Made by a program: the position numbers and the translations under genes. The notes below the pieces were generated by a model. The model was not told where the DNA came from. It did not search any database and was given only the letters and a program-made list of their open reading frames with translations. Source: Rhynchopus sp. YZ270_cl-10 (Eukaryota > Euglenozoa > Diplonemea > Diplonemida > Diplonemidae). From it: a stretch of 64,000 bases of DNA. The stretch is taken from positions 838,501-902,500 of the forward strand of contig OZ037853.1 of the NCBI GenBank assembly GCA_964035575.1, in the 5' to 3' direction. Shown here piece after piece: positions 1-64,000 of this stretch; position 1 is the stretch's first letter, and the number at the start of each line of letters is the position of its first letter.

Positions 1-2370
1 ACGGTATGCAACATTCTAAAATCGCGCTTTAAAATTGCACTATTTTACAGGCAAACAATGTCATGGGAAGGGTGTGAAAGCTTGCGCCGCAGGCGCACGG
101 TACGCTACTTTTATTCTTTTCGCCACATATTTTTTCTCACTCATAGTTGGGTTCAAGCTCCGTCCGTCAAATGGAGCTCAACGAACCCTTTTTTGCGGAG
201 CAAAAAAGGAAAAATGGCGCCGCAGGCAAAAAAATTTTAAGGTACAGCCTGGATGGTGCGGTCAGCAACCCAGTTCCCAAGGGTACTGCGTACTCCCGTG
301 GTTCAACCACGGTTCTTTCCCCCATATTTCCCCCCGAAATCCAAATCTATATTTTTTTTTTCCCCCCGAAAAATTTCAGAATTAGGTTTTTGAACCTACT
401 TCTGAGTACCAAGCTAATACCCTGATCCCGGTTTTTCCGGTTTTTTCCGGTTTTTCCCACCCACACAAAAATAATGATGAAAAGTCACAAAAAAATGCCA
501 GCGACCCCAAAATTCTACCCAGCCCCAGGTCTAAACCCACCAGCTCTTTGAACGACTTTTTCTGACTTCCATAGCCAGTGTTTGTGCGGCACAAAGATCC
601 GCCAGGGGGAGGAAACTGAGGCGTCGCTCTTCGCCAATAAACGCGTTAATATACTCCTCACAGCTGTGATATAAAATCGAACATTTTCACAGCCAAACTA
701 TGACATGGTAGGGCTACTGCTCATAAATTTTGGCTGCGCCACAGGCGCAGCCACGGTACGCTACTTTTTTATGATTGCCGATCCCTTATTCTTGCTCGAT
801 ATGAGGAGGTTGGGCTGCTGGGGGGGGGGTGGGTGGGAACCGGACTTCCTTCAGGTCCGGTCCAGGTCTGGTCCAAAAAAATTTTTTTCGGTGACATGAC
901 ACTTGTGACATATCGTAGGAAATCTTTTAGTATGCGCGAAGACGATTCTTGTGCTCCTCATTCTCCCCACACTATGTCAATACAACAGGTTAGACCGTTT
1001 GGTCTGGGAGGGTTTGGGGTTTCTTCTTTCTCTCAGTTCAATCTTGAACAATTTCGAGAGGAGTTTTATTTATTTTTCAAAAAAAAAAAAAAAAAAAAAA
1101 AGAAAGTTTAGAAGGGAGTAGGTTTCATCGTCAGAAGAACCCACCCTATTCAAACCCAAACCTTTGTATTGTAGTGTGATCTGGGGTGAGGAAGCGTTCC
1201 AACTTTTCAACCTCTTCCCCAATTTACCTTTCACGCCTTTTTTACCCTCCCCCGTTTTAGAATCAACAGAGAGTGTACGTTAAGATTTTTTTCAAAAATC
1301 CCGAATCTCAATTTTTTTTTTTTTTTTGAAAAAACCGGAAACCGGGAAAACCCGGTTTTCAAAACCGGAAAACCGGGTCAAACTTAACCCCTGGTAGTAC
1401 AAGGGGGCATGGGCGTGAAATGGGTGGCAAGGGAGAGTTTCCAAGGTGACGACCCGGCGCACACCTAACCACAGGGTGGAAAACACGAAAAAACACGAAA
1501 AATAGTTGCTCTTCCAAAAATTACCTGAACAGAAAATCGCAATATTGGGGTATTGAGGCCAGAAAAACTATTTAATTTTTTCAGTCTACCCTAACAGTCC
1601 AGGAGCCACATATGTGGCTCTGCTAATGGCGCCAATATATACGGGGTTCTACTTGGACTTTTTGACCGACTCTTTTCCTTGAAACGATTTTGTGGCGAAT
1701 CTTTCAAATAAAGCAAAAATCGAGAACATTCTCACACCAGAATCCCCCCCACCGGATGTCGCCAGCGAGGCACTAAAACCAGAAAACCGTTTTTACCCAT
1801 AGCAAGTTCCACTATAGTGGCGCACGAATGCCACACGTTGGTAGGGGTAATGGGGTTCTACTCATTTTCGTAAAAACATTTTTTTTTTCTGTGTGACAAG
1901 AATAAGGCAAGAATCGACAACTTTCGTGAAAATGTCATGTCGTTGGATGCTGGAGGGAGGTGGGTCAACCCTAGGAAAACGACTTTTTTTGGCGCTCACC
2001 CCAAAATCACCCCCTGCCTCGTGACTTCGCCCTGCAAACAGAATTCTACTTAAAATCGTAAAATAAATTATATTTCGTAAGAATTGATGTCGATCTTTTA
2101 GATAAAGCCAAAATCTAGCAGTTTTGATGATTAGGTTAGTGCAGCCGTAACAAGGAGAACACAGGGTAAAATCCCTTGGTTTTCCCTTGCTGTACTGTAT
2201 GTGTTAAAAAGTGTGTATTGGTGTACGGGAGAGACGCGCGTTTAAAGTTGCAACATTTTTAGGCTGATTGACGTGGGCCTGGCATGCCCCATTTTTCACT
2301 TTTTACCACCGATTTAATTCGATCACCATCGAACACTGGGAAAATTTCTTGGTCAGTTTGGGGTATAACA
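1..2370. other. Gene-free repeat-rich stretch
   Basis: No supported gene. The stretch holds homopolymer runs (A-run at 1079-1101, T-run near 1312-1327), short inverted repeats of the CCGGTTTT type near 430-460 and 1330-1380, and two related ~100-bp segments (30-110 and 670-770) that both carry the dispersed GCGCC-GCA-GGCGC hairpin followed by ACGGTACGCTACTTTT. The ORFs here are short, overlap in several frames and run through homopolymers, so I do not call them genes. Confidence 0.6.
178..322 (-). repeat. Fragment of hAT-N1 element (reverse orientation)
   Basis: About 145 bp match, in reverse complement, the internal part of the hAT-like elements at 7504-9249 and 9406-10153. Shared landmarks are the hairpin TTTTTTGCGGAGCAAAAAA, the ATGGCGCCGCAGGC box, the phrase GGTGCGGTCAGCAACCCAGT and the hairpin CCGTGGTTCAACCACGG. 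The element's terminal inverted repeats are not present, so this is an internal fragment or a relative. Confidence 0.6.
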
Positions 2371-2644
2371 CGTGTATGACCTAATTTTAGGTGGTCAGAA
2401 GTGGAGTCTGACCCCCGTGCCCACATCATTTTTGAGCATGTTTTTTGGTTTTCCTCAGCACAACGTAGGAGAAGGCGAACTGTTTACAAGGAGGGACAGG
2501 GTCGAGCGTGAGTGGGTCACTGCAGTGGCTCACGATACACTGAACGGGTTTGCGGCTGGGAGGGAAACGTTTCCACTGTTACAGGCAAGTCACAAGGGTG
2601 GTGACTTGTGTGGGAGAAATGGGTACGGACAAGACTGTATGCGT

Positions 2645-2930
2645 TTAGTCCCAAGAGCCTTCACTGATGTCAGAGTCGTGATGCTCAGCATCATCATCAA
2701 CCTTGGGGTCCTCAGCTGTCGCGTCGCAGTCAATAGCTCCCGCACGCTCCTTCTCCTCCTGCACCAGCTTCTCCTCATCCCACCAACCATTCTCTTGTGG
2801 CGGCTTGCCCTCGCGCAAACTGCGTGCTACGACCACAAGCTTGTGCAGCTTTGGTGCAACTAGCCAGTTGCGCCTCTTCTCGCTCATCCACCCATCGTAC
2901 TGAAGATGCGCTCAGCATGTTGAGGCACAA
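2645..2930 (-). pseudogene. hAT transposase C-terminal remnant
   Basis: On the minus strand a short reading gives ERIFSTMGG, the hallmark of the hAT dimerisation region (consensus SER.FS..G). A neighbouring frame, one base shifted, continues with MSEKRRNWLVAPKLHKLVVV, which resembles the hAT pattern of a basic patch followed by a leucine-rich helix. It then runs into an acidic tail and stops at 2645. The frame change between the two parts means it is broken. Only the extreme C-terminal part is recognisable; no DDE core was found nearby. The window also has three families of hAT-type non-autonomous elements, so hAT machinery was once active in this genome. The family call rests on one short motif. 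Confidence 0.4.
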
Positions 2931-2999
2931 ATGGAACTCAGGGGAAGAGCTGTGTGCTGTGGACAGAGAGGCCAGGGTTTGGGGTGCTGTGTGAGCTAC

Positions 3000-4330
3000 A
3001 AACGCTCCCCTTCCCTCCTTAGATCTAACAAACATTACCCGTTATCTTGCAAGAACTTGCCCAATTCTGCAAATTGACCCACCACTGCACGGGCGGCTTC
3101 CAAAAATGCAAATAAGGACCCTTTTCCACAACCTTCCTTCACAGAAGGGTCAATTTTACAAACCCGGATTTTGAGGAAAATTTTAGCCGAAAATGGGCCC
3201 ACGTATAAGTGACCGGGCTCGTATTTCCCAAAATTTAAGTGGTCAAAAAAATCCAACACAAATCCAATTTTCGAGATTGACCCCACCACTGCACGGGCGA
3301 ATCCCAAAAATGTAAATAAAGACGTTTTTGGCCCAAAATAAATCTGCCAAAATTGTGTCCCGGATTGGATTTTGGACTCCGGACCCCATATTTAGAAATA
3401 GCCCTGTGTTCTAAACAATGAGCATCACAGCGGTTGACCCTGGTATTTTTGGTCTTTTTTGAAAATCTCAGCTCAAAAAATACCAAAAAAAAAAAAAAAA
3501 TACAGGCGTATCATCCTTGCGTGACCCCCCCAAATTCTAAAATCTGTGGACAGCGTGCTCTGACATAGGTTGTACTCATTAAAAAACCGGTAAAAAATAC
3601 AAGTAATGTGTGATGGTCAAAAGTGCAAAATTCCTTCGCCAATGCATTATTTGGGCATTTGTTATACCTGGAGAATATGGTCAGATCACTCTTCAGACCA
3701 CCAGCCAACGAAATATACCGTAATTGTACAGAGGTTGGACAGTACAAAAGTTGGGGCTTTTGGCCAACTTGGCCTGGTGTTGAACGCCGCATCCCCCGCC
3801 ACAATGGGCATAAATGTCCTCTTGGTCCGTAAAGGGTTAAAAAGAGTGTCTCACGATACACATACAACCACTCGCGATTGGATAGATATTATAACAAAGG
3901 GAATTCAGAACAAAACAACACCCTGCCCACACACTAAATTGCCATGCTTCAAGAGCATGCCTGCCGGGCCAAAAATTACTGTGGCAAAAAGGCAACAAGA
4001 CCACCCACAAAGAGTGTGAATTGTATTGGATGGACAGGGGTTTGCACAGTGATGATGTTACTACGACTAGGTTTTTGGCGATATTACATGTGCATGTTAC
4101 ATGCCATGCCGTGACATGCTGCTTCATGGTATACGCATGTCATAGAATGTCGCGATTTTTTACGATTCGTATTTCGGGTTTTGCGAATTTTGTTCCAGAA
4201 AAGTACACCCCAAAAATGGCAAAAAAGGTGACATTTTACGTCAAAACACCGCTAAAAGTTACTCTCGGCCGATTTCAGGGGGGTTGTGGGCACCTGTGGG
4301 GGCTCCCTCCCTGGTGTGGGCCAGCGATCA
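3000..4330. repeat. Dispersed repeats incl. GACCCCACCACTGC satellite-like units
   Basis: Two units about 205 bp apart (near 3070 and 3278) carry the phrase GACC(C)CACCACTGCACGGGCG followed by a CAAATAAAGG/A-like tail. The same phrase recurs at 26225, 48195 and, as three tandem diverged units, at 59023-59400. Positions 3835-4030 are a direct copy of 6075-6275 (shared GAATTCAGAACAAAACAACA and CATGCTTC.AGAGCATGCCTG). No gene is supported. Confidence 0.55.
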
Positions 4331-5110
4331 ACGACATAATATGGGAAAAAAAAAACGATCGTTTTTTTTTTTCCTTCACGATCGTGAAGAAAAAGGTGCT
4401 TTTTTTTCACGATCGTGAAGAAAAAAAAAAAAAAAAAAAACGATCGTTTTTTTTTTTTCTTCACGATCGTGAAAAAAAAAAAAAAAAAAAAAAGTACGAT
4501 CACTTTTTCCCAGATCCGTAAAAAAAAAAAAAAACACGGGTCGGGAAAGATCTTTTTTTTTTTTTTTTTTTTCGAGAAAAAAAATCCTCTTCTCCCGAAA
4601 AAAAAAAAAAAAAAAAGATTTTTGGGAGAAAAAAAAAAAAGAGAAAAGATTTGAAAATCCTGGAAAAATCCTGAAAAATCCTGGAAAAATCCATGAAATT
4701 TCATGAAAAATCTCGAGATCTTGAGAAATCTTTGAAAAAAAAAAAAAAGATTTTCAAAATCTTTTTTTTTTTTTTTCCCAAAAAGATTTTTCAAAATCCC
4801 AAAAATCTTTTTTATCTTTTTTTTGAGAAAAAAAAGATTTTCAAGATCTTTTTCATCTTTTTTTCTCTTTTTTTCCTTTTTTTTTCAGGATTTTTCAAAG
4901 ATCTCAAAGATCTCGAGAGATCCTGAAAAAAAAAGACAAAAATCCTGAAAATCTTGATTTTTTTTTTTTTCTCTCGAAAAAAGACAAAAAAAGACAAAAG
5001 ATCTTTCCTGACCCGTGAAAAAAAAAAAAAAAAAACGATCGTTTTCACCCTATGAAAAAAATTCGATTTCGTGACAAATCCAAAAATTCAGTGACAAAAA
5101 AATGTCAATG
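4330..5110. repeat. Low-complexity block with CGATCG palindromes
   Basis: Long A and T runs alternate with the palindromes AACGATCGTT and TTCACGATCGTGAA (several copies between 4355 and 4500, again near 5036), followed by TCCTGGAAAAATCC-type and AAAGATTTTCAAAATC-type short inverted repeats. Almost every segment can fold on itself. The open frames are translations of homopolymers (poly-K and poly-F) and are not coding. Confidence 0.8.
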
Positions 5111-6930
5111 AAAAAATGGATTTTGTCAAGGAAACCGAACTTTTTGTCAAGGAAAAAGTCGTGACAGAAATGGATTTTGTCAAGAAACCAAATTTTTTGT
5201 CACGGAAAAAGTCGTGACAGGGCACTGGGTACTGGGTACACTGGATACAAGGAAAAAAGTCGTGAAAGAGCAACCACAGCTCCACATGACAAACACAAAA
5301 GTGTCCAGTCACGTGGGGCATGCACTGAGGAGATAATGATCCAACAATTTACAAGAAATATTACTTAACCTACTGCTGGAAATTGCCAGGTCGTAGTAAC
5401 ACACAAAGTGTGCCTCCGTTCGGGAAGACCGGATATTCTAGAGACCAAAAAGGCCTCAAGAATATCTTCCGGTAGTCAAGGTATAACCGAATGAACGGCC
5501 CAAGACCCCCGTGTGGAGAAGTTAAATGTTGTAATGCTATCAGGTAGAAACTGCGACGACTGTCTTACCCTCCTCAATGCATGGTGGAAGATGTCTTTAC
5601 AACAAATATCCTGTACCCAGGTACCAGGTTCCCAGACCCACGTAGTACCACGTCGCAGTACTACGCAAAATTTACCACCAGACCCTGTCTTCGTGCACCT
5701 GAAGTACAACGCCGCAGACAGGCCAAACATGCGTTGGACTCAGAGGAATGCCTGCTGTGCAGTGTATCAAACATGAGAACCAACTCCCAGCAACAAGGGG
5801 CGCCTTTTGGCGGGCGTTGTTGAGGGTGTTTGGGGTGCAAAGTTTTCCACAATTTTGATGCGCGGGTACAGAAGTGTTATCTTGTTCTTTCATCTCTAGG
5901 AATGTAAATGTCAATCGCGTTTAACTACCACTAGGGCTTGTTCAGTGAACCCACAAGGGGTCGAAGGGGGTTGGTTATCCCGTATCTATCAAAGGTTGTG
6001 TCGACCAGGCGAATCCACTATGTTACGCTGTATGATGATAAATCCGAAGAAATAACAGTGCATAGCAACTGCAGGAAGTTTGTTAAAAAGAGTGCCTCAC
6101 GCTACACAACCACCACCCGCGATTGACTTAGATGTTACAACAACGAGAATTCAGAACAAAACAACACCCTGCCCCATACACACTAAATTGTCATGCTTCG
6201 AGAGCATGCCTGGGCCAAAATTACTATGACGAAAAGGCAACAAGGCCACCCACAAGGAGTGTGAATTGTGCACTGGTTTCTGGGGGAACAAACAATATTT
6301 TCTTGTGTCTAGTCCTCCGGAAGCAGAGGACAGACTTTCCGGAAGGTTTCCAAAGTCGAATTTCTTGCACTAGCTATGCTCCCTGGTTAATGGCAATAGC
6401 AGTGACTTACAAAGTGTTCCCACCCCCCTTTCCACCACCATAATAACCGAACTCTGCTCACAATCTGAATCTGCTTCCGTCGCATGCGCTGGTGGATTCG
6501 ATCTGTTTTGGTGTGTGTAATGGAATGTATGGGTGAGGGTTGGGGTATTAGGTATAGAAACTTGCGCACCCATTAATTTTTTACCGAATGAAAATGAAAA
6601 TCTGCAATGAGTGTCTGCTGCATATCATTTAGTGGGGCTGGCCTCTGGCCAGAGGCGTGCAAGCCTGACCGTGTTCGCGATATACTAAGTCTTGCATAAT
6701 TATATAGGTGTACTAAACAAGCTGCGTTCTTGATATTTGCGTAAACATCATTTCTGTGCAATAGCCTTCGGGCAATAGATGAGTACGATGACCTACCGTG
6801 CAGATGCTTGGCATTGACAGGCACGAAGACAGGGTCAGGTGGTGATTTTTCCGGTGTCGCATTCCCTCAATGTGTGGGGTCACCCACACTTGAGGTCATG
6901 CCACTGCATGGGTCTGTGTACTTGGGTATC
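5110..6930. other. Repeat-rich stretch without supported gene
   Basis: Holds a ~60-bp direct repeat at 5100-5215 (TTTTGTCAAGGAAACC and AAAAAGTCGTGACAG phrases), the second copy of a ~200-bp repeat (6075-6275; the other is 3835-4030), and short GGTACC/CTGGGTAC-like patches. Open frames between 5476 and 5914 exist on both strands but match nothing I recognise. Confidence 0.5.
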
Positions 6931-7011
6931 TGGTTACCTGGTTACCTGGTTACCTGGTTACCTGGTTACCTGGTTACCTGGTTACCTGGTTACCTGGTTA
7001 CCTGGTTACCT
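6931..7011. repeat. 8-bp microsatellite (TGGTTACC)n
   Basis: About ten near-perfect tandem copies of TGGTTACC. The unit is related to short GGTACC-like patches elsewhere in the window (5230, 37335, 50090), which look like potential seeds for expansion. Confidence 0.95.
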
Positions 7012-8169
7012 GCATACCTGCCACCCTCGACCGTCATCGCCCAGCGGCCAGTCGTTCCCGGTCATTGCCCGTTTCTTTCTTTTGTTTCGGACGGTCAGTG
7101 ATGGTCATGGCGGCGACAGGTCTACCAAGGCATCGACCGGCAGCCGCCACCATATTTTTTTTGTTGTACGATTTCAAGAGTGCCGCAGTGTGGGGTAGTC
7201 TTGTTCCCTTAACGCTCCGTTCCCACCTCTCCCTTCCCTTCCCTTCCCTCCTCACCCCACTGAATAAATTATGCGAAAATTTCTCTCGTTAGGAGGGTTT
7301 GCACAGCTTCCATTAGCAAAATTGTGTAATGTGTGCATGCCGGGCACACCCATCTTTTAAGTTTATTTTTGTTTCCCTTTTTTTTTTGCCCCTATTTTCT
7401 TCTTCTTCGATGCATCGTGCTTGGCAGGCTTCGTTAACAAAAATGTCATTCTGCACCACCTCACAGACATTACATTTCTTATTATTCCACAATTAAAACT
7501 AAACAGTGTTTCCCACGGTGAGATTTTGGGGTGAGAAATCTCACAAAAAAAAAAAAAAAAAAAAAGTGAGGTGAGAAATCTCACCTGCAGGAAAAAAAAA
7601 AAAAAAAAATCATGGTTGAACCACGGGAGTACCATGGGGAACTGGGTTGCTGACCGCACCATCCAGGCTGTACCTCAATATTTTTTTGCCTGCGGCGCCA
7701 TTTTCCCTTTTTTGCTCCGCAAAAAAGGGTTAGGTGTGTGACTATGTGCTGTAAAAAGATAGATTTTTACACTGTACCCTAATTTTTTTTCGCCTGCGGC
7801 GCCATTTGTTTGATTTTTTTTTGCTCCGCAAAAATCCCTATGTTCCCAATGTCCCTGGTCGGCAGTGCTGAGAAATTTTGGGCACAAGAACAAGCTGACC
7901 CCCCAATCTTCCAACGACAGTGACATTTATGTCAACAATTTTTAGAAATGTTGCGTACCGTGGCTTCGCTTGGGTGCCATGCCTGCCATGACTGCCGTTT
8001 ATTTTGTAAATGTACTGAGTTTACTGATAATTCGTATACCACGTGTGCCTGGTGCAAATATCAATGAAGTGCCGAACTCCGAGAAATTCTCACATTCCGC
8101 CGGAGGCCCCCAACTTGAGCTAAGGTGGGGACCCGGGCGCGCGAAGCGCGCCCGGGCTCGCCACACCTA

Positions 8170-9179
8170 AAGGGACGGTGGACCTATTATCCACCCTAAA
8201 ATTTCAGATTTTCGCTTTCAGACCAAATTTTAAGTCGATTAAAAATTGTTATTATCCCGCTGCTATCCCGCTGTTATCCCGCTGCTATCCCGGTCACTCT
8301 TTCCCCCCCTTTTTACCCTTAAACATGCACAATCCTGTAAACCAGAGATACGCTCCACGTGTGGAACGTATGGAAATCCATACGTGAATTATTTTTGAAA
8401 AGGTAGAATCCATACGTGTCCATACGGAGGTAATTTGGGTTTTGGATTGGGGCTGGGGTGGGGGTAGGTGAGGGGCGGGGGCTCCGACCCGCCTCTCACC
8501 TACCCCCCCACAGAATTCTACTCGTAGGGGACAATTTTCATCAATTTAACCGGAATGGGGGAATGCAGCATGGCGAAAGAAAAAGTAGCGTACCGTGCGC
8601 CTGCGGCGCTAGCTAACGTGTTGCGGAACCTCTGGAAACTCACAGGGAGGCCGTGATGGTGATTGAAGACGACGAGACTGAGGACGACGATGCGAGCTTT
8701 TGGCAGCAAAGCCACCAAAAGCCCTCCCTAAGGGAAAAAAGCGCCTGGACGCGATGTTCAACGCACAAGGCAAAGGTGCGCAAAGGGGAGGTGAAGGAGG
8801 AGCTGCTGCAGGTGAAGGAAGAGGTCTTGGAGGTGGAGCAGCCAGACAGCCCTGTGGACTCTGAGGTGATGGAGATAGATGCCCCAGCAGCAGAAGTACA
8901 AGCAGCCCAACCTGCCCAACCAGCCCCACCATCATCCTCAGACCCTCTGCCCCAGCTGCAACGCCAGGAAGGAAGATGGCCTTGCTGCAGCCTGCGCTGG
9001 CAAAACCGGCATGAAAGCGAGCACGCAAACTGGCCGAACGCCAGAATCCCACCCCAAATTTTTAATAAAATTTTTTTTACCATCCCAAAAGTTAAAAAGT
9101 TAAAATTTAACTCCAAAACAGGGGGACCTATTATCCTAGGGATAATAGGTCTACCCGGATAATAGGTCCACCCCCCCTT
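8170..9179. mobile_element. TA-inserting TIR transposon nested in hAT-N1 copy 1
   Basis: Terminal inverted repeats of about 23 bp begin AAGGG and share GGTGGACCTATTATCC; the right end is the reverse complement with two mismatches. The element is flanked by TA on both sides, and the empty site ...CACACC-TA-TACAAAAA... is visible in hAT-N1 copy 2 at about 10080. TA duplication suggests the Tc1/mariner superfamily (family knowledge; no transposase seen). A further palindrome GACCTATTATCCTAGGGATA sits just inside the right end. The interior is GC-rich and contains an acidic, glutamine- and proline-rich ORF. Confidence 0.9.
8656..9162 (+). CDS. Acidic 168-aa ORF inside the TA transposon
   Basis: The frame starts at ATG 8656 and runs to 9162, into the right terminal repeat. 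It is rich in E, D, Q, P and A: an N-terminal acidic stretch (IEDDETEDDDASF), a KEEL/KEEV-containing middle and a QPAQPAPPSSSD stretch. It has no transposase motif and no recognised domain. It is GC-richer than its surroundings, so one possibility is a fragment of a host gene captured by the transposon; another is that it is not translated. The last ~40 codons are transposon end sequence. Confidence 0.25.
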   Translation: MVIEDDETEDDDASFWQQSHQKPSLREKSAWTRCSTHKAKVRKGEVKEELLQVKEEVLEVEQPDSPVDSEVMEIDAPAAEVQAAQPAQPAPPSSSDPLPQLQRQEGRWPCCSLRWQNRHESEHANWPNARIPPQIFNKIFFTIPKVKKLKFNSKTGGPIILGIIGLPG

Positions 9180-9249
9180 TATACAAAAACCCGCAAAACC
9201 GCAAAATCTCACCTATTTTCAGAGTTAGGTGAGATGCTGGGAAACACTG

Positions 9250-9405
9250 AAACTAAACAAAAAAAAAATATAGTGGAGTTCATCCTCGGGTGTCTACACT
9301 AATACAACCAAGTTTTCAAACAAAAAACAGTGGAGATTGCACAACTGTGGCAACACAACCGAGGCAACTACAGTAACACCACTCCAACAATTTATCAAAA
9401 AAGAA
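9250..9405. repeat. Dispersed TGGAGTTCATCCTCGGGTGT repeat
   Basis: The 156 bp between the two hAT-N1 copies carry the phrase GTGGAGTTCATCCTCGGGTG followed by CTACACTAATACAACCAAGT and a TGTGGCAACACAACC segment. Related copies lie at 19798, 20300-20410, 21648, 37930-38010 and, inverted, near 18990-19055. This is a dispersed repeat of unknown type that was already present when copy 2 inserted. Confidence 0.6.
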
Positions 9406-9495
9406 CAGTGTTTCCCACGGTGAGATTTTGGGGTGAGAAATCTCACAAAAAAAAAAAAAAAAAAAAAAAGTGAGGTGAGAAATCTCACCTGCAGG

Positions 9496-9527
<32 letters not shown>

Positions 9528-10153
9528 GGTTGAACCACGGGAGTACCATGGGGAACTGGGTTGCTGACCGCACCATTCAGGCTGTACCTCAATTTTTTTT
9601 TGCCTGCGGCGCCATTTTCCCTTTTTTGCTCCGCAAAAAAGGGTTAGGTGTGTGACTTTGTGCTGTAAAAAGATAGATTTTTACACTGTACCCTAATTTT
9701 TTTTCGCCTGCGGCGCCATTTGTTTGATTTTTTTTTTGCTCCGCAAAAATCCCTATGTTCCCAATGTCCCTGGTCAGCAGTGCTGAGAAAATTTTGGGCA
9801 CAAAAACAAGCTGACCCCCCAATCTTCCAACGACAGTGACATTCATGTCAACAATTTTTAGAAATGTTGCGTACCGTGGCTTCGCTTGGGTGCCATGCCT
9901 GCCATGACTGCCGTTTATTTTGTAAATGTACTGAGTTTACTGATAATTCGTATACCACGTGTGCCTGGTGCAAATATCAATGAAGTGCCGAACTCCGAGA
10001 AATTCTCACATTCCGCCGGAGGCCCCCAACTTGAGCTAAGGTGGGGACCCGGGCGCGCGAAGCGCGCCCGGGCTCGCCACACCTATACAAAAACCCGCAA
10101 AACCGCAAAATCTCACCTATTTTCAGAGTTAGGTGAGATGCTGGGAAACACTG
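9406..10153. mobile_element. hAT-N1 copy 2 (748 bp, no nested insert)
   Basis: Same CAGTGTTTCCCA/TGGGAAACACTG ends as copy 1, flanked by a perfect 8-bp duplication AAAAAGAA (9398-9405 and 10154-10161). Its interior is nearly identical to copy 1, including the GCTCCGCAAAAA hairpins and the GGCGCGCGAAGCGCGCC palindrome, but lacks the TA element. It therefore shows the empty site of the nested insertion. The different target duplications show that the two copies arose by separate transpositions. Confidence 0.93.
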
Positions 10154-11107
10154 AAAAAGAACAAAAAAAAAAAAACAAAACCATTTTCCCCAAGAAACCA
10201 ACATGATGAATATTCCCCGCAAGACAGGGCATCAAACCATACTTCAAGTCTAAGGTGACGCGTAAGCTGGCTTAGGGTCATCTTATAGACCTATTCTCCT
10301 TTGCTTTCTTCTGTCAAACTTTCCTTTTATTGGTCGCAAAATCATTTGTGAGTACTTCCTGTGTGGGCATTGTTTACAGGTGGTGCTGAGCGGCGTGGGA
10401 TAGGCGTGACCGCGAACAGCATGTGGTCAGTGAAGCTGCCCAGTACGCACACCCCATTTACAACTAAAAGAGTGTCCCTTTGTGCTGTTGTATACTCTGT
10501 GGGGGGCAAGCTTTTCAGTAGACATCAAAGATGTGTAAAAAACACACCTATTCTCCCTCACTACCGTACCAAACTGTTTGTAGGTGTTTGAGACTGTCAT
10601 TCGCATCAGGAATTATGCGAGCTCGCAGAATTCGCCTGTTAGCTATTTCCCTGCTTCTCACGTCATTTCAAAAGGGCGTGTAACAGCGATTTGCAGAGCT
10701 TTAAAACAAAGACAAAAACCAAAACCAAAACCCAATAAACCCCCAGTCCTTACCTCCCCCTTTCTTCTCACTGCTGCCTTTCTCGCCCGTTCCCTGTGTA
10801 CCATGGCTTAGTGAGACACCTTTGAGTGTGATGACCGTGGGATGTATCTTTTCTGTGATGCAAAGGGTTGAGACCACACTGCGAGCCAACCTCAACGACT
10901 GCGCCTTCTACTCTGCATGCACATCGCTGTGGCAGCAGCGACGAGCAGCCGATGAGTCGCATGCGTTCCTCTGTTGCGTTGTCAACCACTGGAAGCTGTT
11001 TTGACTGCACCGAATCTTGTGTGACCCTGGTCGATGGCTCAAAATTATCCTGTTTATTTCCCCCACACTTCTTCACCTTCTCCACATCACCATCACCCTC
11101 CGTTACC
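10154..11107. other. 5' flank of LRR gene copy A
   Basis: The segment 10563-10660 and 10843-11107 is paralogous to 12630-12725 and 12728-12997 upstream of copy B; 182 bp (about 10661-10842) are extra here. The conserved part includes a small ORF (intact only in copy B) and ends with CACTTCTTCACCTTCTCC just before the start codon. The close match over a non-coding flank shows that the A and B genes arose by a tandem segmental duplication of about 1.9 kb. Confidence 0.6.
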
Positions 11108-11937
11108 ATGATACAGAGCGACACAACAATGGATTTGACAATCAAGGGGTGGAACGGAGTGAAGGATACGGTGGAGCTGGGTGAGGATGACACACCTGCG
11201 GTGATGCGTCGGAAGGTGGCGTCTGCAGTGGGGTTGCCTGAAGACGGCTTTGCGATGAGTTTCGGTGGGGAGGCGATGGACGAAGGATACGACATGACGC
11301 AGCTGAGTGCTGGAGACACGGTTGTGTTGACGAAGGTGACGAAATACGAGGCCAGAGCAGCACTTCATGCGTTGGGTGAGACTGACATCACTGCTGAGAG
11401 GCTGAAGACTGTGAGGGATCCTGAGGTGGCGTGTTTGCTTCTGCAGGCGGAGGTTGCGACGGTGATTCTGATTACTTCTTTGAGGAGGCATCGTTGACGA
11501 GTCTTGATCTGAGTGCTGAGTCTGTTGTGACTCACATTGAGGACTTCTTTCTTTTGAACTGCACTTCATTGACAAGCATCGACCTTTCTGGGTTGATCCA
11601 TGTTACAGAAATTGGGAACGGCTTCCTTCAAGGATGCAGTTCTTTGCGTACACTGGACTTAACACCACTCAGCGGTGTCACACGAGTTGGCGCCGGCCTC
11701 GTTTATAATTGCAGTGCTCTGCGTACAATGGACTTATCACCACTCAGCAGTGTCACAGAGATTGACCCCTTCTATTTTCTTGCTCAATGCACTTCGTTGG
11801 AGAGCATCTACCTCAGCGGCTGCAGCGATGTTGTGTCAAGCAGAGTGAGGAACTGCAAGCTGTGGCATTTAGTGGTTGAATCCCGTCCGAAACGCAGCAG
11901 AGACGAACCACTTGAGGAATCCCGCAAAAGCGACTGA
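11108..11937 (+). pseudogene. Ubiquitin-like + leucine-rich-repeat protein, copy A (one frameshift)
   Basis: The start at ATG 11108 gives MIQSDTTMDLTIKGWNG. Residues ~8-80 form a ubiquitin-like fold pattern (DLTIKGWNGVKDTVELG, then VMRRKVASAVGLPEDG, then LSAGDTVVL). A helical linker (LGETDITAERLKTVRDPE) follows, then about five 24-residue repeats of the BspA-like type (C.SL..IDLSGL.HVT.IG..FL.G). The C-terminus is basic (VVESRPKRSRDEPLEESR). Compared with copies B and C, one base is missing near 11468, so the ubiquitin-like frame ends at 11497 and the LRR part lies in another frame; a further extra base near the end changes the last residues. A sequencing error cannot be excluded. Function is unknown; the family is known for protein binding, often at cell surfaces. 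Confidence 0.75.
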
Positions 11938-12625
11938 GACACGCAGAGTGACGCCGCCAGCTGCGCACTGCGACCTCGAAGCTGCACGACGCACACCCTC
12001 ACAGGCCACTCCTCCCGCAAATCACTGCAGAGAAACACTCTTTTTTTCACATTGCGCGTCCGTTGTTTGTTTTTCTCAACGACACCTTTTTTGATAAAAC
12101 AACTTGTTGTTAATTCTAAAAAGATTGGAGGCAGCGCTGCGGGCAAACAAAACAGATTGAAAAAAGACAGAAGCTTGCTTGTTTTCTTTGAGTGCTCAAG
12201 TAGCCATCACAGCCATACTACAGTTTAACACATTTTTTCCACCTTTTTGCTTCCAGGCTTTGAGCGCACAAACAAAAGACCCGATCTTTTTTTACATTTT
12301 TACGGGTAACACACACATCGTAGTTCTTGTTCAGCCTCCTGAAACTCTGTGAAGGCCGTACCGGGCGGAAGGTTACATGTTTTGCCACTATGGCGGGGTG
12401 TTGTTCGCGAGTTTGTTTTGCGTCTTCTGCAGTTTAAACTATTTTCACTTGAGATACAGTTTCCATGGTTAGACATGAAAAGGGGCAGCACGCAGGTGGT
12501 TCCGTACCATGTTTTACACAGAACCGGCACGTGGGGCGTGTCTCCCAAACAACAAAAAAGCGAATAAAAAATGTTGAAAGGAAAAAGGAAGAACGGAACA
12601 GTGTAGTTTACAACAGGGACTATAA
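11938..12625. repeat. 3' flank of LRR copy A with dispersed GATAAAACAACTTGTTGT repeat
   Basis: After the stop comes a conserved trailer (GCGCACTGCGACCTCGAAGC) shared by all four LRR copies. Then, at 12085-12290, lies a repeat containing TTTTTTGATAAAACAACTTG, GATTGGAG and GCAGCGCTGC phrases. The repeat recurs in part at 14565-14630 and nearly in full at 32930-33130. No gene is supported between 12290 and 12625. Confidence 0.55.
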
Positions 12626-12682
12626 AATCTACCGTACCAAACTGTTTGTAGGTGTTTGAGACTGTCATTCAAATCAGGAATT

Positions 12683-12889
12683 ATGCGAGCTCGCATAATT
12701 TGCCTGTTAGCTATTTCCCTGCTTCTCAAAATCTTTTCTGTGATGCAAAGGGTTGAGACCACACTGCGAGCCAACCTCAACGACTGTGCCTTCTACTCTG
12801 CATACACATCGCTGTGGCAGCAGCGACGAGCAGCCGATGAGTCGCATGCGTTCCTGTGTTGCGTTGTCAACCACTGGAAGCTGTTTTGA
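12683..12889 (+). CDS. Small ORF with hydrophobic N-terminus upstream of LRR copy B
   Basis: A 68-residue frame starts MRARIICLLAISLLLKIFSV, a plausible signal peptide or membrane anchor, followed by a segment rich in C, N and W ending CCVVNHWKLF. Copy A has the same start (10617) but a 182-bp difference after LLAISLLL breaks the frame, while its downstream part is nearly identical. It could be a small secreted protein or just the 5' leader of the LRR gene. Conservation in two paralogues is the only support. Confidence 0.3.
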   Translation: MRARIICLLAISLLLKIFSVMQRVETTLRANLNDCAFYSAYTSLWQQRRAADESHAFLCCVVNHWKLF

Positions 12890-12997
12890 CTGCACCGAAT
12901 CTTGTATGACCCTGGTCGGTGGCTCAAAAACAAAACATCCTGTTTATTTCCCCCACACTTCTTCACCTTCTCCACATCACCATCACCCTCCGTTACC

Positions 12998-14435
12998 ATG
13001 ATACAGAGCGACACAACAATGGATTTGACAATCAAGGGGTGGAACGGAGTGAAGGATACGGTGGAGCTGGGTGAGGATGACACACCTGCGGTGATGCGTC
13101 GGAAGGTGGCGTCTGCAGTGGGGTTGCCTGAAGACGGCTTTGTGATGAGTTTCGGTGGGGTGGCGATGGACGAAGGATACGACATGACGCAGCTGAGTGC
13201 TGGAGACACGATAGTCCTGTCGACGACGACGAAGATGGAGGCCAGAGCAGCACTTCATGCGTTGGGTGAGACTGACATCACGGCTGAGAGGCTGAAGACT
13301 CCCGACGGCGGACCGCCCCCCATAGCACATTTTTGCGGTGCACGGGCGTACGGGATTAGTATCTTTTTTTGAGAGAACCCAAGAGCGGCCAGGTCCTGGA
13401 CAAGTACGTTGTGCTTTGAGACCTACAAACTGTCTGGGGTGGTGGGACCTCGGGGCGAAGGGTGCTTCCCGGGACCCCAATATCCTACCACAAGGAGCTC
13501 GAGTCGTGCATGGAATGCAGGGTACTCTGAGCCGATCACTTCCACAACTCCCAGATCCCAAGACCTCCACGGGGGGCAGGCCTCCACGGAAACCCGCGAC
13601 CGCCGACACCTTAGCTCCGTACTGCCTCTGTCTGTAACCTGCCGGTCCCCCACCTACCTACGCTTTTTGTGGTGTCTTTTTACGACGGTGGGGCTTTGCA
13701 GTGCAGTCAACGCCGACGGAGCGAGACTCGATTGTGACCGGGTGAAAAGGGAACCTTAGCCAGCGCTAACCAGCGGCAGTTTTGACTCAGGGAGGAGTTT
13801 CTCACCGCAGACTGGCGACACACCCCCACTTTTTCGGGGTGGCTGCATTCCTCTTCGGAACGGGGTGTTCCATCCTATTTTTAAAAACGTTTGGCTGAGA
13901 GGCTGAAGACTGTGAGGGATCCTGAGGTGGCGCGTTTACTTCTGCAGGCGGAGGTTGCGACGGTGATTCCTCTTGACTTCTTGCTGGAGGCATCGTTGAC
14001 GAGTCTTGATCTGAGTGCTGAGTCTGTTGTGACTCAAATTGGGCACAGCTTTCTTGCGGGCACTGCACTTCATTGACAAGCATCGACCTGTCTGGGTTGA
14101 TCCATGTTACACACATCGGCGACGGCTTCCTTGCTGGATGCAGGTCTTTGCGGACACTGGACTTAACGCCACTCAGCAGTGTCACACAAGTTGGACACAA
14201 CTTCCTTCATGGATGCAGTGCTCTGCGTACATTGGACTTATCTCCACTCAGCAGTGCCACAGAAATTAGCTCCTTCTGGTTTCTTGGTGCATGCACTTCG
14301 TTGGAGAGCATCTACCTCACCGGCTGCAGCGATGTTGTGTCGAGCGCCGTGAAGGGAGAAGAGCTGTGGCATTTAGTGGTTGAATCCCGTCCGAAACGCA
14401 GCAGAGACGAACCACTTGAGGAATCCCGCGAGTGA
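12998..14435 (+). pseudogene. Ubiquitin-like + LRR protein, copy B (interrupted by a 592-bp insertion)
   Basis: The ATG at 12998 gives the same MIQSDTTMDLTIKGWNG start as copy A. The ubiquitin-like half runs to codon RLKT at 13300, where a 592-bp retroposon-like insertion brings in a stop. The gene resumes at 13893 after a 19-bp target duplication and continues with LLLQAEVATVIPLDF and LRR units. Two extra bases near 14060, relative to copy C, shift the frame in the first LRR; the remaining repeats read on to VVESRPKRSRDEPLEESRE and a stop at 14435. At least two independent lesions make this a pseudogene. Copies A and B lie in tandem. Confidence 0.8.
13301..13892 (+). mobile_element. Site-specific retroposon-like insert in LRR copy B
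   Basis: The 592 bp start CCCGACGGCGGACCG and end CCTATTTTTAAAAACGTTT. They are flanked by the 19-bp duplication GGCTGAGAGGCTGAAGACT (13282-13300 and 13893-13911). Copy A has a single uninterrupted version at about 11394-11413, which is the empty site. The same sequence, with small indels, sits at exactly the same position in copy C. There are no terminal inverted repeats and no long ORF. A long, precise target duplication with no inverted termini points to target-primed reverse transcription by a non-LTR machinery acting in trans. Its strand is taken from the T/A-rich 3' end and is an inference. Confidence 0.85.
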
Positions 14436-15338
14436 CTGAGACACGTAGAGTGACGCCGCCAGCTGCGCACTGCGACCTCGAAGCTGCACGACCTCCCGCA
14501 AAGCACTGCAGAGAAATACTCATTTTTATTTTTCTACCTAGCGTGTCCGTTGCTTGTTTTTCTCACCGACACCTTTTTTGATAAAACAACTTGTTGTTAA
14601 TTCTAAAAATATTGGAGGAGCAGCGCTACGGAACCTTCCTCTTGCTGTGCGGGTGGATGTGGGTGTTGTAGAATACAGACCACTTCGTGTAGGTCGTTCC
14701 TACGTTTTGAAATGTGCATTCAGCAAGAACGCCGAGGGTCGTGCATCAAAGTGCAGAGGAGCTGGGGCACTGTCGCAAGAAAGGCACAGCTTTTTTGGAG
14801 AGCAAGGTTGAGGGGGTTCACAAAAAGCTCAAAAACCGTGACAAAAAAGAGTGCGATGAAATTATTTATTCATTCATCCGTTTACTGGGTGGGGGGCCGA
14901 CCGGGGTCCACTATTCGGCGAACCGACGAGTATTGACCCCCTATTTTAGGCTAATTTCGACGATTTGAGGCCGTTGAAACCAAAATTTGGCACTTTTAAC
15001 CACCTGTGGTGATCTATAAAAAACCCCCAAAAAAATACAAAAAAACCCCAAGGGTGTAAACCGCCCCCCTCCAACCCGTTTGGAAAAAAAACACTGCTTC
15101 CTCCAAAACATACCGTGGTTGGCATTTTCCGAGCAAAAAAGTACCACGCAAAATCTCTGCGCTGCAACAGAACCTGCTACGGTATCGGCTGGCACATGCA
15201 CTCACACTCCACCAAAAATATTTCTTCTCTACAGGCATCCACCCCCCTACACACCCACATCCCCCACCCCACCCCCTCCGCCCCCCCATCTTTTTGGTCC
15301 AACCTTTGCTTCACTTTCCTTTCCCCCATTTCTTCAGC
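14436..15338. other. Gene-free stretch before the coiled-coil gene
   Basis: Contains the LRR trailer (to ~14510), a partial copy of the GATAAAACAACTTGTTGT repeat (14565-14630), unmatched sequence, and a C-rich tract (15235-15290) just upstream of the next start codon. No gene is supported. The C-rich tract ending TTTCTTCAG right before the start could be a splice acceptor for an upstream untranslated exon. Confidence 0.45.
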
Positions 15339-16703
15339 ATGCCACCTGCGCTTCACGGTGACCTGGAGGATGCCTTCGACGCTGTGGCTGGGGAAGGCAG
15401 TTGGATGTCTTTTGTCGACTACATAGACCACCAGGGCGGGCTTGAGATTAAACCTGCTGAGGAATGGGTCCGGATGTGGGCAGCAAGATGGCAGGTCCGC
15501 CTGGATGACAACAAACAAATTCGCCTGACGAATATCGCCACAAAGCTGAAGGTAGCGAAGACTCATGGAAACGCCAATTTGATAGCGGAGCTGCGTGCGA
15601 CGATAAGCGCGATGAGAACCGCCCATAGCACCGAGGTGGGCAGGCTGACGCTCCAGAACAACGACCTCCAGACCGAACTCCAATTCATCCTCTCCGAGCA
15701 GAAAAGCATGCACGCACGCCGCGAAACGCAGCTGGCGCTCCTCCAGCAGGCTGTCGACGCACCGCCGCCACCAAGCTTTTGCCTGGAATGTGCCAACCGC
15801 GGCAAACATCTTCACTCTTCTTCACCTCGCAGCAGCACCCCACCCGCCTCCTCCTCCCTCCTTGGACGGGAGGTACGGAAGGCCCCAAAACGCCGCCCAC
15901 GACACGAAAACTCTGGCCCCCAACCCCGCCCCTTCTCTGTCCCTAGCAGCAAGGCACGATACATCAGACAGCACACCTCAGGGACAGAGCGCAAAAGCAG
16001 CCTCAGCGGTGCCGCCTCCTCCGCCACGTCCGAGGAGCAGATCTACAGCACCGGGGTCCGCGACCTGACCGAGCTTCTCCACAAACGCGAGACTGTCCAC
16101 GAGAAGACGCTGCACCAGAACCGCGCCCTCTCAGAAGAAGTAGGTGAATTGAAACACCGTGTGGCTGAGCTCGAAGACGAAGCAGAAGGCGCCAGACTTG
16201 CCACCAGCGACCGTGCTCGCATTGCCACCCTTGCCCACACCGCTCTCAAGCACAACGACGCTGCCAGAACGGACCTCGCTATCTTAACACGGGATCTCTT
16301 TGCACGCAGAGGGGACCGTTCATATGACGCGCAAGAACGCATCGGCAAAGTCCTCGACCTTGTCGTCTCAAGCGACAAATGCCTGCGGCACGTACTAGGC
16401 GCATTTAGCGATGTGGAATTAATGCACGCAGGTATAAGCTCCCTGCACCGCGCCCCCTCAATTAGAAAGGTCCCCGCCAGCCCCAAGCTGTCAAACAACA
16501 TCAGCGCGACTCACAAACGCGTAACCAGCCCGGCACGTCGACGGCTATTAAACAGCGGAAATGGGGGCACCACAACGCTCAATGGGCTGAACGGAAGCGG
16601 CACGATCTCCAGCAAACTAGGGATCAGGGTGACAAGTCCTGGCAGCTCTCCTCATAAGTCGCCAAAGTCACCAAAATCACCCACAATGAAAAAGGCCAGG
16701 TGA
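15339..16703 (+). CDS. Coiled-coil protein of unknown function (454 aa)
   Basis: A long uninterrupted GC-rich frame begins at ATG 15339 (MPPALHGDLEDAFDAVAGEG); the frame is open for 15 codons further 5' but has no earlier ATG. A predicted amphipathic/coiled-coil segment covers residues ~58-140 (many heptad L/I positions, e.g. LTLQNNDLQTELQFIL), then a low-complexity S/P/R linker (~150-230). A second coiled coil follows at ~240-290 (LSEEVGELKHRVAELEDEAE). The C-terminal third is basic, ending in repeated SPK motifs (SPHKSPKSPKSPTMKKAR) typical of cytoskeleton- or DNA-associated tails and of possible Cdk sites. One CxxC (CLEC) is present. I recognise no family; a cytoskeletal or basal-body scaffold is a guess. 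It has no introns and no visible lesions. Confidence 0.75.
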   Translation: MPPALHGDLEDAFDAVAGEGSWMSFVDYIDHQGGLEIKPAEEWVRMWAARWQVRLDDNKQIRLTNIATKLKVAKTHGNANLIAELRATISAMRTAHSTEVGRLTLQNNDLQTELQFILSEQKSMHARRETQLALLQQAVDAPPPPSFCLECANRGKHLHSSSPRSSTPPASSSLLGREVRKAPKRRPRHENSGPQPRPFSVPSSKARYIRQHTSGTERKSSLSGAASSATSEEQIYSTGVRDLTELLHKRETVHEKTLHQNRALSEEVGELKHRVAELEDEAEGARLATSDRARIATLAHTALKHNDAARTDLAILTRDLFARRGDRSYDAQERIGKVLDLVVSSDKCLRHVLGAFSDVELMHAGISSLHRAPSIRKVPASPKLSNNISATHKRVTSPARRRLLNSGNGGTTTLNGLNGSGTISSKLGIRVTSPGSSPHKSPKSPKSPTMKKAR

Positions 16704-19071
16704 AAAAAAATTGGAAGTGGTGTGATTGGAAGAAAAAAATCAGGTTTGTTTCAAAAAGCAAAAAAGGGTGTGCGTGGGGATGGGGAGGAGAAGGAAAAAA
16801 AAAGGAACAGTGAAAAGACGGTTGTGAACAATGGAAGACTACACTAGGCTAACATATTAGTATCAAAAAAAAGCATAAAAACAAAACAAAAACAAAAACA
16901 AAAACAAAAAAATGGGGGAAATGGTAATAATCTGTTGACATCAAAGGGGTTTGGGTATTGAAGGCGAGGAGGGGGGGTGGTTTGCTTTCTTTTATTTATT
17001 TTTTATTCTCTTTTCAGATGTGTATGCAAGTGAGCCACACTCATCTTTTCTTTTTTTAGGCAAAAAATTTTTTTCCAGGAAAGTTCCATAATTAGCTATC
17101 ACCCCTTTACCACTCAGGCGTAAAGCAACTATTTTTCAAACCCTTTCCCCCCTCAATCTTACTCCCGTACTCTCCTTTTCTCTCCCTTTTTCCCAGCGCT
17201 TTCTCTTGGGGGGGAAATATATTCGGTAGATACACTGTCATGAGCGGGCTGTTGTATTTCAGGTCAAACCGTTTTTCTTAGTGTCGAGTGTCCCAGAAGA
17301 GAAGGGCTTTGTGCGGAAACAATCAGCTTCGTGTGATTGTTTTATTTCGTTGATGGGGGAGCCTGCTTCACAACCTCCCTCGGGGGTAACCGTGGGCATG
17401 CCTAAGAAGTGCTCTCTGGGGTTCGATAACCCGCGGGAGAACCAGTACCTGCGTTTTCCCGCCGATGAACGGTGAGGAGAACGTTTGCACTTTCAACTTC
17501 TCATTTTTTTTCTTCGCTCATCATCTGGCTGAGTGGAAGCGGGAGTAGCACCATATCAGAATGTGAACCACGAAATAGTAGGTAGCAGCCGGTCATTGTA
17601 CCAAGGTACACTGTTCACGAGAGGGGCTTTGTATTTCAGGTCACCTTTTTTGAAGATGTACATGAAAATGGGACACCACCTCCTTTCAACGTTTCCCCTT
17701 TGTTTAAAAGCAGCTGGGTAAATTTGTGGGAAAATTTGCTCATTGTTTTTAAGGTGACTAAGCACGAGAGGCTTAGGTTCATCTTATAAACTTTTCTTTT
17801 TTTTTCGGGTGGGTTGTTGTGGAACTATCACAAAGCAGACGAGCTTTCGCGGCCTTCTTCTTCCCCCCCTTTTTTTTCTCCCCCCGGTCCAAATTTTACG
17901 GGGGGGTTTTTTTTTCCACCCAACATACTCAACACTGCTACAGTGTTCGAAATCCAGCGTAGTTTCGCAGCAAGGTATAACTTAGAGGTTGCACATCGCA
18001 AAACATTCCAAAAAAAAAAAAAAGCAAGGGTACATTTTTCGCACCCTCTTTGCTTTCTTTTCGTTTCGTTAAGAAAAGAAAGTATATGAAATAATTAGAG
18101 GCTGTATATCAATATTTAGTTCTCTTATTTTGAAAGAATCCCCTTTTTTTACCCGCGAAACAGAGCAGAGGACCCCAACCGGACCCTACATCACATGCCT
18201 AATTACCCTTGTGTTCGCAACGATCCCCATTTTCATCTGGCTGATGAGCGGAAGTGGGGAGTAGAGCATATCAGATGTAAACGAAATGGATTGTAGGACT
18301 GCATGGGTTTGGGTGTCCACCCCCGGTACAGCCGGGTCATTTGTACCAAAGGTACACTGTTCATGAGAGGGGCTTTGTATTTTCAGGTTAACTTTTTTTT
18401 TTATTTCTTCATCTTTTGAAAGAAATTGTGCGTGGTTACTACAGAGGCTGTTTTTTTTTTTTTACCCCCCCCCTGCATTTTTTCTTCTTGTGCTTCTCTT
18501 CACACATGGCGACGTTCAGGTGTCAACCTCACACGTTCAAAGTTGACCAAGCAACGTGATAAAGTTTATCTATGATAACTTCTTCTTCTTTTTCTTCCTT
18601 TTTTTTTCAACTTTCAAAGCGTAAAAATCGCGGGAATGTGAGTAAAGATGGAAGAAAAAGCTTTTCAAAAAAAATCCCTTATATAACAAGGGCCTGTTAC
18701 AAAAAAAAAACTTGGCTCGAAGTTTGTATTACCGACTGCTTCTTGTCCATACCAAGATAATATCTTAAACTTTGAAGCGTTTGCGTATTTGCACCCCGCT
18801 CGTCGTCACACAAAGCACAATAAGTAAGACTGCAGCCTTCAGGCCTCCCCTCAACCCACCCAATGAACCTATTTGTTACGAAACCCTTTTTTAAAATTGA
18901 TTTTTTTAAAATATTTTGCTGCAAAAAGGACTCTAGTATAGTCTATACAGGGGAGTCTGGCCGACTCTGCCAGACTCAAGACACCCACTTTTTTTTTTTT
19001 TTTTTTGAAAACTTGGTTGTATTAGTGTAGCCACCCTAGAGTGTGCTCCACTATACACTTTTTTTTTTGAC
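16704..19071. repeat. Gene-free stretch with SINE-like GGTTCGATAACCC repeats
   Basis: After a short 3' region with an (AAAAAC)n run (16880-16910) come several dispersed repeats. At 17360-17475 lies a ~115-bp unit with ACCGTGGGCATGCC, CTCTCTGGGGTTCGATAACC and ACCTGCG, copied at 35440-35560. GAGCGGAAG/GAGTGGAAG units (17525 and 18235) are followed by TACCAAGGTACACTGTTCA copies (17600 and 18347). A GTGACTAAGCACGAGAGGCT unit is at 17755. No convincing gene. Confidence 0.5.
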
Positions 19072-19079
19072 TTTTTTTC

Positions 19080-19377
19080 CAGGCTCTCCGCTAGGATTTC
19101 CGATTTTGAAAATATTCTGTTGATGGTCCACGTTGGTGGGGTACATGCTTGCGCCGCAGGCGCACGGTACGCAACTTTTTTTTTTACCAACGCCCGATTT
19201 TGACTTTTTTGGGACGTTTGAGGACTCACCTCTCCATATCTTCTTCTCCTGAGCTTTTTTGACAGGTAGAACGGGTCTAAACCACTTAGCAGAACTTTTT
19301 TTTTTTTTCTTTTTTTCCCCATTTTCAAAAAGTTCTGTTGACAATCAACAGAACTTTAGTACCTAGCGGAGTGCCTG
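19080..19377. mobile_element. hAT-type MITE (298 bp), copy 1
   Basis: Ends are CAGGCTCTCCGCTAGG at the left and CCTAGCGGAGTGCCTG at the right. The 8 bp TTTTTTTC flank both sides (19072-19079 and 19378-19385), fitting a hAT-type duplication, though in a T-rich context. Inside are the GCGCCGCAGGCGCACGGTAC hairpin box and, near the right end, a palindrome AGTTCTGTTGACAATCAACA. The near-identical copy 2 follows directly, and copy 3 is at 58640-58936 inside the EF2 intron. Confidence 0.85.
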
Positions 19378-19384
19378 TTTTTTT

Positions 19385-19682
19385 CAGGCTCTCCGCTAGG
19401 ATTTCCGATTTTGAAAATATTCTGTTGATGGTCCACGTTGGTGGGGTACATGCTTGCGCCGCAGGCGCACGGTACGCAACTTTTTTTTTTACCAACGCCC
19501 GATTTTGACTTTTTTGGGACGTTTGAGCACTCACCTCTCCATATCTTCTTCTCCTGAGCTTTTTTGACAGGTAGAACGGGTCTAAACCACTTAGCAGAAC
19601 TTTTTTTTTTTTTCTTTTTTTCCCCATTTTCAAAAAGTTCTGTTGACAATCAACAGAACTTTAGTACCTAGCGGAGTGCCTG
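19385..19682. mobile_element. hAT-type MITE (298 bp), copy 2 in tandem
   Basis: Differs from copy 1 by about one substitution in the central part (GAGCACTCACC versus GAGGACTCACC). The two copies share the T-rich junction, so this is either a second insertion into the first copy's flank or a tandem duplication. The small divergence suggests a recent event. Confidence 0.85.
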
Positions 19683-21903
19683 CTTTTTTTTTCTGACTTC
19701 TGAAAGTCAAGAAAAAGTCAAAGAAAAATTCATCAAAAGTCTAGCAGCAGAGTCGACCAGACGAACCATCGCATGATAGTTACTGCAAAAAAATAAGCAT
19801 TGTGGAGTTCATCCTCGGGTGTCTACACTAATCCAGCCAACTTTTCGAAAAAAAACCCCCCAAATAAGCTAACACAACGAATATCCAAGTAATGAAAGAC
19901 ATAACGAAAATTTTATATTGAGAGTGTTTTTTTTTCTAGATAGTTGAAGACTTTCGACGGCATAAAAAGAAGGATGGGATCATTTTTGATCCCTATACCT
20001 ATGCTATCAATTTATTGATTGCATATGTTGAAATACTAGATAGGTGAAGGCTGTGTCTGGAGGGCTACACTAAAACTCAGATACAAAAAAGGGGATGGAA
20101 GCGGGAAGAGAGCACATCATGTGAACTGCGAAATCCATTAGTTAGGTCTATCACGGTTTTTTTTGTGGTCGTGCACAAAAAAAAAAAATCCCCCCCCTAT
20201 TAGCCCCAAGTCGGTTCTTAGGCGATTGTCGACACAAACAAAAGAACTTTATGTCAGCGCATGTAAAGTGATCGTCGATACAACAACAAAAATAATGGAA
20301 ACTCATCTTCGGGTGTTTACGCTTTACTACAAACCAAGTTTTCAAAAAAAAGGTGGATATTTGCACAAAACTGTGGCAACACAACCTGAGGCAAACTACG
20401 CTACAACGATTTATCAAAAAAAAGAAAAGGCGTGCGGGATGTGTCCCCATCTGCGTGTTTTTCCCCCTCTCCTTGTTTTCTTAGTATTACTATACAAGGG
20501 TGTGTCCAAGCACTCATGTAAGACTTCCCCCCTGGGGAAGAAAAAAAATTTTTTTTCTCATAAAATTTGCTCTCAAGGGTTCAGGGTGAATGACGTCCTT
20601 CAGTAGTACAAAAGGCTTCGGCCAACATTGAGTACAGACCCTATTAGCCTTAAGTGGGTTCTCATGCGATTGTTGACAGCAGCGAAAAATGTTTGCAAGC
20701 AGGTTTGCAGTTTTCAAGACATGGTTTCTTTTCTTTTTTATCTTTCCCACCATGCGATGCCTTCTTCGCCCGTAGTGGTGTTTCCCCCTCTCCCTGAGTA
20801 CAGTTTCCGTGCAGGCAACTCCCAATATGCAACACTGGGGTTCGATAACACCCCCCCCCGCGGAGTGTCTTTACCTGCGTCGTGGAAGTGTTTTGACACA
20901 TATCAGGAGGGATTGTGTGCACTCCCTCCGTTCCGTCGGCGCCCCTTCGCTCATTGGATTCAGACGTCCAGTGTTGTGTTCCAGGATATGTGTTTTTTTT
21001 TAAAGGTGGCTAAGCACGATCATCTTATAAACTTTTCTTATTTTTGGGTCTTTAAACCAATGTTATCACCCCTTCCCAATCAGGACAAGGAAATGACTGT
21101 GTGCCTTGCTTACAGTTTTCCGTGCAGGAAAACTCTCAAAATGCAACACTCCAGGGGTTCGATAACCCCGCGGAGTGTCTTTACCTGCATCTCAGAGGTG
21201 TTTTTGCACTACTTCACTTTTTTAAGAAATGCTTTCTGTAAAGATGACCAAACAACGAGAGTCCTAGGTGTTTATCATTATAAACATTTTTTTTTAAATT
21301 TGCGCTACCCCTAAAATCCTCTCTTTTTAAAAGGATGCTTTGTGTTTTTATTTTAGGTGACTAAGCACGACAAGCTTATCTTCATCAATTTGATCCAACT
21401 TCTCCATGCAGGAATGCTTTGTGTTTTATTCTCTCTTTTTTTTTTTTTTTTTTTTTTGTTTTCTGTATCCCCCCGCTTGCGAGTTTGTCGGCCGCCTTAT
21501 TGCCCAGTTTCCCCGCGTGGGAGAGGGGATGTAGTGCAGTGTGTGTATGAAACAAAACAAAACAAAAAATTGCCGTCAAAGATAGTTGCGAAAAAGAACG
21601 CAGATTCCATTTGAATCTCTTCCTGATGGTAACAAAAAAAAAATATAGTGGAGTTCATCCTCGGGTGTCTACACTAAAACAACCAAGTTTTCAAAAAAAA
21701 ACCAAAAAAATGTGCATCACACACTCTACAACAGCAACTACAGCCCCCTTACCCTCATCCTCATCCTCGCCTCACCCTCTGTTATTTCTGTTCCGTACAA
21801 AAAAAAAGGGGGGGGTATTTTCATTTTCTCTAGACAGTGTTGGATGCAGTTACGACATTCCAGGATCTGTTGTGGAGGGGGGGGGCCCCTGGGGGGGGGG
21901 GGG
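19683..21903. repeat. Dispersed repeats without supported gene
   Basis: Includes an AAAGTCAAGAAAAAGTCAAAG segment (~19700, related to 36000), copies of the TGGAGTTCATCCTCGGGTGT repeat (19798, 20300-20410, 21648), a CAATTTATTGATTGCATATG unit (20008; also 29570 and 34538), two SINE-like units with GGGTTCGATAAC (20818-20900 and 21120-21215), and GTG(A/G)CTAAGCACGA units (21004 and 21357). Open frames here, up to 228 codons, run across these repeats and are not supported as genes. Confidence 0.5.
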
Positions 21904-23489
21904 TAGGGGCCGCAGTCCCCTAAGGAAATTATGTAACAATAATTCATTTTGCCACTTTTTGGCGTATAGTGGCCACAACCTGCAGAGAACCACCCCAGAA
22001 TAGGTCAGAAACACCCTGTGAGGCAAAATTGGGTGAAAATTCGACTCCAGAATGTGAAAAAATGGGAAAAAATAGCAAAAAACTGGCTTTTTGGGGGTTT
22101 TGGCCATTTCGGCCAAAACCCCGATTTTTCATGAAAAAACATGAAAAAAACACCAAATTCGATGTTTCAGAGAGTCATTTGAGACCTATTTTGCCCCAAA
22201 AACGTGCTTGGAGTCCATTCTCGCCTGTTTTTCACATTTTTACGCCTTTTCTTTGGTGAATTTGGCCAAAATTTGGTCAAAATGACCCCCTGTCCACCCC
22301 CTGTCTACCCCCTGTCCAAGGCCAGGATTTTTCCCCTGGCCATCACATAAAGTAGGGTATGGTGCAAATTTTGGTACATACCCCCCCAAAAAATGGTCTG
22401 CGGACCCAACGGAACCGTTTTTTTACCCTTTGGAGGACTCAGAAGCACTAGAAATGGGGAAAATGAGTGAAAAATTGCCCTCCCCCCCAGAGAGGGGGGT
22501 AGGGGCGGTTTTTGGGCTAAAAAATGCCAAATTAGGGCCGCCAGAGGCCTCTTGGGGTCACTCTCCTGTGGAAATCGTACTCCTAGGGGTCCTGTGGGCC
22601 TGATTTCGACGAGCTGCACCCTTTTGGGCCCCCCGAACCGATCTTGGTTTGAAATATTGAGTCGAATATGACCCCTGGACAGGGGGTAGACAGGGGTCAT
22701 TTTGACCTCAAAACACCAAAAAGCGGCCAAAAAAAGTACCTAAAGTGTCCAAAACAGGTCGGAATAGACTCACGGGACATCCCTGGGGTAGTTTTGTGTC
22801 CAAGCAGCTGTCATGATGTCGAAATTTTACAATTTTTTTGAAAATTTGGTCAAAAATGGTCATTTGTCCCAAAATGGCCCAAATGGCCGTTTTGTGCTTT
22901 ATTTTCCATTTTTTTTGTGTTTCTGGTAATCAGTCACCCAAAAAAGAGGACACATTTTTGCCATACCATACATATTTGTTCGGTTCCTCCCATTTTTTGT
23001 GCAATTTTTCGTGTTTTTTGCATTTTTTTTTGCATTTTTTTTGACCAAAACTTAGTGAAACTTAGTAAAACTTAGTAAAACTTAGTGAAACTTAGCAAAA
23101 TTTAGTGAAACTTAGTGAAAATTTGCTGGAAAAACCCCCAACAAAACCATTTCTTGAGCGGAATACCCCCCTGTATGGGTAATTGTGGTTGAAAATAGGT
23201 GCCTAGAATATGTTCTGAGTGGTTTTGGGGGTGAAATAGCCCCAAATACCCCCACAAAGCAAAAAATGTGCCAAAATTGGCCATTTTGCCCCAAATGGCC
23301 AAAAAGGCTGAAAATCCTATTTTTTCACACTTTTTTCACTTTCTGAGGTGCCAAACCATGAAATTCTGGGTCACACTGCCCCGGAAACCTATTCTGGGTG
23401 TCAGACACACCCTGAGGTGCCCACTAGATGCCCAAAAAATGACGAAATAATTATTGTTACATAATTTCCTTAGGGGACTGCGGCCCCTA
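21904..23489. mobile_element. 1.6-kb TIR element inserted in poly-G
   Basis: Both ends carry the inverted repeat TAGGGGCCGCAGTCCCCTAA continuing GGAAATTATGTAACAATAAT, at least 45 bp in all. Runs of G in the same orientation lie outside both ends (about 21889-21903 and 23490-23511), as expected if the target and its duplication were poly-G. The interior is AT-rich with many GGCCAAAA phrases and holds a second inverted pair, ACCCCCTGTC repeats at 22281-22318 versus 22670-22708. A tandem AAACTTAGTA array lies at 23047-23125. No transposase frame is visible. Part of the interior (from 22733) is copied just 3' of the retrotransposon at 57831. Confidence 0.75.
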
Positions 23490-23511
23490 GGGGGGGGGGG
23501 GGGGGGGGGGG

Positions 23512-24440
23512 TTAGCTGAGCTTTCAGGGCTTCATAAGGAATTCTTTGCAATGTAGCTGTTATAATACCTTTGAGTATCCAGTTCTAATAGTCCTCTTCT
23601 TGCGTGATTCTTGTGTACTCAACGCCCACGAAAATTGGTAAGAAATTCGCCGCTTTAGTGGCGCAACCTCGTCGTATCTCTCCCAGCTTTGAGAAACAGT
23701 CTTTCGACTGAACTCCTAGGGGGAGGCGACTCTGGTTTACATCGAGAGAGCCAAAACACGATCTCCACACCTTCGTTGCCTCGTTGGACATCTTCACTAC
23801 CGCCATGTCAAACCGGGTTTTCCTCCACGCAGTAGACTATGTGGTCTCCAGCTGTGAGTCTCTCTTCCGTCTCCAAAAGCCCCCCCCCCGGCCATCGCCC
23901 TATGTGCCCGTTCCTCCAACGACAATCCCCTCCCCTTTGTCAGTGGGATGTAGTGGAGTGCATCCCCCCAATGGTACGTCAGCATCACTGGGTGGCGTCT
24001 GTCCTCCTTCTCCTGAAGTTTCAGCAGGCGAACCTTTCCATCTGTCACCGAAAACACCCGTACAACCCTTCCGAAGCATGCAAGGTGAGATGATCACCCC
24101 TGCTTCGCCATCGCGGTGCAGTAGCTCTGGGGGTGGGGGGGGTTTTGGGAAGCATTTCTCCTTCGGCTTCTTTGAGTTTCGTGCCTCCTCGCGGTATGGG
24201 GGTCACATAGCAGTTCCCCATCCTCCTCATCTTCCTCATCCTTCATGCTTAGAATATCCTATTTTTTTTTGATTTCCCCCTCAAAAATCAGCCTTTTTTT
24301 TGCCCCTACCCATTTTTCTATGGGGCCAGAAATCAGGTCAACCTTACCCGAAAAAAAAAATCCCCAAGCTCCTCCCCGCTGCTTTACCTACATAACATAT
24401 CATATACAGGGAACACATAAAACAAAGCGGGCACACACAC
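23512..24440. other. Possible unrecognised coding remnant upstream of Prp31
   Basis: Between 23584 and 24250 the composition is GC-rich and frames stay open on both strands: plus 23805-24272 (MSNRVFLHAVDYVVSSCESL..., proline-rich) and minus 24057-23585 in two pieces (VTDGKVRLLKLQEKEDRRHP and MSNEATKVWRSCFGSLDV). I cannot decide which, if either, is coding and recognise no family. 24280-24440 is the Prp31 5' flank. Confidence 0.3.
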
Positions 24441-27400
24441 ATGGCCTTAGTTACACATGCGGGACGCAAGGTAGCTCTACCAGCGGGTCTGGGGGAACTG
24501 GAGCATGATGATTACGACGACGTGCTCGAGGACATTGAACACGAAGACCTTACCCGCGGTGCGCAGACAACAGCAGAGGCAGAAGGTGACGATGATCTGG
24601 AAGATGACGACGCGCTCAAGCTTATCGACTCCAAGGACACCATACACGAGGTCTGCAACCTGCTCGGCGACGCGAAGATGGCAAAGGTGCTGGATGTATG
24701 TGTCAAAAAAATAAGAAGAGTCATTCCCCCACCCTCCCTTCTGTTGAATCCTGGTCAAGGAGCAGACCGCCGAAACCAGAAATTAACTCTTTTACCCCTC
24801 CCTTTTTTTCTTGTTTCCACAAAGGAGTGTTAGCCAAAAGGGACACAAGATAGTAAGGCTAGATACTCAACAAAGTTTAATGCAATCTTGCTTGTCGTTA
24901 CCTTTTGCAGTTAACATCAAACTAAAATGCTTTTTTTCGGCAAAAAAAACAAAAGCCAAAGCAATACAGAGAGAACCAGCCAATTTTTCAACATACATAC
25001 GATCTTTCGATCCCCCCTTCTGTAGTTCGATGCGTTAACACTCTCACAGTACCTCCACACCATGGTGGTGGAACGAGCTTGGGTCAAAACGACATGACAC
25101 TTTCCGCTCACAAAGTAGTGTGTGTAAAATATTTTTTTTCCCCCCAAGGTACACTATCGGGCTTTGTATTCTCAGGGTTAAAAAGTTTCACAACGGTTTT
25201 ATTCCTGCGAAGCTTGCTTTAAAGGAGAAATAGTATTACCTTGACAAATGATTTCTCAAACAGCAGGATTTGTGCAATCAACAGAACAACGTTACCTACC
25301 GACCCTATTATTGTTTGACCTTTAGGACATGCATGGGAACACTACTAAATTTGGGGGTTTGTCGATGCTACTTTCCAACAACCCCCACCCCACAGGACAT
25401 GAAGCGGTCCGTTGAGGACCGAGCCACGATGATGAAGGAGAGCATACCCCGTGAGGACCCTGAGTACCAGCTCATCCACGACGCCCTGAGTGGCTGCGTC
25501 CGTCTGCAGGTAGAGATGTCCAAAGCACACCGCTTTACTCGCATCAAGTACGCAAAGGTGTACAAGGAGCTCCACGAATTCGTTGTCGAGCCCGTGACCT
25601 ATGCCAAAGCCGTGCGCCTAGTGGGTTTCAACAGACAGCTCGAGCCCCTAGTTGACAAGCTCGGGGATGCAGGCTACGCAGGCGCAGTCATCGCAAAGAT
25701 CCTAGTAACCCTCAGTACCACCGCGCAAGAAAGTACAACCCCCGAAGAACAAAAGTATGTGGTTCTTCTTGAGCGTTTTTTTTTGTGTGTGGAAGCGAAC
25801 AACAAGACTTATTTTTTTTTTTTAATCCTCTCATATCCTCTCACATCCTCTCTATCAGTCAGATTTACCCTATTTTGAAAAAACTCTGAGCAAAAAGGGT
25901 AGGGGTAAATCTGACTGACTTCCCCCTTTTTAAAAATACATTTTTCATACACCCACGCCCCACCTTTTGCATGAGCTCGACTGAGATGCGTTTTAGCACG
26001 TTTCAACTACTCTTTTTCAACTTACCTTCCTTCACCCCCCCTGTAAGGGCAACCGTAGGTGAAGTAAGGTATAGTATTGAAATCGATGTGGGGGGGGAGT
26101 AAAGGGTCAATTTTACAAAACCAGATTTTGAGGAAAATTTTAGCCGAAAATGGGCCCCACGTATAAGGAACCGGGCTCATATTTCTCAAAATTTAAGTGG
26201 TCAAAAAATTGTCCAATTTTCGAGATTGACCCCACCACTGCACGGGCGGATCCCAAAAATGCAAATAAGGACCCTTTTTAATTTGTTCTCTTGAAATGTG
26301 TAATTTCAAGTTTTCGCGAAAAAAAATAAGAACTGATCCTACAAGGGTTGAAGGAAGGTGGTTGAAAATTACAATAACAACAAGAACAAGTAATTGCTAA
26401 GAAAAAAATGGGGTGTGCTGTGGAAAACCCCGCGTGATTTCGAAAGCACCGTAGCATCCAAACGATTTGCTGGAGGTGCTGATGTGCCTGGTGTGATCGA
26501 CGTGTTGTCGTTTGTGCATTCTGTGCTTCTTCCGCACTGCTCCAACGACGACGACACTGCGTGGGACCCTGTGGACAAAAACGAGCTGAAACACGCCGAG
26601 CCTGCCGAGACTACGTCCAACAACGCTCTCGATCAGATGGTGCTGGATGAAGAGGACAGCCCCCCTTCTTGAACATTTCAGATGCAGGCGTCCCAGTGGG
26701 TACGAAGAGCGTTATCATACCTGCAGAAGAGCAGAGTGCTGGGTGTGTTGTAGGTTACTTCTACAGGGTGGAGTTCCACAGCACACGCCGTTTTTTTTCC
26801 GATAGCAATTACTTGTTTTCTCTTCAACGTTTCAAAAATCGTTTCAGGAACATTCTGGACGCGTGTGACCACATCCAGCAGCTCGAGAAGGCAAAGGCGT
26901 TCCTCCTAGACTACACACAGATGCGCATGCCGCTCTTCGCCCCGAATGTATCAGAGCTGGTATGTTTCCAACCATTTCCCCCTTTTCACTCCTATGGCGT
27001 GGTCGAAGGATCGCATAGTACAGACAGTAACGACTCTGTAAAAACTCGGTCGGGGTTTTTTATTCACCTAATATTTGACTGCGACCCTCCCTTTTACCCA
27101 CGTGTGACTGAGTGTCGGGATGCGTTCAAGAATTAAACTCTTTCCCCCAAAACCCCCGTCTCTGTTTTTCTTTATCCAAATGTGGAGTGGATGCGTAATA
27201 ATTTTTCTTACATCTACTGTTGGAGGCTGCGGGTACATTGTGCTTTTATCTGGGGCTGGTAACGTGGGTCAGTCGGAGGTGCCTGCAACTCAACTACAGT
27301 TTCTTTTTATTGCCTCTAAAACGCTGGTGGAAAACTCCATCTTTCGATTGAAAATTATATCTTAATCATATTTCCTCTAAAATCCCTTCCCCACAGATCG

Positions 27401-27981
27401 GCCCTGCGATTGCAAGCCAGGTAATTGGTATTGTGGGAGGTTTAGAAAACCTGGTCCGCCTTCCTGCTGAGAGCATGGAGATTCTTGGGCAGACGAAGAA
27501 GTCGCGCAAGGACGCCGCTGGGCTCGGTGCATCACAGTTTCATGGCTCATTTTTGCTGAATTGCGATATTGTGCGGGCACAGCCGCCGGACTTCCGGAGC
27601 CGCGCGATGCGGATGGTGAGCAACAGGCTCGCACGGTGCGCGAGGGTGGACAACCACAGGGACAACCCTGATGGCAGTCTTGGCCGCCGCCTACGTGAAG
27701 AGATCATCAAGAACATCGCAGGCATCATGGACGGCACGCTTAGCTCCTCCTACCACAGACAGCGTCCCACCCGCAAGCGTGGACGTGACGCCCAGGATGC
27801 TGCCGTCCTCCACGCCGCGGGCATCAGCCAGCACAACGCCGCCCGCCTTCTCCAGCACAGAGAGGCCCAACAGCAGCAGCAACAACCACAACCCGCCTAC
27901 ACAGCAAACCCTCCGCAGTACAAAGGCCCCTCTGTACAGCCATCCTACCCTTACCAGGCGGGTGGGGCAGATTATTTCTAA
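24441..27981 (+). CDS. PRPF31: U4/U6 snRNP protein Prp31, four exons
   Basis: Prp31 binds the U4 snRNA-15.5K complex and bridges U4/U6 to U5 in the spliceosomal tri-snRNP in the nucleus. Exons are 24441-24695, 25396-25754, 26848-26959 and 27397-27981 (TAA), giving 436 aa. Every intron starts GTATGT and ends CAG, and the phases join (0, 2, 0). The N-terminus is acidic (residues 1-70). The NOSIC-like coil is seen as PEYQLIHDALSGCV...VEMSKAHRFTRIKYAKVYKEL. The Nop domain runs from ILDACDHIQQLEKAKAFLLD and MRMPLFAPNVSELIGPAIAS, through VGGLENLVRLP and GASQFHGSFLLNCDIV, to PPDFRSRAMRMVSNRLARCA. The protein is shorter than human Prp31 (499 aa): the Prp31 C-terminal domain is hardly recognisable and is replaced by an RKRGRD patch and a Q-rich tail. 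Intron 2 (1093 bp) carries a TIR element; intron 3 shares a ~100-bp cassette with EF2 intron 3. Confidence 0.93.
25853..25921. repeat. Small perfect hairpin in Prp31 intron 2
   Basis: TCAGTCAGATTTACCCT is followed after ~30 bases by the reverse complement (GGGTAAATCTGACTGA), giving a stem of about 16-17 bp. It could be a tiny fold-back element or act as intronic structure. Confidence 0.6.
26384..26818. mobile_element. TIR element in Prp31 intron 2
   Basis: The left end AACAAGTAATTGC continues into a ~45-bp arm ending GTGTGCTGTGGAA. The right end is its reverse complement (TTCCACAGCACACGCC ... GCAATTACTTGTT) with a few mismatches. The element is about 435 bp. I see no clean target duplication. 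The interior keeps an open plus-strand frame to a stop at ~26672 with an acidic end (LDQMVLDEEDSPPS), perhaps the C-terminal tail of a transposase or a captured exon; I do not recognise it. It lies wholly inside the intron and does not disturb the splice sites. Confidence 0.65.
27108..27206 (+). repeat. Cassette shared by Prp31 intron 3 and EF2 intron 3
   Basis: Counterpart of 62347-62444, in the same orientation relative to transcription. See that entry for the shared phrases. Confidence 0.75.
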
Positions 27982-29741
27982 AAAAAAGAAGACAAAAATG
28001 GGGAAAGGGATGGGATAGTGGTGTGGCTGAATTGCCTTATCATAATACAGCTGTATGGCAGTTATGTATTGTGAATGGGAAATTTATCACAATGCAATCG
28101 CTAGGGAGAGGGGAGGTGTTTACCTCAAAAAAGGGGGGGGGGGGTTTTTTTTGGTGTTGTAGGACGTTATACAGCTACCAGGGGGTGGGGGTGGGGGTGG
28201 GGGTGGGGGTGGGGTGTGCGAGGATCATGTGCACACCCCCCGAAGTTTTTTTTTCTCTTTGTGTGCAAAAGCGTACTCCTTCTATTTGCTCTCTTTTTAA
28301 GAATCCTGTGAAGAAAAAAAAAATTGTGATTGCTATCTAGTGATGGTAGTCTATAATCAAATAATTTTTTTCTTCTCGATAACCCGCGGAGTGTCAGTGC
28401 CTGCGTCCCAGAGGCGTTTGCACTATGAACTTCACTTTTTCTTCCTTCGTGCTTTCATCTATGGCTTGCATCGATAAGTGGGCTCCGTTGAGGTGCCTGC
28501 GTCAATAACTATTTTTTTTTAAAGCCCACGAAGAGGCGGGTCAGTTATCCTCAAAGATTTAGCCACAGGGAGGTGTGCTGTCTGTACACCCTGTGTAGCA
28601 ACAACCGGCCAGGTGTTTTCAAAGAACCAAAAAAAGGTACGTTTGGAAGTAACAAAAAAAGAGCAAAAATTAAAAGGGAAAAAAAAAAACTACGCAAAAA
28701 GGTCGTGGCGATCGTCACGTTATGTGCGGGGGTGGGGGGTGGGGTGGAGGGAAAAGGGTGTGGGGTAAATGAACGGCGATGGGGAGAGTGTGTTTTTTTC
28801 TTTTTTCTCTCTCCGCTATTCAAACTGGAAAAGTGGAGTTTTGAAATTATTATTTTTCCGCCCCCGATTTTTTTTTTATATTTATTCTGTGCAGGAAGCA
28901 CCCCAGGAGCAGCGAGCGCGCCCTCCCCCCTCCCTCCTCCTCCCTCACCCATCTCCCTGCAAGATGTTCTAAAAAAAAAGCTGAGGGTGGGTCATTTTTT
29001 ATTTTACGCACACATACTTTGTGAGCGGAAAGTGTCAACATCATTTTCCGAATGAGTCCTTACCTTCCTCGTATCCTCTCACCTCTGCGTGTCTGGTCCG
29101 CCATCAGACGTTGTTGGACATCAGCAACGCTGATGAAACCCCAATACAGTGTACGAACGAGCGTCCTGATATAGTCGCACTTCGGATCGTGCCCAAATTC
29201 CCTCCAGAATAGTTCCGATGAGGAAGATCACGACGTGGTGAAGGAAGAGGATGTTCATGAGTCGTCCGGGGGGTCTTGTCGCCCAAATCCTCTATGTAAT
29301 GAAGGCTCGCCATTTGCCCCCATCAATCTCGAATTCATGGTTCACAGCGTCGTTGATGTTTTGAGGAGGGTGGTGAATCCTGAAGACGATCCGGTGGGGC
29401 ATTCAGGATCAGAGTCCTTCACAGCCGGCAGGTCCAGATCTTTTCCTCGTGGATCTTTTTCCTCACACATAAAATGGAGAGAAATTCGGTTGGTAGATTT
29501 ACGTTTATCTGATGCTTCGGGTCTCATTTACCTCCTTTTTTTTTAAACTCCGCCTTTCATCATTTCCTTCATCAATTTATTGATTGCATATGATGAAAAT
29601 ATCATTTCCGTCCACAAAAGAATTTGTTATGGCTGCCCTTCATACAAATCAGTCAAAAAATCTTTTTTTTATTTCCTCCTCCTCCTCCTCCTCCTCGCAC
29701 CCCTTCTTACACCTTCTCCCCCCCCTTTCACCAGGTTGCCC
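27982..29741. other. Intergenic stretch between Prp31 and the receptor-like gene
   Basis: Includes a poly-G (28134-28143), a G-rich microsatellite (GGGGGT)n at 28169-28213 with G-quadruplex potential, a SINE-like GATAACCCGCGGAGTGTC unit (28378-28440) and the CAATTTATTGATTGCATATG unit (29573). A strong pyrimidine tract ends in TTTCACCAG at 29734, just before the next start codon, so a 5' UTR intron is possible. An open frame at 29235-29546 (MVKEEDVHESSGGSC...) is unrecognised and could be an upstream exon. Confidence 0.4.
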
Positions 29742-32648
29742 ATGCATGCATTACTCTGTTTGTTAGCGCACTCCGTTCTGCCGATCCGCTTGCTCGCGGT
29801 TGTTTCGGAACTCTCACCGGTTGCCCCGCACGGTGCGTGGGGGGTCGGGTCCAAATGCGAGGTTATCACATCAGCCTGCGCGGGTGGCTACCCGACACTA
29901 CAATCCTGGGTCACTGAGCTCTCACACAACACACTAGGAACCGTAATGGCCACTACCCCTGATACACGAAGCAGATTTATTACCGCACACCCAGAGGGGG
30001 TGGCGTTTAATTACCGGGTGTGGAAAAAGCTTGGTACCAACTATGTGGTCTTCGCAGACGACTACTATCTTACAAAAGACGGAAAGGCAAGGGAGGCTGC
30101 AGACTTTGTCAGAAATTCTCCTATTCCGTTTTCTTTATCGGACCTTCATATAACGGATGTATATCTAGAGTTTTTGCATTTATTTGACCGATACTATGTT
30201 ACCACCATTGGTGGAAGTACTGTAGCGGTTATACAGCTTTGGTCGGATGCGTTCACTGGAAAGTCTATTCCGTCTTATAAGCATTCAGAGATTCTTCCAG
30301 TTTTAACAGCGTCTTTAAGAAGAAAAGGTGCAAGCCAGGTTGTTGCGTTGCTTTTTGGGGAGAAAACCGATGAAGGATTTATTGAAGAAACGTACAGCCG
30401 TTATGATATTGACGTCGTGGTGTGCAACTATGGGGCGAGGAATGCGTCGGTGCAGAATGGGACACAGTTTTTTATGGTCGCGAATAGCTACAGCTTGATG
30501 GCATTGGATCTGATTGGAGGGGATATGTGGACGTATGAGCTGAGAGTAGAGGATCTTAGTGCACCAATTCCTGCGGGTCATGACCAGGCAGTGTTTGTGG
30601 CGAATACTGAGTGGATGCAGGCAGAACAGCACCGTGCTGCTGCGCATGACTATGAGATTGCGTACTCCTCCCGAGCCATGGAGGCGTCCCATTTAGGAAG
30701 CGTCGCAGCGTTCTACGCACCATGCCGAGAGAGGGAGTGTATGATGGGAGGGCTTGCGACCGATGCCATACGAAGCCACGCAAACACCGACATCGCGCTT
30801 CTCAACGGAGGCGCCCTGCGCGGTGCCGGCTGGCCCCCCGGGTCTGTCAAACGCTCTGACATCTACTCCGCCTTCCCTTTCACAGACACCATCTGCACCA
30901 TGAACGTCTCGGGTACAACACTGATGCATATCCTCGACCATTCCCTTAGCGTTCTCTTAGCGAATGGATCGTACGATGTGTCCTCAGGGGTAGGGTCATA
31001 TGCTCAGGTAAGTGGCATGAGGTATTCATTTAACCCAGCAAACCCTGTGGGCCAGCGTGTTGTCTCGGTTGAGATATTTGATGAGGCGCGTGGGAGGTAT
31101 GAAGCGGTCCACCGGAGACGGTTGTATTCGTTTGCAACGATCCAATATCTTGTGTACAACGGGGACGGCTTCGCGGCGGTGCTTGCAGGGAGGGTGGAGG
31201 GGTCGCTGCGGTGCTCCGTCATGTCGACGCTCGAGGCTGCCACGGCGTACCTCGAGCGCCATTCGCCGTACATGCCGTCGAACCCCAACGCATCATGGAT
31301 CAACCACGGGGCATACCTCAACATGCAGTACCTCACCGCAGAGAACTGCTCAGGGCTCGAATATTTTCTTCCAGAATGGGCAGACTGCAAGGCCTGCGTA
31401 GCAGGGTTCTTCCGCCCAGCGGGGGCAACAGAGTGTGTACACGAAACCGTCTCGACGACCGACACTGTGACAAATACATGGTTGATTGTCGGGCTGGTGG
31501 CAGGTGCATTGGTGCTTCTGTTTGCGCCGTTGGTGTGGAAGATGACGGAGAAGAGCAGAAGGATAAGGCAGCTGTATAATAACAATAAGGTTGCGGAGGA
31601 GTGCGCCATTGCGGTGAAGGAGTTGCGTTTGTCGGATTTGGACTATTTGCGGGATTTGCAGAAACCGAATACGATTCAGACAGCGTTTATCGATATTGCG
31701 ACTCAGATGAAGATTTATGTTGATTTTATGCCGAAAACGTTGATTGCGAATGTGCGTGACGAGCCTGCAAGCACGGTTCGTCCAAACAACGATGACGAGG
31801 CTGTACGCGCCATCGATGCGGAGTCGTCACTATCTTCTACAGAGTCACTTCGAAGCAGAAAGGCCGACGGCTCCATCCACACCTGCTTTGTTCGGCAGAA
31901 ACAGGTCTCAGTGATGTGCACCAACAGCCGCAGCCACCGCACTAAATGCGAAGGCATGGATCCCACCTCCCTCATCGAATTCCACTCCACCTACATGGAG
32001 ATCTTTCATGCCGCTGTTGAATCCCAGCATGGTGTTGCCGAGGCTGCTTCTGGCGACCGTCTTATCGCAGGGTGGAACGCCGTCACGACTGCGGTGAACC
32101 ATCGGCAGCTTGCAGTGCGCGCTGCATACCTAATAAAAGTGGGGTGCGAGAAGCACAGCTTTGCCGCGCCGTTGTTGGTCAACATCGGGGTGGGTGCGGG
32201 GACAGCGAAGGTAGGGTTATTTGGTGGAAGAGGGACCAGGAAGTTCGACATCATCACCGCAGCACTGCCCATGGCGTCCACCTTGATGCTGTTGAATAAG
32301 GTCTATGACACCCATGTCTTGCTTCCGGAGAAGGTTGCGAGCGAGGTGCAGGGGCAGTATGCGTTACAGATTGTCGACCATGTGTCGTATCCTAAGTTTG
32401 GTTCAACGTTCCTTTATACGCTGGTCCACGAGAATGCGAATGTCAAAGCAAGGGAGTGGATGTACGAACTGCAGGACCACGAGGCAGGGGATAGGTTCGC
32501 AGAGCACAATAGAGCCTGGCGTGTGTTCGTCAAGACCGGGAAGGTGCCGGAAGGGGGTACGGTGCTGTGGGGGAAGCTTCAACACCTCAGCACCGCCGTC
32601 TTCCATGGGGTGTACGCAGCGACTCCCCCAGGGCTTGACATTTCTTGA
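29742..32648 (+). CDS. 5'-nucleotidase-like ectodomain / TM / class III cyclase-like fusion (968 aa)
   Basis: The ATG at 29742 is chosen because it is the first in frame and opens a signal peptide (MHALLCLLAHSVLPIRLLAV). Residues ~40-300 follow the order of the metallophosphatase half of 5'-nucleotidases (GGYPTLQSWVTEL, GVAFNYRVWKKLGTNY, IDVVVCNYGARN). The metal ligands are absent: no DxH, no NHE, and the GHSH site reads NYGARN. Residues ~335-480 are a recognisable 5'-nucleotidase C-terminal domain (GLATDAIRSHANTDIALLNG, PFTDTICTMNVSG). A short C-rich stalk (CKACVAGFFRPAGATEC) precedes one transmembrane helix (580-601). Residues ~720-900 resemble a class III adenylyl/guanylyl cyclase. GD at 771-772 is kept, but the first metal-site segment reads VMCTNSRSH and the VN.A.R motif reads LPMASTLM. 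It is likely a surface receptor with pseudoenzyme modules (inference). Single exon, no lesions, stop TGA. Confidence 0.8.
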   Translation: MHALLCLLAHSVLPIRLLAVVSELSPVAPHGAWGVGSKCEVITSACAGGYPTLQSWVTELSHNTLGTVMATTPDTRSRFITAHPEGVAFNYRVWKKLGTNYVVFADDYYLTKDGKAREAADFVRNSPIPFSLSDLHITDVYLEFLHLFDRYYVTTIGGSTVAVIQLWSDAFTGKSIPSYKHSEILPVLTASLRRKGASQVVALLFGEKTDEGFIEETYSRYDIDVVVCNYGARNASVQNGTQFFMVANSYSLMALDLIGGDMWTYELRVEDLSAPIPAGHDQAVFVANTEWMQAEQHRAAAHDYEIAYSSRAMEASHLGSVAAFYAPCRERECMMGGLATDAIRSHANTDIALLNGGALRGAGWPPGSVKRSDIYSAFPFTDTICTMNVSGTTLMHILDHSLSVLLANGSYDVSSGVGSYAQVSGMRYSFNPANPVGQRVVSVEIFDEARGRYEAVHRRRLYSFATIQYLVYNGDGFAAVLAGRVEGSLRCSVMSTLEAATAYLERHSPYMPSNPNASWINHGAYLNMQYLTAENCSGLEYFLPEWADCKACVAGFFRPAGATECVHETVSTTDTVTNTWLIVGLVAGALVLLFAPLVWKMTEKSRRIRQLYNNNKVAEECAIAVKELRLSDLDYLRDLQKPNTIQTAFIDIATQMKIYVDFMPKTLIANVRDEPASTVRPNNDDEAVRAIDAESSLSSTESLRSRKADGSIHTCFVRQKQVSVMCTNSRSHRTKCEGMDPTSLIEFHSTYMEIFHAAVESQHGVAEAASGDRLIAGWNAVTTAVNHRQLAVRAAYLIKVGCEKHSFAAPLLVNIGVGAGTAKVGLFGGRGTRKFDIITAALPMASTLMLLNKVYDTHVLLPEKVASEVQGQYALQIVDHVSYPKFGSTFLYTLVHENANVKAREWMYELQDHEAGDRFAEHNRAWRVFVKTGKVPEGGTVLWGKLQHLSTAVFHGVYAATPPGLDIS

Positions 32649-33470
32649 TATCTCTTACATTTGTGTGCGATTATTTTTTGTCCGTATTAGTTAATTTGGA
32701 TGCAATGGAAACCCGTTGTGATAAAAATTTGTGGGAGGTGAAATGTAATTGCCTGCCAGGGGTTGTGTTGCCACAGTTTGTGCAATGTCCATATTTTTTT
32801 TTTCCTACTGTTTTTCTTTTTTCTTTTTGGGGAGGTGGGGAGGTGTGGGGGTATTTCCTGAGGCTATACATGGTCCCAGCGAGGGAAAGGGGGGGGTGAA
32901 GGCTTACACTCAGAGGAGCATTAAAAAAAATTTTTTTTTTGATAAAACAACTTTGTTGTCACTTCTAAAAAAGATTGGAGGAGCAGCGCTGCAGGCCCAA
33001 ACAAAACGGATTGGAAAAAAAGACAGAAGCGTGCTTGTTTTCTTTGAGTACTCAAGTAGCCATCACAACCATACTTCAGTTTAACACATTTTTTCACCTT
33101 TTTGTTTTCCCGGCTTTGAGCGCAGGGCGCGCGCTAAATCCACACCCTCACACCCGGTTTTTTCGAGGTTTTTTCGCGGTACAAAAATTTTTTGATTACA
33201 CGATTTCCTTAAGAAAATCAGAGAATCCCATGTTGTACAGTAAGGGCACTTCAGATAGTTTTTGGACACACATGTGACCCCACCGTGGAGAGCAATCGGC
33301 TCGCGCAATCAAAAGAAAGCAGAGAAAAGGGGAAAGAAAAAAGAAAAAAGTTGGGTACCGTGCGCCTGCGGCGCTACCTGTTCCCTACCCCCCCATGATG
33401 TACTTATGTATATTCCACCTGATTTTGACCATGTTTGCCGGTGTTTTCCGGTGTTGGCCGATGAAGTCAC
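32649..33470. repeat. 3' flank and dispersed GATAAAACAACTT repeat
   Basis: 32930-33130 is a close copy of 12085-12270, downstream of LRR copy A: it shares GATAAAACAACTT.GTTGT, AAAGATTGGAGGAGCAGCGC, TTTGAGTACTCAAGTAGCCA and TTTAACACATTTTT. At 33343-33373 lies an inverted copy of the GCGCCGCAGGCGCACGGTAC hairpin box. No gene is supported. Confidence 0.55.
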
Positions 33471-33477
33471 GGTAATG

Positions 33478-33742
33478 GGTACTGTGTACTGTGTACTGTG
33501 TACTGTGTACTGTGTACTGTGTACTGTGTACTGTGTACTGTGTACTGTGTACTGTGTACTGTGTACTGTGTACTGTGTACTGTGTACTGTGTACTGTGTA
33601 CTGTGTACTGTGTACTGTGTACTGTGTACTGTGTACTGTGTACTGTGTACTGTGTACTGTGTACTGTGTACTGTGTACTGTGTACTGTGTACTGTGTACT
33701 GTGTACTGTGTACTGTGTACTGTGTACTGTGTACTGTGTACT
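33478..33742. repeat. 7-bp microsatellite (TGTGTAC)n, about 38 copies
   Basis: A perfect array of TGTGTAC spans about 265 bp with no visible unit variants. All three forward frames stay open and read YCVLCTV repeats, which is a by-product of the 7-mer. The uniformity implies recent expansion. A short related patch (GTACACAGTACACAGG) lies at 48244. Confidence 0.97.
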
Positions 33743-36184
33743 GGCTGTCCGAAAGACCTGAAAATGACCCTTGTTTACGAGTATGGGTTCATATTTTGTG
33801 AAAATTTAAGTCACCAAAATTTTGTCTATTTTTCCGTATATCCCCCACCACAGCCCGGGATCTTATCGGAAATGTAACATGACCCTGATTTTTCTACCCC
33901 CCCTTCACATACTTCCTGTAGGTACATTTTTTTGGACCCGATATCCATTTTTTCGGGAAATTTCCGAAAAGTTAGCGCGCGCCCTGTTTGAGCGTACAAA
34001 CAAAAGACCCGATCTTTTTTTTTTTAAATATGCACAAACGGCCTTCGGGTGTCAACAATGAGTAGAAGACCTTGAGCAGGTGGCATAGGTATACGGATAA
34101 AGATGGAAAAGTGCATGTTAACCCATTTTATCTCTGCGCTCTGCAGACGAGGTGTTTGGAACCTCTTGGAGTCTCTCAACTGTTTTCTGTTCTCTTTTGA
34201 ATTGAACAAAACATGATTTTTCCCTTTTTTCCCTATACTTTTTCCATTTTTTTTTCTCTTCTTTTTTCTCTTTCCCCCCTTTTTTTCTTCTCAGTGCCTG
34301 CGTCCAGAAAGCGCTTGCACTCTTTAACGCCGCATCGTTTTCAATCTAGCTGGGTGTGTGTGTGTGTGCAACCCTATTTTTTTGTCATAAAATCAAAAAA
34401 AAAAAAAGCAAAATTCTTTTTTTTATGTCAAACTGGGTCTGCCATTGTATGTGAATAGTCAGTTATGTGCATTATATAGCACGACGATTGTCTTTTTGGA
34501 TAGGTGCGTTCTAAATCAGTTTTTTTTTTTACTATCAATTTATTGATTGCATATGATGAAAATACTTTTTATTGGGTGTGATTACCTCAGATTGGATGAT
34601 TGTTTCAGGATTTTTCTCGGAAGTTCGACCTTTTTTACGGTCGATAATTTTTACGATTACGGTAACTCAGATCGGATGATTGCCAAGATATATGTTTAAA
34701 CGCAGTGGATAGATATTGCCGAAGAATTGAAACATTTCTCAATCAAGTCTGTGTGTCTGCACAAAGCTTGTACTCATTTCCCTTGAACCATTTCAGGAGG
34801 CAATGCAGCAACAAGGTCTCAACCACAGTAATAAAATAAACCATCACAATGGTGTGGCTCAAAACCCCTCAAGTACACAAAAATAATCACAAAAGAGAAG
34901 TGCAAACAAATTACACTTTATTTTTGGGATGAGCCCACACCATCAAACAGAAAAAGAATACTCACCTGTTTTTTCCTGAAATTTTTGGTAGTGTTTGGTG
35001 GTGGTTACATACCACCGAACTCCTCCAAACGCTGCCAAATTTTCAAGCAAAATCCGGTGAAAAAATAGTAAAAAAAAAACCGAGGTTTTTGCGGGTTTAC
35101 GGATTTTTGCATAAATTTGTGTACCGCTTAGAACCCTGCGGTCCGTGTTTAAGAGTGCCTTGTGCACGATGCTGCCAACAGAGGGCGCTGAAGCACATCC
35201 TCGTTTGTTCGACATGGACTTCAAGAAGGCTGCTACATTTCAAATTCGAATTTTTCCTCCCTCAAGGTGACTAATCTCTAGAGATGCATATTTACAAAAA
35301 AAAAACAAAAAAAACAAAACAAAAAGGATCCAAAAATACAACAAAAAAAGATTAATGCATAACCAATGTTCAAAACATTAAGTAACCTAATCAGACTAAT
35401 CTCTAGAGGCTTAGGTTCATCTCATAATTTTTTTTCCCCTGCTTCACAACCTCCCTCGTGGTAACCGTGGGCATGCCAATGAAGTGCTCTCTGGGGTTCG
35501 ATAACCCGCCGGGGGAACCAGGACCTGATGAACAGTCGAGGCGTTCTGCACGTCCAACTTCTCTTTTTTTGGATGTGTTGTGGTACACGAGAAACACATT
35601 CATCTTTCAAGCTTTTCTCTTTTTTTTTTTTCTTTTTTGATATACTGTTCTTCACTCCACCCCTCCACATTTTCGATTGATGTGCTCGTTCTAGCTGTTG
35701 TTTGATAGTGTAAACAGAGGCGTTCAGCGTACTTTGGGATAGAGTGCAGAGCCCGTGTCTGCAACCACTATCACGTATGAGGCAACCGCATGTTTTCAAC
35801 TTCACATTTTTACCCCCTCTTCAAGTTCCCCTGCGTCCACCGGTGTGCGGTGAGGCGTTTTGCACTTTCAACTTCTCTTTTCTGTTCTGTTCCAAAAAAA
35901 AATTATACCCACTTACATTAGGTAGTATGGACCGACTGTTCCAGACTCAAGACAGCCAAACTTTTGGTTTTTTTTTGTTGACTTTTCAAATTTCTGGAAA
36001 AGTCAAGAAAAGTCAAAATAAAGTCAAGAAAAATTCAGCATTTTTTTTTCAAAAAAAAGTCTGGAACGCAGCGTGGGCCAAGACTACCATGTATGCCTAC
36101 ACTACTTTTTTTCAGTTGCGATTCCCAATTCCTCCCACCACCCCCCCTACTGATTTCACAGAGCTTGGCTAATTGTGGGGCGCT
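33743..36184. other. Gene-free stretch with dispersed repeats
   Basis: Holds a GAGCG.ACAAACAAAAGACCCG fragment (33989; also 12262), a CAATTTATTGATTGCATATG unit (34538), SINE-like units (34290-34330, 35440-35560 and 35828-35880) and an AAAGTCAAGAAAAGTC segment (35990-36030). Open frames are short and cross these repeats. Confidence 0.45.
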
Positions 36185-36573
36185 TCCCTAGGCATATCCC
36201 GCAGGCGAATTCTTAATTCGTTATTGGACCATATTCGCCCTCTATTCGGATCCGAATACAGTATTCGGATCCAAGAATTTAGGGCGAATATGGTTCAAGA
36301 ATTTTGGGATCCGAAAAGAGGGCGAATATCATATTCGCCTGTTTTCTTCTTTATTCGCCCTTTTTTCGGATCCGAATACAATATTCGGATCGAATATAGG
36401 GCGGATATGTATTCACCTTCTGGGTATGCCTAGGCATACCTAGAAAGCGAATATGATATTCGGCCTATATTCGGATCCAAAATTCTTGGGCCATATTCGG
36501 CCTATATTCGGATCCGAATATAGGGCGAATATAGGGCGAATAAGCATATTCGCTTTCTAGGTATGCCTAGGGA
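36185..36573. repeat. Fold-back element built of GAATAT/GGATCC palindromes
   Basis: Ends are TCCCTAGGCATA at the left and TATGCCTAGGGA at the right. A central GGTATGCCTAGGCATACC palindrome at about 36423-36440 divides it into two fold-back halves. The body is a patchwork of ATATTCGGATCCGAATA and TAGGGCGAATA units in both orientations, so the whole 389 bp could fold into a cruciform. No ORF and no clear target duplication. Confidence 0.7.
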
Positions 36574-39386
36574 GGTCCTACACATGACTTAACCAAGTTT
36601 TCAATAAAGTGCGCCGAGTTTCGCCTCTCCACGGGTCGAACAAATGGTATATCGAGCCTCCCCATATCAGCACCCCTCGTATTTTTTTTTTTAGTTTTTT
36701 TTTTTTCCCTTCTTTTTTGTTGTCTCTCTCTATATTTTCAGTGACGTGTTTTGCATCCACCCTTAAGGGTGGCTGCACGATATCAAATTCACTTTCTGTA
36801 ACGACTTAAAAAAAACTCCCCCCAGCTCGACTTCCATCTCGTCTGTGCATCCAAAAAACGGACATCTGTTTTTTGGTTTGGATATAATCAACGAAGAAAT
36901 AACACAAAAATAAAAAAAACAAAAACAACACAGGCTTCGACACCCTTGTGATATACAGACTCCAACTACCCACCAGCGAGTACTTTTTAGGTGATTGTCG
37001 ACAAAATAGAAACACTCATCACACGATAAAACCCATGGAAAAGGTTGTGAAATGCACACACAAAGTGTGAAAAAAAATAATATGTGACTTCTGGGGTTGA
37101 AGGGCGATCTCTGTTCTATACCTGTAGTACAAAAAGGCTTCGGCCGCACAGTGAGTACATATTGTTTTAATACCACCGAGGTGTGAAGTGAGTGTCGACA
37201 CAAAAAAGAAAAAGAAACAACAGCAAGCTCAACCATTATTTACACGTCGTTCCCTTTCTCTTTCCTGGACGGTTATTAAGACAACCTTTTTGTGCTACGG
37301 ATCCCGTTAAGAAAGAGTGACCGCCGTGTGGGCCCGGGTATCTGGGTATCTGGGTATCTGGGCACCTTGCCAGAGGAAGACTTACGTGAGCATCAGGAGG
37401 GAGGGTCACATCAATCCTTTTCAATTCGTTTCTGTTGATGTGCGTGCACAGAGATGCGGTGCAGTTATTTTTCTTCTTCAAATGGTCTCTTTTCTCTCTC
37501 TCTCTCTCTCTTTAACTGGTGTCCTTTCTTGTGTTTCTTTATTTTTCTTTATGCGTGAATCCCCCAGTGAACCGTTTGGGACCCCCCTGATGCCTAGACG
37601 GATGTGGCTAGCGTTGTGATGTTTGTCTGTAGCATAGCAAAGAATGAAGAGAGACTCTGGGTCTCATTGGCGTCTGTTGTTCTCAAGAGTTATAGGAGGT
37701 TCGTCGTGCTCGTATGGTTTGCCTCAGGTTGCACAGCTGCTTTGTGCATGAGGGGGTTTTTGCTTCTTAGGGACATCCTGTGAAGAAAGAATGTTGCTAT
37801 CTGTGGAGGTTCTCTAGAATCAAACAAAATTTTTTTTAGGTACATGCAATGTGTGAATGCATCAAAGCAAAGCAAGAGCGATCAAAAAAGGAAAGACACA
37901 ATCATACTTTATCTTTCTTAAGTGCCTCAGTTTATGTACAAAAACAGCCAGTGGAGAGATTGCACAAAACTGTGGCAACACAACCAAGGCAAACTACACT
38001 ACTCCAACAATTTATCAAAAAATAATAATAAAAAGGTTGGTGCCCGCTTGGTTTTTTGTTCTCCCTCCATGCCTGGGCAGCTCGATCTTATTTTTTTGTT
38101 TTTGTTTTGTTTTTGCCTAATTTTGGGTCATTTTACAAAATCGAGTAGTGTCATCGCGTTTCCCCGGCATGCCTACAATGCATGAAAATAAATAGTGGAG
38201 CGCAACCCTAGCCTCTAGACTAGGGTGGCTCCACCAATACAACCACAATGCCAAAAATAACCAAAAAAGGTGACAACTGTGTAAAAAGGCAAACACCCTC
38301 AATCAGGCTACTCTAATACAACCAAGTATTCAAATAAATGAAACAACCTGCGGAGCGAATGCAATAAGCAAGGGAAAAAAAAAACAACAACTCATTTCCC
38401 CCTCATTTTATTTTAGTGGCTTAGCACCAGAAGATTAGGGTTAGTTGATGATTGCATTTGCTCTCTCTTTCTCGTACTGTTTTTTTTTTTGGTGACTAAG
38501 CAGCGAGGGGCTTAGGATCGTCTTATTATTTTTTTGTGCATCCCATTATATCCAAACTGTCAGTCTGTTTCTATTTTTTTTTTCTTCGTTTCTGCTTGCG
38601 TTCTTCCTCTCCCCCCCACCTCCCCTTTAGTTGCCTTCGTAGCGCTTCACAGTATTACTGACCACAACAAAAAAGAGGGGCAGCTTTCTACTTCATTTTT
38701 CTTCAATTTGTTACAGCAAGAGTTCCATTTTTCCTAAGGGGTCGAATATCAAGAAAGGGTTGGGAAATGGGGGGGTTTTCAGTTCTCCCTCGAATATAAG
38801 AAAGGCGCCCAACACACAGTCTACTTTTAAAAAAAAAAAGTTTGGGTTCATTTCTTAATGCACCCTATTACGTCGTCTATTGAATAGAAAGCACCGACCC
38901 TCCCCCCGTGAAATTGTCCGGAATATGAAATAACTTTTTCCGCAACACTACTTTGTGAGCGGAAAAGTGTTGTGCCGTTACAATCCAACTGTGCTCCGCA
39001 ACACTACCACACAAGACATACCAAGCACACCCGTAAGCCCAGCCAGCAAGCTGACTGGGCGAACCGTAGGTACTGGCCATAAGGCTCAAACCCTCGGAAC
39101 AACAAGGCCAGCAGATGGGAGATAGTGTGTGTGTGGAAGCGTCAAAACGCGTTGCACAACTACAAGGAGGGAGGTGAGGGAACGGCAAGTGGCGTCTTTT
39201 CTTCAGTCTCAGTGATTGACACATCATGGAAGGACTGTCCCCCTGAAAGGGTGCTGTTCACATTAAACAATAGAAAATATGTGTTCATCCATTTGTGTGG
39301 CTGTGCTTCTCCACACTCCATTTGTGAGTGCTAATAGACCCCACTCTGACCCGCCACCATGTAAAGTACAGAGCGACACAAAAACA
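36574..39386. other. Gene-free stretch before LRR copy C
   Basis: Contains GTGACTAAGCAGCGAGGGGC units (38415 and 38492), TGGCAACACAACC repeat copies (37970 and 38205) and, at 38930-39170, an inverted copy of the dispersed repeat carrying ACTACTTTGTGAGCGGAAA and TGTGTGGAAGCGTC (other copies 25030-25130 and 42770-42985). A (TC)n run is at 37494-37512. No gene is supported. Confidence 0.45.
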
Positions 39387-41235
39387 ATGGATTTGACAAT
39401 CAAGGGGTGGAACGGAGTGAAGGATACGGTGGAGCTGGGTGAGGATGACACACCTGCGGTGATGCGTCGGAAGGTGGCGTCTGCAGTGGGGTTGCCTGAA
39501 GACGGCTTTGCGATGAGTTTCGGTGGGGTGGCGATGGACGAAGGATACGACATGACGCAGCTGAGTGCTGGCGACACGGTTGTGTTGACGAAGGTGACGA
39601 AATACGAGGCCAGATCAGCACTTCTTGCGTTGGGTGAGACTGACATCACTGCTGAAAGGCTGAAGAGTCCCGACGGCGGACCGCCCCCCATAGCACATTT
39701 TTGCGGTGCACGGGCGTACGGGATTAGTATCTTTTTTTGAGAGAACCCAAGAGCGGCAGGTCCTGGACAAGTACGTTGTGCTTTTAGACCTACAAACTGT
39801 CTGGGGTGGTGGGACCTCGGGGCGAAGGGTGCTTCCCGGGACCCCAATATCCTACCACAAGGAGCTCGAGTCGTGCATGGAATGCAGGGTACTCTGAGCC
39901 GATTACTTCCACAACTCCCAAGACCTCCACGGGGGGCAGGCCTCCACGGAAACCCGCGACCGCCGACACCTTAGCTCCGTACTGCCTCTGTCTGTAACCT
40001 GCCGGTCCCCCACCTACCTACGCTTTTTGTGGTGTCTTTTTACGACGGTGGACCAAGGGGCTTTGCAGTGCAGTCAACGCCGACGGAGCGAGACTCGATT
40101 GTGACCGGGTGAAAAGGGAACCTTAGCCAGCGCTAACCAGCGGCAGTTTTGACTCAGGGAGGAGTTTCTCACCGCAGACTGGCGACACACCCCCACTTTT
40201 TCGGGGTGGCTGCATTCCTCTTCGGAACGGGGTGTTCCATCCTATTTTTAAAAACGTTTATTTGCTGAAAGGCTGAAGAGTGTGCAGGATCCTGAGGTTG
40301 CGTGTTTGCTTCTGCAGGCGGAGGTTGCGACGGTGATTCCTGATGACTTCTTGTGGGAGGTATCGTTGACGCGTCTTGATCTGAGTGCCGAGTCTGTTGT
40401 GGCTCAAATCGAAGGCGGCTTTCTTATGGCGTGCACTTCATTGACAAGCATCGACCTTTCTGGGTTGATCCATGTTACACACATTGGCGACTGCTTCCTT
40501 TCTGGATGCAGTGCTTTGTGTACACTGGACTTAACACCATTCAGCAGTGTCACGCAAATCAAGTCCTGCTTCCTTGCTGGATGCAGTTCTTTGTGTTCAC
40601 TGGAGTTAACATCACTCAGCAGTGTTACACGAATTGGACACAGCTTCCTTTATGCTTGCAGTTCTTTGCGTACACTGGACTTATCACCACTCAGCAGTGT
40701 CACAGAGATTAGCTCCTTCTTCTTTCTTTATGGATGCACTTCGTTGGAGAGCATCTACCTCACCGGCTGCAGCGATGTTGTGTCGAGCACAGTGAGGGAA
40801 CAAGAGCTGTGGCATTTAGTGATTGAATCCCGTCCGAAACGCAGCAGAGACGAACCACTTGAGGAATCCCGCAAGCGACTGAGACACGCAGAGACGCCGC
40901 CAGCTGCGCACTGCGACCTCGAAGCTGCACGACACACACCCTCACAGGCCACTCCTCCCGCAAAGCACTGCAGGCAACAGAGCTGGAAACGCTGCTGCAG
41001 CGGCTGCGGGCGGGCAGGGGTGTCTTATGCGACGGCGACAGGCGGCTGGCCAGGGGTGTGCACAAAGGGCGGAACGGTGTTTTGTGTTTCTTTGTGTTTC
41101 TGCCTCTCGCCCTCCTCTTTGCCTTGCTTACATCAAATATCCAAAGACTCTCCCCACATCCCTTCCCCACTTTTTATTGTACTTCATCAGGAGCATGATC
41201 TGATATGGGATTTCTCAAGCGAGGATTCGGTCTGA
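39387..41235 (+). pseudogene. Ubiquitin-like + LRR protein, copy C (interrupted by a 593-bp insertion)
   Basis: The first ATG of copies A and B is followed here by a TAA, so the start is the internal ATG 39387 (MDLTIKGWNGVKDTVELG). The ubiquitin-like half reads to RLKS at 39669, where the 593-bp insertion starts and soon adds a stop. The gene resumes at 40263 and reads through seven LRR-like units without a break, the longest LRR array of the four copies (SLTSIDLSGLIHVTHIG, CSSLCSLELTSLSSVTRIG). Two bases missing near the normal end (CGCAGAGACG versus CGCAGAGTGACG in copy D) remove the usual stop, so the frame runs on to 41235 with a Cys-rich tail. A truncated ubiquitin-like product and a separate LRR product could still be made. 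Confidence 0.75.
39670..40262 (+). mobile_element. Site-specific retroposon-like insert in LRR copy C
   Basis: Same element as 13301-13892, differing by a few substitutions and two small indels, with the 3' end extended to ACGTTTATTT. Flanked by the 19-bp duplication TGCTGAAAGGCTGAAGAGT (39651-39669 and 40263-40281). This is the copy-C version of the target: both sides differ from the copy-B duplication at the same three positions. Matching variant duplications argue for two independent insertions at the same nucleotide. Confidence 0.85.
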
Positions 41236-41908
41236 GACTTTGTCTGAGCCCCTCGCCTCTCTGTGTCGAGCATCCATACAGCTGATCACGAGGTCGATCA
41301 CCCCAAGCCTCAAATGACTGAGCACACGAGGATTTCGGTCCACTTGAGGATCCTTTTCTTGCACTCATGCATGAAATTCGCCTGTAGTCGTTTCCATAGC
41401 CAACCAAAAACCGCTTTTTTACGTCCCCGCTTCGTTCTACTCTGCTTCAGCCCCACTGCACATCCCTACCTCCTCACATCACGCTAGAATACACGAAAGT
41501 GGTAGTGATGCTGTGAGATCAACAGGGCCACTCCTCCTCGCCCGGTACGCGGCAATCACCAACACCCTTGTGGGCAGCGATTATCACTATGCAGTGGCCT
41601 TCCTTTCCCTTTGTGTGAACGAGAGCATAAGTGGTGGGGTGCACTGCCGTGGCATTCACAACCGAGGCAACCCTAGTAATCCTCTACTTTCTGTTGCACC
41701 TTATTTTTTGCTCCCCCTCCCACAAGCACCCAGCTTTTTACACTACTCGCAAGTGGTCGAGAAGTACCCAACGGTCTAAGTACACGTGGCTTAGCTTCAC
41801 TCTTGTTCTCCTTAATTGTTGACAGATTCCAGCTTTTCTCAGGGGCACGTTTTGCCCTCAAAAGGTGGGCACTTTGGAATAAGTGAAAGCAAACCAAAAA
41901 AAGTCAAG
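41236..41908. other. EF2 upstream region
   Basis: About 670 bp between the LRR tail and the EF2 start codon. No repeat family stands out. It should hold the EF2 promoter and 5' UTR, but I see no recognisable core element. The start context is AAAGTCAAGATGG, with A at -3 and G at +4. Confidence 0.4.
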
Positions 41909-41973
41909 ATGGTGAACTTCACTCCCGACCAGATGCGTTCCATCATGGACCACCCTGCCCAGATCCGTAACAT
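41909..41973 (+). CDS. EEF2: EF2 exon 1 (N-terminal 21 codons)
   Basis: Reads MVNFTPDQMRSIMDHPAQIRN plus two bases (AT), matching the conserved EF2 start (MVNFT...M...M....NIRN). It is followed directly by GTATGTA, the same 5' splice site as every other intron in this window. Joining to the acceptor at 59775 (CACAG|TTCCGTGATT) gives N-I-S-V-I-A, the expected EF2 continuation, in the right phase. No continuation of EF2 follows within the next few hundred bases. It lies 17.8 kb from exon 2, so it is either the true first exon of a gene with a giant intron or a relic of a duplicated EF2; the clean phase favours the former. Confidence 0.8.
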
Positions 41974-42160
41974 GTATGTACTTTGTCTCTTCTGCAGTGT
42001 GCGACGTCTTCTTGATACAAGGCGTGTCCCTTCATTGCATGACTCCCAGGGTTCTGCACCATGTTCAGTTTTTCCCCCTCCCCAGATTTTTCTTTTTATT
42101 TCTTACATGGCTTCATAAATATATTCAATATTTTTTTTCACGTTTTTTTCAATATCAATA

Positions 42161-42255
42161 CCGTAATTGTAAAAATGTTGGGCCGTAAAAATGTTGGGAC
42201 AGCCCAAAAAAGGCTCGCTCGTCCCAACATTTGTACGGCCCAACATTTTTTGGGC
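42161..42255. repeat. TGTTGGGCCGTAAAAATG hairpin, left copy
   Basis: Self-complementary: AATGTTGGGCCGTAAAAATG and TTGGGAC pair with GTCCCAACATTTGTACGGCC downstream. A second hairpin of the same family is at 47865-47980. The outer ends CCGTAATTGTAAAAAT (42161) and ATTTTTACAATTACGG (ending 47980) are inverted to each other and both abut TA, so the two could also be the ends of one larger interrupted element. Confidence 0.65.
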
Positions 42256-42284
42256 TACTTTGGCTTGAGCCTATTTGTCTTAGC

Positions 42285-42321
<37 letters not shown>

Positions 42322-42479
42322 AAAACTTTGACACAGGGTATTAGGGTGAAAATCCAAAATTCCGGAAAAAACTGGTTTTTCTGGTTTTCTCTCCTGGGTG
42401 GCGAAAACTAGTGTTTCCGGTGAAAACCTCCACCGTTGACGGACACAGTCACCTTTTTCGGGTTTTTCGGGGGTGGGGT

Positions 42480-42730
42480 CAGTGTCTTATCCAGGAATCC
42501 AGATTTCAAGATTGGGGAGGTCAGCTTGTTTTTTGCTCAAAATATATTTCGGCGCTGCTGACCCAGGGTAGACATTGGGAACATTGGGACTGTGTTTTTT
42601 TGCGGAGCAAAAAAAATAATACAAAATGGCGCCGCAGGCGAAAAATTTTGAGGGTACGGTGTAGAAATCTAGCTTTTTACACCACAGAGCCACTCAACGA
42701 ACCCTAAATGGCGCCGCAGGCAAAAAGTGT
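42480..42730 (-). repeat. hAT-N1-like fragment (reverse)
   Basis: Matches 50695-50960 and the interior of 7504-9249 in reverse complement: GGAATCCAGATTTCAAGATT, GCGGAGCAAAAAAAATAATA, ATGGCGCCGCAGGCGAAAAA and a TTTTTACAC spacer between two ATGGCGCCGCAGGC boxes. CAGTGTTTCCCA termini are absent. Confidence 0.6.
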
Positions 42731-43496
42731 CACTTGTCGTTCCCTCACCCCCCTTCTTGTAGTTGTTTGATGCGTTGACGCTTCCACACGAGGGGGTCTG
42801 CTTTGTTGTGTTTTTCGGAAATTAATTACTCGCTCGTAGATAGCTTCCAGCACATATATGTTTGCGTTGACGCTTCCACACACACTAAAAATTACCTGTT
42901 GGTTGGTGGTGTTGCGGAGCACGGTTGGGTGAGTGAACGACGTGACACTTTCCGCTCACAAAGTAGTGTGCGTAAAGAAAAAATCAAGGAACAGCCATTT
43001 CACAAGGCACTCCCGTGGTTCAACCACGGTTCTACCAGGCGGGAAAAAAATGCGGGGAAAAAAATCGAGTCCGCCCTAATCTGGGGATGACATTTACAGA
43101 AAGGCCTGGTGAAAAGTGTCGGTTTTTTTTTTCCCTCCAGATTTATTCCTACAAGCGTAGCTTAAAGGAGAAATAGTTCCTCAGATACGGTCGCCAATCA
43201 CCCCTCAAACAGGGTAATTGTGCAATCAACGAAAAATATTTATTACAATCAACTATGTTCATTATGGAGTCCTGCTTGGATAGCGCGCGACTCGCTTATG
43301 ATGCGGTCGTAGAAGGTTGGGATCGTTTTGTGTTTGTACGTGCGAGAGGATGAAGGTACGGCTTTGGTGGGTTTGGACGATGGTGACCTGCGGGAGAGTT
43401 TTCGGACAAAAACAGAAGATATGGTCTAAGAAAATAAATTGAGTGAACACTGTGCAAGACCTCAAATTATGTGAGGAGATACACGAATGAAAATTA

Positions 43497-44105
43497 ATGA
43501 CAAACAAAAAAATGATAAACAGTGCAAAGGGCTCACCGCCGGCTGACCACCATATCAGCGAAAAGGGAGTCGCACCAGAGAATTATGTGCAACCGTCGGC
43601 CTGGGTAGGTAACGGTATGAAAGACCCAAAAAACGACGACTTGCCACGCGGTGAAGTCGTGAAGGGCACAAAGAAATTGGTAGGTAACGGTATGAAAGAC
43701 CCAAAAAACGACGACTTGCCACGCGGTGAAGTCGTGAAGGGCACAAAGAAATTGGTAGGTAACGGTATGAAAGACCCAAAAAACGACGACTTGCCACGCG
43801 GTGAAGTCGTGAAGGGCACAAAGAAATTGGTAGGTAACGGTATGAAAGACCCAAAAAACGACGACTTGCCACGCGGTGAAGTCGTGAAGGGCACAAAGAA
43901 ATTGGTAGGTAACGGTATGAAAGACCCAAAAAACGACGACTTGCCACGCGGTGAAGTCGTGAAGGGCACAAAGAAATTGGTAGGTAACGGTATGAAAAAG
44001 ACCCAAAAAACGACGGCTTGCCACGCGGTGAAGTGGGAAAAGTCAACAACAACGGGGGAAAGACGGGAAGACACAACGACAAAAAGACGACTTACCACGC
44101 GGTGA
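43497..44105 (+). CDS. Repeat-containing ORF (202 aa) in the 3.8-kb insertion
   Basis: The ATG at 43497 leads through a unique N-terminus (MINSAKGSPPADHH...) into five and a half copies of the 25-residue unit VGNGMKDPKNDDLPRGEVVK-GTKKL, then a basic tail. The 75-bp unit is a multiple of three, so other frames on both strands are also open, and the openness alone is no proof of coding. The copies are almost identical in nucleotides. Translation is uncertain. Confidence 0.3.
   Translation: MTNKKMINSAKGSPPADHHISEKGVAPENYVQPSAWVGNGMKDPKNDDLPRGEVVKGTKKLVGNGMKDPKNDDLPRGEVVKGTKKLVGNGMKDPKNDDLPRGEVVKGTKKLVGNGMKDPKNDDLPRGEVVKGTKKLVGNGMKDPKNDDLPRGEVVKGTKKLVGNGMKKTQKTTACHAVKWEKSTTTGERREDTTTKRRLTTR
43604..43995. 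repeat. 75-bp tandem repeat, five and a fraction copies
   Basis: The unit begins GTAGGTAACGGTATGAAAGA and ends GGGCACAAAGAAATTG. Successive copies are essentially identical; the last has an extra AA. A diverged CTTACCACGCGGTGAAGTCG piece follows at about 44090, so the array once extended further or was seeded from there. Confidence 0.95.
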
Positions 44106-44154
44106 AGTCGGAAAAGGCAACAAAAAGAGAACAAAATAAGGGGAAAACGGGAAT

Positions 44155-44358
44155 ATGGGAGAGGTGTCAGACGACGAGTTCAACAAGGATTTCGAGACGC
44201 TGCGTTTAGAGGGCATTCCGTATGTTTTTTGGACAGGGTTTTTAGAGAGTGACATGTGGGACGAGCTGGTGAAGACAGTCGCGCCTAACTGTGGACAATC
44301 TTTGGGTGGTTTCATTTTGAGCTGGTGTCGGAACCGGGCACGCGTACGCCAGCTTTGA
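44155..44358 (+). CDS. Short unrecognised ORF (67 aa) in the 3.8-kb insertion
   Basis: Reads MGEVSDDEFNKDFETLRLEG followed by IPYVFWTGFLESDMWDELVK and a basic C-terminus. The composition looks protein-like (balanced hydrophobic and acidic residues), and the ATG follows a purine-rich leader. I recognise no family. It could be the first part of a longer gene in this insertion. Confidence 0.25.
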   Translation: MGEVSDDEFNKDFETLRLEGIPYVFWTGFLESDMWDELVKTVAPNCGQSLGGFILSWCRNRARVRQL

Positions 44359-45214
44359 TAATGCCGTGTGTGTAGCCGTCGCTCGCGAGCCGCACAGCTT
44401 TGCGCTAACTGAGGTCAACAAAAGCAACGAAGGTTTTGTGGAGGAGAAGAAGCCGAACGTCGAAAGGCAAGCCAACGAAGGAGCGGGACCAACACGATGA
44501 CAACACGGTAACACACGAATAGTACAGCAGTACCCATACCGGTGCGGAGAGCACACCATCATGCTGCTGCGTTTCCGAGTACATACTTTAGCGTTTCGTT
44601 TTGAAGCACATGAGAAGCAGTTAAACCACCATGCACCGTGCGACCTCCGGAAGGCAGCGCCGGAGTTTTGTGTTTGCAGAATTTCAGACCTCGGTTTTGG
44701 AAGGAAGCAAGGCCACGTTAGATGACAGACATGATGATCATTTTCTGCCTGCCGCCGTCGCAGTAAAGTTGCGCAACCGTGATCAGGGTCAACACCAGGC
44801 ACGAGTTTCAGCGTCACCGCACCTTCACAAAGACGTAGAGTCGCGCATACTCACCACCCACACGTTGTGCGCGAAGACAGGTGCCTCAGAATAAAGGGGG
44901 AGAGACATGAAAATAGAAATGATGTACGAATGGGATATATAATAAACGGTGCACAGGGCTGATAAGAAGACTGCGGTGTGCGTTTTGTGGAAGGCTGGTG
45001 CAGGGACTGGTGTTTTGCAGGCTGTGATACCCTGTCGTGCCTAGGGAGCTTTTTTGCAGTTTATACGGACCAAAACAATTATAAGAACGATGCGTAGGGG
45101 GATTCAATGCAAAGAAAAGGAGGATGGAGTTGAGAAGGGTTGAGAATCAGAGTGTTGCGGTTTAAAGGGAAGGAAACGACACTAACAAAACATTGAGAGT
45201 ATACCGGTTCTGCT

Positions 45215-45640
45215 GAAGATAACAACAGTTTATGCTAAGGGTAACAACAGGTTATGCTGAAGGTAACTACAGGTTATCCTGAAGATAACATCAGTTTATG
45301 CTGAAGGTAACAACAGTTTATGCTAAAGGTTAATACAGGTTATGCTGAAGGTGACTACAGGTTATCCTGAAGATAACATCAGTTTATGCTGAAGGTAACA
45401 ACAGTTTATGCTAAAGGTTAATACAGGTTATGCTGAAGGTAACTACAGGTTATCCTGAAGATAACATCAGTTTATGCTGAAGGTAACAACAGTTTATGCT
45501 AAAGGTTAATACAGGTTATGCTGAAGGTAACTACAGGTTATCCTGAAGATAACATCAGTTTATGCTGAAGGTAAATACAGGTTATGCTAAAGATTAGTAC
45601 AGGTTATGCTGAAGATAACAAACAGAATGTACAGGTATGC
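45215..45640. repeat. 22-bp minisatellite with 88-bp higher-order period
   Basis: The basic unit is about TAACAACAGTTTATGCTGAAGG. Variants (TTATCCTGAAGATAACATCA, TTATGCTAAAGGTTAATACA, TTATGCTGAAGGTAACTACA) recur in the same order every four units, giving an 88-bp higher-order repeat present about four times. Such ordering arises by unequal exchange of blocks. Confidence 0.92.
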
Positions 45641-47084
45641 TGAAGAGGCAGAATGAATACAAAGAAGAAGGGGAAGACCACGTTGTGGAGTCTATGGGAT
45701 CCAGACGGAGGCAGAATAATGTAACGCAGTGAACGAGCAGCTGGAACATGCAGTGGTTTCTTCTTTCGTGGGCAGCAGCGCAGCGTGGGGAGGAGACTGG
45801 AAGAGCTCTGAGACGAGAGGTGGTGGAAGCAACCGGAGAAGAGGGATCGTGGAAGGGCCACATGCATGCTGAAGGAACCCAGAGGAGTTTAACGGCTAAA
45901 CGGGGATTCGAGACCCACCGTGGGTGTGCACAAGAAAAACATGGGTGTGCTGATTCGTCTCTGCTGGTGCGCAGCCGCTAGGTAGGAGATGCCCACGATG
46001 CCGGAGGTGATCAGTATGTCTAGGGAAAAATGGGTGGCGATGACGGATGACGAGCGCCTTTTTTGCAATTCCTTCTGGATAAAGAAGACATGCGGAACAC
46101 GATGAAGTTGGGCGGTGAGAGGGGCATCAAGATGCGCATAGATACTTATCCTTCCGATGGTTTGGAGCTTGCCCCTGCAGGAGTGCAAACGCGCAACGAT
46201 GGTTTTTGCCGGTGCTGACAGTGTACGCGGAGGTTGTGGAGAGATGCAACGTCGTTAATTTGGAGTTGAAATGTGACCCTCTGGTTTGGTACACCCCTGC
46301 AGCAGTTTGATGTTCTTGGCGTTTACACTTCGGCCTATAAACCGGGAGATACCGCATGTCTGAATGGTAGAGAGACATACTGCTCTCCTCCCACCAGCAA
46401 GGGTACACTGTCGGAAGATGTACCTGAGGGGGTTTTTGATAGGGTGTGTTGTCCTATGTCGGGTCTGCGTTAGGGAGGAGTTTGGATGAGGACGAATCGT
46501 TTGTGGGATACGGAGCTGCTTGCTTTCTGGGATCACGAGTGCTGTAGAGTCGGGCTGGAGGTCCCTCAAGAAGAATGTTACGAACCGATTCCATCCCAAC
46601 TGAGAGAAGAAGAGTCTAAACGGACGCGAGTTTTTCGAACACGGGGATGCATCGTATGCAGGTGGACAATGCGGATGTGTCGCAGCTATTAACAAAGGTC
46701 AGTCCCAGTGTTTTCTTCCGGTGTGCGTTTTCGGCGTGTGAAGTAATAGGGGATGACAGTCATGGTAGAATGGGTCCCAACAGGAGAGCTGCGGGTCTGA
46801 CACGAGGTGAATGGAGCCCCGAGCTGATCGAGAACAGACAAGGCGACGAAGGTCGACCAGGTGCGGGGCAGCATGTCGGCACTCATGTCAGCGCAATGGG
46901 CCGCGTGTAACGAATGTTTTTGGGTTAGTTAAGTGATCTCTGCGTTATTAGGACGCGTCAGTGTATTTGTTCAGTGAATCGTTGGCCCATCTTTAGTTTA
47001 AAGTAGACCTCTGCTAATTGGAGGGATTTTGTGGTTCAGCTCTATGAGCAGTCCCTAGGGGGTTTGGGTGCAATCAACGAAAAA

Positions 47085-47265
47085 ACCTTTTTTCCTTTTA
47101 CTTACCTATCAGAGTTACTATTTTTATTCCTACAAGCGTAGCTTAAAGGAGAAATAGTTCCTCAGATACGGTCGCCAATCACCCCTCAAACAGGGTAATT
47201 GTGCAATCAACGAAAAAACCTTTTTTCCTTTTACTTACCTATCAGAGTTACTATTTTTCTCTGTT
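47085..47265. repeat. ~140-bp tandem unit carrying the empty insertion site
   Basis: The unit TTTATTCCTACAAGCGTAGC ... CAGGGTAATTGTGCAATCAA ... CTATCAGAGTTACTATTTTT occurs twice in tandem. The first copy starts at 43142 and is split by the 3.83-kb insertion; the second (47123-47265) is whole. A diverged relative lies in Prp31 intron 1 (25198-25290: TTTATTCCTGCGAAGCTTGC, AAAGGAGAAATAG). Confidence 0.8.
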
Positions 47266-47451
47266 TTTTTTTTTTTTTTTGAAAACCAGTTTTTGGAAAA
47301 ACTGGTTTTCAAAACCAGTTTTTTTAACCACCCTAATACCCTGCTTTGACACGTGCCAGTGACGTTCAACCCGCCTACTCGCTAGGTAATCGTAAAAAAA
47401 AAAAAGCTAAGACAAATCTTCCCTAACAAAATCTACGTAAAAATTCCCTAA

Positions 47452-47854
47452 GGGCACGGTAATTTTTATTTTTGGTAAGCGTCTGCGTGCGTACTTTTTT
47501 TTTGAGATTCCAGAGAAAAAAATTATGCAGAAAAAAAAATTATACAGGGGGCCCTCAATAACTCAACAATGTATTTTAGGTAAAAAATGTACATTTTTCA
47601 GTGCAAATTGACCCCATCACAGCACACACAGACTCCCGAGAGCCGAAATCAAAAAAAATTCCCCCCGATTTTTTGTGGGCAAAAATTGGTGGGAAAATAT
47701 TTTTGGTACCTGTATTTCCCCCACTGTAATTTTCCTCTATAATTTTTTTCACCACTCATAATTTTTTTTACTGCATAATTTTTTTTTGCGTGCGTGCGTA
47801 CTTTTTTTTGAGAAGTGGTCTGACGCTTACCAAGAAAAAAAATTACCGTGCCCT
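47452..47854. mobile_element. PIF/Harbinger-type MITE (403 bp)
   Basis: Terminal inverted repeats of about 32 bp begin GGGCACGGTAATTTTT and extend through TTGGTAAGCGTC, with one or two mismatches. Flanked by the 3-bp duplication TAA (47449-47451 and 47855-47857). A three-base TAA/TTA duplication with G/C-rich termini is characteristic of the PIF/Harbinger superfamily (family knowledge). The interior is AT-rich with (AATTTTTTTT)-like phrases and no ORF. Confidence 0.85.
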
Positions 47855-47864
47855 AACGTAAATA

Positions 47865-47980
47865 TGTTGGGCCGTAAAAATGTTGGGACGGGAATTTTTC
47901 GCCCAGCTGTCCCAACATTTTTACGGCCCAACATTTTTACGTTTCAACTTTTTTACGTCCCAATATTTTTACAATTACGG
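47865..47980. repeat. TGTTGGGCCGTAAAAATG hairpin, right copy
   Basis: ATGTTGGGCCGTAAAAATGT and TTGGGAC pair with GTCCCAACATTTTTACGGCC downstream. It ends ATTTTTACAATTACGG next to TA. Starts ten bases after the Harbinger-type MITE. Confidence 0.7.
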
Positions 47981-48048
47981 TATATTGATCAATATCACGT
48001 AGGAAATTTTCAATATATTGACACTTTCACCGTGTAAATTTCCCATTC

Positions 48049-48527
48049 TGGTGCTTCCCGGGGGGTATGCATTTCACAATTTTTCAATTCAATTCACAAC
48101 TTTTCACAACTATTCACAACTTTTCACCACCCTTTTTTCTCTCGTTGGTGAAGCTTTTAAACGCCGGCATTTGCATTTCCGGAATCCGTCCGGCCAGTGG
48201 TGGGGTCAATTTGCCGAAATGGACAAGTTCTCGTCATTTCCGCACAGTACACAGTACACAGGTACACAGGTACACCACATCACGTTCTATCTTGTGAATC
48301 TCAGCGTTCCCCTCAATGGGTGGGACACCACCCCACCCAAAAAAAAAGCACACAAAAAAAAAAAAATCAATTCACAACTCTTCACAACTATTCACAACTT
48401 TTCACAATTTTTCACCACTTTTCACCAGCCTTCACCATTTTATAGCGGTTTCCGTGTTGTGAAAACTTGTGAAAACTTGTCACATTTTGTGAAAATTTGT
48501 GAAATGCACACCCCCCGGGAAGCACCA
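48049..48527. mobile_element. 479-bp MITE with TGGTGCTTCCCGGGGGG termini
   Basis: Left end TGGTGCTTCCCGGGGGGT, continuing RTGCATTTCACAA; the right end is its reverse complement with one mismatch. The 5 bp CATTC lie on both sides (48044-48048 and 48528-48532). The interior repeats CACAACTTTTCACAACTATT in both halves and includes a piece of the GACCCCACCACTGC-type repeat (48180-48235). No ORF is credible. The superfamily is unclear from a 5-bp duplication. Confidence 0.82.
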
Positions 48528-50639
48528 CATTCAATATTTGCAAATATTGATCAATATATTGATCAATATATTGATCAATATATTGACGCTTTCCTTCACA
48601 CAATGGTCTCGCGCCCCTTGGAAACTGGTTCTGCATCTTCCAACCTCACACAACTCGTGCACCACACATAAAAACATGCCCGAGTTGAGGCACAAAAAAA
48701 TTGCCCCAATTTCCAGGACTGGTACTTGAACTTCGGACCAACAAATGCAAAAAAATATGGCGACTTGTGTGATACCAACTATGACAAAATTCCACATGAC
48801 TTCTCGAGTCCGCATTGCACTTCGCGGTAGCCCCAAGGGAAGACACCCTTCTTCAGACCCAGGTAGAGAATGCTGTTCCCCACCCCCTCTCACTGTCCGC
48901 GTAGATCCCCCCACTAAGGAGCCATCTGATGCCACAAGGCAAGTCGCTCCCCCGCGATGGCATTGAATGACACGTGCGCGTTTACGAACTGAGCCATGAT
49001 TGCCCTTAGAGTACCACGGTAACACGTGCAAAATCATAGAGTTTTTTTGGCTGTTAAAAAGGCTGGGGTATAAAGAGGTCGCGTGATTCGTCGAGCGGTT
49101 GTGAACCGCCTCCGTTCTCTTACGGTACGGAACACCCACCTCCTACCCTTTGCATGAGCTCGGCTGCGTTTTAGCACGTTTCAACTACTCTTTTTTCTCG
49201 TTCTGTACCCAGAACAACCTCCTCTCCAAGCAGCAAACCCCACCCCTGACCAGGGGAAGCCTCCTGGGCCCATAAGCGGAACTATTTACTCACTGATCCT
49301 CTCATAAAAAAAGACATGTGGATGGATGGATTTTTCAAATGTATGTTCGCAACTCTCATAAAAAAGTAGCGCACCGTGCGCCTGCGGCGCGGACAAAATT
49401 TGGTTTTGCGAATCCTAAATAATTTTTGCTAGCTCGTGTGGTTGATGAGCGAGAACGAAACCAAATCGATCGCAACGCCTCGTACACTAGCTAAAACACC
49501 TGAATGGTCACAGAACACAACGCAGTGCATGGTTTTGTGGGTTGTTTTTGCCCACAGAAGTACCTGGTTCTAGCACCCCAGAATCGCGTTTCCCAGTCCA
49601 TATAGTCGGGTATGGGCCCAAAAAACCACCCAAAAAGGCGGAAATCTCGGTTTTTGGTGAAAAACGCCTGTTTTGCCCATAGGGTACTTAAGGAACGCAC
49701 GTTTCTAAAGCATTTCCCACGTAAACTCGTGACACGAAAATAGGAATTAAAAACAAATCTCTCACAGATCTGATTTGGTGATCCGCATTTTTGAGGCCCA
49801 ATCTTTCCAACGCCGAAAAAATCTTACACTTTGGTGCATTTTCGGGTGGGTGCCAGGAGGGTACTGGGAGGGCAGCAACCTTAAAAACCTAAACACAAGT
49901 GTTTAGGAATTACGAGCGGTAGCCCGCAGCTCTACCCTACCCATGCTATAGTTTGGCTGTGATAATGTGCGATTTATGGCACAATCTTTGAAATGTTGCG
50001 CACATGGCTTCAACAGAAAATTTTGACCCTTTGTCTCTCCACTCTGTGGCTGGAAGGGAGCTGAGAATAAGCCGGGTCCCGGGTACTGTCCCAGGACTAG
50101 AACTAGGACGGGTACTGGTCACTGGGTACAGTCCCAGTCCTAGGGACTGGGAATACCCCTCCATCCATGCCCCACCCTCCCGCCCCCGGGTCCCTGACCC
50201 GCTTTCAGGCGTTTTCACAGCGTTTTCCACATATTGTGCCCAGTCCCACTGAGAATAACCGGGTTCCGGGTCCCCAAGTCTTATTCTCAGCTATGGCCTC
50301 CCGTCAAGGAAAAAGCAGGCACTGCAACGTCAATATTCAATAATATGATCAATATTTCAATATTATTGAAATATTGACAGTTTTCAGTCAATATTATTGA
50401 CACTTTCAATATTCAATCAATAATATTCATCACCAAATCAATATATTGACGATATTCAATATATTTATGAAGCCATGTTCTTATGTGGGGACATGCTGTC
50501 CTCTAAATCCGGTTTGCGATTTGGGATTTTCTATAAGAAAATTTTATAGGAAAATTTTATTTTTGCAGGTGAAAAAATTTTCGTATGGATATGGGGCAGT
50601 GTCTTTTTGAAATGGGGGCGCCCGGGGGGGTCAAAAGAG
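48528..50639. repeat. ATTGATCAATAT arrays and unmatched intronic sequence
   Basis: AATATATTGATC repeats occur at 48540-48590, AATATT/ATTGA palindromes at 50335-50465, and related ones at 47985-48020 and 42120-42160. An inverted GCGCCGCAGGCGCACGGTAC-type box lies at 49365-49392, and a GGTACTGG/CCAGTCC-rich patch at 50085-50155. No gene is supported. Confidence 0.5.
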
Positions 50640-50960
50640 TTAATGGTAGAAACGTGGTTGAACCACGGGAGTTCCCTGGGGAACTGGGTTGCTGACCGCA
50701 CCATGAAATCCCAGGTTGTACCCTATTTTTTTTTTGCCTGCGGCGCCATTTTTCCTTTTTTGCTCCGCAAAAAGGGTTTGTTGAGTGACTCTGTAGTGTA
50801 AAAAGCTAGATTTTTACACCCTGCCCTAAATTTTTTTCGCCTGCGGCGCCATTTTATATACAGTTCCCTATGTTCTCAATGTCTTCCCTGGTCAGCAGTG
50901 CTGGAAATAATATTGGGCAACAAAACAAGCTACCCCCTTGAAATCTGGATTCCTGGATAA
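50640..50960 (+). repeat. hAT-N1-like fragment in EF2 intron 1
   Basis: Same order of landmarks as 7600-7930: the hairpin GTGGTTGAACCACGGGAGTT, CTGGGTTGCTGACCGCACCA, two GCCTGCGGCGCCATTTT boxes around a TTTTTACAC spacer, and a CCCTGGTCAGCAGTGCTG segment. The termini are missing or diverged. Confidence 0.65.
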
Positions 50961-51204
50961 GACACTGGGGTGGGGGAAGAGAAAAATATGACCTTCCGCA
51001 CTGCGGCCCTACAACAGCAAAAAGAATGTCTTCTCCAGTTGGGCGCGAAAAATTTTCGCGCGCAGCGCGAAAATTTTTTTTTTTCTATAAGAAAATTTTG
51101 CGATTTGAAAATCAGAAAATCCCTGATTTTTCCCCGATTTAAGGACATGCTTGTGTGGGGAAGGTATATAAAACATTTTGGCGGACATTGTCCGACCCCC
51201 CCCC

Positions 51205-51415
51205 TAGGGGATATCAAAGGCCTATTTAAAAGTGTCACATTTGACGTTTTTCAAAATAAGTGAAAACCGCCTATCAGAAAGTGCCGAAACCGCCTCCAAC
51301 CACCCCACACCCCCCAGAAAACCTGTTCCTGCCCCGAAACTACCCATAGGGGGGTCTTCTGGGCCGTAAAATGCAATTCTAAAAAAGTGGTCACACTTCT
51401 GTACCTGGGCACCCC
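51205..51415 (+). repeat. Left arm of a large inverted repeat around the retrotransposon
   Basis: About 200 bp (GGGGATATCAAAG ... TCTGTACCTGGGCACCCC) match the reverse complement of 58366-58565 with only a few differences. Further out, GTGGGGAAGGTATATAAA and CATTTTGGCGGACA (51155-51190) match, inverted, 59588-59627. The arms enclose about 7 kb, most of it the retrotransposon. They are probably the termini of an older TIR element into which the retrotransposon later inserted. Confidence 0.75.
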
Positions 51416-51661
51416 TCACCATAGGGGGTGTGACTCCCTATAGTTTTTAAAAATGTTTTCCTGGCATGTTTTTGAGGTGGTTTTGTGAGTTGGCGGGGAA
51501 ATTTGGAACTATCTGGGCTCCCGGAGTGCTTTTTCGGGGGGTTTCACCCATTTTTTGGCCCACATATTGGTCCAGAAGGGACAAACGGTGTCTTGCGATT
51601 AGTATAGGCTATCATAGGACGTTTTTTACCACAAAAACACCAAAAAACGACCAAAAAAAGT

Positions 51662-54600
51662 GATGGTTTGCCACGTCGCGGCGTTGCTCCGTGCCCTCCT
51701 TGCCGACACCCTCTCGTGGAAGGAGCCCTGCCGACGTCGCCGTCGCCGTCGCCGCAGATGGATTGCTCGGAACCCCTGGTGTCAGGGTCTCCGTCTGATG
51801 TGTCGGTGCTCCCTGTCTGGGGTCCGTCGTTGCGTCGCGTGGGGGCATTGCCCGCAAGACAACCCTCCACTGGCAGGCTCCCGTCGCCGCAGCAGAGCGC
51901 TGTTCCGCATGCGTCATGTTGGCAGAGACAGAGTAGGGCGGTGCCGTCACGTCTGGGCGGGCCCAGGTGCCATGAGAGGTGGGAACGAACAGGATGCCCA
52001 GGTGGATGCTGAACGAGAGAGGGTTGACGCTTTCCTGAGCTCCATTTCCCAAGGAGCCGCAGTCCGCGTCCCTAACTCCGAGTCGGACAATTGCCTCTTT
52101 GTCTCGCTGTTCCAGGCTCAGACCAGGAACAGGCCGCCCCCTACGGCTGCTGAGTGTACTGAGCTTCGTGAGCTGTTTGCCGACAGAGCCGTTGAGACCC
52201 GTGCACAGGGTGAAGTGATGTTGGGTGGGCAGAAGCAGTTGGATGCGTACGTCGCAGGGCTCAGAGGTGACGCCTGGGGAGACCACTTCGCCATCCACCT
52301 TGCGGCGAACGTGTGGCGGGAGAACATCCTCGTGGTGCAGTGTGGTGAGAACCCTGTGGTGCGCATCCGGGCAACGCGGCTGTCCACAAAAGAAGTCGCG
52401 AGGACGAGGGTCATCACTCGGGTGGGCAATCACTTCGACGCGGTGTACGCCGACAACGACGCTATCGAGTTGCTCACAGCAGGGGCTCCCTACTCCCTGC
52501 TCAACCCCGACACCATTGCCGCGCATCCGTTGGCAGCGATCACTGCAGATTCCACCGCCTCTTGCTCCCTCGACCCCCCAGCGCAGGGTTATTACTGCCC
52601 CCTGCCTCACTGCTCGGGCTCCAAGATCCACAGGAGCGCGGAGTTTAAGCACCGCAAGCTGCGGGATCACTTGCAGGAGCACGCCCAGCAAGGCGACATC
52701 CTGCCTGCAGCCGACCTCCGCCGCCTGAAGTTCACGCAGTGCGTGCGGTGCGGGGACGTCCTCCCCATAAAGGCCAAGGATGGGACATGCTTCTCGTGCA
52801 GGGGGGCGACCGCACCATCCGCTGTTCCGCCCATCCGAAAGAGGTCCCAGCAGGAAGTAGACGACGATCGCCTTCTTCCGTCTGCGCATGACATCGCCGT
52901 AAGCCGCTCCCGTGTCATGGAGTTCATCCCGGACTACATGCTTCGTGCAGTGACGGAGGCGGTGAACATAGCACTCTTGGACATCGCAGCCAACGCTAAG
53001 GACCTGTCCGCGTGGAACCGGTTCGGCATGCTGTGGAAAACGCTCCTCCGCACTCGCCGAAGTGGCAAGACGAAGAAGAAGCGCATGCGAGAGAAGCGCA
53101 TCGAAGACTTGGAGCGGTGGGAGAAAGGCGAGTTATCCGCACTGTGGCGGGATGCGCAGGCTCAGGTGCCGGGGAGACGAGCAGAGCAAGAGGCCCCCAT
53201 ATTTGAGGATCTGGAACGGGCGTGCGTCGCTGAAGCTCGGAAGGGTCGTCCCGCCGCAGCCTTCTCCCGTCTCTCTTCGTCGGGACTCGCCCCGGACTCT
53301 GAAGCCACACTGCAAGCTCTGCGGGCCAAGCACCCTCCGCCCCCATCCAAAGTGGAGTTAGGCCCGGCTTTGGTGAAGCCCGCCACCCCAGATGACTTGA
53401 CCCCTGCGCAGGTGCTGGCACTGGTGAAACGCATGCCGCGAGGCACTGCTGCAGGTCCTTCCGGCCTCCGTGCGGACCACCTCAAGCAGATGCTGAATGA
53501 GAGTGACGTCAACATCCTACCGGCCTTGACTCACGTGCTCAACGCAGTCCGCGCAGCCAGAGTCCCCGACGAAGTCACTCCTTTCCTGGCTGGGGCCCGT
53601 TTGATGGCGCTCCCCAAAGGTGCCAACGATGTCCGTCCGATCGCAGTGGGTGAAACTCTCCGTAGGCTGGCAGCGAAATCGTATGCAGCTGATGTGAAGA
53701 AGCAAGCGAAGGACATTCTGCTCCCTGGTAAGCAGGTGGGGGTAGGGGTGGAAGGTGGCATCGAGGCAGCGACAGAGACAGTCCGGGACTTCGCTTTCCG
53801 TCACATCGGCCAGGACAAAGTAGTGCTGAAGATTGACTTCAGCAATGCGTTCAACACTGTGTGCCGCAACACCTTGCTGAATCAGACGCGCGCACACCTC
53901 CCTAAGCTGTCCCGTTTTGTGGAGTGGTGCTACGTGTATCCGTCCTCCCTGGTGTACGGTGAAGTAGTGGTGCAATCGCAGTCCGGTGTGCAGCAAGGTG
54001 ACCCGCTAGGCCCCCTTCTCTTCTCTCTGGTGGTGAAGGGCTTGACGGAAACGGTTCGCGACCTGCCGGGGGTGGATCTGTCGGTTTGGTACCTGGATGA
54101 CGGGACGCTCATGGGATCGCCTGCGGCAGTTGCGAAAGCCTTTGAGGTGCTGAAGTCGGAGAGCCTGAAGTTGGGGCTAAAGGTGAATTCCTCCAAATGC
54201 GAACTCATCCCCCTCGGAGGTGAGAAGAACCACACTGATGCCGTCCTCCAGGATGCAGGATTTGCCGTGGCGGACCTGAAGGTGCTCCGAGAGGGATTCA
54301 GCTTTCTGGGGGCCCCCATCGGCTCTGACGAGTACTGCGACGAGTTCATGGAGAGCACGATGCTTGAATTCTCGAAGAAACTCCGCCTGCTGGGTAAACT
54401 GGGAGATGCTCAGGTGGCTCTGTCTCTCTTGCGCCACTGTGAAGGATTTTGCAAAACTGTCTTCTACATGCGGGCTCTTCGTCACCAAGGGGATCACAAG
54501 TGGCTGGACAAGTACGACAAGGAGGTGGACCGGGTGCTGGCTCAGATTCTGAGTTCGCCAGGGTCGGACCCGGACGCATTGATGCCGGATGCGGCTCGAG

Positions 54601-57600
54601 TGCAAGCTGCCCTCCCCGTGCGTATGGGGGGCTTGGGGGTGCGCCGTGCATACGACCACTGGACCGCTGCCGCTATGGGAGCTGCTAGTGGCACCTTCGA
54701 TTTATGCAAGCACCTGGACAAACACTACCGTTGGGATGCTGGAGGGTGGAGCCACACTGCCACCCGGTACAATGAGCTTGTGGACGCCGACGCCCGCGTG
54801 AACCCAGAGGAGCAGCCCCAGCAAATCCTCAAACAGCGTGATCTGTCGGCCCCGATCATCACACGTCAAGTGTCTGAGTTGCGCGACACTGGGGACATCC
54901 AGGACCGTGCCCGGCTGAATTCCCTTCAGCTGCCCTTGGCGGGGGCGTGGATTACCGCATTACCCACCCCAGAAAACGTCATCAACCCGGAAGAGTTTCG
55001 AGCAGTGGTCCGTCTCAGACTGGGTCTTGCGGTGCACAGGGACAAGGCACTATGCGAACAATGTGGTCGGCCCATGGATGAGTTCGGGATACACGCCCTC
55101 AACTGCAGCCATGGGGGTTGCACGATTCGCAGGCATGACCGGCTACGCGATCTGGTGGGCATGCTGGGTTCGAAGGCGGGCCTCGCTCCGTCCCTGGAGC
55201 CTAAGCACATCGTCCTCGGAGGGACCAAACCGGCAGACATCTTCTTCTCCATCGGAGTCGGTGATGGCAAGCCTAGAGCGGTGGACTGCGTGGTAGCGAA
55301 TCCCCTCGCCGCGTCGCATGTCCAAGGGGCGGCCCGGGCGGTGGGACACGCCGCGGTCACACATCAGACGGCGAAACGGCGCAAGCACGGCGAAGCCTGC
55401 AGGAAAGCTCATATTTCCTTCACAGCCTTTGCAGCCGAGGTCCTTGGGGGGCTAGGTCCGGAGGCAGACACGCTGTGGCGCCATCTGAACAAGATGGCTG
55501 CGGAGCGAGCGGACGGGGATAAAGTTCTGGCATCGGTCAAGTGGAACGAACGTCTGGCCGTGTGTGTCCAGCGGGAGGTGGGCGCCACATTGCTGAAGAG
55601 AGGCGCCCTGTGCTTCAGCCTTGAGGTCACGCGCACAGCAGTGCCAGCGGTAGCAGTGTCCCTCGACAAGAGCTACTACGTCTCGCCAGACCCTCCCGAT
55701 GACCGTTTCCCTTCGTACGTGGATGACCATCTGTACCGCTTGTCTGAGAACGACTGTGAAGTTGAAGAGGAACCTGTCGCTCCCGTCGCCCCTGATCCCC
55801 TTTATGACGTCGACGAAGCCACGGCAGCGATGGAGGCATGGCTGAGCCGACAAGCGGGCAAGGAATCCACCCATCCGTCCACCCTTGAAGTACCCTCCAC
55901 TCCCTGCGAAGACCCTGCAACAGCATTCAAGGCGCTGGAGACATGTGACCCCCCGCCGGCCCTGCCGCTACAGCTGTCCTCCCTCGGGTGCTCCGTTCCC
56001 GCGGACTTCCGCTACACAGTGGGCGACTGTTGCTTCGATGCCGTGGCGTACCAGTGCGGGAGGAGTGCGGGGTCCCTGAGACAGGCGGCGATTGCACAGG
56101 TGGTCCAAGACGAGGACTTAGCGGCTCGCGCTGAACCAAGTGTCGGAGTATGGGCGCGACAGATGAGCATCGCTGGGTGTGCGCGTCCTGACACTTGGGC
56201 TGACATGGTGACGGTTAGCGGCCTGGCCCGAGCTCTGCATTCCCTGGTGGTGGTGTTCATTGGTGGCCATCGACCGTCGGTCTTCACCCCCTCAGGCGAA
56301 GTGGGATACCGTCAGGTGCTCGCACTAGCCCACGATGGCCGCACCGCAGGTCACTTCACGCCGGTCAATATCCCCGAGAAGCTGACGCAGTTCCTCCTCA
56401 TGCATGAACCGACCCCGCGCCTGCCGCCTCTCACTTGTGTGTCACGCGAGGGGCTTCTGGACTGCCCCCTGGAAGACTCACGGGCGGATTTCGGGAAATG
56501 CGAGCTGTGCTCGGCTGCGGTCCTCGGTCGTGAACGTCATTGGGAGTGTCGGGAGTGCTCAGTTTGGGTGTGTGTGCCGTGTCGTTCCCTCCCCTCAACC
56601 TGCCCGCGGGCCCTGCCAGTGTCCAGCAAGCCATGCGCGGCGAGGATCATTGCGCGCGCGCACGAGATGATTGACCCCAAGAGCATTAACTTGGTGAAGG
56701 TACAGCGTGAAGCTCGCGTGACCAGCCAAGTGGAGACTGCAAAGGCGCGGAGGGCACAGACGCAACGCAACATGAGACAGGCATCATCAGACGTCCAGGG
56801 ACAAGAGAGCGGCTACTCCACCACACATTCAGCCCTCCCTACTCCGGTCGCGTCCTCGGTGCCCCCTGTCGCACAAGCAGTTGCCCGTCCCGGCGCCTCT
56901 GCGCAGACACACCCTGGTTCGGACGGGGCAACACAACCTCAGACCGGTACGGAGAGTGGCTTCTCAAACACCCACTCAGCCCTCCCCGTATCTTCTTCCT
57001 CTGAGGCAGTTCCCTCTTCCGTCCACCCGAGAGAGCAGCCGCCCGCCGCATCGCAGGGCAGCGAGTTCTCTATGGACCTCATCGACGAATCAGAACTCGC
57101 AGTCCCCATGTCTGACGCCACTTCGGCCCCCAGCACGTACACGCAATCGGAGAGTGGCTCTCAACCCGCACCTACAGCCCTCCCGACCAACGTGCCGTTC
57201 TATGCCGGTATGGCGCCCTGCCCAGGATTCAACAACATGGGGTGTCCAGCGACCGCCGAGGCGTGGAAGGACACGTTCTACCCGAACACGCTTCAGCACC
57301 AGTCGCTGGCAGCGGGAGGGGATTGGCAGTCGGTGGATGACGCCCTCACCTGCCTCTACCTGTGGAAAGAAGCGAAGAAGCCGTCGATGAGCTCCGACGA
57401 GGTGGAAGAGGCTTACACCCTCTACAACCGTCTGCGGGGCCTAAAGCGGAGCAGGAACTCGCGGCCGTCCCAGAGCACTTGAGTTTTTCTTTTTCATTCT
57501 TTACTTTTGTTTGGCTTTTAGCCTCCCCCCTCCCCCTTTGCCTATTGGTTTTATTTTATTTTATTTTTAGAATTAGAGTGTACAGCTAGGTAGGACCAGA

Positions 57601-57787
57601 CGTCGTTAACAGCTATGAACCAAAGAGGTTCTCAGTGTCGTCGGCCAAGCCCCTTCACCAAAAAAGACTACAACAAGAAAACAAACACACAGAAAAAAAA
57701 GTAAAAGAATGCCCTTCCTCAGTCCGGAAGTATCACCTCAACCGGTCACACCTGCCGTAAAATAGAGAGAGGTTACAGAATACAGAT

Positions 57788-57830
<43 letters not shown>
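51662..57830 (+). mobile_element. R2/NeSL-type non-LTR retrotransposon with OTU domains, ORF intact
   Basis: The 5' flank ACCAAAAAACGACCAAAAAA (ending 51660) and 3' flank GTACCTAAAGTGTCCAAAAC (from 57831) are contiguous in a related repeat at 22715-22750, so the junctions can be read directly. The element ends in an A-run (57794-57830). Target duplication is up to ~9 bp (A-run plus GT), ambiguous because of the poly-A. It contains one long ORF and a ~310-bp 3' UTR. A restriction-like endonuclease downstream of the RT places it with the early-branching non-LTR clades. No lesion is visible in the ORF, so it looks recent. Confidence 0.9.
51663..57482 (+). CDS. Retrotransposon protein: OTU - Zn fingers - RT - RLE - OTU - Zn finger (1939 aa)
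   Basis: Numbered from ATG 51663; a start at 51972 (MRGGNEQDAQVDAERERVDA) is also likely and would leave a 310-nt 5' UTR. In order: an OTU-type cysteine protease (SDNCLF, Cys144; NHFDAVY, His257); a C2H2 finger (CPLPHC...H...H) and a CxxC/CxxC finger (~310-385); reverse transcriptase (~580-860) with GTAAGPSGLRADHL, DFSNAFNTV, SGVQQGDPLGPLLF and catalytic YLDD at 810-813; CxxC...H..C finger from Cys1131, then RRHD; restriction-like endonuclease residues KPAD (Asp1192) and AVDCVV (Asp1208); a second OTU-like domain (GDCCFDAV, Cys1456; GHFTPV, His1564); a Cys-rich finger (CELC...CREC...CVPC, ~1620-1640); degenerate SGYSTTHSALP repeats; and a conserved-looking C-terminal tail. It acts in target-primed reverse transcription; the OTU role is unknown. 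Confidence 0.9.
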   Translation: MVCHVAALLRALLADTLSWKEPCRRRRRRRRRWIARNPWCQGLRLMCRCSLSGVRRCVAWGHCPQDNPPLAGSRRRSRALFRMRHVGRDRVGRCRHVWAGPGAMRGGNEQDAQVDAERERVDAFLSSISQGAAVRVPNSESDNCLFVSLFQAQTRNRPPPTAAECTELRELFADRAVETRAQGEVMLGGQKQLDAYVAGLRGDAWGDHFAIHLAANVWRENILVVQCGENPVVRIRATRLSTKEVARTRVITRVGNHFDAVYADNDAIELLTAGAPYSLLNPDTIAAHPLAAITADSTASCSLDPPAQGYYCPLPHCSGSKIHRSAEFKHRKLRDHLQEHAQQGDILPAADLRRLKFTQCVRCGDVLPIKAKDGTCFSCRGATAPSAVPPIRKRSQQEVDDDRLLPSAHDIAVSRSRVMEFIPDYMLRAVTEAVNIALLDIAANAKDLSAWNRFGMLWKTLLRTRRSGKTKKKRMREKRIEDLERWEKGELSALWRDAQAQVPGRRAEQEAPIFEDLERACVAEARKGRPAAAFSRLSSSGLAPDSEATLQALRAKHPPPPSKVELGPALVKPATPDDLTPAQVLALVKRMPRGTAAGPSGLRADHLKQMLNESDVNILPALTHVLNAVRAARVPDEVTPFLAGARLMALPKGANDVRPIAVGETLRRLAAKSYAADVKKQAKDILLPGKQVGVGVEGGIEAATETVRDFAFRHIGQDKVVLKIDFSNAFNTVCRNTLLNQTRAHLPKLSRFVEWCYVYPSSLVYGEVVVQSQSGVQQGDPLGPLLFSLVVKGLTETVRDLPGVDLSVWYLDDGTLMGSPAAVAKAFEVLKSESLKLGLKVNSSKCELIPLGGEKNHTDAVLQDAGFAVADLKVLREGFSFLGAPIGSDEYCDEFMESTMLEFSKKLRLLGKLGDAQVALSLLRHCEGFCKTVFYMRALRHQGDHKWLDKYDKEVDRVLAQILSSPGSDPDALMPDAARVQAALPVRMGGLGVRRAYDHWTAAAMGAASGTFDLCKHLDKHYRWDAGGWSHTATRYNELVDADARVNPEEQPQQILKQRDLSAPIITRQVSELRDTGDIQDRARLNSLQLPLAGAWITALPTPENVINPEEFRAVVRLRLGLAVHRDKALCEQCGRPMDEFGIHALNCSHGGCTIRRHDRLRDLVGMLGSKAGLAPSLEPKHIVLGGTKPADIFFSIGVGDGKPRAVDCVVANPLAASHVQGAARAVGHAAVTHQTAKRRKHGEACRKAHISFTAFAAEVLGGLGPEADTLWRHLNKMAAERADGDKVLASVKWNERLAVCVQREVGATLLKRGALCFSLEVTRTAVPAVAVSLDKSYYVSPDPPDDRFPSYVDDHLYRLSENDCEVEEEPVAPVAPDPLYDVDEATAAMEAWLSRQAGKESTHPSTLEVPSTPCEDPATAFKALETCDPPPALPLQLSSLGCSVPADFRYTVGDCCFDAVAYQCGRSAGSLRQAAIAQVVQDEDLAARAEPSVGVWARQMSIAGCARPDTWADMVTVSGLARALHSLVVVFIGGHRPSVFTPSGEVGYRQVLALAHDGRTAGHFTPVNIPEKLTQFLLMHEPTPRLPPLTCVSREGLLDCPLEDSRADFGKCELCSAAVLGRERHWECRECSVWVCVPCRSLPSTCPRALPVSSKPCAARIIARAHEMIDPKSINLVKVQREARVTSQVETAKARRAQTQRNMRQASSDVQGQESGYSTTHSALPTPVASSVPPVAQAVARPGASAQTHPGSDGATQPQTGTESGFSNTHSALPVSSSSEAVPSSVHPREQPPAASQGSEFSMDLIDESELAVPMSDATSAPSTYTQSESGSQPAPTALPTNVPFYAGMAPCPGFNNMGCPATAEAWKDTFYPNTLQHQSLAAGGDWQSVDDALTCLYLWKEAKKPSMSSDEVEEAYTLYNRLRGLKRSRNSRPSQST

Positions 57831-57833
<3 letters not shown>

Positions 57834-58365
57834 CCTAAAGTGTCCAAAACAGGTCGGAATGGACTCACAGGACATTTTTGGGGCAGTTTTGTGCCCAAGC
57901 AGCTGTCATGATGTCGAAATTTTGCTGTTTTTTTGATTTTTTTCACCAAAAATGGCTATTTTACCCAACATGGCCAAAACCGTCAAAATGCCACTTTTTC
58001 ACTACTTTTTTGCATTTTATCATATTCTGAGTCGCTCTTATCATGAATTTTCGGGTCACAGGGTGTTTCTGACCCATTTCTGGGGGGTTTTCCGACCGGA
58101 GGTGGCCTGGAAATGGCCAAAAATGCCGTAAGAGGTTATTACGACAATGGTTCCCACCTATAAACAGTGGAGTCGCACCCCTAGACCCGCCCTTCTCTTC
58201 AACCTCTGTGCAGCCATGCAGGATGCCGCCCCGGCGCTTTCTGCACAGTTCTCCCCCGAAGAACACCAGCACAAGCGTCGCGTGTGCCTCAGCCTGCTTT
58301 CCAACCCTCTCCGACCGTGGCGTTGTCGAACTTTATTTTCTCGTATTCTGAAAGGGGTTCTGTGG
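57831..58365. repeat. Interrupted host repeat 3' of the retrotransposon
   Basis: From 57831 the sequence continues the repeat seen at 22733-22830 (CAGCTGTCATGATGTCGAAA). Further on, GGGTGTTTCTGACC and GGCCAAAAATGCC match the inverse of the left part of the 21904-23489 element. The retrotransposon thus inserted into a relative of that TIR element. 58140-58360 is GC-richer and unmatched. Confidence 0.6.
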
Positions 58366-58565
58366 GGGTGCCCAGGTACAGAAGTGTGACCACTTTTTTA
58401 GAATTGCATTTTACGGCCCAGAAGACCCCCCTATGGGTAGTTTCGGGGCAAGAACAGGTTTTCTGGGGTGTGTGGGGTGGTTGGAGGCGGTTTTGGCACT
58501 TTCTGATAGGCGGTTTTCACTAATTTGAAAAACGTCAAATGTGACACCACTTTGATATCCCCTAG
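58366..58565 (-). repeat. Right arm of the large inverted repeat
   Basis: Reverse complement of 51205-51415 at high identity over GGGTGCCCAGGTACAGAAGT ... GATATCCCCTA. Its outer continuation (TGGCGGACAATTTCC, TATATACCTTCCC) is displaced to about 59588-59627 by later insertions, including the MITE at 58640-58936 and satellite units. Confidence 0.75.
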
Positions 58566-58639
58566 ACCCCCCCCCACCCCCCCACGGACCAGATTTTTGG
58601 CGGACATTTTTTTTTTTTTTTTTTTTTTTTGGTCTGAAA

Positions 58640-58936
58640 CAGGCTCTCCGCTAGGATTTCCGATTTTGAAAAAGTTCTGTTGATGGTCCACGTTGGTGGG
58701 TACATGCTTGCGCCGCAGGCGCACGGTACGCAACTTTTTTTTTTTTCCAACACCCGATTTTGACTTTTTTGGGACGTTTGAGCACTCACCTCTCCATATC
58801 TTCTTCTCCTGAGCTTTTTTGACAAGTAGCACGGGTCTAAACCACTCAACAGAACTTTTTTTTTCCCTTTTTTTTTCCCATTTTCAAAAAGTTCTGTTGA
58901 CAATCAACAGAACTTTAGTACCTAGCGGAGAGCCTG
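58640..58936. mobile_element. hAT-type MITE (297 bp), copy 3 in EF2 intron 1
   Basis: Perfect 16-bp termini CAGGCTCTCCGCTAGG and CCTAGCGGAGAGCCTG, flanked by a perfect 8-bp duplication GTCTGAAA (58632-58639 and 58937-58944). This clean duplication in unique sequence defines the family as hAT-type. Same interior as the tandem copies at 19080-19682, including the GCGCCGCAGGCGCACGGTAC box and the AGTTCTGTTGACAATCAACA palindrome. Confidence 0.95.
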
Positions 58937-59009
58937 GTCTGAAAATTGCGGACATTTTGGGTTTTTTCACCGGGGTTGTACATGATTTTGACCAAAGATT
59001 TATATAAAC

Positions 59010-59440
59010 TCGTCCATTTCGGCAAATTGACCCCACCACACAATGGACGGATTCCGAAAATGCAAATGACAGTGTTTTCGCGTATTTTCATGGTTTCAGC
59101 ATCAGGGAGAGAAAATCTGGGTAATGTGGGATTTACCTTGGCCCCTTTACCTTACACTCATTTTGACCAAAACCAAGAACTTGGCCACTTCGGCAAATTG
59201 ACCCCACCACAGCGCGGAGAGATTCCGGAAATGCCAATCGCGGTATGTTTTGGGGCTGAAAACCCACTGTTTTTCCAGGGGAAATTTTTCGATTTCAGCA
59301 GCATTTGTTGGCCGAAAATGGGCCCACCAATTAGTGACCGGGCTCATATTTTCAAAAATTTAAGTGGTCAAAAAATTGTCCAATTTTCAATATCGACCCT
59401 ACCACTTTCTGGACGGATTCCGGAAATGCCAAAAAACTGT
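59010..59440. repeat. Three diverged tandem units with GACCCCACCAC
   Basis: Units at about 59020, 59195 and 59388 share (G/A)AATTGACCCCACCAC(A) and GGA.GGATTCCG(G/A)AAATGC, period ~175-190 bp. Related single units lie at 3070, 3278, 26225 and 48195. They behave like a degenerate dispersed satellite. Confidence 0.65.
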
Positions 59441-59775
59441 GTTTTGGGTCACGAATCCGCGCCATGTCACCCAAAAACCAGCGGGAAAAAAAAAAAAAAA
59501 AAAAAAATGTCCGACCCCCCCCAGTTTGGAGGCGGGGGGGTGGGGGGTCCCCCCCCACCCCCCCGCCTCCAAAATATTATGCGGAAATTGTCCGCCAAAA
59601 TGATTTATATACCTTCCCGTGGGGACCCGGTGAATTTTTCTGAGTGCATTTTTTTGTGAATTTTCTGGGAAAAATGACCCCAAATCACCCCATTATGAAA
59701 ATCGTCAAAAATTTAGCCACTGATGACACCACGTCGACAGTCGACAATCAACAACCAACAACCAACCCCACACAG

Positions 59776-62700
59776 TTCCGTGATTGCGCGCGTTGAGAAC
59801 GGAAAGTCGACCCTGACTGACTCCCTTGCCGCCGCTGCCGGAATCATTGCCATGACCAAGGCTGGAGACTCCTGTGTGATCGACACCCGTGAGCAGGTAT
59901 GTGGGAGTTGCTGTTCTTGTTGTGATTTGTGTGTGCGTGTGTGTTTGGTAACTATTTGGGGTAATTCTTTCACAGAATATGGCCCCATATGTGTGTATGT
60001 GTGTGCACGTGACGGGCATTGATCTGTCACTGTGCTCGTGGATACATTCAGTCAATCTTGAAATGGTGAATACAAAACCAGTGAACGAGCTTCATATTTT
60101 CCATGCACACACCCTCACCCCTACCCCCACCCCTTGCACAGGAGCGTTGCATCACGATCAAGTCGACCTCGATCCCCCTGTACTTTGAGCTGTCTGAGAA
60201 GCTTCTGAACGACGAGATGCTGAAGAAGCAGACCGGAGGATACCGCAGAGACTTCCTTATCAACCTGATTGACTCGCCCGGGCACGTTGACTTCTCGTCT
60301 GAGGTGACCGCCGCCCTGCGTGTGACTGACGGAGCCCTTGTGGTTGTGGACTGCGTTGAGGGCTCCGTGCAGACTGCCACGCTGCGTCAGGCCCTGTCTG
60401 AGCGCATCAAGCCTGTTGTCATGGTGAACAAGGTGGACCGTGCCCTTCTGGAGCTTCAGCTTGACCCCGAGGAGGCCTACCAGTCGTTCTTCCGTACCAT
60501 CCAGACTGTGAACGATGTGATTGCGACCTACAACGACGAGCACCTCGGTGACGTGCAGGTGTACCCCGAGACCGGAACCGTCGGATTCGGATCTGGACTC
60601 CACTCGTGGGCGTTCACCCTGAACAAGTTCGCACGCATGTACGCGTCGAAGTTCGGAGTGGACGAGGAGAAGATGGTGAAGCGTCTCTGGGGAGACTCGT
60701 TCTTCGACGCCAAGCGCAAGAAGTGGACCACTGATGCGACTGCGGGAACCCAGCGTGCGTTCTGCCAGTTCTGCATGGAGCCGATCCGTAATGTGTTCGA
60801 CGCCGTGATGAACGAGAAGAAGGACAAGATGGAGAAGATGCTCAAGGCCCTGAACATCACCCTGAAGGGAGACGAGAAGGAGCTGACCCAGAAGAAGCTG
60901 CTCAAGTGCATCATGCAGAAGTTCCTGCCCGCCTCTGACGCACTCCTCCAGATGATTGTGACCAAGCTGCCGTCCCCTCGCCAGGCACAGGCCTACCGTG
61001 CGGACCAGCTGTACACCGGAGTGGTTAGGACGGAGGACTCTGGTGTGTTCAAGCCGAACAACGACAAGTACTTCCAGGGACTGAAGAACTGCGACCCCAC
61101 CGCACCCCTGATCATGTACGTGTCGAAGATGTTTCCCGTGGTAGGCCAGAGACGTTTCATCGCGTTCGGACGTGTCTTTTCTGGTAAGATCAAGGCCGGA
61201 CAGAAGGCACGCATCATGGGACCCAACTACGAGTACGGAACCAAGAAGGACATGACTGTGAAGAACATCCAGCGTACCCTGTTCATGATGGGACATTACC
61301 AGGAGGACGTTGAGGACGTGCCCTGTGGTAACGTTGTGGGTCTTGTCGGAGTCGACAACTTCATTGTGAAGACAGCGACCATCACCGACGAGAAGGAGGT
61401 TGAGTGCTACCCCCTGAAGGACATGAAGTACAGTGTGTCGCCCGTTGTGCGCGTCGCTGTGGAGTGCTGCTCCCCCGCCGACCTGCCCAAGCTTGTTGAG
61501 GGACTGAAGCGTCTGTCGAATGCTGACCTGCTTGTGCAATGCTCAGTTGAGGAGTCGGGAGAGCACATCATCACCGGAGCGGGAGAGCTTCACCTTGAGA
61601 TCTGCCTGAAGGACCTCCAGGAGCACTACATGGATGGCGCCAAGTTGAGGATCAGCGAGCCCGTTGTGTCGTTCCGTGAGACCATCACCGAGGTGTCTGA
61701 CCGCCAGTGTCTGTCCAAGTCGCCGAACAAGCACAACCGTCTCTTCTGCAAGGGAGAGCCCCTTGGAGACGAGCTCTGCAACGCTATTGACGCCAACGAC
61801 AAGGGAATCCACTGCGCTGCGGACCCCAGGATCCGTGCCCGCACCCTGGCCGACGAGTTCGACTGGGATGTTGCCGAGGCACGTAAGATATGGTGCTTCG
61901 GACCCGACGGCACTGGACCCAACCTGGTGGTTGACGTGACGATGGGAGTGCAGAACATGAACGAGGTGAAGGACTCGTTCGTGGCAGCCTGGAACTGGGC
62001 CACGAAGGAGGGAGTGATGTGTGAGGAGACGATGCGTGGTGTCCGTATCAACATCGAGGACATGACCATGAACTCTGACGCCATCCACAGAGGAGGAGGT
62101 CAGATCATCCCCACCGCCCGTCGTGTGTACTACGCATGCTGCCTCACCGCCAAGCCCCAGCTTATGGAGCCCATCTTCCTTGTCGACATCCAGACTGTCG
62201 AGCACGCCATGGGAGGAATCTACGCAGTCCTCAACAAGCGTCGTGGTATCATGCTTGGAGAGGAGAACCGTCCCGGGACCCCGATCTACAACGTATGTCG
62301 TGTTTTTTTTTTTTATAAGACATGTAGGCATTTCTATTTGTGTACCTGAGTGTGGGGATGCGTTCAAGAATTAAACTCTTCCCCCAAACCCCTTTTCGTC
62401 TTTGTTTTCTTTATCCAAACGGCAAGTGGATGCGTAATAATTTTGCAACTGACGCGCTGGAGAGGCCCTAGCCAAAACATGGCGTGTTAGGGGAAATATA
62501 TACGTCGCACAGATAGATCAGAGACCCCACCCGATATGTTTTTCATTTTAGCTGTGAAACGTATAACACCATCTTCGTCCTATTTTTCGGCGATTTTCAA
62601 ACATGATTGAAAACAAAGAACTGCACTGCTTTTGATCCATGATCTCGACACCACACCACAACACCACACCACCACAGGTGCGAGCATACCTCCCCGTATC

Positions 62701-63108
62701 TGAGTCCTTCGGATTCGGAGAAGACCTTCGTTCCCACACAGGAGGACTGGTATGTGAAAGCTGCTTTTGTGCACATAGGTTTTGTTTTACCACTCTGTCC
62801 TGATTTTATTGTTTGTATTGACTTGGAGCTGACCCCACTGTCCACCAGCTTTTCTCAACTGAAGTAACCAATCTATGTTATACAACGGCCAATCTTCACT
62901 TTCCTGATTGTTTGTCCCTGTCTGATCACCACCCACACCACCACTCTCACAGGCATTCCCGCAGTGCGTGTTCGACCACTGGGCCATCTTCCCCGGCGAT
63001 CCGCTTGCCGAGACCGGTCTCGCATCCGAGATCAGGCAGAAGATCCGTACCCGTAAGGGTCTCAATCCTGAGGTGCCGCCGTTGGAGAAGTTCTGCGATA
63101 AGTTGTAG
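59776..63108 (+). CDS. EEF2: Translation elongation factor 2, exons 2-5
   Basis: EF2 is the GTPase that translocates the ribosome. Exons are 59776-59896, 60142-62292, 62678-62749 and 62953-63108 (TAG); with exon 1 the protein is 854 aa, normal for the family. All introns start GTATGT and end CAG. G2/switch I (ERCITIKST), G3 ([12 protein letters not shown]) and G4 (NKVDR) are canonical. The C-terminal EF-G-like domains are complete ([18 protein letters not shown]), and the diphthamide histidine is kept at residue 711 ([10 protein letters not shown]). The oddity is G1: the near-invariant AHVDHGKST reads ARVENGKST (residues 26-34), with only GKST retained. The region just after is also unusual ([11 protein letters not shown] for the usual ETRFTDTR..EQ). 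Exon 3 has strongly biased codons (GGA, CGT, AAG), as in highly expressed genes. Confidence 0.95.
62347..62444 (+). repeat. Cassette shared by EF2 intron 3 and Prp31 intron 3
   Basis: About 98 bp from TGAGTGTGGGGATGCGTTCA through AGAATTAAACTCTT, TTTCTTTATCCAAA and GTGGATGCGTAATAATTTT match 27108-27206 in Prp31 intron 3 at roughly 85-90%. Flanking intron sequence does not match. Both sit mid-intron in the sense strand. No inverted ends or duplication are visible. Confidence 0.75.
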
Positions 63109-63423
63109 GCAAAGCTTCCTTTACGCTCGGGTATACCGGGTGTGACCTTTAGTTGTGGGATGAATACTACCCCTCTGCTCTTGGGGGTGGAAAGGAATGC
63201 ATCTGCTGTCTAGGGTGATTAGAACAACACGGAGATCATCATCCACCCTGTGGCTACCCCCACCCCACGCTTGACAACGCGAGGGCCGTGCTGTGTGAGT
63301 GCTACTACGTTTTACATGGTTTTGCCGCTCGTTGAGTTGTTCTACCCACTATCCCTTAGAATCCTCATATACGTGTTGCGTAGAAACTAAAAAAAAACTA
63401 AAAAAGAGAACTTTATTTCTGCA
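63109..63423. other. EF2 3' flank
   Basis: About 315 bp with no repeat family recognised and no clear AATAAA signal close to the stop codon. It ends in A-rich sequence just before the LRR remnant. Confidence 0.4.
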
Positions 63424-63869
63424 TTTTATTGACAAGCATCTCTAGGTTGATCCATGTTACAGAAATTGGGTGGTGCCTTCAAGGATGCAGGTCTCTGTGT
63501 ACAGTGGGTGTATGACCACTGCGCAGTGTCACACAAATTGAGAGCAACTTTCTTTCTAGAGTGTTTTGTGCAATCTGGGCTTAACACCACTCAAGCAGTG
63601 TTACACAAATTGACACCGGGTTCCTTTATGAATACTGGTCTTTGCGCACACTGGACTTATCACCGCTCAGCAGTGTCACTCATATTGACATTAGCCTCTT
63701 CCTCAGACGCACTTCGTTGAGGAGCATCTACCTCACCGGCTGCAGCGATGTTGTGTCGAGCACAGTGAGGAAACAAGAGCTGTGGCATTTAGTGGTTGAA
63801 TCCCGTCCGAAACGCAGCAGAGACGAACCACTTGAGGAATCCCGCAAGCGACTGAGACACGCAGAGTGA
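63424..63869 (+). pseudogene. LRR gene copy D, 5'-truncated remnant
   Basis: Starts abruptly within the LRR region (ATTGACAAGCATCTCTAGGT matches the SLTSIDLS codons of copies A-C). It contains several small indels, and only the last repeats read well: LDLSPLSSVTHIDISLFL..., then IYLTGCSDVVSSTVRKQELW and VVESRPKRSRDEPLEESRKR ending LRHAE and TGA at 63869. This preserves what is probably the family's native C-terminus. No ubiquitin-like part is present. The trailer GCGCACTGCGACCTCGAAGC follows, as in the other copies. Confidence 0.75.
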
Positions 63870-64000
63870 CGCCGCCAGCTGCGCACTGCGACCTCGAAGC
63901 TGCACGACGCACACCCTCACAGGCCACTCCTCCCGCAAAGTACTGCAGACAACAAAGGTGGCCATGATAACGACTCAAACTCAATCCCGAAGAAACACCG

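What the first reader, a model, noticed from the sequence alone, without database searches (positions are those of the whole stretch)
13282..40281. A 592/593-bp retroposon inserted at the identical nucleotide of two LRR genes
Inserts at 13301-13892 and 39670-40262 are near-identical and sit at the same codon of two paralogues. Each is flanked by a 19-bp duplication in that gene's own variant (GGCTGAGAGGCTGAAGACT versus TGCTGAAAGGCTGAAGAGT). Copy A shows the empty site. If insertion had preceded gene duplication, the two halves of each duplication would not share copy-specific changes. So the element appears to hit this protein-gene target repeatedly, like R2 at rDNA or SLACS at spliced-leader genes, but at a multicopy LRR family.
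Basis: partly seen in the sequence, partly recalled or inferred. Interest (0 to 1): 0.88.

Follow-up and report, generated by a model that had tools for sequence, protein, structure and literature searches.

The report
Retroposon pair targeting one LRR-gene site
In this protist genome a short retroposon, and a long self-sufficient relative that shares its tail, repeatedly insert at one exact position inside a large family of protein-coding leucine-rich-repeat genes, a kind of target that the papers we read do not list for such site-specific jumping elements.

Summary
The 592-bp insert is a SINE-like retroposon. Of 61 copies complete at both ends with both flanks read, 54 sit at the same nucleotide of the LRR gene family with 18-22-bp duplications, 2 show LRR sequence on the 3' side only, and 5 lie elsewhere. 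In a strict subset of 36, left and right duplications match exactly in 30; shuffling gives 1.4 on average. Insert and host-gene divergence are uncorrelated (Mantel r=0.005), against one old insertion spread by gene duplication. The predicted autonomous partner exists: a 7.36-kb APE-type LINE at the same nucleotide with an exact 19-bp duplication, sharing the insert's last 57 bp (94.7%). It begins with an HDV-ribozyme-like match (Rfam E=8.4e-6, below the curated cut-off). ORF1 is open from base 1 and carries a ubiquitin domain upstream of its first Met; ORF2 carries OTU, endonuclease and RT domains. Where the junction is complete, ORF1 continues the host reading frame. A second, 1.4-kb non-autonomous class exists. 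Inferred mechanism: co-transcription with the LRR mRNA, ribozyme release, target-primed reverse transcription. I judge it a new variant of a known kind: a site-specific LINE/SINE pair with a protein-coding target.

The parts
13301..13892 (+). SINE-like retroposon copy A (592 bp)
13282..13300 (+). target-site duplication of A, left copy
   Evidence: 19/19
13893..13911 (+). target-site duplication of A, right copy
13836..13892 (+). 57-bp 3' tail of A shared with the autonomous partner (94.7%)
13019..13300 (+). LRR gene A, first 94 codons, weak ubiquitin-like similarity; read on into the SINE it ends after 23 more codons
39669..40262 (+). SINE-like retroposon copy B (591-bp core + ATT)
39650..39668 (+). 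target-site duplication of B, left copy
   Evidence: 19/19
40263..40281 (+). target-site duplication of B, right copy
40203..40259 (+). 3' tail of B, the part shared with the partner
   Evidence: position carried over from A
39387..39668 (+). LRR gene B, first 94 codons
40282..41235 (+). LRR gene B, LRR part cut off from its start by the SINE
   Evidence: LRR_5 1.2e-11
11016..12142 (+). paralogous LRR gene with the empty target (insertion point about 11410/11411)
51660..57482 (+). another reverse-transcriptase ORF (1940 aa) of a different element, poly-A tailed; examined and rejected as the partner

Best explanation
A site-specific LINE/SINE system. The 592-bp insert is a non-autonomous retroposon mobilised by a 7.36-kb APE-type non-LTR retrotransposon that recognises its 3' tail. 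SHOWN: both classes, and a third 1.4-kb class, sit at one nucleotide of a large LRR gene family; the SINE copies carry 18-22-bp duplications in each locus's own spelling, a precise 5' end, and a 3' end that varies by a few nucleotides. INFERRED: the partner's endonuclease nicks the bottom strand at the left edge of the future duplication, reverse transcription is primed there from the RNA's 3' tail, and the top strand is cut about 19 bp away at a codon boundary. INFERRED: the element RNA is made as part of the LRR gene's transcript, and an HDV-like ribozyme at the partner's first base frees a precise 5' end. ORF1 must start upstream of its first AUG because its ubiquitin domain lies mostly before it; the simplest source is the host gene's own start codon, with which it is in frame at complete junctions, but non-AUG initiation is not excluded.
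For: Target and duplications: (54 of 61 at the site; strict set n=36 with 30 distinct left 16-mers; exact left-right match 30 of 36 against a shuffled mean of 1.4, maximum 6). Independence: (48 first or single copies: mean SINE distance 0.69%, mean host distance 23%, Mantel r=0.005, 915 of 2000 permutations at least as high). Re-insertion: tandem copies. Partner: (7360 bp, exact 19-bp TSD, shared 57-bp tail); domains (RVT_1 6.9e-22, ubiquitin 9.6e-9, OTU 2.2e-7, Exo_endo_phos 3.4e-6, these four above the curated cut-offs). Its 5' end occurs 26 times with up to 2 mismatches; by their 5' flanks 22 of 26 are at the LRR target. Ribozyme: (RF02682 positions 1-74 of 74, starting exactly at element base 1). 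ORF1: open from base 1 in 8 of 8 copies read; first Met is residue 83, inside the ubiquitin domain; codons 1-105 dN 0.029, dS 0.104 between two subtypes. Tail-only copies outside the target with duplications of their own (L097, L108, duplications judged by eye) fit reverse transcription from the 3' end.
Against: 5 of 61 complete SINE copies (L001, L002, L008, L020, L103) and 4 of 26 copies with the partner-type 5' end (L067, L078, L080, L090) lie outside the LRR target. The ribozyme score (37.8) is below Rfam's gathering cut-off (44), its E-value is for a search of only 262 bases, and a plain fold of the 67-nt stretch is no better than shuffles (z -0.97; that program draws no pseudoknots). No ribozyme was found in the SINE's own 5' end, so how its precise 5' end forms is unexplained. 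An intact host start codon in frame was seen at only 3 of 8 partner copies (C3, C4a, C4b; the last two have the same host sequence); C5 and C62 are out of frame by one lost G, C7 and C20 sit behind a SINE, and C96 lies in frame in a gene whose start is missing. C96 has a duplication with 3 of 19 mismatches. No RNA or protein data were available.
Confidence: 0.9

Rival explanations
1. One insertion happened in an ancestral LRR gene and was spread by gene duplication and gene conversion.
For: A few loci share both flanks (L001/L002, L028/L052, one L092 pair); some upstream halves are 97-99% alike while downstream halves are not, so recombination among these genes does occur; a few loci have mismatched duplications or unrelated 5' flanks (L006, L033, L050, C96).
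Against: Left and right duplications share locus-specific variants (30 of 36 exact, shuffled mean 1.4). SINE and host distances are uncorrelated. Nearly identical SINEs sit in very different hosts: 371 of 515 pairs with SINE distance <=0.4% have host distance >=20%. Tandem insertions and off-target copies with their own duplications exist.
Confidence: 0.03
2. The element is a mobile intron or homing-type insertion (group II intron or homing endonuclease) rather than a LINE/SINE pair.
For: One fixed position in a protein gene family; ends at a codon boundary.
Against: 18-22-bp target duplications, variable 3' junction nucleotides, 5'-truncated and off-target copies; Rfam finds no intron in the window stretch 13201-14000; the partner carries RT plus an APE-type endonuclease.
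Confidence: 0.02
3. The SINE is mobilised by a different autonomous element, for example the reverse-transcriptase ORF in this same window (51660-57482).
For: That family is abundant and recent (20 of 24 scored places 99-100% identical), and its C7 copy lies in a satellite array that abuts a SINE copy in an LRR gene.
Against: It has a poly-A tail, a different 3' end and no similarity to the 7.36-kb partner at E<=0.01, and the two copies whose flanks were read (window and C7) sit in other repeats, not at the LRR nucleotide. The 7.36-kb element shares both target and tail.
Confidence: 0.04

Closest known systems
R2 (28S rDNA) and its short non-autonomous SIDE relatives
   Same: Strict site in a multicopy gene; HDV-like ribozyme at the element's 5' end; short relatives move to the same site (PMC3774820, PMC3414825: abstract starts seen in search listings 52 and 62).
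   Different: Target is a protein-coding gene family; endonuclease is APE-type by Pfam; separate ORF1 with a ubiquitin domain, plus OTU. That R2 uses a restriction-like endonuclease is from PMC4640811 passages and recall.
L1Tc/NARTc, ingi and SIDER elements of trypanosomatids
   Same: Euglenozoan; long elements with short relatives; HDV-like ribozyme at the 5' end (PMC4035085: passages); APE-type endonuclease (recalled).
   Different: No poly-A tail; strict LRR target; ubiquitin and OTU domains; the SINE shares only the 3' tail, not the 5' end.
SLACS/CZAR/CRE in spliced-leader genes
   Same: Target-specific element in a multicopy gene of a euglenozoan (recalled; spliced leader exons are listed as targets in PMC4640811).
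   Different: Different target and different endonuclease type (recalled).
R1 and Tx1 clades (APE-type target-specific LINEs)
   Same: APE endonuclease plus target specificity (PMC4640811 passages).
   Different: The targets that paper lists for site-specific LINEs as a whole are RNA genes, spliced leader exons and repeats, no protein gene family; RT phylogeny with this element was not tested.

Membership tests
SINE (LINE-dependent short retroposon) | 3' tail shared with an autonomous LINE | tested here: met
   57 bp at 94.7% with the partner
SINE (LINE-dependent short retroposon) | target-site duplications and 5'-truncated copies | tested here: met
SINE (LINE-dependent short retroposon) | head derived from a known small RNA with a Pol III promoter | tested here: inconclusive
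   no Rfam ribozyme or small-RNA match above chance in the window stretch; promoter boxes not tested; 72 of 77 places of a body pattern lie at SINE spacing from an exact SINE end, 5 were not read, so no source gene was found
Target-specific non-LTR retrotransposon | most copies at one nucleotide of one multicopy target | tested here: met
   SINE 54 of 61; partner and 1.4-kb classes 22 of 26 by 5' flank
R2/CRE group (RLE-type) | C-terminal restriction-like endonuclease | tested here: not met
   Pfam finds an APE-type Exo_endo_phos domain before the RT and nothing of the kind after it; no separate model of the restriction-like enzyme was run
R2-like life cycle | HDV-like ribozyme at base 1 of the element | tested here: inconclusive
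   RF02682, E=8.4e-6, 37.8 bits against a cut-off of 44, full model, exact start; no cleavage assay
L1Tc/ingi (I-type) LINEs | APE + RT + RNase H | tested here: inconclusive
   APE and RT met; RNase H gave no Pfam match in this protein, and the tail that aligns to P0002's RNase H has lost three of four catalytic acids (positions recalled)
L1Tc/ingi (I-type) LINEs | poly-A tail | tested here: not met
   ends ...TTTTTAAAAACGTTT in the partner and the SINE
L1Tc/ingi (I-type) LINEs | RT phylogeny places it in the clade | not tested
   no named reference RT set was used; nearest hits P0002-P0005 carry no organism names

The most novel reading that the evidence does not exclude
The partner is a host-start-hijacking LINE. 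It cuts the LRR gene at a codon boundary so that its ORF1, open from its very first base, is translated as an in-frame continuation of the host gene's ubiquitin-like leader. The embedded ubiquitin (ending RLRGG) is then the processing signal that the element's own OTU protease (or host deubiquitinases) cuts to free the ORF1 protein, while the ribozyme diverts part of the same transcript into precise-ended genomic RNA.
Probability: 0.35. Interest if true: 0.92.

Novelty: new variant of a known kind. Interest (0 to 1): 0.82.

Why it matters
Target-specific LINEs are described in the papers read here as choosing RNA genes, telomeric repeats, transposons and microsatellites, with high copy number and conservation as the reason (PMC4640811; PMC3706591; passages only). 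A strict protein-coding gene-family target would show that copy number and conservation matter, not RNA genes as such, and adds an APE-type enzyme that uses a fixed site in coding sequence. It also offers a natural LINE/SINE system with three size classes at one site, useful for dissecting what the RT needs in the RNA tail, and a testable link between insertion at a codon boundary, translation from a host start codon, and ubiquitin/OTU processing.

Tried and rejected
The RT ORF in the window (51660-57482) was the first candidate partner. Rejected: its C7 copy starts with a spliced-leader exon, lies in a 406-bp satellite (period) and ends in poly-A. Against this rejection stands that the satellite array holding it begins at the truncated 3' end of a SINE copy in an LRR gene (L045); I read that as a later insertion.

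The 7.4-kb distance between a SINE 5' end and 3' end on C7 looked like an autonomous element but is a SINE interrupted by a nested 6.8-kb insertion with a USP-like protease (L044; the USP reading is by eye).

A putative large insertion at C3:2120409-2122994 was two separate LRR genes (L053, L054).

Ribozyme in the SINE 5' end: none found by Rfam in the window stretch, fold no better than shuffles.

Rows dropped before counts: L003 (same locus as window copy A); SINE matches not complete at both ends or cut by the end of the fetched stretch; 6 of the 54 LRR-site copies (second tandem copies or without the upstream motif) from the Mantel test, leaving 48. The strict n=36 used expressions for both LRR flanks. 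I assigned the other 18 LRR-site copies from their printed flanks: 12 adjoin another insert (L012 x2, L014 x2, L034 x2, L073, L076, L088, L092 x3) and 6 are LRR variants that the expressions missed (L019, L022, L030, L039, L113, L114). One search prints 54 after leaving out the seven loci that I named by hand, so it is not an independent count. In one search a pair counted as one event if both flanks (up to 1 kb, but only about 50-150 bases for many later loci) matched at >=97% over >=60% of the shorter one; the script's printed label says 80%.

Not obtained: the count of empty sites. A gapped pattern search did not complete three times, so occupancy is only bracketed by 76 exact 3' ends against 846 and 733 half-site matches.

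Full report
CHECK. The paralogue at 11.0-12.1 kb shows the empty target. The host gene encodes a 94-residue N-terminal part with weak similarity to ubiquitin (Pfam E 0.001-0.003, below the curated cut-off) followed by BspA-type LRRs. The insert sits between codon 94 and the next codon; reading on, the protein ends after 23 insert-encoded residues.

THE GENOME-WIDE PICTURE. The window lies in a 152-Mb, 126-contig genome. The 3' 25 bases of the insert occur exactly 76 times, a 27-base stretch at its 5' end 62 times, and an internal pattern 77 times with up to 2 mismatches; 72 of those 77 lie at SINE spacing from an exact SINE end and 5 were not read. Patterns for the two halves of the LRR target match 846 and 733 places (only the first 100 of each are listed). 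I read flanks for 61 copies complete at both ends: 54 are at the LRR site with an 18-22-bp duplication; L006 and L033 have LRR sequence on the 3' side only; L001, L002, L008, L020 and L103 are elsewhere, L008, L020 and L103 with duplications of their own. In the 36 copies that pass strict tests on both flanks, the last 16 bases of the left and right duplications are identical in 30, against 1.4 (maximum 6) when right sides are shuffled between loci; there are 30 distinct left sequences. In those 36 the 3' junction carries 0-5 extra bases, mostly 2 or 3; the 5' end is constant.

INDEPENDENT INSERTIONS. Among 48 first or single copies the inserts differ by 0.69% on average while the 48 host bases upstream differ by 23%, and the two distances are uncorrelated (Mantel r=0.005; 915 of 2000 permutations as high). 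Three pairs of loci look like copies of one event (both flanks >=97% over >=60% of the held flank; many later flanks are short). Several sites hold two inserts in a row, which needs a target regenerated by the first (L012, L014, L034, L088, L092; order inferred). Recombination does touch these genes (upstream halves sometimes 97-99% alike, downstream halves not), and a few loci have mixed flanks, but it does not account for this pattern.

THE PARTNER. Unpaired target halves on C3 led to an element of 7360 bp at the same nucleotide with an exact 19-bp duplication. It shares with the 592-bp insert only the last 57 bp (94.7%; nothing else at E<=0.01). Its longest frame, 2310 codons in this copy, carries ubiquitin, OTU, endonuclease/exonuclease/phosphatase (APE-type) and reverse transcriptase domains, and a zinc-binding RT motif below its cut-off. 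Seven other copies (C4a, C4b, C5, C96, C7, C62, C20; ORF2 held only in part for all but C4a) show two frames: ORF1 (498-519 codons) from base 1, and a second frame overlapping its end. So the single fused frame of the C3 copy is the exception. Two ORF1 types (57% identical over residues 1-480) are joined to ORF2s of about 99% identity, a sign of ORF1 exchange. The OTU segment matches solved OTU deubiquitinases (best E 1e-4), and the ubiquitin segment aligns to ubiquitin through the C-terminal RLRGG. The RNase H-like tail has lost three of the four catalytic acids that homologue P0002 keeps (motif positions recalled).

CLASSES. The partner's 5' end occurs 26 times with up to 2 mismatches; I read the 5' flanks of all 26. 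Nine are of the partner type (one of them, L090, by eye) and 17 carry a one-T-shorter 5' end, which puts ORF1 out of frame. The one copy of that class read to its end is L050: 1409 bp with 133-bp tandem repeats and the common 3' tail. 22 of 26 are at the LRR target, three of them directly behind a SINE (C7, C20, C21:1520 kb); L067, L078, L080 and L090 are elsewhere. 3' junctions were read for C3, C5, C96, C62 and C7: duplications exact in C3 and C7, exact but for the overlapping G in C62, one mismatch in C5, three in C96.

MECHANISM. The first 69 bases of the partner match the whole of Rfam's F. prausnitzii HDV-like ribozyme, starting exactly at base 1 (E=8.4e-6 for 262 bases searched; 37.8 bits, below the gathering score of 44). 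By analogy with R2 and L1Tc (PMC3774820 search listing; PMC4035085 passages) this would free element RNA from a host co-transcript and explain the precise 5' ends of that class; it is not shown by experiment. The SINE has no recognisable ribozyme. ORF1 is open from base 1 in 8 of 8 copies, and the ubiquitin domain begins about 48 residues before the first Met (residue 83), with lower amino-acid than synonymous divergence between the two types (codons 1-105: dN 0.029, dS 0.104; few changes, no test of significance). Translation must therefore begin upstream of any AUG of the element if that domain is made. At complete junctions the frame is that of the host gene: C3 and C4a/C4b (identical host sequence) run from the host ATG into ORF1; C96 is in frame but in a host gene whose start is missing; C5 and C62 lost one G at the junction and are out of frame; C7 and C20 lie behind a SINE. 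Fusion translation is thus attractive but carried by few independent cases; non-AUG initiation remains possible. The chance that the phases agree is one in three.

ORGANISM. The spliced-leader-like 34-mer CGATTTCTAAAGCTACAGTTTCTGTACTTCATTG occurs 722 times with at most one mismatch; many of the 100 listed places lie in clusters 0.4-0.8 kb apart. With my recollection of diplonemid leaders this points to a diplonemid; no call names the organism. The Diplonema papillatum genome paper (passages) reports about 2500 retroelement gene models and a 39-bp spliced leader; 'leucine-rich' does not occur in its main text.

COMPARISON AND NOVELTY. It works like R2 (site in a multicopy gene, ribozyme, short hitch-hikers) but is not RLE-type by Pfam, and like L1Tc/ingi (APE, ribozyme, euglenozoan) but lacks poly-A and is site-specific. 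Known targets listed in the papers read are RNA genes, spliced leader exons, transposons, microsatellites and telomeric repeats (PMC4640811 passages; PMC3706591 passages). My searches of the held library found no LINE targeting an LRR gene family (one paper, a Leishmania genomics review seen in the listing only) and no paper holding both 'non-LTR retrotransposon' and 'ubiquitin-like domain'; other searches. Subscription papers and Repbase entries were not searched, so priority is not certain.

Noticed in passing
window 51660-57482; L046, L047 (C7:1591201-1600900): A separate, abundant and recent RT family (20 of 24 scored places 99-100% identical). The C7 copy begins with a spliced-leader exon (partly doubled), sits in a 406-bp satellite and ends in poly-A; by eye its C-terminus resembles a restriction-like endonuclease and it has OTU-like motifs.
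   Followed up: partly
L001, L002 (C100 and C71): Two copies identical to window copy A are followed by GGCTGA, the first bases of A's own duplication, and then an (AGTACAC)n satellite, as if A's read-through transcript had moved (3' transduction). The two loci look like duplicates of one event.
   Followed up: partly
C3:1085614-1085647 (-) upstream of L050: A spliced-leader exon is encoded about 24 bp before where the LRR start codon is expected, suggesting that this LRR gene copy is itself a retrocopy of a trans-spliced mRNA (the stretch between was not read).
   Followed up: no
L059, L063, L079, L073 and others: ORF1 of the partner comes in two types (57% identical) joined to nearly identical ORF2s, suggesting exchange of ORF1 between elements.
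   Followed up: partly
P0001 and L059, last ~150 residues: The partner's RNase H-like domain has lost three of four catalytic acids that are present in P0002 (positions recalled).
   Followed up: partly
L044 (C7:1663183-1671017): A 6.8-kb element with 122-bp tandem repeats and a ubiquitin-specific-protease-like ORF (by eye) is nested inside a SINE copy.
   Followed up: no
L057, L068, L083: Several LRR gene copies share the same unrelated sequence just upstream of a truncated LRR start, suggesting another recurrent rearrangement or insertion in this gene family (by eye).
   Followed up: no
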